From positions 1 to 20,970 of IMG/VR virus record IMGVR_UViG_3300008261_000215: a stretch of DNA of 20,970 bases. One strand, written 5' to 3'. The notes beneath the pieces were generated by a model that worked only from the letters and a program-made list of their open reading frames with translations, was not told the origin of the DNA and searched no databases. How positions within the stretch are numbered: the first letter of the stretch is position 1; every line of letters begins with the position of its first letter. Made by a program: the position numbers and the translations under genes. This DNA is from a virus. Of the stretch, positions 1 through 20,970 are shown piece after piece.

Positions 1-1141
1 TCATTATTTGATTACCCCTTGTTGAAGGGATAACTTCTTCCCATCCTTTTAATTTATATATGGTTCTTCCATTTAAATAAATTTTTAATGTACCAATTCT
101 TCTATTTCTTTCTAGTGCCCATTTTTTATTTAAAATTTCAATGTCTTCATATGTTGGAGTCGCTCCCGTTAACCAACTACTAATCGGGGTGGTCAATGTT
201 CGACCTGTAATCAAATCATTCCAACCACCATCATTTTCTAATTCACAATCATTAAAATATTTATCTCTTTCAAAAGTTATTGTGATATTAAAATCTTTAG
301 ATGTTCCACTTGTACATAAAACAGGTGTTTGACCTGAAGATGTATAAAAAGTTTCACTGTATCCACTGTTTGTTGTACAAATACCCGAATATCTTATTGC
401 TCTCCATTGAATTCTACCGTCATTTGTAAAAGAAAAAGATAGGTTATTATCTGCGTAGTTTCTTAAATCAGATTCACCTCTCACACCTAAATAATAAATG
501 GTTCTTCCGCTCGACCAACCTGAATTATTTCTATTTAAAACCAAATCAATTGTCCATCCTTTTTCTGTTCTTCTTTTGACTTTGTAGGAACAATTATCAA
601 CCCCCGCACCATGATTTATTTGATAAGCCCAAGGTTTTGCTTCAGATATTAAATCCTGAGGACAACAATCATCTCCTCCTAATTGTTCAGTACACGCATA
701 TGACGAAGAACCTAATCCCGATGTTTGTAAAGAAAATGGATTTGATAAAGCGTTGTTATAACCACTATTTATTAAATAATGAGTGTTATTATTCAGTGTA
801 TAAGAATAAACGTCGTTTTGTAATATAGTATCGGAATTACCTAATGTAGCCGTAAATGCAGAATATTGTAAAGTCCAAGAGAGTCCCAAATACACATAGG
901 AAGCATCATTGACTGTATTGTTATATTCAACCAAAGATATTGTATCTCTTGTACAATCGGTTCCCGATAAACCCGTTGTATTAATAGTCAATCCGGTATA
1001 CACGATAGTGTTATCTAAATCTAAAACCAAATCATCGTAATCTAATTCAGTTTTAGAGATTTCGTAATCGTAATATTCCGAAGAATCGAGTTGTAAATCT
1101 AATTTACTCCCCCAAAATTTAAGTATGTTTTGACTATTCAT
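1..1141 (-). CDS. Virion structural protein, partial at 3' end
   Basis: I translated the minus strand from an ATG at 1141 and found 380 codons with no stop before the window edge, so the C-terminus is missing. The protein is rich in Ser, Thr, Asn, Tyr and Gly with few charged runs, as in beta-rich tail or surface proteins. It has Cys-containing loops (CTEQLGGDDCC near residues 151-161) and a late segment, IGTLKIYLNGRTIYKLKGW, that looks like the closing strands of a lectin or LamG-like jelly roll. The fold call is inference. The gene is divergent from the gene at 1198, with 56 bases between the starts, and a TATTTATA box lies 7 bases before the ATG. Short plus-strand open frames inside it (141-332, 637-828) are shadows. 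An appendage or tail role is likely, but exact identity is unknown. Confidence 0.8.
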   Translation of the reverse strand, partial: MNSQNILKFWGSKLDLQLDSSEYYDYEISKTELDYDDLVLDLDNTIVYTGLTINTTGLSGTDCTRDTISLVEYNNTVNDASYVYLGLSWTLQYSAFTATLGNSDTILQNDVYSYTLNNNTHYLINSGYNNALSNPFSLQTSGLGSSSYACTEQLGGDDCCPQDLISEAKPWAYQINHGAGVDNCSYKVKRRTEKGWTIDLVLNRNNSGWSSGRTIYYLGVRGESDLRNYADNNLSFSFTNDGRIQWRAIRYSGICTTNSGYSETFYTSSGQTPVLCTSGTSKDFNITITFERDKYFNDCELENDGGWNDLITGRTLTTPISSWLTGATPTYEDIEILNKKWALERNRRIGTLKIYLNGRTIYKLKGWEEVIPSTRGNQIM

Positions 1142-1148
1142 GATATTC

Positions 1149-1156
1149 TATAAATA
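1149..1156 (-). promoter_or_regulatory. TATTTATA box before the 1141 minus-strand gene
   Basis: Read on the minus strand this is GATATTTATAG, ending 7 bases before the ATG at 1141. It is one of five copies of the octamer located 3-16 bases upstream of virion genes. The same bases read on the plus strand give TATAAATA, the T4 late-promoter core, 41 bases before the ATG at 1198, so the direction of action in this divergent gap is ambiguous. Function is inferred from recurrence only. Confidence 0.45.
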
Positions 1157-1173
1157 TCTTTCCTTTCTTTTGA

Positions 1174-1181
1174 TATTTATA
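1174..1181 (+). promoter_or_regulatory. TATTTATA box before the 1198 gene
   Basis: The plus strand reads TTGATATTTATATTAAAAAG, with the octamer ending 16 bases before the ATG at 1198. It mirrors the box at 1149-1156, so the 56-base divergent gap holds one copy per direction. Candidate late-gene signal, by recurrence at five genes. Confidence 0.45.
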
Positions 1182-1197
1182 TTAAAAAGATAATTGC

Positions 1198-1959
1198 ATG
1201 GATAAATATGTTAAAAATATAATTGAAGAGACATTTGCGTCCAAAAAACAACAAAGATATTTCTACGCGAAAGCAAACGATAAGTCAATCCCAAAGAAAG
1301 AAAGAAAAAAATGGTCAAAGTGGGCCAAAGAATATTCTGATGATACCGACTTTGAGAAAATTCCAGAAAAGGTTGAAACTGAGGTAGATGAAATTGTTGA
1401 TGAAAAAGGTAACGTAGCAAGAAGAAAAATTCCAATTTCTAAAGCAAGTAAAGGTGGTTCTCACGCAATAACCGATAAAGTTGTCAAAACAGGTTTTGGT
1501 CAAATGGGTACACATGGTATTGCTCATGGGACAAATACAACCATAAAATATTGGACGGAGTCTGATTTAAGTAAAGCTTTAGGTTATGAAAAAACTTTAG
1601 GTCAGGACGAAGACATTGAAGGTGCTTATGAATATTTTGAAGACGATTTAGGTATGAGTGATGATGAGAGCAAAGAAAGATTATCTTCCTATGGTTATGA
1701 TGAAAAATTAAAAGGAGACAAGGTCAGACTTATTGAAAATCCTAAAAAATTTGTAAATGATTATGTTGAAAGTGTTCTTAATAAAAAATCTAACAGTAGT
1801 GATTTAGTAAAAAAAGACCAAACAGAAGATATTGAAACAGAATTAAGTCCAATTATTAAAAGACAGGTTATGTCTTTAAAAAATACTTTAGTAAAAAATA
1901 ACGTATCTGTTGAAGATGTAATTAATATCCTTAAAAAGGAAGAAGATTCCGATGAATAA
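1198..1959 (+). CDS. Conserved phage protein with SKKQQRYFYAKA motif
   Basis: 253 residues, highly charged, with no signal peptide or membrane segment. Residues 15-26 read SKKQQRYFYAKA, followed by a basic run and WSKWAKEYSDDTDF. From memory, this SKxQQRfFyAKA...AKEfSDkT pattern recurs at the N-termini of many environmental T4-like phage proteins of unknown function. The middle (about 84-120) is Gly/His/Thr-rich (TGFGQMGTHGIAHGTN), the next part is acidic, and the C-terminal 40 residues look helical (SPIIKRQVMSLKNTL...). It opens a four-gene run and overlaps the next gene by 8 bases, so the two are probably translationally coupled. A TATTTATA box precedes it. A virion or head-assembly role is possible from context, but the function is not recognised. 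Confidence 0.8.
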   Translation: MDKYVKNIIEETFASKKQQRYFYAKANDKSIPKKERKKWSKWAKEYSDDTDFEKIPEKVETEVDEIVDEKGNVARRKIPISKASKGGSHAITDKVVKTGFGQMGTHGIAHGTNTTIKYWTESDLSKALGYEKTLGQDEDIEGAYEYFEDDLGMSDDESKERLSSYGYDEKLKGDKVRLIENPKKFVNDYVESVLNKKSNSSDLVKKDQTEDIETELSPIIKRQVMSLKNTLVKNNVSVEDVINILKKEEDSDE

Positions 1960-2449
1960 AGAATTAAAAGGTAGAATTTTTGATATCCCGCAAGATATTT
2001 TAGACAAGATAAACCACACTGTAGTTGGTTTAAACGGTGAAAATGTGCGAGGTATTGAAAGAGCTAAAAAACTTTTAATTGATAAAAAAGTAAAATACGG
2101 TCAACTTAAAAGAATTATCCATGACATCCAAAATATGGATAAAATGCAAGAAAAAACTAAGTACGACTTATGTGGCGGAGACCTCATGGAAAAATGGGCT
2201 AAACAATTTTTACAAGGAGAAAGAGATTTAGTAAGTAATAGAAAAGACTCCAAAAAAAGAGCCGATGAGATTACGTCAATGACAGGGGAAAGAAAAAACA
2301 GTCATTTAAAATCACACAAAAAAAGATTTAGTTTTAAAATTCCAACAAATTTGATTAAGAGTAATTCTCATAAGACGAGTGTATCTCCACTTACATCAAT
2401 GAAATTATTTGAAGAAATAGATAAAATAAAAAAATTAATTAGTTACTAA
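1952..2449 (+). CDS. Conserved hypothetical phage protein
   Basis: 165 residues, basic and largely helical. The N-terminal half reads FDIPQDILDKINHTV, then GIERAKKLL and KYGQLKRIIHDIQNMDK. It continues with GGDLMEKWAKQFLQGERDLV and a Lys/Arg/Ser-rich middle, and ends EEIDKIKKLISY. The last twelve residues closely resemble the end of the protein at 3116-3970 (EQLKRIKTLIFF). It starts inside the upstream gene (8-base overlap) and ends 1 base before the next start, so it is part of one transcription unit. I do not recognise an enzymatic motif. The block layout recalls conserved hypothetical proteins of environmental T4-like phages, but no function can be given. Confidence 0.8.
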   Translation: MNKELKGRIFDIPQDILDKINHTVVGLNGENVRGIERAKKLLIDKKVKYGQLKRIIHDIQNMDKMQEKTKYDLCGGDLMEKWAKQFLQGERDLVSNRKDSKKRADEITSMTGERKNSHLKSHKKRFSFKIPTNLIKSNSHKTSVSPLTSMKLFEEIDKIKKLISY

Positions 2450-2450
2450 T

Positions 2451-3116
2451 ATGCCAACACAATTAGAAATAATCGGAGATAGAGAGAGAAACATTCTCAT
2501 GTCAAGGAACGAATACAATCTTGGAGATTTGTACAGTTCAAATAATACTGGTGCGTTATCAGACGGTGATGAAAGAGGAAAAGGTGAATTAAGCGGAAAT
2601 ATTGGTTCTAAAACTGATATCATGGAAAGAACTTCTTTAGTCGCAAAAAATCCTTACGGTCCAACAAATCAGTATAACAGTGGTAATCCTAACGCACTGT
2701 CAGACGGTGATGAAAAAGGTAAAGGAGAACTGAATAATAGTATTGGTTCTAAAACCGACATCGCGGAAAGAAATAGTCTTTTAGCTAAAAATATTTACAA
2801 TAACTCTTTTCAATATTCTTCAGGTAATCCAAACGCTTTGTCAGATGGTGATGAAAGAGGTAGAGGAGAAAATAATACAGGTGGTGTAGGCACTGTTACC
2901 GACATAAATGAGAGGACAACTCTATTAGCTAAAAATATTTACAATAATAATTTTGGGTACTCAACCATTAACCCAAATGCAATATCAGATGGTGATGAAA
3001 GAGGTAGAGGAGAAAATAATACAGGTGGTGTAGGTACTGTTACCGACATAAATGAGAGGACAACTTTAGGCGCTAAAAACAAATACGGTAGTACAAAAAC
3101 ATATCCTGATTTTTAA
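2451..3116 (+). CDS. Tandem-repeat protein, four ~47-residue units
   Basis: 221 residues made almost entirely of a repeat of 47-48 residues. Each unit contains [NT][PT][NG]A[LI]SDGDE[RK]G[KR]GE, then a Gly/Asn/Ser linker, G[ST][KV]TDI.ER..L.AKN.Y, and a short Asn/Tyr-rich spacer. The SDGD blocks start at about residues 37, 84, 131 and 179, and the N-terminus (GDRERNILMSRNEYN) looks like the back half of another unit. The acidic DGDE with alternating Gly could bind metal, but this is a guess. There is no signal peptide or membrane helix. The TAA stop overlaps the next ATG (TAATG). A virion role is suggested by the neighbours only. Confidence 0.8.
   Translation: MPTQLEIIGDRERNILMSRNEYNLGDLYSSNNTGALSDGDERGKGELSGNIGSKTDIMERTSLVAKNPYGPTNQYNSGNPNALSDGDEKGKGELNNSIGSKTDIAERNSLLAKNIYNNSFQYSSGNPNALSDGDERGRGENNTGGVGTVTDINERTTLLAKNIYNNNFGYSTINPNAISDGDERGRGENNTGGVGTVTDINERTTLGAKNKYGSTKTYPDF
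2553..3089 (+). repeat. In-frame coding tandem repeat (141-144 bp period)
   Basis: Four copies of a 141-144 base unit inside the gene at 2451-3116. The last two are nearly identical over 81 bases: 2841-2921 and 2985-3065 differ at one base only (C at 2891, T at 3035). The first two copies are diverged at DNA level but conserved in protein. The array therefore has an old part and a recently duplicated or homogenised part. Confidence 0.85.
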
Positions 3117-3970
3117 TGATAAACTTTGAATCAATATTAACAAACATTCTTACTGAGGCACCTTCAAGGGGTACCCAAAAAACTCTTGAATATGCTATTA
3201 AAAATAGGATGCCCGTTTCTTTTGATTATAGAGGACCAAAAGGTGAAGTTTTACCTGGTAGAAGAATTAAAGCCGAATTGGTTGCATCGGGATTAACTAA
3301 AAAAGGAAATTTAGCTGTCAGAGGGTGGGTACAACCACCGTCAGTTTCTAAAAAAGGATTTAGAGAGCATGGATGGAGAACATTTATTTTAGACAGAATA
3401 TCATCTGGTTCAGTACAAGTTTACGAGGACGAACAATTCACACAAAAAAGACCCGGATATAAAGAAGGTGATGATAAAAGTTTTTCCACAACATATGTAA
3501 CAAGTGATTGGGGAGCCGTGAAACAACCCCAACAAACAAAACCAACACCATCACCTGAACCAAAACGTAAAGAAGAACCAAGAAGACAGGAACTACCTCA
3601 ACCAAAACCAAAAGAAAAACCAACGGTCACTCCGGTTGAAACACCAAAAAGAGAAGTCGAAGTTTTCAATGATTTAAAAACTAAAGTAAAAGTTGTTGAC
3701 AATATAAAACAAATTAATCCTGAAGATTTTAAAACCGCGATTGATGATTTATACAAAAAGAAAATGGATGATTGGAAAAAATCACAAACAGAAATTGGTG
3801 GAAATGTAAATGCGGGTGAGGGAACAAGAAGAAGAATGGAAAAAGATTCTGAGTCAGATTTAGATAGACTACTAAAACAAGATAATATTAAAGTTATTGA
3901 ACCGTCATCGGAAGAACCCGTTGAACTGCAAGAACAATTAAAAAGAATCAAGACTTTAATTTTCTTTTAA
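3116..3970 (+). CDS. WYL-like domain protein with possible cleavable N-terminal prosequence
   Basis: 284 residues. The first 15, MINFESILTNILTEA, resemble a T4 capsid-targeting prosequence (short, hydrophobic, ending in L-x-E then A), with cleavage predicted after E14. Residues about 20-125 look like a WYL-type SH3-like beta-barrel: AIKNRMPVSFDYRG, RRIKAELVASGL, LAVRGWVQ and a closing GWRTFILDRI. The WYL family usually binds ligands or nucleic acid in bacterial regulators, but no helix-turn-helix is present here. A Pro/Lys/Glu linker (about 136-180) follows, then a charged helical region, and the end EQLKRIKTLIFF is shared with the product of 1952-2449. The start overlaps the previous stop by one base. 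The domain assignment is from pattern and moderately sure. The role is unknown. Confidence 0.75.
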   Translation: MINFESILTNILTEAPSRGTQKTLEYAIKNRMPVSFDYRGPKGEVLPGRRIKAELVASGLTKKGNLAVRGWVQPPSVSKKGFREHGWRTFILDRISSGSVQVYEDEQFTQKRPGYKEGDDKSFSTTYVTSDWGAVKQPQQTKPTPSPEPKRKEEPRRQELPQPKPKEKPTVTPVETPKREVEVFNDLKTKVKVVDNIKQINPEDFKTAIDDLYKKKMDDWKKSQTEIGGNVNAGEGTRRRMEKDSESDLDRLLKQDNIKVIEPSSEEPVELQEQLKRIKTLIFF

Positions 3971-3997
3971 AAATACTTATTTTATAAAAAAATCAAT

Positions 3998-4579
3998 ATG
4001 GAAAAAACAGGACAAGGGGTGATATCACAAAATGACCTAATGCAAAGACTAGTACAAGCCAAAAAAATATTGAACAAAGTTGAAACTGGAGACTTTGAAA
4101 CTGGCCATGTAAACGAAGAAATATTAAGAAGTAACCCTGAAGATGTATTATCATCATCAAATCAAAATCCACAAATTAGACAACCACAACAACCTAATTT
4201 GCAAAAAATACAAGAATCCAAATTACCTGAAGCAATCAAAAGAGCGATGATTGAAAATCCGATACCTCAAATTAGTTTATCAGATTCTTTAGATTTAAAC
4301 TTTGTTGAAAAAACAAAAAAACTAATGGAATCTGAAGGTGTCGCCACAAAAAAATCTACACAACAAAGGAGTTCACAAGTGGATAGTTCAGATTTAGTTA
4401 AACAACTTACACCAATAATTGAAAACATTGTAAGAAAGACTGTAGTCGAAATTATGGATTCCAAACTCAATCAAATTTTAACGGCACAACAAACCATGAG
4501 TATCAATGAAAATTTGGTATTAAAGGTTGGTGATTCTGTTTTTAAAGGTAAAATTACTGGCGTAAATAAATCTAAGTAA
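3998..4579 (+). CDS. Hypothetical phage protein with helical region and small C-terminal beta domain
   Basis: 193 residues. The N-terminus is helical (NDLMQRLVQAKKILNKVE), followed by a Gln/Asn/Pro-rich low-complexity stretch (about 50-75). A second helical zone (DLVKQLTPIIENIVRKTVVE, about 129-148) could mediate oligomerisation. The last 30 residues, ENLVLKVGDSVFKGKITGV, look like a small beta unit. There are no catalytic motifs. It stands alone, with 27 bases before it and 51 after it. The upstream gap contains CTTATTTTATAAAAA (3976-3990), AT-rich and promoter-like. The order helix, linker, helix, small barrel would suit a scaffold or assembly factor, but that is inference and I do not recognise the family. 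Confidence 0.75.
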   Translation: MEKTGQGVISQNDLMQRLVQAKKILNKVETGDFETGHVNEEILRSNPEDVLSSSNQNPQIRQPQQPNLQKIQESKLPEAIKRAMIENPIPQISLSDSLDLNFVEKTKKLMESEGVATKKSTQQRSSQVDSSDLVKQLTPIIENIVRKTVVEIMDSKLNQILTAQQTMSINENLVLKVGDSVFKGKITGVNKSK

Positions 4580-4581
4580 GT

Positions 4582-4609
4582 TTGACTTTTCAATTTTTTT
4601 TCTTATAAT
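4582..4609 (+). promoter_or_regulatory. Candidate sigma70-like promoter
   Basis: TTGACT at 4582-4587, a 16-base T-rich spacer, and TATAAT at 4604-4609, which is a near-consensus host vegetative promoter. It lies in the 51-base gap before the glycosyltransferase start at 4631, giving a leader of about 15 bases. The preceding T also makes TTTG, the Bacteroidota -33 element. It is the best host-type promoter seen in the window and may drive the 4631-11442 run before late transcription. Confidence 0.5.
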
Positions 4610-4630
4610 TTATAAAAAGGAAAAATTTGA

Positions 4631-5851
4631 ATGTCAAAAATTAGAATTTTAGCAATACCCCCCGATACACATGGTGTGGGTAAATATAGAATATTAGACC
4701 CATATAAATTTATTGGAGACCATTATGCCGACGAATTTCATGTCGACATTGCATTATCTGTTGAAAACAGTGATAATTTTTTTAAGAACTACGATATTGT
4801 AGTATTCCATAGTTTTATCCATCAAACAAGTCACGAAGAAAATATTTCAAGAATTAAGTGGTTAAAATCCCAAGGTATTAAAATCGTAATGGATATTGAT
4901 GACCATTGGTCTCCCGACCATAGACACCCAATGTATTTTCACATTAGAGAAAACGAGTTACCGAAGAAAAAAGCCGACATGATGAAAGAGTCGGACTACG
5001 TTACGTGTACGACCGAATATTTTGCTGAAACTTTAAGAAAAAGATTAAATTTAAAAAATGTTTTAGTATTCCCCAATGCAATTGACCCGAATGAAAGTCA
5101 ATTCCAACCTAAACCCACAGAGTCAGATAGACTTAGATTTGGGTGGCTTGGAGGTTCAACTCACTTACATGATTTAGAACAAATTAGAGGTGGAATTTCA
5201 ATGATTGCTAATCAATACGATAATATTCAATTTGTTTTGTGTGGTTACGATTTAAGGGGTTCAATCACGGAAGTAAATCCACAAACAGGCGAAAGAAAAA
5301 CAAGACAAATTCAACCCACCGAAACGGTTTGGTACAAATACGAACAAATATTTACGGACAATTACAAAACAGTTGACCCCGAGTATAAATCATATTTAAT
5401 GAATTTTACACAAACACCAGAAATTGACGTTAGTGATAAAAAATATAGAAGAGTTTGGACACAACCAATTGGTAGATATGGTTCTAATTATAACTTATTT
5501 GATGTATCTTTAGCACCAATCATACCATCAGAATTCAATTCCTGTAAATCACAATTAAAAATAATTGAGGCGGGCTTCCATAAAAAACCTATCATTGCAA
5601 GTGAAACAATGCCGTATACAATTGATTTAAAAACTGCATACAAAGAAGGTAAGTTATTAGATGACGGTAATGCTTTATTAGTACATGAAAACAAAAACCA
5701 TAAACTGTGGTCAAAGTATATGAAATTATTAATAGACAATCCAAATATGGTTGAAGACTTGGGTAATAGATTATACGAAACAGTGAAAGACAAATACTCT
5801 TTAGTAACAGTTTCAAAAAACAGAACAGAATTTTTCAAATCAATAATTTAA
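4631..5851 (+). CDS. GT-B glycosyltransferase, GT4-like
   Basis: 406 residues with the two-domain layout of GT-B enzymes. The N-terminal domain opens with IRILAIPPDTHGVGKYRI and contains YDIVVFHSF and KIVMDIDDHW. The link to the second domain runs through LVFPNAIDP and RFGWLGGSTHLHDL, the usual start of the donor-binding half. Near residue 313 the sequence IIEAGFHKKPIIASE matches the E-rich donor-sugar loop typical of GT4 enzymes. The C-terminus is helical. It would transfer a sugar from a nucleotide donor to an unidentified acceptor in the host cytoplasm. A sigma70-like promoter lies just upstream, with a weak AAGGA before the ATG. Two further glycosyltransferases follow at 8891 and 9961, suggesting a virion- or DNA-decorating set. 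The fold is fairly sure; donor and acceptor are unknown. Confidence 0.85.
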   Translation: MSKIRILAIPPDTHGVGKYRILDPYKFIGDHYADEFHVDIALSVENSDNFFKNYDIVVFHSFIHQTSHEENISRIKWLKSQGIKIVMDIDDHWSPDHRHPMYFHIRENELPKKKADMMKESDYVTCTTEYFAETLRKRLNLKNVLVFPNAIDPNESQFQPKPTESDRLRFGWLGGSTHLHDLEQIRGGISMIANQYDNIQFVLCGYDLRGSITEVNPQTGERKTRQIQPTETVWYKYEQIFTDNYKTVDPEYKSYLMNFTQTPEIDVSDKKYRRVWTQPIGRYGSNYNLFDVSLAPIIPSEFNSCKSQLKIIEAGFHKKPIIASETMPYTIDLKTAYKEGKLLDDGNALLVHENKNHKLWSKYMKLLIDNPNMVEDLGNRLYETVKDKYSLVTVSKNRTEFFKSII

Positions 5852-5863
5852 AAACAAAAAACC

Positions 5864-6097
5864 ATGCATTATTTAGTAACAGTAGGTTATGAAACCGAAA
5901 ATTTAGACAGAAACGGTAATCCAAGATTACAAAAAGTTAAGTACATTGTAGAAGCTGAGTCGGTTGAAGAAGCGACTTTGGTTGTTTCAAAGTACAGAGC
6001 CGGAGACATGAGGTCTTCAGAAAGTTTGGCGATTGTAAAGATGCCAATCGAATGTATTATTGACCCACAAAATACTCCTGAGTACTTTAAAAAATAA
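5864..6097 (+). CDS. Small conserved protein, possibly DUF4494-like
   Basis: 77 residues: MHYLVTVGYETENLDRNGNP, then QKVKYIVEAESVEEATLVV, then a C-terminal strand with IECIIDP. The pattern beta strand, loop, beta strand ending YIVEAESVEEA, and a helix recalls DUF4494, a small family common in Bacteroidota and their phages (pattern memory, low certainty). It has no catalytic motif and no export signal. It lies 12 bases after the glycosyltransferase and 5 bases before the HD-like gene, so it is very likely co-transcribed with both. Confidence 0.7.
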   Translation: MHYLVTVGYETENLDRNGNPRLQKVKYIVEAESVEEATLVVSKYRAGDMRSSESLAIVKMPIECIIDPQNTPEYFKK

Positions 6098-6102
6098 TTA
6101 AA

Positions 6103-6669
6103 ATGTTAACCGCAGAACAAATAGAGTCAAACAAGAAAAAGTTTCTTGAAACGAACTCAAAATATAAAATTTTTACAGAAGAGTTGTTAGACTTTTTGGG
6201 TAATGACTTTTTTTTAGCACCAGCATCCACATCTTTAGACATGTATGGGTGTTTTCCGGGTGGTCTATTAAGTCATTGTTTTAAAGCTGCGAAGTATTCG
6301 GTTAAAACCAATGAACTACTCCCTGAAACAATGAGGGTAGAAACTTCTTCTATTTTGAAGTGTATATTTTTATCACAGATTGGTAAAACTTTTATGTTTA
6401 AACCAAACCCAAGTGAATGGCATAGAAAAAACCTTGGTAAAATGTACGAATTCAATGAACAAGAAGTTTCAATGAAATCAGGAGAACGAGCAGTATATTA
6501 TGCGGTAAACAATGGAGTAAAATTATCAGAAGATGAATTTCAATCAATTATGAATTCAGATAAAGAATCTGATGATAAAATGGCGAAATATCGTTCGGGT
6601 ACTTTATCCAACGTAATAAGAATCGGTTTTGAACTATCAATCATAGAAGAAAAAAATGGACAAAAATGA
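6103..6669 (+). CDS. HD-superfamily-like protein lacking the HD dyad
   Basis: 188 residues. FFLAPASTSLDMYGCFPGG followed by LLSHCFKAAKYSVKTNELLP (about 37-74) matches the start of YhaM-type HD phosphohydrolases, in which a GGLL-x-H helix carries the first metal-binding His (H58). The position where the family has H-D-L-G-K reads S91-Q92-I-G-K here, so the defining His-Asp pair is gone. A later EWHRKNLGKMYEF (about 105-117) and MKSGERAVYYAVNNGVKLSEDE preserve the rest of the fold. It may be a non-catalytic binding protein. The stop overlaps the dUTPase start by 14 bases, so translation is probably coupled. The fold call is moderate. Confidence 0.75.
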   Translation: MLTAEQIESNKKKFLETNSKYKIFTEELLDFLGNDFFLAPASTSLDMYGCFPGGLLSHCFKAAKYSVKTNELLPETMRVETSSILKCIFLSQIGKTFMFKPNPSEWHRKNLGKMYEFNEQEVSMKSGERAVYYAVNNGVKLSEDEFQSIMNSDKESDDKMAKYRSGTLSNVIRIGFELSIIEEKNGQK

Positions 6670-7261
6670 AATTGAGTCGTATATCAAACGACTACAAGAA
6701 TTAGAAAAAGAAATCCTTAGTGATAATTCTGACGACACATCAATTATGGGAGATTTAAATAATTTATTATTTAATCTCGGTGATGATATTAAAAATCAAG
6801 TTGAGGAACAGGTTAATCGTTTTGAAGTTAAAGTTAAAAGATTACATCCGAAAGCGGTAATTCCCAAATACGCAAAAGATGGGGACGCTGGTATGGATTT
6901 GGTTGCAACAGAAATAATTTCAAATACCACATTTGATGTTACTTATGGTACAGGAATCGCCATGGAAATACCAAAAGGATACGTTGGTTTAGTTTTTCCT
7001 CGCTCTTCTATTAGAAAAACCGATTTATCACTTACAAATTGTGTTGGGGTTATTGACAGTGGATATAGAGGTGAAATCCAAGCAACATTTAAAAAAGTCT
7101 TTGGTAAAAACGATGTCAGATTAGATGAATTAGATTATAAAGTGGGTGATAGAATTGCTCAAATAATGATAATACCTTATCCTTCTGTAACCTTTGTAGA
7201 GGTGGACGAATTGTCTCAAACAGATAGGGGTGAAGGTGGATTTGGTTCTACAGGTTCATAA
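6656..7261 (+). CDS. dut: dUTP diphosphatase with N-terminal extension
   Basis: 201 residues. It hydrolyses dUTP to dUMP and diphosphate, lowering uracil misincorporation and feeding dTMP synthesis. All five motifs of the trimeric dUTPase family are present: I DAGMDL (77-82), II PRSS (115-118), III GVIDSGYRGEI (131-141), IV GDRIAQIMI (164-172), and V RGEGGFGSTG (191-200), with the catalytic-site Asp in motif III intact. The usual family length is about 150 residues. Here an extra N-terminal ~55 residues (IKRLQELEKEILSD...NNLLFNLGDDIKNQVEEQ) form a charged, probably coiled-coil extension before FEVKVKRL. The start at 6656 lies within the upstream gene and is the only ATG giving the full frame. 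The dCMP deaminase at 18427 acts in the same dUMP-supplying pathway. Confidence 0.95.
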   Translation: MDKNEIESYIKRLQELEKEILSDNSDDTSIMGDLNNLLFNLGDDIKNQVEEQVNRFEVKVKRLHPKAVIPKYAKDGDAGMDLVATEIISNTTFDVTYGTGIAMEIPKGYVGLVFPRSSIRKTDLSLTNCVGVIDSGYRGEIQATFKKVFGKNDVRLDELDYKVGDRIAQIMIIPYPSVTFVEVDELSQTDRGEGGFGSTGS

Positions 7262-7287
7262 TAATTATATTAATAAAAAACACTCAA

Positions 7288-8004
7288 TTGAGAAAATCAA
7301 CAACAAAAACCGTAAATCTTGTAGAAGATAAAAAAACACCTAAAAAAGATAGAATTAGGCAAATAATAAAACAACCTAAAGAAAAATTTCTAACCAAGAA
7401 TCAAGAAGACTATTGGAGAACTTTAGGTGAAAACGAAATAACACTTTGTTTTGGTCCTGCTGGTGTTGGTAAATCATATATTGCAATGAAAAGGGCTGTT
7501 GATTTACTTTGGGACGACAGTAATAAATACGAAAAAATTATCATTGTTAGACCAGCGGTTGAAGCTGAGGAAAAATTAGGTTCACTACCCGGTGGATTAG
7601 AAGAAAAACTTGACCCATACATCTATCCTTCATATTATTTACTAAATAAAATAATTGGTAAAGATGCTAGAGAAAAATTAAAGGATGAAGGATTTATTGA
7701 AATTGCCGCATTGGCTTATATGAGAGGTTGGAATGTTGACAACACAATTTTAGTATTCGAAGAAGCTCAAAACACAACCCCGTCACAAATGAAACTTTTA
7801 TTGACCCGTATTGGGTTCAATTCAAAGTTTTTTATTTCAGGAGATTTAGAACAATCAGACAAATTTAAAGACAAAACAAAAACCGGATTATACGACGCAA
7901 AAGTAAGACTTGGTGATTTAAAAAATGTCGGTGTATTTGAATTTGGTAATGAGGATATTGTTAGAAATCCAATCATCACTCAAATCTTAAAAAGGTACGA
8001 TTAA
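7288..8004 (+). CDS. phoH: PhoH-like ATPase
   Basis: 238 residues. Walker A is GPAGVGKS (56-63). Walker B is ILVFEEAQN (154-162), with the EEAQN form typical of PhoH proteins. IIIVRPAVEAEEKLGSLPGG (85-104) and FFISGDLEQSD (181-191, sensor-like) complete the PhoH domain, which covers nearly the whole protein after a basic 35-residue N-terminus. No ATG is available before Walker A, and the frame opens with TTG at 7288, 26 bases after the dUTPase stop, so I use this alternative start. PhoH ATPases are common in marine and T4-like phages. A role in RNA metabolism or phosphate stress is proposed for the family but unproven in phages. It lies in the enzyme run with dUTPase upstream. Confidence 0.92.
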   Translation: MRKSTTKTVNLVEDKKTPKKDRIRQIIKQPKEKFLTKNQEDYWRTLGENEITLCFGPAGVGKSYIAMKRAVDLLWDDSNKYEKIIIVRPAVEAEEKLGSLPGGLEEKLDPYIYPSYYLLNKIIGKDAREKLKDEGFIEIAALAYMRGWNVDNTILVFEEAQNTTPSQMKLLLTRIGFNSKFFISGDLEQSDKFKDKTKTGLYDAKVRLGDLKNVGVFEFGNEDIVRNPIITQILKRYD

Positions 8005-8041
8005 ACTTTACTTATAATATTTTATCTATTATATTTCCTAT

Positions 8042-8722
8042 ATGGAAATATTTGTTAGTATTGATGGTGTTTTAAGAAACACGATACAGAAATTTGATTA
8101 CCATTATAAAGATTATTTCTTAAACACTGAAACAGACGAAGAAGAAAAGTTTGATTATGGTGTAAATGGTGTACCAATATCTATTGAAAATTTGTTAAGT
8201 ACCTACAAGTTTCAATCAATCGATGAATTTAATAAATTTTTATATTTCGATTTCCCAATTGAAATATATGGACACGCCGGTTTAAGTTATAATCAAGCCG
8301 CCACTGAATTAAACACATTCATTTTTGAAAACAAAAATGCTAAAATAACTTTAGTTGGTTTAAGTGAAAAAGGTAAAGCAAAACCTGCCACACTTTTCTT
8401 TCTTTCAAAAAACGGTATTATGGCTGATAATATCGTTTTTTCAACGCCTGATGAGATAAAAAAATTATGGAAAAAATGTGATTTATGGATAACAGATGAT
8501 ATAAATGTTGTTTCACAATGTCCAATACACAAAAAGGTTATAAAATTTAATACCTTTTATAATAATAACTTTACAAATAAACTACAAATAAATAAATTAT
8601 CAGAAATAAATAAAACATGGTTGAAATTTTCGGTAAAAACTATTATATCGATGTTGATGGAATCAGTAACAAATGTCAAACGGGTAATCAAATCCAAAAT
8701 GAAGACGGAACCACAACATTAG
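8042..8722 (+). CDS. HAD-like protein with degenerate motif I
   Basis: 226 residues. IFVSIDGVLRN at the N-terminus matches HAD motif I (DxDGVLRN) except that the nucleophile Asp is Ser (S6), while the second Asp (D8) is kept. ITLVGLSEKGKAKPATLFFL (102-121) fits motif II (S/T) and a following Lys-containing helix, and LWITDDINVV (148-157) fits the motif IV acidic pair. The layout resembles phage 5'-nucleotidase or phosphatase-like HAD proteins, but loss of the nucleophile argues against normal phosphatase chemistry. The last ~35 residues overlap the next gene in another frame (106 bases), so the C-terminus is either an overprinted tail or a frameshift product. CTTATAATATTTTAT at 8011-8025 lies upstream. 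Confidence 0.7.
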   Translation: MEIFVSIDGVLRNTIQKFDYHYKDYFLNTETDEEEKFDYGVNGVPISIENLLSTYKFQSIDEFNKFLYFDFPIEIYGHAGLSYNQAATELNTFIFENKNAKITLVGLSEKGKAKPATLFFLSKNGIMADNIVFSTPDEIKKLWKKCDLWITDDINVVSQCPIHKKVIKFNTFYNNNFTNKLQINKLSEINKTWLKFSVKTIISMLMESVTNVKRVIKSKMKTEPQH

Positions 8723-8898
8723 AAATAAACCTATTCAAATATGAGATTATCAAAACTTGTATTGAAAGAATACTAAATGAGTTTGAAGAAGTGGATGAAG
8801 GATTAGGTGAATTCGGTGAAAACGGTTTATCAATATCTTTTAAAATTGCTTTTAACACACTAATAAAATATGACATATTAATATCAGAAGATGAATAA
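8617..8898 (+). CDS. Small conserved phage protein
   Basis: 93 residues, acidic: MVEIFGKNYYIDVDGISNKC, a short linker, LEINLFKYEIIKTCIERIL, an acidic loop with DEGLGEFGENG, and LSISFKIAFNTLIKYDIL. From memory, short proteins with this opening and a final SFKIAFNTLxKY.IL recur in environmental T4-like phages, always of unknown function. The start lies 106 bases inside the preceding HAD-like gene. I keep 8617 because MVEIFGKNYYIDVD is a coherent N-terminus and no later ATG would keep it. It overlaps the next gene by 8 bases. Confidence 0.75.
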   Translation: MVEIFGKNYYIDVDGISNKCQTGNQIQNEDGTTTLEINLFKYEIIKTCIERILNEFEEVDEGLGEFGENGLSISFKIAFNTLIKYDILISEDE

Positions 8899-9964
8899 CA
8901 AAGAAAACATAGAAAAATTATCGGTGGCTTTAGAAAAACTAAACACCAAAACTAACACCATATATTTTTTGGTGTACGATACCAAAAACAACCCAAGAGC
9001 GTCAGTAAAACACATTTACGACATTGCTTTAACTTTAAAGCAAAATGGGTATAATTCAAAATTACTTGTTGAAGATAAAACATATTCAGGGGTTAACTCT
9101 TGGTTAGGGGATACATACTCTGAATTGGAAATCGTAACAATTAAAGACGACCGAGTTGAAATTAAAATTGAAGACGTTATTATTGTTCCCGAGTACTATT
9201 CAAATGTTTTGGAGTCCATGACAAATATTAGATGTGTAAAAGTCATGTTAGTTCAACAAAAAGAATACATTTTTGAAACATTACCAATTGGTAGTAGATG
9301 GTCTGACTACGGATTTGATAGAGTAATCACAACTACTGAATTTTCTAAAAAATACATTAGTGAGGTTTTCCCTGAGTCTTTAGTGCATATTATTCCTCCA
9401 ATTATTAGTGATGAATTTAAGGTTAGTGATAAAAACACAAAACCAATCATTGCAATAATGTGTAAAGACAGGTCAACAAATAAGAGAATTATATCTGAAT
9501 TTTATATTAGATACCCACATTTGAGATGGTTGACTTTTAGAGACATGGTTAATATGTCTTACCAAGAATTCGCCGATAACCTAAGAGAATGTGTTGTTTC
9601 GGTATGGGTAGATGAAGATTCCACATTTGGAACCTTCCCGTTAGAATCGATGAAGTCAGGAGTACCTGTAATCGGTAAAATACCAAAGAACGAACCAGAT
9701 TGGTTAAGTGAGAATGGAATGTGGACATATGACGATTCAAAAATTGTTGAAATCCTTGGAACATATATCAACGCTTGGTTAGAGGGAGTTGAAATTAATG
9801 ATGATGTCAAAAAGAAAATGAAAGACACATTGTTACCATATGAATCAGATATTACAAAAAGTAACATATTAAATATTTTTGATTCATTCATAAATAAAAG
9901 AATTGACGCAATAGAAAAGGCGTTAAATAAAATAAAAGAAGAAAATAAAGAAGAAGTAGCATGA
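8891..9964 (+). CDS. Glycosyltransferase, GT-B fold
   Basis: 357 residues. After a 20-residue lead, TNTIYFLVYDTKNNPRASVK begins a Rossmann-like domain (YDIALTLKQNGYNSKLLVED, then EDVIIVPEYYS). VKVMLVQQKEYIF and RVITTTEFSKKYI belong to the first domain. KPIIAIMCKDRSTNKRII begins the second, and DEDSTFGTFPLESMKSGVPV followed by GKIPKNEPDWLSENGMW matches the donor-binding E-rich loop with a following cap seen in GT4-type enzymes. The C-terminal tail is Lys/Glu helix. The stop overlaps the next ATG (ATGA), tying it to the GT2-like enzyme at 9961. It probably modifies virion protein, DNA or a host surface glycan. The substrate is unknown. Confidence 0.75.
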   Translation: MNNKENIEKLSVALEKLNTKTNTIYFLVYDTKNNPRASVKHIYDIALTLKQNGYNSKLLVEDKTYSGVNSWLGDTYSELEIVTIKDDRVEIKIEDVIIVPEYYSNVLESMTNIRCVKVMLVQQKEYIFETLPIGSRWSDYGFDRVITTTEFSKKYISEVFPESLVHIIPPIISDEFKVSDKNTKPIIAIMCKDRSTNKRIISEFYIRYPHLRWLTFRDMVNMSYQEFADNLRECVVSVWVDEDSTFGTFPLESMKSGVPVIGKIPKNEPDWLSENGMWTYDDSKIVEILGTYINAWLEGVEINDDVKKKMKDTLLPYESDITKSNILNIFDSFINKRIDAIEKALNKIKEENKEEVA

Positions 9965-10740
9965 AAGACATATCAATAATTTTACCCATTCATAAATGGG
10001 ACGAGGAATATGAAACAATGTTTAAAAACGCATTCAGTTCAGTTGAACAATTTTATAACGATGTGAAATTGTTGATTGTTGGACCATCAAGTGTCGTTTC
10101 AAAAATAAACATTGAACAATCTAATTTAGAATATAAAATAATCGAAAACAGTGGAGAACATGATTTTTGTTCACAAATTAATCTTGGTATCACAAATTGT
10201 GACACAGAGTGGTTTTCAATTTTGGAAGTTGATGATGAGTACCACAAAAACTGGTTAACATTAGTAAACTCATACAGAAATGAAAACCCTGAAGTCGGTG
10301 CCTTTTTAAGTTTAGTAAAAGATATCAATGTTGAAGGTAAATTTTTAAGTTACACCAATGAATCGACTTGGGCTTACGGATTCACAGATAAACAGGGATT
10401 CTTAGATAATGAAGCCTTATTAGAATATCAAAACTTTCAAATTAATGGTGGTCTATACAAAACTTCTGTTATAACGGAGTATGGTAAATTAAAATCAAAT
10501 ATTAAACTAACGTTTGGTTATGAATTTTTATTAAGATTAACACATAACAATGTTATTGTGATGACGATTCCAAGATTAGGATACCAACACGTAAACTTTA
10601 GAGAGGATTCTTTATTTTGGAATTATAAAAATTCAGAGAAAATGAGACTCTCACAAGAAGAGGTTAAATTTTGGTTAGACACTGCAAAAAAAGAGTTTTT
10701 CTTTAAAAATAACAGAGACATAAACTATGTAGAAAATTAA
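9961..10740 (+). CDS. GT2-like family glycosyltransferase (GT-A fold)
   Basis: 259 residues. DISIILPIHKWDEEYETMF is the classic opening of GT2 enzymes. FCSQINLGITNCDTEWFSIL followed by EVDDEYHKNW (about 90-99) carries the Asp-Asp metal and donor site (DxD equivalent). NFQINGGLYKTSVI resembles the acceptor-side segment. No membrane helix is present, so it is a soluble enzyme. It is translationally coupled to the GT-B enzyme (ATGA overlap) and lies 3 bases before the sigma factor gene. Pairing of a GT-B and a GT2 enzyme suggests sequential addition of sugars, which is inference. The fold call is fairly sure; the substrate is unknown. Confidence 0.82.
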   Translation: MKDISIILPIHKWDEEYETMFKNAFSSVEQFYNDVKLLIVGPSSVVSKINIEQSNLEYKIIENSGEHDFCSQINLGITNCDTEWFSILEVDDEYHKNWLTLVNSYRNENPEVGAFLSLVKDINVEGKFLSYTNESTWAYGFTDKQGFLDNEALLEYQNFQINGGLYKTSVITEYGKLKSNIKLTFGYEFLLRLTHNNVIVMTIPRLGYQHVNFREDSLFWNYKNSEKMRLSQEEVKFWLDTAKKEFFFKNNRDINYVEN

Positions 10741-10743
10741 TAT

Positions 10744-11442
10744 ATGCCGCGTAAACGAACCCAAAAAATATATTTTGGGGAGGAGCAAGAACAAGCGGTT
10801 GTAAGATACCTAGAATCCGAATCCGATACAGAAAAGAATAAGATATTCAACGAATATTTAAGAGAACCTCTCACAATAATGGTCGAAAGTATAATTCGAC
10901 GTTATAAATTGTATAGAAAAGACTTTGAATTTGTGGACATACACGCAGATACAATGTCGTTTCTTATGACAAAAATTAACAAATTCGACCACACCAAAAA
11001 CCATAAAGCTTATTCTTATTTTGGGACCATCTGTAAAAATTATTTGATGGGTGCTATTCAAAAAGACACTAAGGAAATGAATCGAAGTGTCTCATATGAT
11101 GACATATCATCTGATTTAGAAGAAAGTGCGGAACACTCATACTCAATTGATGAATATCATATTGATTATAAAGATGTTATAATAAAATTTATAATTGAAT
11201 TGGAAACTTTTATGGAGGTCGAAGAGTTGAATGATAATGAACAAAAATTAGGATATGCATTGATTGAGATTTTTAGCAACTTTGAAAAAATATTTCAAGT
11301 GGGTGAGGGAAATAAATTCAATAAAAATTTAATTCTTTTGTCACTAAGAGAAATGACTTCATTATCCACAAAAGAAATTAGACTTTCTTTAAAGAGATAT
11401 AAAAAAGTTTACGAAGGAATCATGGTAGGATTCATAAATTAA
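10744..11442 (+). CDS. Late-transcription sigma factor, gp55-like
   Basis: 232 residues. T4 gp55 directs host RNA polymerase to late promoters together with gp33 and the sliding clamp. Here residues about 42-115 show the sigma region 2-like pattern: PLTIMVESIIRRYKLY, VDIHADTMSFLMTKINKFD, HKAYSYFGTICKNYLMGAIQ and the basic end KDTKEMNR. This matches the KFD...NAYAYFTTICKNAF..RIKKE type pattern of phage late sigmas. The remainder is acidic and helical, with no clear region 4, as expected for gp55. It is somewhat longer than T4 gp55 (185 residues). It is the last gene of the enzyme run, immediately before the virion genes, whose first start has a TATTTATA box. Assignment is from motif memory and fairly sure. 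Confidence 0.8.
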   Translation: MPRKRTQKIYFGEEQEQAVVRYLESESDTEKNKIFNEYLREPLTIMVESIIRRYKLYRKDFEFVDIHADTMSFLMTKINKFDHTKNHKAYSYFGTICKNYLMGAIQKDTKEMNRSVSYDDISSDLEESAEHSYSIDEYHIDYKDVIIKFIIELETFMEVEELNDNEQKLGYALIEIFSNFEKIFQVGEGNKFNKNLILLSLREMTSLSTKEIRLSLKRYKKVYEGIMVGFIN

Positions 11443-11451
11443 CTATTTCTC

Positions 11452-11459
11452 TATTTATA
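11452..11459 (+). promoter_or_regulatory. TATTTATA box before the 11464 virion run
   Basis: CTATTTATATATT ends just before ATG 11464, with the octamer 4 bases from the start codon. It separates the sigma gene from a run of virion genes (11464-15554). No gene on the minus strand could use this site in reverse, so if functional it acts on the plus strand. Recurrence-based call. Confidence 0.45.
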
Positions 11460-11463
11460 TATT

Positions 11464-11838
11464 ATGAGGGAAAAGAAAAACATAATATCATTAGACACCG
11501 ACTCAGCATTGGCATTAATGCAAGAAATCTACAATGATATTGTTGAACAGAAAAATACCGCGTCGATGATAACTAAAAAAATGTTAACATTTATGAAAGA
11601 CGCTGAAGACATGAGTGTTATTGGTCCCGTCATTAAAGAACAACAAAAAATACTAAACGATTGTACTGAAAAGAAGATTTCGTTAGTTAAACTCCAAGGT
11701 GCTTTATTAAAACAAACTCAAGGAAGTGGACCTAATTCAAGTGGAGGTAAATTACAACTTACTGATGAAGATAGGGTCATATTGGAAAAACTGATGAATG
11801 ATACTGAGGGAGAGTCGTCAGGAACATATAGAGACTAA
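11464..11838 (+). CDS. Hypothetical protein, helical
   Basis: 124 residues. Residues about 12-75 are almost entirely helical (DSALALMQEIYNDIVEQKN, then ITKKMLTFMKDAEDM and VIKEQQKILNDCTEKKISLV). A Gly/Ser-rich linker follows (about 85-95, QGSGPNSSGGK), then an acidic segment LTDEDRVILEKLM. No catalytic or DNA-binding motif is evident. It is the first gene of the virion run, with a TATTTATA box 4 bases before the start and TAATG coupling to the 652-residue protein. The size and helical layout could fit a small terminase subunit or an assembly chaperone, but I see nothing specific and do not assign one. Confidence 0.75.
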   Translation: MREKKNIISLDTDSALALMQEIYNDIVEQKNTASMITKKMLTFMKDAEDMSVIGPVIKEQQKILNDCTEKKISLVKLQGALLKQTQGSGPNSSGGKLQLTDEDRVILEKLMNDTEGESSGTYRD

Positions 11839-13796
11839 TGGCTAATTCAAAAGAACCCAAAAAAAAACTTCAAGCTTCGATTGAGGCGATAAAAAAAATT
11901 AATGACGACCCAAAAGGTTCATTGGGTTCTGTTGCTGACTCTTATCAAAAAAACATACCGGACCCAAACGAGTTATTTTCTAAAAAAAGTGCGGACTTAA
12001 AAAACAAATTAAAATCCAAGGTAGAAAATAATAAAGACATCTTTAAAGAATTGTTAGAAATTACAGAACAATTTATTACCAGTAACAAAAAAACAAAAAC
12101 CGATACTACACCAACAAAAAGTGACAGTGTACCTGTCAACGTTGATAAGAATCTTGTAAAAGGAAAAATAAAACGTTATGCGGTTTCTTCCGCAAAAACA
12201 ACTTTACAATCTGCAAAACAAATAGCAATTAAACACTTTTCTGAAGCTCTTTTTATGGGTGATGGAATTTGTGGCAGTCAGTCTGTTTTTAACATAGATT
12301 CAATAGTTTTAAAACCCGATGAATTTGACTTTTTAGATATTTTTACAATTGACCCCGATTCAGATTGTGGTCAATTAATTTATGAGAAAAAGTCACCGGA
12401 TAAAAACAAACAAAAGGCGAATAGAAAATTTTATGATTTAATGTCTTCAGGAGGTTTATACACTTACTCATCAAACAATGGTAAAAACCTATTTAGTACT
12501 CAATGGAGTGCTTCAACACAACAATTTTTAATCACAGGATTAACTCAAGGTACAACGGGTACAACCAAAGTACAAGACTTCATCAAAGATTATTATGAGT
12601 CTTTGGAATTTCCTGATATTGAAGATATTATGAAGACCGCTATGATGTTAACTATACAAGGTGGTTCAAGTTGTAGTGACTCAAGTAAATTTACTGTATC
12701 ATTAAATAAATCTCTAAGACTAATTGATAAATTATTCAAAGTGTGTGGTTCAAATACTCAAAAAGATGAGTTAAAGAATCAGACACCGGTTGATATGTTT
12801 AGTGAAAACGACCAAGATATTGAATTTTATTTTGATTTCGACGATGTAGAAGGTATTGACTTAGATGACGAACAAAATAGATTTAAAAGAGTATTAAGGT
12901 TTAAAGACTGTTATAATTTTGAAATTCCTGTGGATGATATGCACGTGGAAGATTTCATTTACTTAACAAACAATCAGAGTGTAGATAAAGCGGTTGATAA
13001 AACTTTAGAAAATTTATCCAAAGACGCTTTATCACAATCTGATTCTTCTTTTGATATTAGTGCATTTTTAAATAACCTATTAAACAATTTTATTATAAGT
13101 TTACCGAAGGCTTTGGTAATGTCAATTTTATCGGCTAAAATATTTTTACCAATTATAGTATTGTATAAAATATTTAAAACCGGATTGACTAATGTGTATT
13201 TAAATAGTAAAGAACTAGCCAAGAAATTCTACAAAGCTATAGGTGCAATAATTAAAGATTTATTTTGGTTATTTATAAGAGAATTTTGGAGATTGATAAA
13301 AGTAGATTTATTGGCTTTTATTCAAAGTATTGTACAAAGAATTATTAAAAATAAGTATAAAAGATATCTACTAATTATTACATCATTAATTGCGTTATTG
13401 AGAAAAGCTTTAGAAACAGAAATTAATAATTGTTATGACTTGTTTCAAACAATTTTGTCAACAATTGAAGCTGCGTTATCACAAAAAGCACCAATAACAA
13501 TACCGTCAATTCTTTTATTATTCTCAGATTCATTACCCGGATTTAGTCAAGACAGGGCGTTTATGAACATTATGAATAAACTAGAAGCTGCGGGAGTACC
13601 AACAGGGCCACTATATGGTGAATCAAATGACATAGGTAATTTGGTAAAATCTGTTGTTGATGGGTACACCGAAGAAGAAGACGCTAATTCATTTGTAAAA
13701 ATTGTATTAAAAGGTGGGACGTTACCCGGACCGCCACTTGCAGGGGGGGCGGTAATACCACCTGGTTTTATAACGGGCGTAGGTAAAAAACAATAA
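11838..13796 (+). CDS. Large virion protein with hydrophobic helical block
   Basis: 652 residues. The N-terminal 110 are charged and low-complexity (Lys/Asp/Ser/Thr). Residues about 110-410 form a mixed domain with scattered Cys. Residues about 412-525 are strongly hydrophobic and helical, with LPKALVMSILSAKIFLPIIV, DLFWLFIREFWRLIKVDLL and YLLIITSLIALLRKAL, interrupted by Lys/Arg. The C-terminus contains a Gly/Pro-rich tail (GGTLPGPPLAGGAVIPPGF). No signal peptide is present. It lies two genes before the OB-fold hub protein, so a tail or baseplate component is likely. The helical block could contact membrane during infection or form a helical bundle. Identity is not certain. Confidence 0.8.
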   Translation: MANSKEPKKKLQASIEAIKKINDDPKGSLGSVADSYQKNIPDPNELFSKKSADLKNKLKSKVENNKDIFKELLEITEQFITSNKKTKTDTTPTKSDSVPVNVDKNLVKGKIKRYAVSSAKTTLQSAKQIAIKHFSEALFMGDGICGSQSVFNIDSIVLKPDEFDFLDIFTIDPDSDCGQLIYEKKSPDKNKQKANRKFYDLMSSGGLYTYSSNNGKNLFSTQWSASTQQFLITGLTQGTTGTTKVQDFIKDYYESLEFPDIEDIMKTAMMLTIQGGSSCSDSSKFTVSLNKSLRLIDKLFKVCGSNTQKDELKNQTPVDMFSENDQDIEFYFDFDDVEGIDLDDEQNRFKRVLRFKDCYNFEIPVDDMHVEDFIYLTNNQSVDKAVDKTLENLSKDALSQSDSSFDISAFLNNLLNNFIISLPKALVMSILSAKIFLPIIVLYKIFKTGLTNVYLNSKELAKKFYKAIGAIIKDLFWLFIREFWRLIKVDLLAFIQSIVQRIIKNKYKRYLLIITSLIALLRKALETEINNCYDLFQTILSTIEAALSQKAPITIPSILLLFSDSLPGFSQDRAFMNIMNKLEAAGVPTGPLYGESNDIGNLVKSVVDGYTEEEDANSFVKIVLKGGTLPGPPLAGGAVIPPGFITGVGKKQ

Positions 13797-13797
13797 T

Positions 13798-13995
13798 ATG
13801 AATATTGAAAAATTACAAAACATTGTAGAAAATGCTAAAGATAAATCAAATAAAGATTTATTTGATGCTGAGGAGTTTCTTTTTAAACAACACGAGGAAT
13901 TAAAATTATACATCGTTGAATTGACAAAAAAATTAGAGTTTATTGAGAATCTACATGAAACGATAACAACAGAGATTGAAAATAGAAAAATATAA
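13798..13995 (+). CDS. Small coiled-coil protein
   Basis: 65 residues, almost wholly helical with heptad-like spacing: IEKLQNIVENAKDKSNK, then ELKLYIVELTKKLEFIENL, ending in TTEIENRKI. It starts 1 base after the stop of the large virion protein, and its TAA overlaps the ATG of the hub-like gene (TAATG), so it is tightly coupled to both. It may be a small structural or assembly partner of the tail. No family is recognised. Confidence 0.75.
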   Translation: MNIEKLQNIVENAKDKSNKDLFDAEEFLFKQHEELKLYIVELTKKLEFIENLHETITTEIENRKI

Positions 13996-15554
13996 TGAAA
14001 ATAGTTGACATTGGTGTTTGTTTAGATAATAACGACCCTAAAGGGTTAGGTAGAATTCGTGTAGTTGATTATGATGATTATATTGGTGGTAAATCAAACA
14101 TTAAAGAGGGTATACAACATTGGAGTAAGGATGACCCTTTTGTTGCTGCACCATTTTTACCTAACAACATAAATTTTATACCTGAATTTAAACAAGCGGT
14201 AAAAATAATTCGTTATGATACGAATAAAACAACAGTAAACCAAGAATACATCGCTGGACCATTCTCAACAAGGTACGATTTTAATTCTCAAGAATTTAAC
14301 ACCCAAATATCTTTAACATCATATGGTGTATCTGTGGAGGATAAAGTGGATATTATAAAAAATGAAGAAGGTACACTACCCGAAAATTGTAAAAATGCAT
14401 TATCAAAATATAAAGACTACTCTGTTGGTGGAAAATACGGCTCTGATGCTCTATTCACACAAGACGGATTAGTGTTAAGAGGTGGTAAATTAGTTCAAAA
14501 GGATGTTACCAGTGACCAAAACAGAGAACTCCTAACAAAAGGATTTCCGATTGTTTCCGATAAAGTTGCAAAACTTCATTTAAAAAAATTCGGACCAAAA
14601 CAATTTGTAACAGAAGAGACAAAAAAAGAAAGTATCACTGAAAATTCAAATTTAAAATTCATAATAGAATACGATGTTGATAATCTTTCAAATCCAAACT
14701 ATGTAAATTTTTATTTGTACCAAATAAAACCAAATGTAACAAAAAAGTACAATTCAAGTAACTTTACTGAATCAACACAAATATTGGCTGGTGAATCCGT
14801 ATTTTTATACGAGTCGGGTAACACATATACTTTTAGAAGTGAGTTAAACACAATAACAGATTATAGTGGGTCAACATTAACAAATAAAATAAAATTAATT
14901 TACCAAGAAATTAGAAACAAATTAACTCAAATTCAAAGTAATGGATTTAATGGTATTGTTTCATTTAAAATTTTGACTGATTTAATAGTTACACAATCAG
15001 ATTCTAACATCTATCCGTTTTTTTATAGACCAACAAGTGAATTTGAAAACCGAAGTGTTACTACAACAGAACAATCTGATAGATTAACGTTATTTAATAA
15101 CATTAAATTACCGGGTTCAACATCTAAATCTAGTTTGGTTTATAGTAAAGACAAAGTAAATCCTAACACAAGAACAGTAGACAGAACGGTAAAAGTTTTA
15201 AAAACAGATACCACGTCTTTTGAACAAACTTTTGGAAATATAACCGCGGATAAAATTTATTTACTTTCAACGGATACCAATTTTACTGATAAGAAAATTG
15301 ATTTCCCTGTTTTAAACACTTATGAATATGAACAGTCTGATTATATTGAAAAGATAGAACCAAACACATATTCTTTAGTTAGAGGTGAAATACTATTAGA
15401 TTTTATTGACGCTCTTTACAATGTTTTAACTGGTCATGTTCACAATATCAATAAAGAGTATGTTAAAAATGGATACTCTGACCACGCAAAATTGGAAATA
15501 CTATATAATAAATTAAGGGATGAGTTAACAAATAAATCTATTAAAATCAACTAA
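13995..15554 (+). CDS. Baseplate hub-like protein with N-terminal OB fold
   Basis: 519 residues. The N-terminus reads VDIGVCLDNNDPKGLGRIRV, then WSKDDPFVAAPFLPNNINFI, EFKQAVKIIRYDT and EYIAGPF. This is the order of an OB-fold in the N-terminal domain of T4 gp5-type hub proteins: DPxxLGRIRV, DDPFVAAPFLP and a second strand-loop unit. Residues 110-460 are Ser/Thr/Asn-rich and beta-like, without a recognisable lysozyme motif. The C-terminal part (RGEILLDFIDALYNVLTGHV, near 467-486) is helical with HNINKEYVKNGYSDHAKLE. It would sit at the tail tip, connecting tube and spike. It is coupled to the coiled-coil gene by TAATG. The OB-fold call is fairly sure; the equation with gp5 is inference. Confidence 0.72.
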   Translation: MKIVDIGVCLDNNDPKGLGRIRVVDYDDYIGGKSNIKEGIQHWSKDDPFVAAPFLPNNINFIPEFKQAVKIIRYDTNKTTVNQEYIAGPFSTRYDFNSQEFNTQISLTSYGVSVEDKVDIIKNEEGTLPENCKNALSKYKDYSVGGKYGSDALFTQDGLVLRGGKLVQKDVTSDQNRELLTKGFPIVSDKVAKLHLKKFGPKQFVTEETKKESITENSNLKFIIEYDVDNLSNPNYVNFYLYQIKPNVTKKYNSSNFTESTQILAGESVFLYESGNTYTFRSELNTITDYSGSTLTNKIKLIYQEIRNKLTQIQSNGFNGIVSFKILTDLIVTQSDSNIYPFFYRPTSEFENRSVTTTEQSDRLTLFNNIKLPGSTSKSSLVYSKDKVNPNTRTVDRTVKVLKTDTTSFEQTFGNITADKIYLLSTDTNFTDKKIDFPVLNTYEYEQSDYIEKIEPNTYSLVRGEILLDFIDALYNVLTGHVHNINKEYVKNGYSDHAKLEILYNKLRDELTNKSIKIN

Positions 15555-15559
15555 AACGA

Positions 15560-15567
15560 TATTTATA
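15560..15567 (+). promoter_or_regulatory. TATTTATA box before the 15579 gene
   Basis: The gap after the hub-like gene reads CGATATTTATACTATAAAAG, then GAATG. The octamer ends 11 bases before ATG 15579. An AAAGGA lies immediately against the start codon, too close for normal Shine-Dalgarno spacing. Third plus-strand copy of the element. Confidence 0.45.
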
Positions 15568-15578
15568 CTATAAAAGGA

Positions 15579-16952
15579 ATGTCGTACTATCGCTCATATT
15601 TTTCAAAGAACAATACTATCATAGAAAATAGTAGGGTCAACACCGCAAAAAATCCAACAACTGAGATTTATTATGGGGATGGGTTTTCCAGATTCATATT
15701 TAAAGTTGATTTTACAGATTTACAAAGTAAAATATCTAATGGTGATTTAGTTATCACCACAGGAACTACTCATCATCTTAAAATGACTAACACGGTCGTT
15801 GGTGACCCTAAATTAATAGGGGACAGTAAATCTAACGGAAAAGACCGTGCAACTTCTTTTGATTTAATATTATTTTCTATACCACAATCTTGGGATGAGG
15901 GTGTTGGATACGATTACGAATTCACAACATATGACGATAGTTTAGGAAACAAATTGTACGATACAAGACCATCTAATTGGTACGACAGGACAACCACTTC
16001 AGGATGGACGTATCCGGGTATTTATACAGGTGCAACCGTCTTAAGTACAATCCATTTTAATAATGGTAATGAAGACATTGACGTTGATATCACGAATTAT
16101 GTAAATGGTATTATTGTATCAGGAAACACCGACCACGGATTGGGTTTAGCATTTACATCAGCTTACGAAACAATCACGACTGGTGAAACACAACAATCTG
16201 TTGCATTCTTCTCAAAATATACACAAACTTTTTTTGAACCATTTGTTGAATCAACTTTTGATGATAGAATTGATGATAACCGACACAATTTTATAGAAGA
16301 GAGGTACAATAACCTTTATTTGTATGTAACAAAAGGTTCTAATTATTACAATTTAACAAGCAACCCAACCGTTGACATTCTCAACTCAAGTAGTACCCCA
16401 ATTTCAGGTCTCACAGGTCTTACAACAACAAGAGTTAGAAAAGGGGTATACAAAGTTAGATTTGGATTGACAGGACAACTATGTGACGGTAAAAGATTTT
16501 TCTATGATAAATGGAAAGGACTATCAGTTGACGGTATATCCGTAAGTGACGTTACTCAAAAATTTGTACCAAAACCATACACATCAGGATATAGTATTGG
16601 TACGAACCCAACTGAAACTCAAAACTACAAAATTCAGTTCTCAGGCATAAAACAGAACGAAAAAATAATAAGAGGTGAATTAAAGAAAATTGTACTTTAT
16701 CTCAAATCTATTGAACAGTCAAAAACAATATTGTTTGATGAAGTTTATTACCGAATCTTTATAAAAGAAGGTAAAACAAATGTAATTGTTTACGATTGGA
16801 CAAAGGTTGATGTGACAAACGAAAACTCTTTCTATTTGGATACATCCTACATGATTCCAAGAGAATACTTTATGGAGTTTAAATCCAAGACATATACTGA
16901 GGAAATATTTTACAATGACTACGTGAAGTTTGAAATATTATCAGAGATTTAA
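15579..16952 (+). CDS. Virion structural protein, beta-rich
   Basis: 457 residues, Ser/Thr/Tyr/Asn-rich, mostly short strands and turns. The N-terminus reads MSYYRSYFSKNNTIIENSRV, followed by NPTTEIYYGDGFSRFIFKVD, then LILFSIPQSWDEGVGYDYEF (about 96-115) and IDVDITNYVNGII. This resembles the DNRLRE-like jelly-roll pattern in which an IFKVD strand precedes an SWDEG...W loop (inference). The second half contains a YLYVTKG...VYKVRFGL unit, Ig-like in feel, and a C-terminal domain ending EEIFYNDYVKFEILSEI. It has no membrane segment or catalytic motif. It has its own TATTTATA box and lies between the hub-like protein and the Cys-rich proteins. A tail or surface protein is likely. Confidence 0.75.
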   Translation: MSYYRSYFSKNNTIIENSRVNTAKNPTTEIYYGDGFSRFIFKVDFTDLQSKISNGDLVITTGTTHHLKMTNTVVGDPKLIGDSKSNGKDRATSFDLILFSIPQSWDEGVGYDYEFTTYDDSLGNKLYDTRPSNWYDRTTTSGWTYPGIYTGATVLSTIHFNNGNEDIDVDITNYVNGIIVSGNTDHGLGLAFTSAYETITTGETQQSVAFFSKYTQTFFEPFVESTFDDRIDDNRHNFIEERYNNLYLYVTKGSNYYNLTSNPTVDILNSSSTPISGLTGLTTTRVRKGVYKVRFGLTGQLCDGKRFFYDKWKGLSVDGISVSDVTQKFVPKPYTSGYSIGTNPTETQNYKIQFSGIKQNEKIIRGELKKIVLYLKSIEQSKTILFDEVYYRIFIKEGKTNVIVYDWTKVDVTNENSFYLDTSYMIPREYFMEFKSKTYTEEIFYNDYVKFEILSEI

Positions 16953-16955
16953 AAA

Positions 16956-16963
16956 TATTTATA
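16956..16963 (+). promoter_or_regulatory. TATTTATA box before the 16967 gene
   Basis: AAAATATTTATAACT directly precedes ATG 16967, with the octamer ending 3 bases upstream, the closest of the five copies. If this is a -10-like element, transcription would start at or inside the start codon (leaderless). If not, it may act as an AU-rich translation signal. Confidence 0.4.
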
Positions 16964-16966
16964 ACT

Positions 16967-17398
16967 ATGGATAATTTAGATAATTTAATCAAAAACCAAC
17001 TTGATAGTTTCAAAGATGGTAATATCACTGAAAACTATATGTTTTTCAGTAACTTAAAACAATTACATAGACAGTGTCAAATGTTGTTGGAATTAGACCC
17101 ATCTGTGGTTGAATCTATTATACAAAATGGTCACGATTGGGCTGACGACCATGTCGCAGTTGCAAAAGAAAATATTGACCAAGTTTTTGATTTTATGATG
17201 AACACAACCAAAGAATCAATAAACGAGGCAAAATCAAACAAATTATGTGCAAGAGGTGTATCGGCCGCTAAATCAAAATTTAAAGTTTATCCAAGTGCAT
17301 ACGCAAATGGATACGCTGTTCAAGTTTGTAAAGGTAAAATAAAAGGTCTCGACGGAAAGAAAAAATGTTCTGGCTCATATTGTTCAGGTAAAAAATAA
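16967..17398 (+). CDS. Cys-containing YPSAYAN-motif protein
   Basis: 143 residues. The N-terminal 85 are helical and acidic (LKQLHRQCQMLLELDPSVVE, then VAVAKENIDQVFDFMM). SINEA at 84-88 matches a gp21-type prohead cleavage pattern (I-N-E then A). The rest is the recurrent phage and giant-virus module LCARGVSAAKSKFKVYPSAY, ANGYAVQVCKGKIKGLDGKK and KCSGSYC, with Cys at 94, 121, 134 and 139. From memory the module is common in environmental phages and large DNA viruses, with no known function. The TAATG overlap with the next gene ties it to another Cys-rich modular protein. I infer a virion-associated protein, perhaps packaged in the head. Confidence 0.8.
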   Translation: MDNLDNLIKNQLDSFKDGNITENYMFFSNLKQLHRQCQMLLELDPSVVESIIQNGHDWADDHVAVAKENIDQVFDFMMNTTKESINEAKSNKLCARGVSAAKSKFKVYPSAYANGYAVQVCKGKIKGLDGKKKCSGSYCSGKK

Positions 17399-18426
17399 TG
17401 GATAAAAAAATCGTTTGTGAATGTGGTTGGAATTGGTCTCTATCTGATGGTGGAGATGACCCATATACATGTCATAAATGTGGTCATGATAATACAGATA
17501 AGTACACAATGAAGATTTATATTAGTGAAGAAGATTTATCTTATGTAAATGAATCTATTGAATCTGGTGAGGTGATAAAAGAAGATTTATCCAGATGGTT
17601 CAAAGAAAAATGGGTCGATGTTTCCCGTAAGATTGATGGTAAACATCCACCTTGTGGTAGAAAATCTGCCAACGGTGAAGAAGGTAGAAAGGGTTACCCA
17701 AAATGTAGGCCACAAAAAAAGGTTTCAAAAGAAACTCCAAAAATAGCTTCCTCATATAGTAAAAAAGAAAAAAAATCTATGACTTCTCAAAAGAGAAGGG
17801 CAGAAAAAAAAGAGCCCAAAATTGGTAAAGGTAATAAACCGACAATGACAAGATTTGATGAAAATATGGAAAACAATATTAAATTGGATTTATCTTTGAT
17901 ACGAGAATCAATTCAATATCCAAAATTGATTACTGAAAATGTGGAAATTTCAAACGCTTTGAAGTATCATGTTACTTCAAAAAAATCATTATTAGAAAAT
18001 GTGTACAAATTAGGTACCGATAGTTTTTTTCAATTATTAGAAGAATGTAAAGAATTATATCTGAGTGGTTATATAGATTTATCAGATGAAGAAATTACAT
18101 TCATTTACGAAAACGAATATGGTCCAATTGAAGAAACTAATTATGAAGTCATTAACGTTTTAAACGAGGCGGAATACCAAGGAAGAAAGGTAGAACTTGG
18201 TAAAATTATGCAAGGTGATATAAAGAAATTTAAAGTTTACGTTAAAAACGATAAAGGAAAGGTTGTTAAAGTAAACTTTGGATTTGGTGGCAAATCCGCT
18301 AAGGGTAAAGTAATGAGAATTAAAAAAAATAATCCCGAAAGAAGAAAATCATTTAGAGCCAGACACAATTGTAATAATCCTGGACCAAGATGGAAAGCGA
18401 GATATTGGGCTTGTAAAACTTGGTAA
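17398..18426 (+). CDS. Modular zinc-ribbon / DVSRK / RYWACKTW virion-type protein
   Basis: 342 residues with recognisable modules. Residues 7-29 are a zinc-ribbon-like unit, CECGWNW...CHKCGHDN (C7, C9, C25, C28). Residues 66-140 hold RWFKEKWVDVSRKIDGKHPP, CGR and KGYPKCRP, a basic module I recall from phages and large DNA viruses (DUF5872-like, from memory). Residues 185-245 are helical (NVYKLGTDSFFQLLEECKEL). VLNEA (254-258) then precedes the C-terminal module QGRKVELGK, FKVYVKNDKGKVVKVNFGFG and the basic end RKSFRARHNCNNPGPRWKAR, YWACKTW. LNE followed by A fits a gp21-type cleavage pattern. It probably is a head-packaged or structural protein. The stop lies against the stop of the convergent dCMP deaminase gene. 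Confidence 0.82.
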   Translation: MDKKIVCECGWNWSLSDGGDDPYTCHKCGHDNTDKYTMKIYISEEDLSYVNESIESGEVIKEDLSRWFKEKWVDVSRKIDGKHPPCGRKSANGEEGRKGYPKCRPQKKVSKETPKIASSYSKKEKKSMTSQKRRAEKKEPKIGKGNKPTMTRFDENMENNIKLDLSLIRESIQYPKLITENVEISNALKYHVTSKKSLLENVYKLGTDSFFQLLEECKELYLSGYIDLSDEEITFIYENEYGPIEETNYEVINVLNEAEYQGRKVELGKIMQGDIKKFKVYVKNDKGKVVKVNFGFGGKSAKGKVMRIKKNNPERRKSFRARHNCNNPGPRWKARYWACKTW

Positions 18427-18867
18427 TTAATAATAATTAACAACAACCCCACATTCGAGGAGAAGTTGGAGTGATTTCTTTTGAGACTCTTCCCACTTTT
18501 CCTTATTTTTTGTGGTACACACCTCTTTACAGTAAACAGTTTTAATCCCACTATTTACTATACCTCTAGCACAGTCCATACAAGGTATTCCTGAAGTTAA
18601 ATAAATTTTCGAATTCTTCAAAGATACCCCTATTCTCGCTGCATTATAAATCGCGTTACGTTCAGCATGTTCAAACCAAAAGTACTTTTCAGGTCTTTCC
18701 TGACGTTCTTGTTTTGTGTCATCTAAACCTCTCGGAAAGGAATTATAACCCGTAGAAAGTACCTCATTATCCAATCCAACAACTACCGCACCTATTTGTG
18801 TGGATTCGTCTTTAGATTTTAATTTTACCTGTTCAGCAATGTTTAAGAAATAATCTGTCCAATTCAT
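18427..18867 (-). CDS. Deoxycytidylate (dCMP) deaminase
   Basis: 146 residues. It converts dCMP to dUMP, the substrate of thymidylate synthase, and works with the dUTPase at 6656 to supply dUMP. The zinc site is complete: HAERNAIYNAAR with H67-A-E69 (E as proton shuttle) and PCMDC with C96 and C99. IGAVVVGLDNEVLSTGYNSFPRG is the conserved N-terminal part of the family. Length is slightly below T4 gpcd (193 residues), mainly because the family's extra insert is absent. The start at 18867 overlaps the stop of the upstream SAP-like gene (ATGA), so the pair is an operon. It ends at 18427, directly abutting the convergent gene's stop at 18426. Confidence 0.95.
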   Translation of the reverse strand: MNWTDYFLNIAEQVKLKSKDESTQIGAVVVGLDNEVLSTGYNSFPRGLDDTKQERQERPEKYFWFEHAERNAIYNAARIGVSLKNSKIYLTSGIPCMDCARGIVNSGIKTVYCKEVCTTKNKEKWEESQKKSLQLLLECGVVVNYY

Positions 18868-19217
18868 ATTAATTTTTGGTTTGAAATAAAATGTACTCTG
18901 TTATCGTAATATAATCTAAGATTTTCAGCGAGACCCTTTTCTACTAATTTACCCATCTCTCTACAATTATCTGAATCACCAATATCAATACCAACAATAA
19001 ATTTACCGTCAGGTGCCTTTTGATATGTGACAGGTCTAATGTACTTACCTTGGTCGTCCATGGTAAGATGTTTAACCATCTCATCTTTTGTTTGTTTACA
19101 CTCAATATTCCTACTTTCTATCAAACCTTTTAATACATCCAATCTTAATTTTTCATAATCAAACGGTTCGTTGGAATTGATGGTTTTTTGTATATCTTTT
19201 TTTGATATTTTTCCCAT
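18864..19217 (-). CDS. Small protein with SAP/HeH-like helix pair
   Basis: 117 residues from the ATG at 19217. A GTG at 19241 would add 8 residues (VFFTYICN) but lies further into the promoter-like gap, so I prefer the ATG. Residues about 24-50, LDVLKGLIESRNIECKQTKD followed by EMVKHL, match the helix-turn-helix of SAP/HeH domains, which bind nucleic acid (LxxLxxxxGIxxxxxKxELIxxL). The rest has IRPVTYQKAPDGKFIVGIDI, a small beta-rich part. It is translationally coupled to dCMP deaminase by ATGA. Function is unknown; a DNA- or RNA-binding accessory is plausible. Confidence 0.7.
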   Translation of the reverse strand: MGKISKKDIQKTINSNEPFDYEKLRLDVLKGLIESRNIECKQTKDEMVKHLTMDDQGKYIRPVTYQKAPDGKFIVGIDIGDSDNCREMGKLVEKGLAENLRLYYDNRVHFISNQKLI

Positions 19218-19221
19218 ATTA

Positions 19222-19229
19222 CAAATATA
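19222..19229 (-). promoter_or_regulatory. TAnnTTTG box (Bacteroidota-like -7 element)
   Basis: On the minus strand this reads TATATTTG, an exact match to the Bacteroidota -7 consensus TAnnTTTG, 4 bases before the ATG at 19217. The expected TTTG at -33 is only weakly present in the T-rich upstream. It sits just after the capsid-gene terminator, consistent with a new transcript for the SAP-like and dCMP deaminase pair. A single occurrence, so moderate to low confidence. Confidence 0.35.
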
Positions 19230-19247
19230 CGTAAAAAACACCGCAAT

Positions 19248-19274
19248 AAAAAAGGGGGACTAATGTCCCCCTTT
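19248..19274 (-). terminator. Rho-independent terminator of the capsid gene
   Basis: On the minus strand: GGGGGAC, loop ATTA, GTCCCCC, then TTTTTTATT. The stem is 7 GC-rich pairs, extendable to 10 with A-T pairs (19251-19260 with 19265-19274). It lies 21 bases after the capsid stop at 19296. The T-tract is on the minus-strand side, so it ends the capsid transcript; termination in the plus direction would be weak. Confidence 0.92.
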
Positions 19275-19295
19275 CTATTATGAGATTTTTTAAAA

Positions 19296-19850
19296 TTATC
19301 TCAAGGTGTCAAGACTGAATGTAGACAAACCACTTACGTTTACCACACCAAAGTAACGGTTGTTAACCATTTTCTTAGCGTATCTGGTCATGATACCTTT
19401 GATTGGTGTAAAGTTGAATGGATTGTACATTGTAGGTGTCAATTGTAATGGAACGTATGGTGCGTAGATGTAACCAGCGTCCAACAATGATTTACCTTTG
19501 TGTCCAATGATGATTTTACCTGCTGGTAAATACGGGTCTCTGAACACTTGGTAACGACCTGCTAATGAACCGATTTTCTCGATACCCATGTTGTATTGGT
19601 CTTGCTCAGGATTTGCGTTTGAAACGTGGAAGTATTCCAAGTCATCAAATACTGCAGATACCTCAGAAGATACAACAATCCAGTTAGCTCCACCTCTTAA
19701 GGTAGTTTTGTGGATTTGAGCTGAGATTTTGGTTCCAATCTTTTTGAGTGTATCCAGCGAATGATGAACCGTTGTTACCGTATCTCCATTCGTTGTAGTC
19801 CCACTTAGCTGTCCAAGCCGCACCTTTACGAAGGTCACGAAGGATTTCAC
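19296..19850 (-). pseudogene. Major capsid protein gp23-like, C-terminal part in shifted frame
   Basis: This minus-strand frame holds the C-terminal third of the gp23-like capsid protein from about 19727 onward: ISAQIHKTTLRGGANWIVVS, FDDLEYFHVSNA, GRYQVFRDPYLPAGKIIIGH, AGYIYAPYVPLQLTP and PIKGIMTRYAKKMVNNRYFG, ending LDTLR. These match the P-domain to C-terminal part of T4-like capsids. The earlier part of the open frame (19728-19850) is not capsid-like, so its ATG at 19850 is probably not a real start. It continues the frame of 19729-20970, offset by +1 (skip one base) or by a larger indel. The rho-independent terminator follows. See the N-terminal entry for the junction. Confidence 0.88.
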
Positions 19851-20970
19851 GGTCGATTTCTGCTGCGATTTGCTCAGACAATAAAGCTGTCAATTCGGCT
19901 TCAGCATCGATGTTGTGGAATGCACTTACGTCTTGTGCCAATTCAGGAGACCAGCTAGCTCTCAACTTTCTTTCAGTTACAGAAACTGTTACTGACTCAA
20001 GGTCGAAAGATACTTCACCGATTTCTTCTTCGAATTCTAATGAACTATATTCTCTCCAACTTACCTTAATGTCAGTTGATGCTAATGATGTATTAGCGGC
20101 AACTGTATAGTTTGTGAAACCTGTTGTTGTACCGTTATACTTTTGTAAGTCGATAGATAAGTAGATAACTCCTTCGGCGTCACAAATGTTAGCATATTTA
20201 CCTGTTCTACCACTGTCTTTAGAACCGTACTCAACGATACCTTTACCGTATTTTTGAGTTACTACGTTAAAAGGAATGTTAGCAGCTACTGTAGCACCTA
20301 AGTGACTATACAATGAACTATCAAGACCTGATAGGGTATAAACAGTTAATGATGCTAAGAACTCTTCAGTATCCATAACATGACCGTTAGGACCCGCAAG
20401 TTTACCAGCACCTTCGTAAGTTGTGAAACCTGTAATTTTAGCAATCACACTTGATACTGAGGTACCTGAAGCGATAGCTGATTGAGTTGAAGCAACACCG
20501 TTACTGAAAGTAACAAATTCAGATGTTACACCAGTAATTGTTGTGTAAGCACCTTTTGAGTAGTCAAACAAACCAGAATCAACTGAATCATCAGCTTCGT
20601 AGAAACGGTCATACAAGTTGTTACCAGTGTAACCGGCAGCTGGGTCAGTTTCAGAAGAAGGGAAACCGTATGGTTGACGGTGTGCACCTCCTGCAGTTCT
20701 GTCTTGGATTTTAGGTACGAAGTAGAACAATTTACCGATAGGTAAGTTCATTGCTTGTACAGATACGATGTCGTTCGCTAACAATTTAGAGAAAACACGA
20801 CGGATGATAGGGAATACTACAGTTTCAAATGAACCTGAAGCATCAGCCACAGCCGATTCGTTGATTAGGTATGAAGCTTGGTTTTCATACAATTGTGCGA
20901 TGTTGTCTTTTTGGTGACCGTTAAGACCCTCAAGGAATCCTAAGTCGTCCCATTTTTTGATGGTATCTTC
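19684..20970 (-). pseudogene. Major capsid protein gp23-like, N-terminal part, 5'-partial and frame-disrupted
   Basis: The frame runs to the window edge at 20970, so the start codon lies outside. The visible part begins EDTIKKWDDLGFLEGLNGHQ. LINE at codons 35-38 (counted from the edge) is followed by SAVADASGSFETVVFPIIRR, the expected gp21-type maturation site and start of the mature capsid protein. Later come VQAMNLPIGKLFYFVPKIQD, SFDLESVTVSVTERKLRASW and EQIAAEIDREILRDLRKGAA, typical of T4-like capsids, then AGYTQKDWNQ. After CAA at 19729-19731 the frame turns to non-capsid residues and stops at 19684, whereas the +1 frame continues the homology. Combined visible length is about 557 residues, similar to gp23. 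Mutation, assembly error or recoding is possible. Assembled capsid subunit of the head. Confidence 0.9.

Follow-up and report, generated by a model that had tools for sequence, protein, structure and literature searches.

An octamer, TATTTATA, recurs immediately before gene starts in a 20,970-nt stretch of phage DNA (hereafter, the window), which raises the question of what this element does and why it accompanies some genes and not others. A sequence-only reading of the window had described the pattern as a strong enrichment before virion-type genes, had read the octamer as the T4 late core in reverse complement, and had suggested either leaderless late mRNAs or an AU-rich translation signal. 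We followed up these proposals in the window's own 288-kb contig (G1), the jumbo genomes G4, G5, G10 and G11, and Flavobacterium phage immuto. In all likelihood, TATTTATA is the -10 core of late promoters that are read by a phage gp55-like sigma factor and switch on virion genes.

Octamer sites in the window

A re-scan of the window returned the same seven exact sites at the coordinates originally listed; five are sense-oriented and lie 3-16 nt before starts. There is no octamer upstream of any start in the enzyme run between 3998 and 11442, as had been read. The relevant features are as follows.

1149-1156, minus strand: putative -10-type element of a late promoter, 7 nt upstream of the ATG at 1141 (minus)
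1174-1181, plus strand: putative late promoter element, 16 nt before the ATG at 1198
3998-11442, plus strand: enzyme run in which no start is preceded by the octamer; includes glycosyltransferase, dUTPase, PhoH and sigma genes
10744-11442, plus strand: gp55-like putative late sigma factor, 232 aa, with a sigma region 2 domain and an extra C-terminal helical domain
11452-11459, plus strand: putative late promoter element, 4 nt before the ATG at 11464; candidate leaderless mRNA
11464-15554, plus strand: run headed by the 11452 element, comprising ORFs of 124, 652, 65 and 519 aa, no PHROG match
13270-13277, plus strand: octamer within a gene, probably chance (window scan)
15560-15567, plus strand: putative late promoter element, 11 nt before the ATG at 15579
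15579-16952, plus strand: 457-aa ORF headed by the 15560 element, weakly similar to immuto gp111
16019-16026, plus strand: octamer within a gene, probably chance (window scan)
16956-16963, plus strand: putative late promoter element, 3 nt before the ATG at 16967; candidate leaderless mRNA
16967-18426, plus strand: run headed by the 16956 element; ORFs of 143 and 342 aa that match PHROGs of unknown function
19222-19229, minus strand: host-type TATATTTG, 4 nt before the ATG at 19217 (minus); G1 position 32742

The enrichment originally claimed holds for placement and not for the raw count. Seven octamers is an ordinary number for the window (4.0 expected; at least seven reached in 11 of 100 dinucleotide shuffles), and the location of five of the seven before starts has P ~3e-9 under a model that assumes uniform placement and ignores AT-rich gaps. 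The sites at 1149 (minus) and 1174 (plus) stand back to back, 17 nt apart.

The octamer is conserved at orthologous starts, and so is its distance from the ATG. Among distinct orthologues, excluding those with no in-frame ATG within four codons or with less than 60 nt upstream, TATTTAT[A/T] lies 4-7 nt before the ATG in 33/34 for the 1149 site, and the element is at 13-19 nt in 37/37 for the 1174 site, 3-6 nt in 76/83 for the 11452 site and 10-19 nt in 83/88 for the 15560 site. The 16956 site is the most variable: in 39 orthologues, the spacing is 3-4 nt in 26, the element is further off in 2, and it was not found in 11.

Family searches did not bear out the virion-type label given to the five window genes. 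The genes at 1141 and 1198 have no Pfam or PHROG family match, those at 11464 and 15579 have no match in the PHROG search, that at 16967 matches a PHROG of unknown function, and PDB sequence searches with two window ORFs returned no match. The family profile of the 15579 ORF is weakly similar to immuto gp111 (E 4e-4), which adjoins the gp6 baseplate gene. The link to virion genes therefore comes from whole-genome data rather than from these five genes.

Strand, context and gene class across the clade

Across genomes, TATTTATA is found sense-upstream within 60 nt of starts at 38/60 sites in G1, 43/64 in G4, 39/88 in G5, 49/81 in G11, 42/79 in G10 and 22/45 in immuto, against 1.8-3.4 expected by length; gene starts are from our own gene caller and some are wrong (the G4 sigma was called at 131 aa). 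In T4, our single TATAAATA-type control (146,904 of 168,903 bases in three joined pieces, with false genes possible at the joins), TATAAATA is sense-upstream at 17/29 sites and TATTTATA at 5/29. Besides one cultured Flavobacterium system, the clade includes IMG/VR relatives in the hundreds. Of the distinct starts in three sets of 80 IMG/VR loci, 151/1160, 122/1280 and 102/924 have the octamer upstream (13.0, 9.5 and 11.0%, vs 0.6-1.0% by chance). Neither octamer is enriched in the 100 of 484 kb scanned of the huge phage LR756508. Chance occurrence in AT-rich spacers is ruled out by the conservation among orthologues together with a permutation control: among the 56 eight-mers made of five T and three A, TATTTATA had the top rank, in five relatives, for occurrence within 45 nt of a start (194/1624 genes; median 23), with the overlapping ATATTTAT second (189).

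The fuller form of the motif is [A/C/G]TATTTAT[A/T], and T immediately 5' of the octamer is avoided (2% of near and 8% of far sites vs 52% at other sites). Among G1 genes with same-strand neighbors, 23 octamers are sense and one is antisense. This strand specificity rules out an inverted T4 site, as implied by the original description of the octamer as a reverse-complemented T4 core; it is better read as the T4 element with AA replaced by TT at -10/-9. The T4 consensus TATAAATA is itself sense-upstream at only 6/60 sites in G1, 9/64 in G4, 14/88 in G5, 9/81 in G11 and 12/79 in G10, and is commonest at divergent heads (26/230 vs 24/1386 other genes), where the partner gene can read TATTTATA. 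No -35 element accompanies the octamer: across the 35 nt upstream, no position exceeds 0.6 bit of information.

The octamer precedes 81/230 divergent heads and only 18/565 genes with a same-strand gap shorter than 15 nt. This distribution bears on two alternatives. That the octamers are RNA processing or decay sites at operon junctions, as their location in intergenic gaps might suggest, is scarcely credible given the strand specificity and the abundance at divergent heads, which have no same-strand gene upstream. The other alternative, already raised in the sequence-only reading, is an AU-rich translation signal, whereby ribosomes of a host without Shine-Dalgarno pairing are recruited to UAUUUAUA, close to the start codon in the mRNA. 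The octamer is indeed close to the start in many cases, and in six Bacteroidota-type genomes Shine-Dalgarno-like cores are at or below the level of the control window. However, genes with short same-strand gaps also need translation and rarely have the octamer, near and far sites have a common 5' context, and there is a broad second distance mode at 11-20 nt. Furthermore, in the cyanophage Mel-JY01 (100 of 190 kb scanned in two joined pieces, with false genes possible at the joins), TATTTAT[A/T] is located 13-43 nt upstream, with 12 of 14 sites at 23-43 nt, and Shine-Dalgarno-like cores are present in 33/89 genes vs 1 in the control window. Because the octamer of this cyanophage lies further upstream, a translation signal becomes very improbable.

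Gene class separates the sites sharply. When orthologues absent at E 1e-8 were dropped, leaving 72 virion, 69 enzyme and 13 lysis gene-genome cells, the octamer was found before 24/72 virion and 1/69 enzyme cells (Fisher 2e-7, although cells across genomes are not independent) and in 4/13 lysis cells; by family, the counts are 9/12 virion vs 1/15 enzyme (p 7.5e-4). The association with virion genes and the near-absence before enzymes, both first seen in the window, thus extend genome-wide, in a scan of the genome and its relatives by strand and gene class. In immuto, the octamer is directly before the terminase, portal, sheath, tube, baseplate hub and tape measure genes and precedes 17/54 genes inside the virion block; the 14/155 outside count against a strict division. 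Another motif, TATTTAGG, precedes 0/54 virion-block genes and 13/155 elsewhere. The scaffold-like gene has the octamer in 4/6 genomes, the major capsid gene in 0/6 and the sigma gene in 0/78 orthologues. Two enzymes count against the pattern: PhoH, with the octamer within 45 nt in 11/41 orthologues, the starts of which are uncertain, and primase, with the octamer at 2 nt in one genome. Of the 38 octamer-led G1 genes, 20 were scanned against PHROG and 15 of these 20 had no family, so that the "late" label rests on the annotated minority.

The gp55-like sigma factor and the proposed late switch

The enzyme run of the window encodes, at its end, a gp55-like sigma factor, as the sequence-only reading had recognized and as phrog_234, Sigma70_r2, profile and structure matches support. 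The window protein matches phrog_234 (late sigma) at E 0.0036, as do 31/48 family members at E <=0.1 (best 3.4e-5); Sigma70_r2 is matched by 30/48 members at E <=1 (best 3.8e-5), with the window protein at 17.6 bits, under the 24-bit cut-off. Run against 2032 proteins, the family profile matches T4 gp55 at 8.6e-5, and the top row of a VIA structure comparison is T4 gp55 (7d7c_F, Z 10.6, rmsd 4.4, 117 aligned). A PDB profile search placed gp55 at E 0.35, below unrelated chains, and Foldseek gave no match under 0.001. Together, these comparisons of sequences and predicted structures support homology to T4 gp55 in sigma region 2, of a remote kind. In a scan of genome contigs, one relative of the sigma, in a MAG, was found among the 592 pattern matches listed.

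T4 gp55 has deep pockets for A-12 and A-8 and a shallow one for A-9 (PMC7892883), and both A-12 and A-8 are retained in the octamer. The residue aligned with T4 Y97, which contacts A-12, is Tyr in 48/48 family members, and those aligned with N13 and H95, which contact A-9, differ from T4. The pocket argument does not fit throughout: A-8 is retained, yet the position aligned with T99, its contact in T4, is occupied by Gly or Gln.

T4 gp55 ends in SLDFLYEAND, whereas this family continues into a conserved helical domain of ~80 residues (model pLDDT 85; pTM 0.77, fair). For this domain, Foldseek found nothing better than E 1.6, VIA gave Z <=6.1 (variant surface glycoprotein) with gp33 and sigma4 absent among the rows listed, and hhalign against gp33 gave a probability of 3.8%. 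A natural gp55-gp33/sigma4 fusion is unsupported by these searches and is not claimed here; according to PMC2988020, no fused late sigma had been found. No G1 family profile matches T4 gp33, a poorly conserved protein, at E <=1. The T4-type clamp families PF02916 and PF09116 exceed the cut-off in 0/5 genomes, in a search that could have missed a distant clamp (one weak PF02916 match, G011, 0.035), and the bacterial clamp PF02767 was detected in 0/5.

We propose that the gp55-like sigma would direct host RNA polymerase to TATTTATA without a -35 element, so that late promoters would switch on the virion, packaging and lysis operons after an early set that seems to rely on TTTG/TAnnTTTG promoters of the host type. 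The two promoter types are nearly exclusive: the octamer and the bipartite host motif occur together at one gene. A reading in which the host primary or an alternative sigma recognizes the octamer as a TAnnTTTG variant, leaving the phage sigma without a role, draws on the single-base difference between ATATTTATA and the host-type ATATTTGTA and on the similar short spacing to starts. We regard it as very unlikely, since the octamer precedes virion genes, lacks the TTTG at -33 and the TAnnTTTG at -7 that define sigma ABfr promoters, shares only the one gene with the bipartite motif, and is enriched, too, in a cyanobacterial phage in which a relative of the sigma is encoded. The octamer thus tracks the phage sigma and not the host phylum.

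The gp55-dependent late promoter proposed here resembles that of T4 in its 8-bp TATA-like element, the absence of a -35 element, its location before virion genes and its gp55-family sigma. It differs in TT rather than AA at -10/-9, in the extra sigma domain, in that profile searches identified neither gp33 nor gp45, and in distance (mostly 3-20 nt before the start, vs 21-29 nt at 13/17 T4 sites). The T4 late consensus is described as highly similar among the T4 relatives examined to date. KVP40, 44RR, S-PM2 and Aeh1 have the single -10 element and a gp55 homologue in common with these phages; the late promoters of the first three are close to T4, and Aeh1, with a/gC at -13/-12, demonstrates that the element can drift, although a central AA to TT change is not mentioned (PMC2988020). 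Compared with the Bacteroidota primary promoter, the octamer serves another gene set in the same phages at similar spacing, including a 4-nt spike, lacks TTTG at -33 and ends in ATA instead of TTTG. Rhodothermus phage RM378 is distantly similar in a match to the sigma of Mel-JY01 (E 2e-3, covering 17% of the query) and has upstream k-mers, TTATTTAA and TATTTAAA, at 26 and 24 of its 126 genes, where 1.3-1.5 would be expected. They have TATTTA in common with the octamer but end in AA instead of TA, and TATTTATA is upstream at 0/13 RM378 sites. The combination of a changed core element and a diverged sigma in one clade makes gp55-type specificity testable in vitro with few residues and bases, and the octamer offers a simple aid for late-gene calling in uncultured phage contigs.

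Spacing to the start codon

The distance between octamer and start is bimodal, at 2-6 or 11-20 nt, and largely fixed for each gene: among 337 pooled sites, 105 are at 2-6 nt, 14 at 7-10 and 153 at 11-20. If transcription begins 3-5 nt past the octamer, an ATG at that distance would yield a leaderless mRNA with a 5'-AUG, and the other late mRNAs would have a short A-rich leader devoid of a Shine-Dalgarno sequence. The earlier suggestion of leaderless late mRNAs thus fits, by spacing, about a third of the sites as candidates; the others have room for a short leader. T4 spacing puts the first transcribed base 6 nt past the octamer, which for 3-4-nt sites would be inside the codon, so that leaderless transcripts require a shorter, host-like spacing. 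For the host-type element, many start points are 4-5 nt downstream (PMC6847099), and in the phages, bipartite host promoters lie at 4 nt in 10 cases, at 3 and at 8 nt in a single case each, and otherwise from 15 nt.

The near sites could, alternatively, be something other than leaderless promoters, with transcription starting further upstream and the octamer being either an operator or a chance product of AT-rich spacers. The unsuitability of T4 spacing favors this possibility, as does the G4 portal gene, which has two copies of the octamer, at 24 and 3 nt. It nevertheless seems unlikely, because the near distance is kept gene by gene across wide divergence, the distribution has a trough at 7-10 nt, and the host class displays the same 4-nt spike and the published start distance cited above. 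Loss of A at -3 (A at 30/97 near sites vs 99/171) was set aside as proof of leaderless mRNA, being confounded by composition next to the octamer.

Phages whose hosts dispense with Shine-Dalgarno sequences in translation thus supply, through these per-gene distances, a natural collection of candidate leaderless mRNAs. A broader scheme, which we advance as speculation and consider doubtful, is that the clade re-tuned its late sigma to TATTTATA, that promoter-start distance hard-wires leaderless or short-leader late mRNAs gene by gene, and that a phage bS21 tunes host ribosomes to the leaders; a gene for ribosomal protein bS21 is carried by all five jumbo genomes examined. Within the host promoter class, TATATTTG at 19222 (minus) is a close-spaced parallel in the window itself.

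Placement of the octamer and gene class

Within the window, the octamer TATTTATA is ordinary in number (7 occurrences against 4.0 expected, with at least 7 in 11 of 100 shuffles); its placement, unlike its number, is out of the ordinary. The sequence-only reading had reported five starts closely preceded by the octamer and an enzyme run (3998-11442) devoid of it, and on recheck these positions were exact. Orthologues of window genes, named here by their starts, were scanned up to 45 nt upstream for [ACG]TATTTAT[AT], with exact octamers counted separately.

Octamer upstream of orthologues of window genes (distances refer to distinct orthologues)
1141 (minus): motif 30 (exact 23) of 31; 4-7 nt from start in 33/34
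1198: motif 34 (exact 30) of 34; 13-19 nt in 37/37
11464: motif 72 (exact 41) of 75; 3-6 nt in 76/83
15579: motif 77 (exact 50) of 79; 10-19 nt in 83/88
16967: motif 23 (exact 16) of 33; 3-4 nt in 26/39
3998, enzyme run: exact 0/13
4631, enzyme run: exact 0/46
6656, enzyme run: exact 0/47
7288, PhoH, enzyme run: exact 11/41, starts uncertain
10744-11442, sigma factor, enzyme run: exact 0/78
17398, outside the run: exact 0/8
18867, outside the run: exact 0/36
19241, outside the run: exact 0/6

Between the divergent genes 1141 and 1198, two late octamers stand back to back, 17 nt apart, a pair also present in orthologues.

The octamer marks starts in five jumbo phage genomes (G1, G4, G5, G10 and G11, G1 being the 288-kb contig that contains the window) and in the cultured Flavobacterium phage immuto, with genes of all of these, and of T4 as a control, called with one script. 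In all six genomes, TATTTATA was concentrated on the sense strand within 60 nt upstream of starts (38/60, 43/64, 39/88, 42/79, 49/81 and 22/45 occurrences, in the order named), against length-based expectations of 1.8-3.4. The T4 late consensus counterpart TATAAATA stood there 6, 9, 14, 12, 9 and 6 times, respectively, and T4 showed the inverse pattern (17/29 for TATAAATA, 5/29 for TATTTATA). Among genes with a same-strand upstream neighbour, sense octamers outnumbered antisense ones 23:1, 34:6, 29:9, 24:4, 34:3 and 22:6 in the same six genomes. In three sets of 80 IMG/VR loci, retrieved via the sigma factors of the window, G11 and immuto, TATTTATA preceded 151/1160, 122/1280 and 102/924 distinct starts, and TATAAATA 72, 38 and 29; TATTTATA ranked first among the 56 permutations of its letters.

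The proposed link to late genes also held when gene families were labelled via T4 and immuto: within 45 nt, the exact octamer occurred in 24/72 virion cells (gene family by genome, six genomes) versus 1/69 enzyme cells, or in 34/72 and 4/69 with [ACG]TATTTAT[AT] added; counted per family, the figures were 9/12 and 1/15. The exceptions among enzymes are the primase of G4 and PhoH, the latter in 11/41 orthologues with uncertain starts. Terminase carries the exact octamer in 4/6 genomes and TATTTATT in a fifth, and the capsid gene has no octamer upstream in 6/6. In immuto, the octamer lies directly before the terminase, portal, sheath, tube, hub and tape measure genes, and the late motif precedes 17/54 virion-block genes versus 14/155 others. 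A second immuto motif, TATTTAGG, in many cases as TATATTTAGGTATCAATAA, precedes 0/54 virion-block genes and 13/155 others, most of these 13 being small and hypothetical; at 22 kb and 60-77 kb of NC_055915 this core forms a strong early-type motif, with TATATTTAGGTATCAATAATTAAAACA at several genes. When 20 octamer-led G1 proteins were scanned against PHROG, few could be given a function; even the strongest matches, one Rz-like and one to a tape measure, were weak (E 0.0012 each).

Parent phage and host

The window is an IMG/VR fragment that aligns to G1 (IMGVR_UViG_3300027816_000051) at 51958-30966 with 0 mismatches and a sole gap of 23 bp at about 19730. Given this gap against an otherwise identical G1, the break of the capsid gene into two frames in the window (19296-20970, minus) is probably an assembly error. 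By its T4 matches (terminase, portal, protease, capsid, sheath, tube, gp25 and DNA polymerase families) the phage is T4-like; the closest named isolates are immuto and the Microcystis phage Mel-JY01. At about 212-236 kb, G1 holds a cluster, presumably of early genes, that lacks T4 or immuto matches and carries host-type TTTG/TAnnTTTG promoters. G1 starts lack Shine-Dalgarno (SD) cores (13/296 versus 22 in a control window), and these two features together point to a Bacteroidota host.

All five jumbo genomes encode ribosomal protein bS21 (G1 28096-28296; G4 280773; G5 about 17211; G10 54199; G11 108711). In G1, G4, G5 and G11 the bS21 gene is close to head genes and runs counter to the genes around it; in Mel-JY01 (22183-22410) it adjoins the prohead protease gene and runs in the same direction. 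An ORF of 221 aa in the window (2451-3116) consists of repeated units (SDGDE..G.GE...) of about 47 residues, offset by 141 bp, whose copies cross-align between the window and G1.

Promoter or translation signal

An AU-rich translation signal had been offered as an alternative, and the position of the element argues against it. A degenerate form of the motif precedes 81/230 divergent heads and, among same-strand genes, 111/332 with gaps of 15-59 nt and 103/489 with larger gaps, and is rare (18/565) at gaps below 15 nt. In Mel-JY01, which encodes a related sigma factor and where 33/89 genes have SD-like cores, TATTTATA is sense-upstream in 8/36 cases against 1.0 expected (TATAAATA 2/36); its 14 upstream TATTTAT[A/T] sites stand 13-43 nt from the start (at least 23 nt in 12 cases), and 9 are accompanied by SD-like sequence under a loose pattern. 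Where leaders include a ribosome site the element thus stands well upstream, and where they lack one it stands near the start, a pattern that fits a promoter; the octamer is accordingly read as a probable promoter element, a translation signal being unlikely. Nothing like a conserved -35 box was seen upstream of it, T is avoided directly before it at near and far sites alike, and the degenerate late motif and the bipartite host motif coincide at a single gene.

The spacing between octamer and start has two modes: among 337 sites pooled from five genomes, 105 lie at 2-6 nt, 14 at 7-10, 153 at 11-20 and 63 at 21-52. The mode is largely fixed gene by gene among the orthologues, and the called starts of the window genes are probably real, since from the second codon onwards variation is greatest at third positions. 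The octamer stands no more than 6 nt from the start in 17/52, 16/55, 19/57, 12/58 and 43/84 of the genes that have one in the five jumbo genomes, and in 4/28 in immuto. The earlier idea of leaderless mRNAs is retained for the near class, about a third of sites, for which we infer 5'-AUG mRNAs; the remaining sites have room for a short leader. Against it, T4's own spacing would place the start point inside the start codon. Transcription from the host element has been described as starting in many cases 4-5 nt downstream of it (PMC6847099), and bipartite host promoters stand at 4 nt in 10 cases, at 3 and 8 nt in one each, and otherwise from 15 nt. At 19222-19229 (minus) in the window, the host-type TATATTTG lies 4 nt before the ATG at 19217 (minus), a host-class element in leaderless position.

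Sigma factor and related promoters

The protein family of 10744-11442 matches T4 gp55 by profile at 8.6e-5, and single members match late sigma phrog_234 and sigma region 2; a PDB profile search reached gp55 only at E 0.35. For the structural model, the top VIA row was T4 gp55 in 7d7c (Z 10.6, rmsd 4.4, 117 residues), a helical match of a size that calls for caution, and Foldseek gave nothing under E 0.001, though most top rows were sigma factors. The lack of an octamer before this gene is expected if the sigma factor is made ahead of the late genes.

T4 gp55 stacks Y97 on A-12, contacts A-9 through N13 and H95, and bonds A-8 through T99 (PMC7892883). Placed in the T4 register, TATTTATA retains both A-12 and A-8 and differs from T4 at -10 and -9. 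In a weak alignment (13.6 bits), Y97 aligns with Y92 (48/48), L54 with I50 (48/48) and F86 with F81 (at least 90%), but N13 with E13, H95 with Y/F90 and T99 with G/Q94. The residue changes may match the altered bases, a suggestion rather than proof because T99 is altered while A-8 stays. Residues 138-232 form a conserved C-terminal helical domain, absent from T4 gp55, with no clear fold match.

Several relatives share T4's late consensus, with Aeh1 differing at -13/-12, according to a review of the system (PMC2988020). Among the open-licence matches listed on phage promoters, late genes, RM378, immuto and Mel-JY01, no report of a TATTTATA/TATTTAT late element was seen. We class the element as a variant T4-type late promoter that departs from the T4 consensus. 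In the Rhodothermus phage RM378, TTATTTAA precedes 26/126 genes and TATTTAAA 24/126, against 1.3-1.5 expected; these are probably the phage's own promoter, and the TATTTAAA-type k-mers hint that TATTTA cores may make up a wider family.
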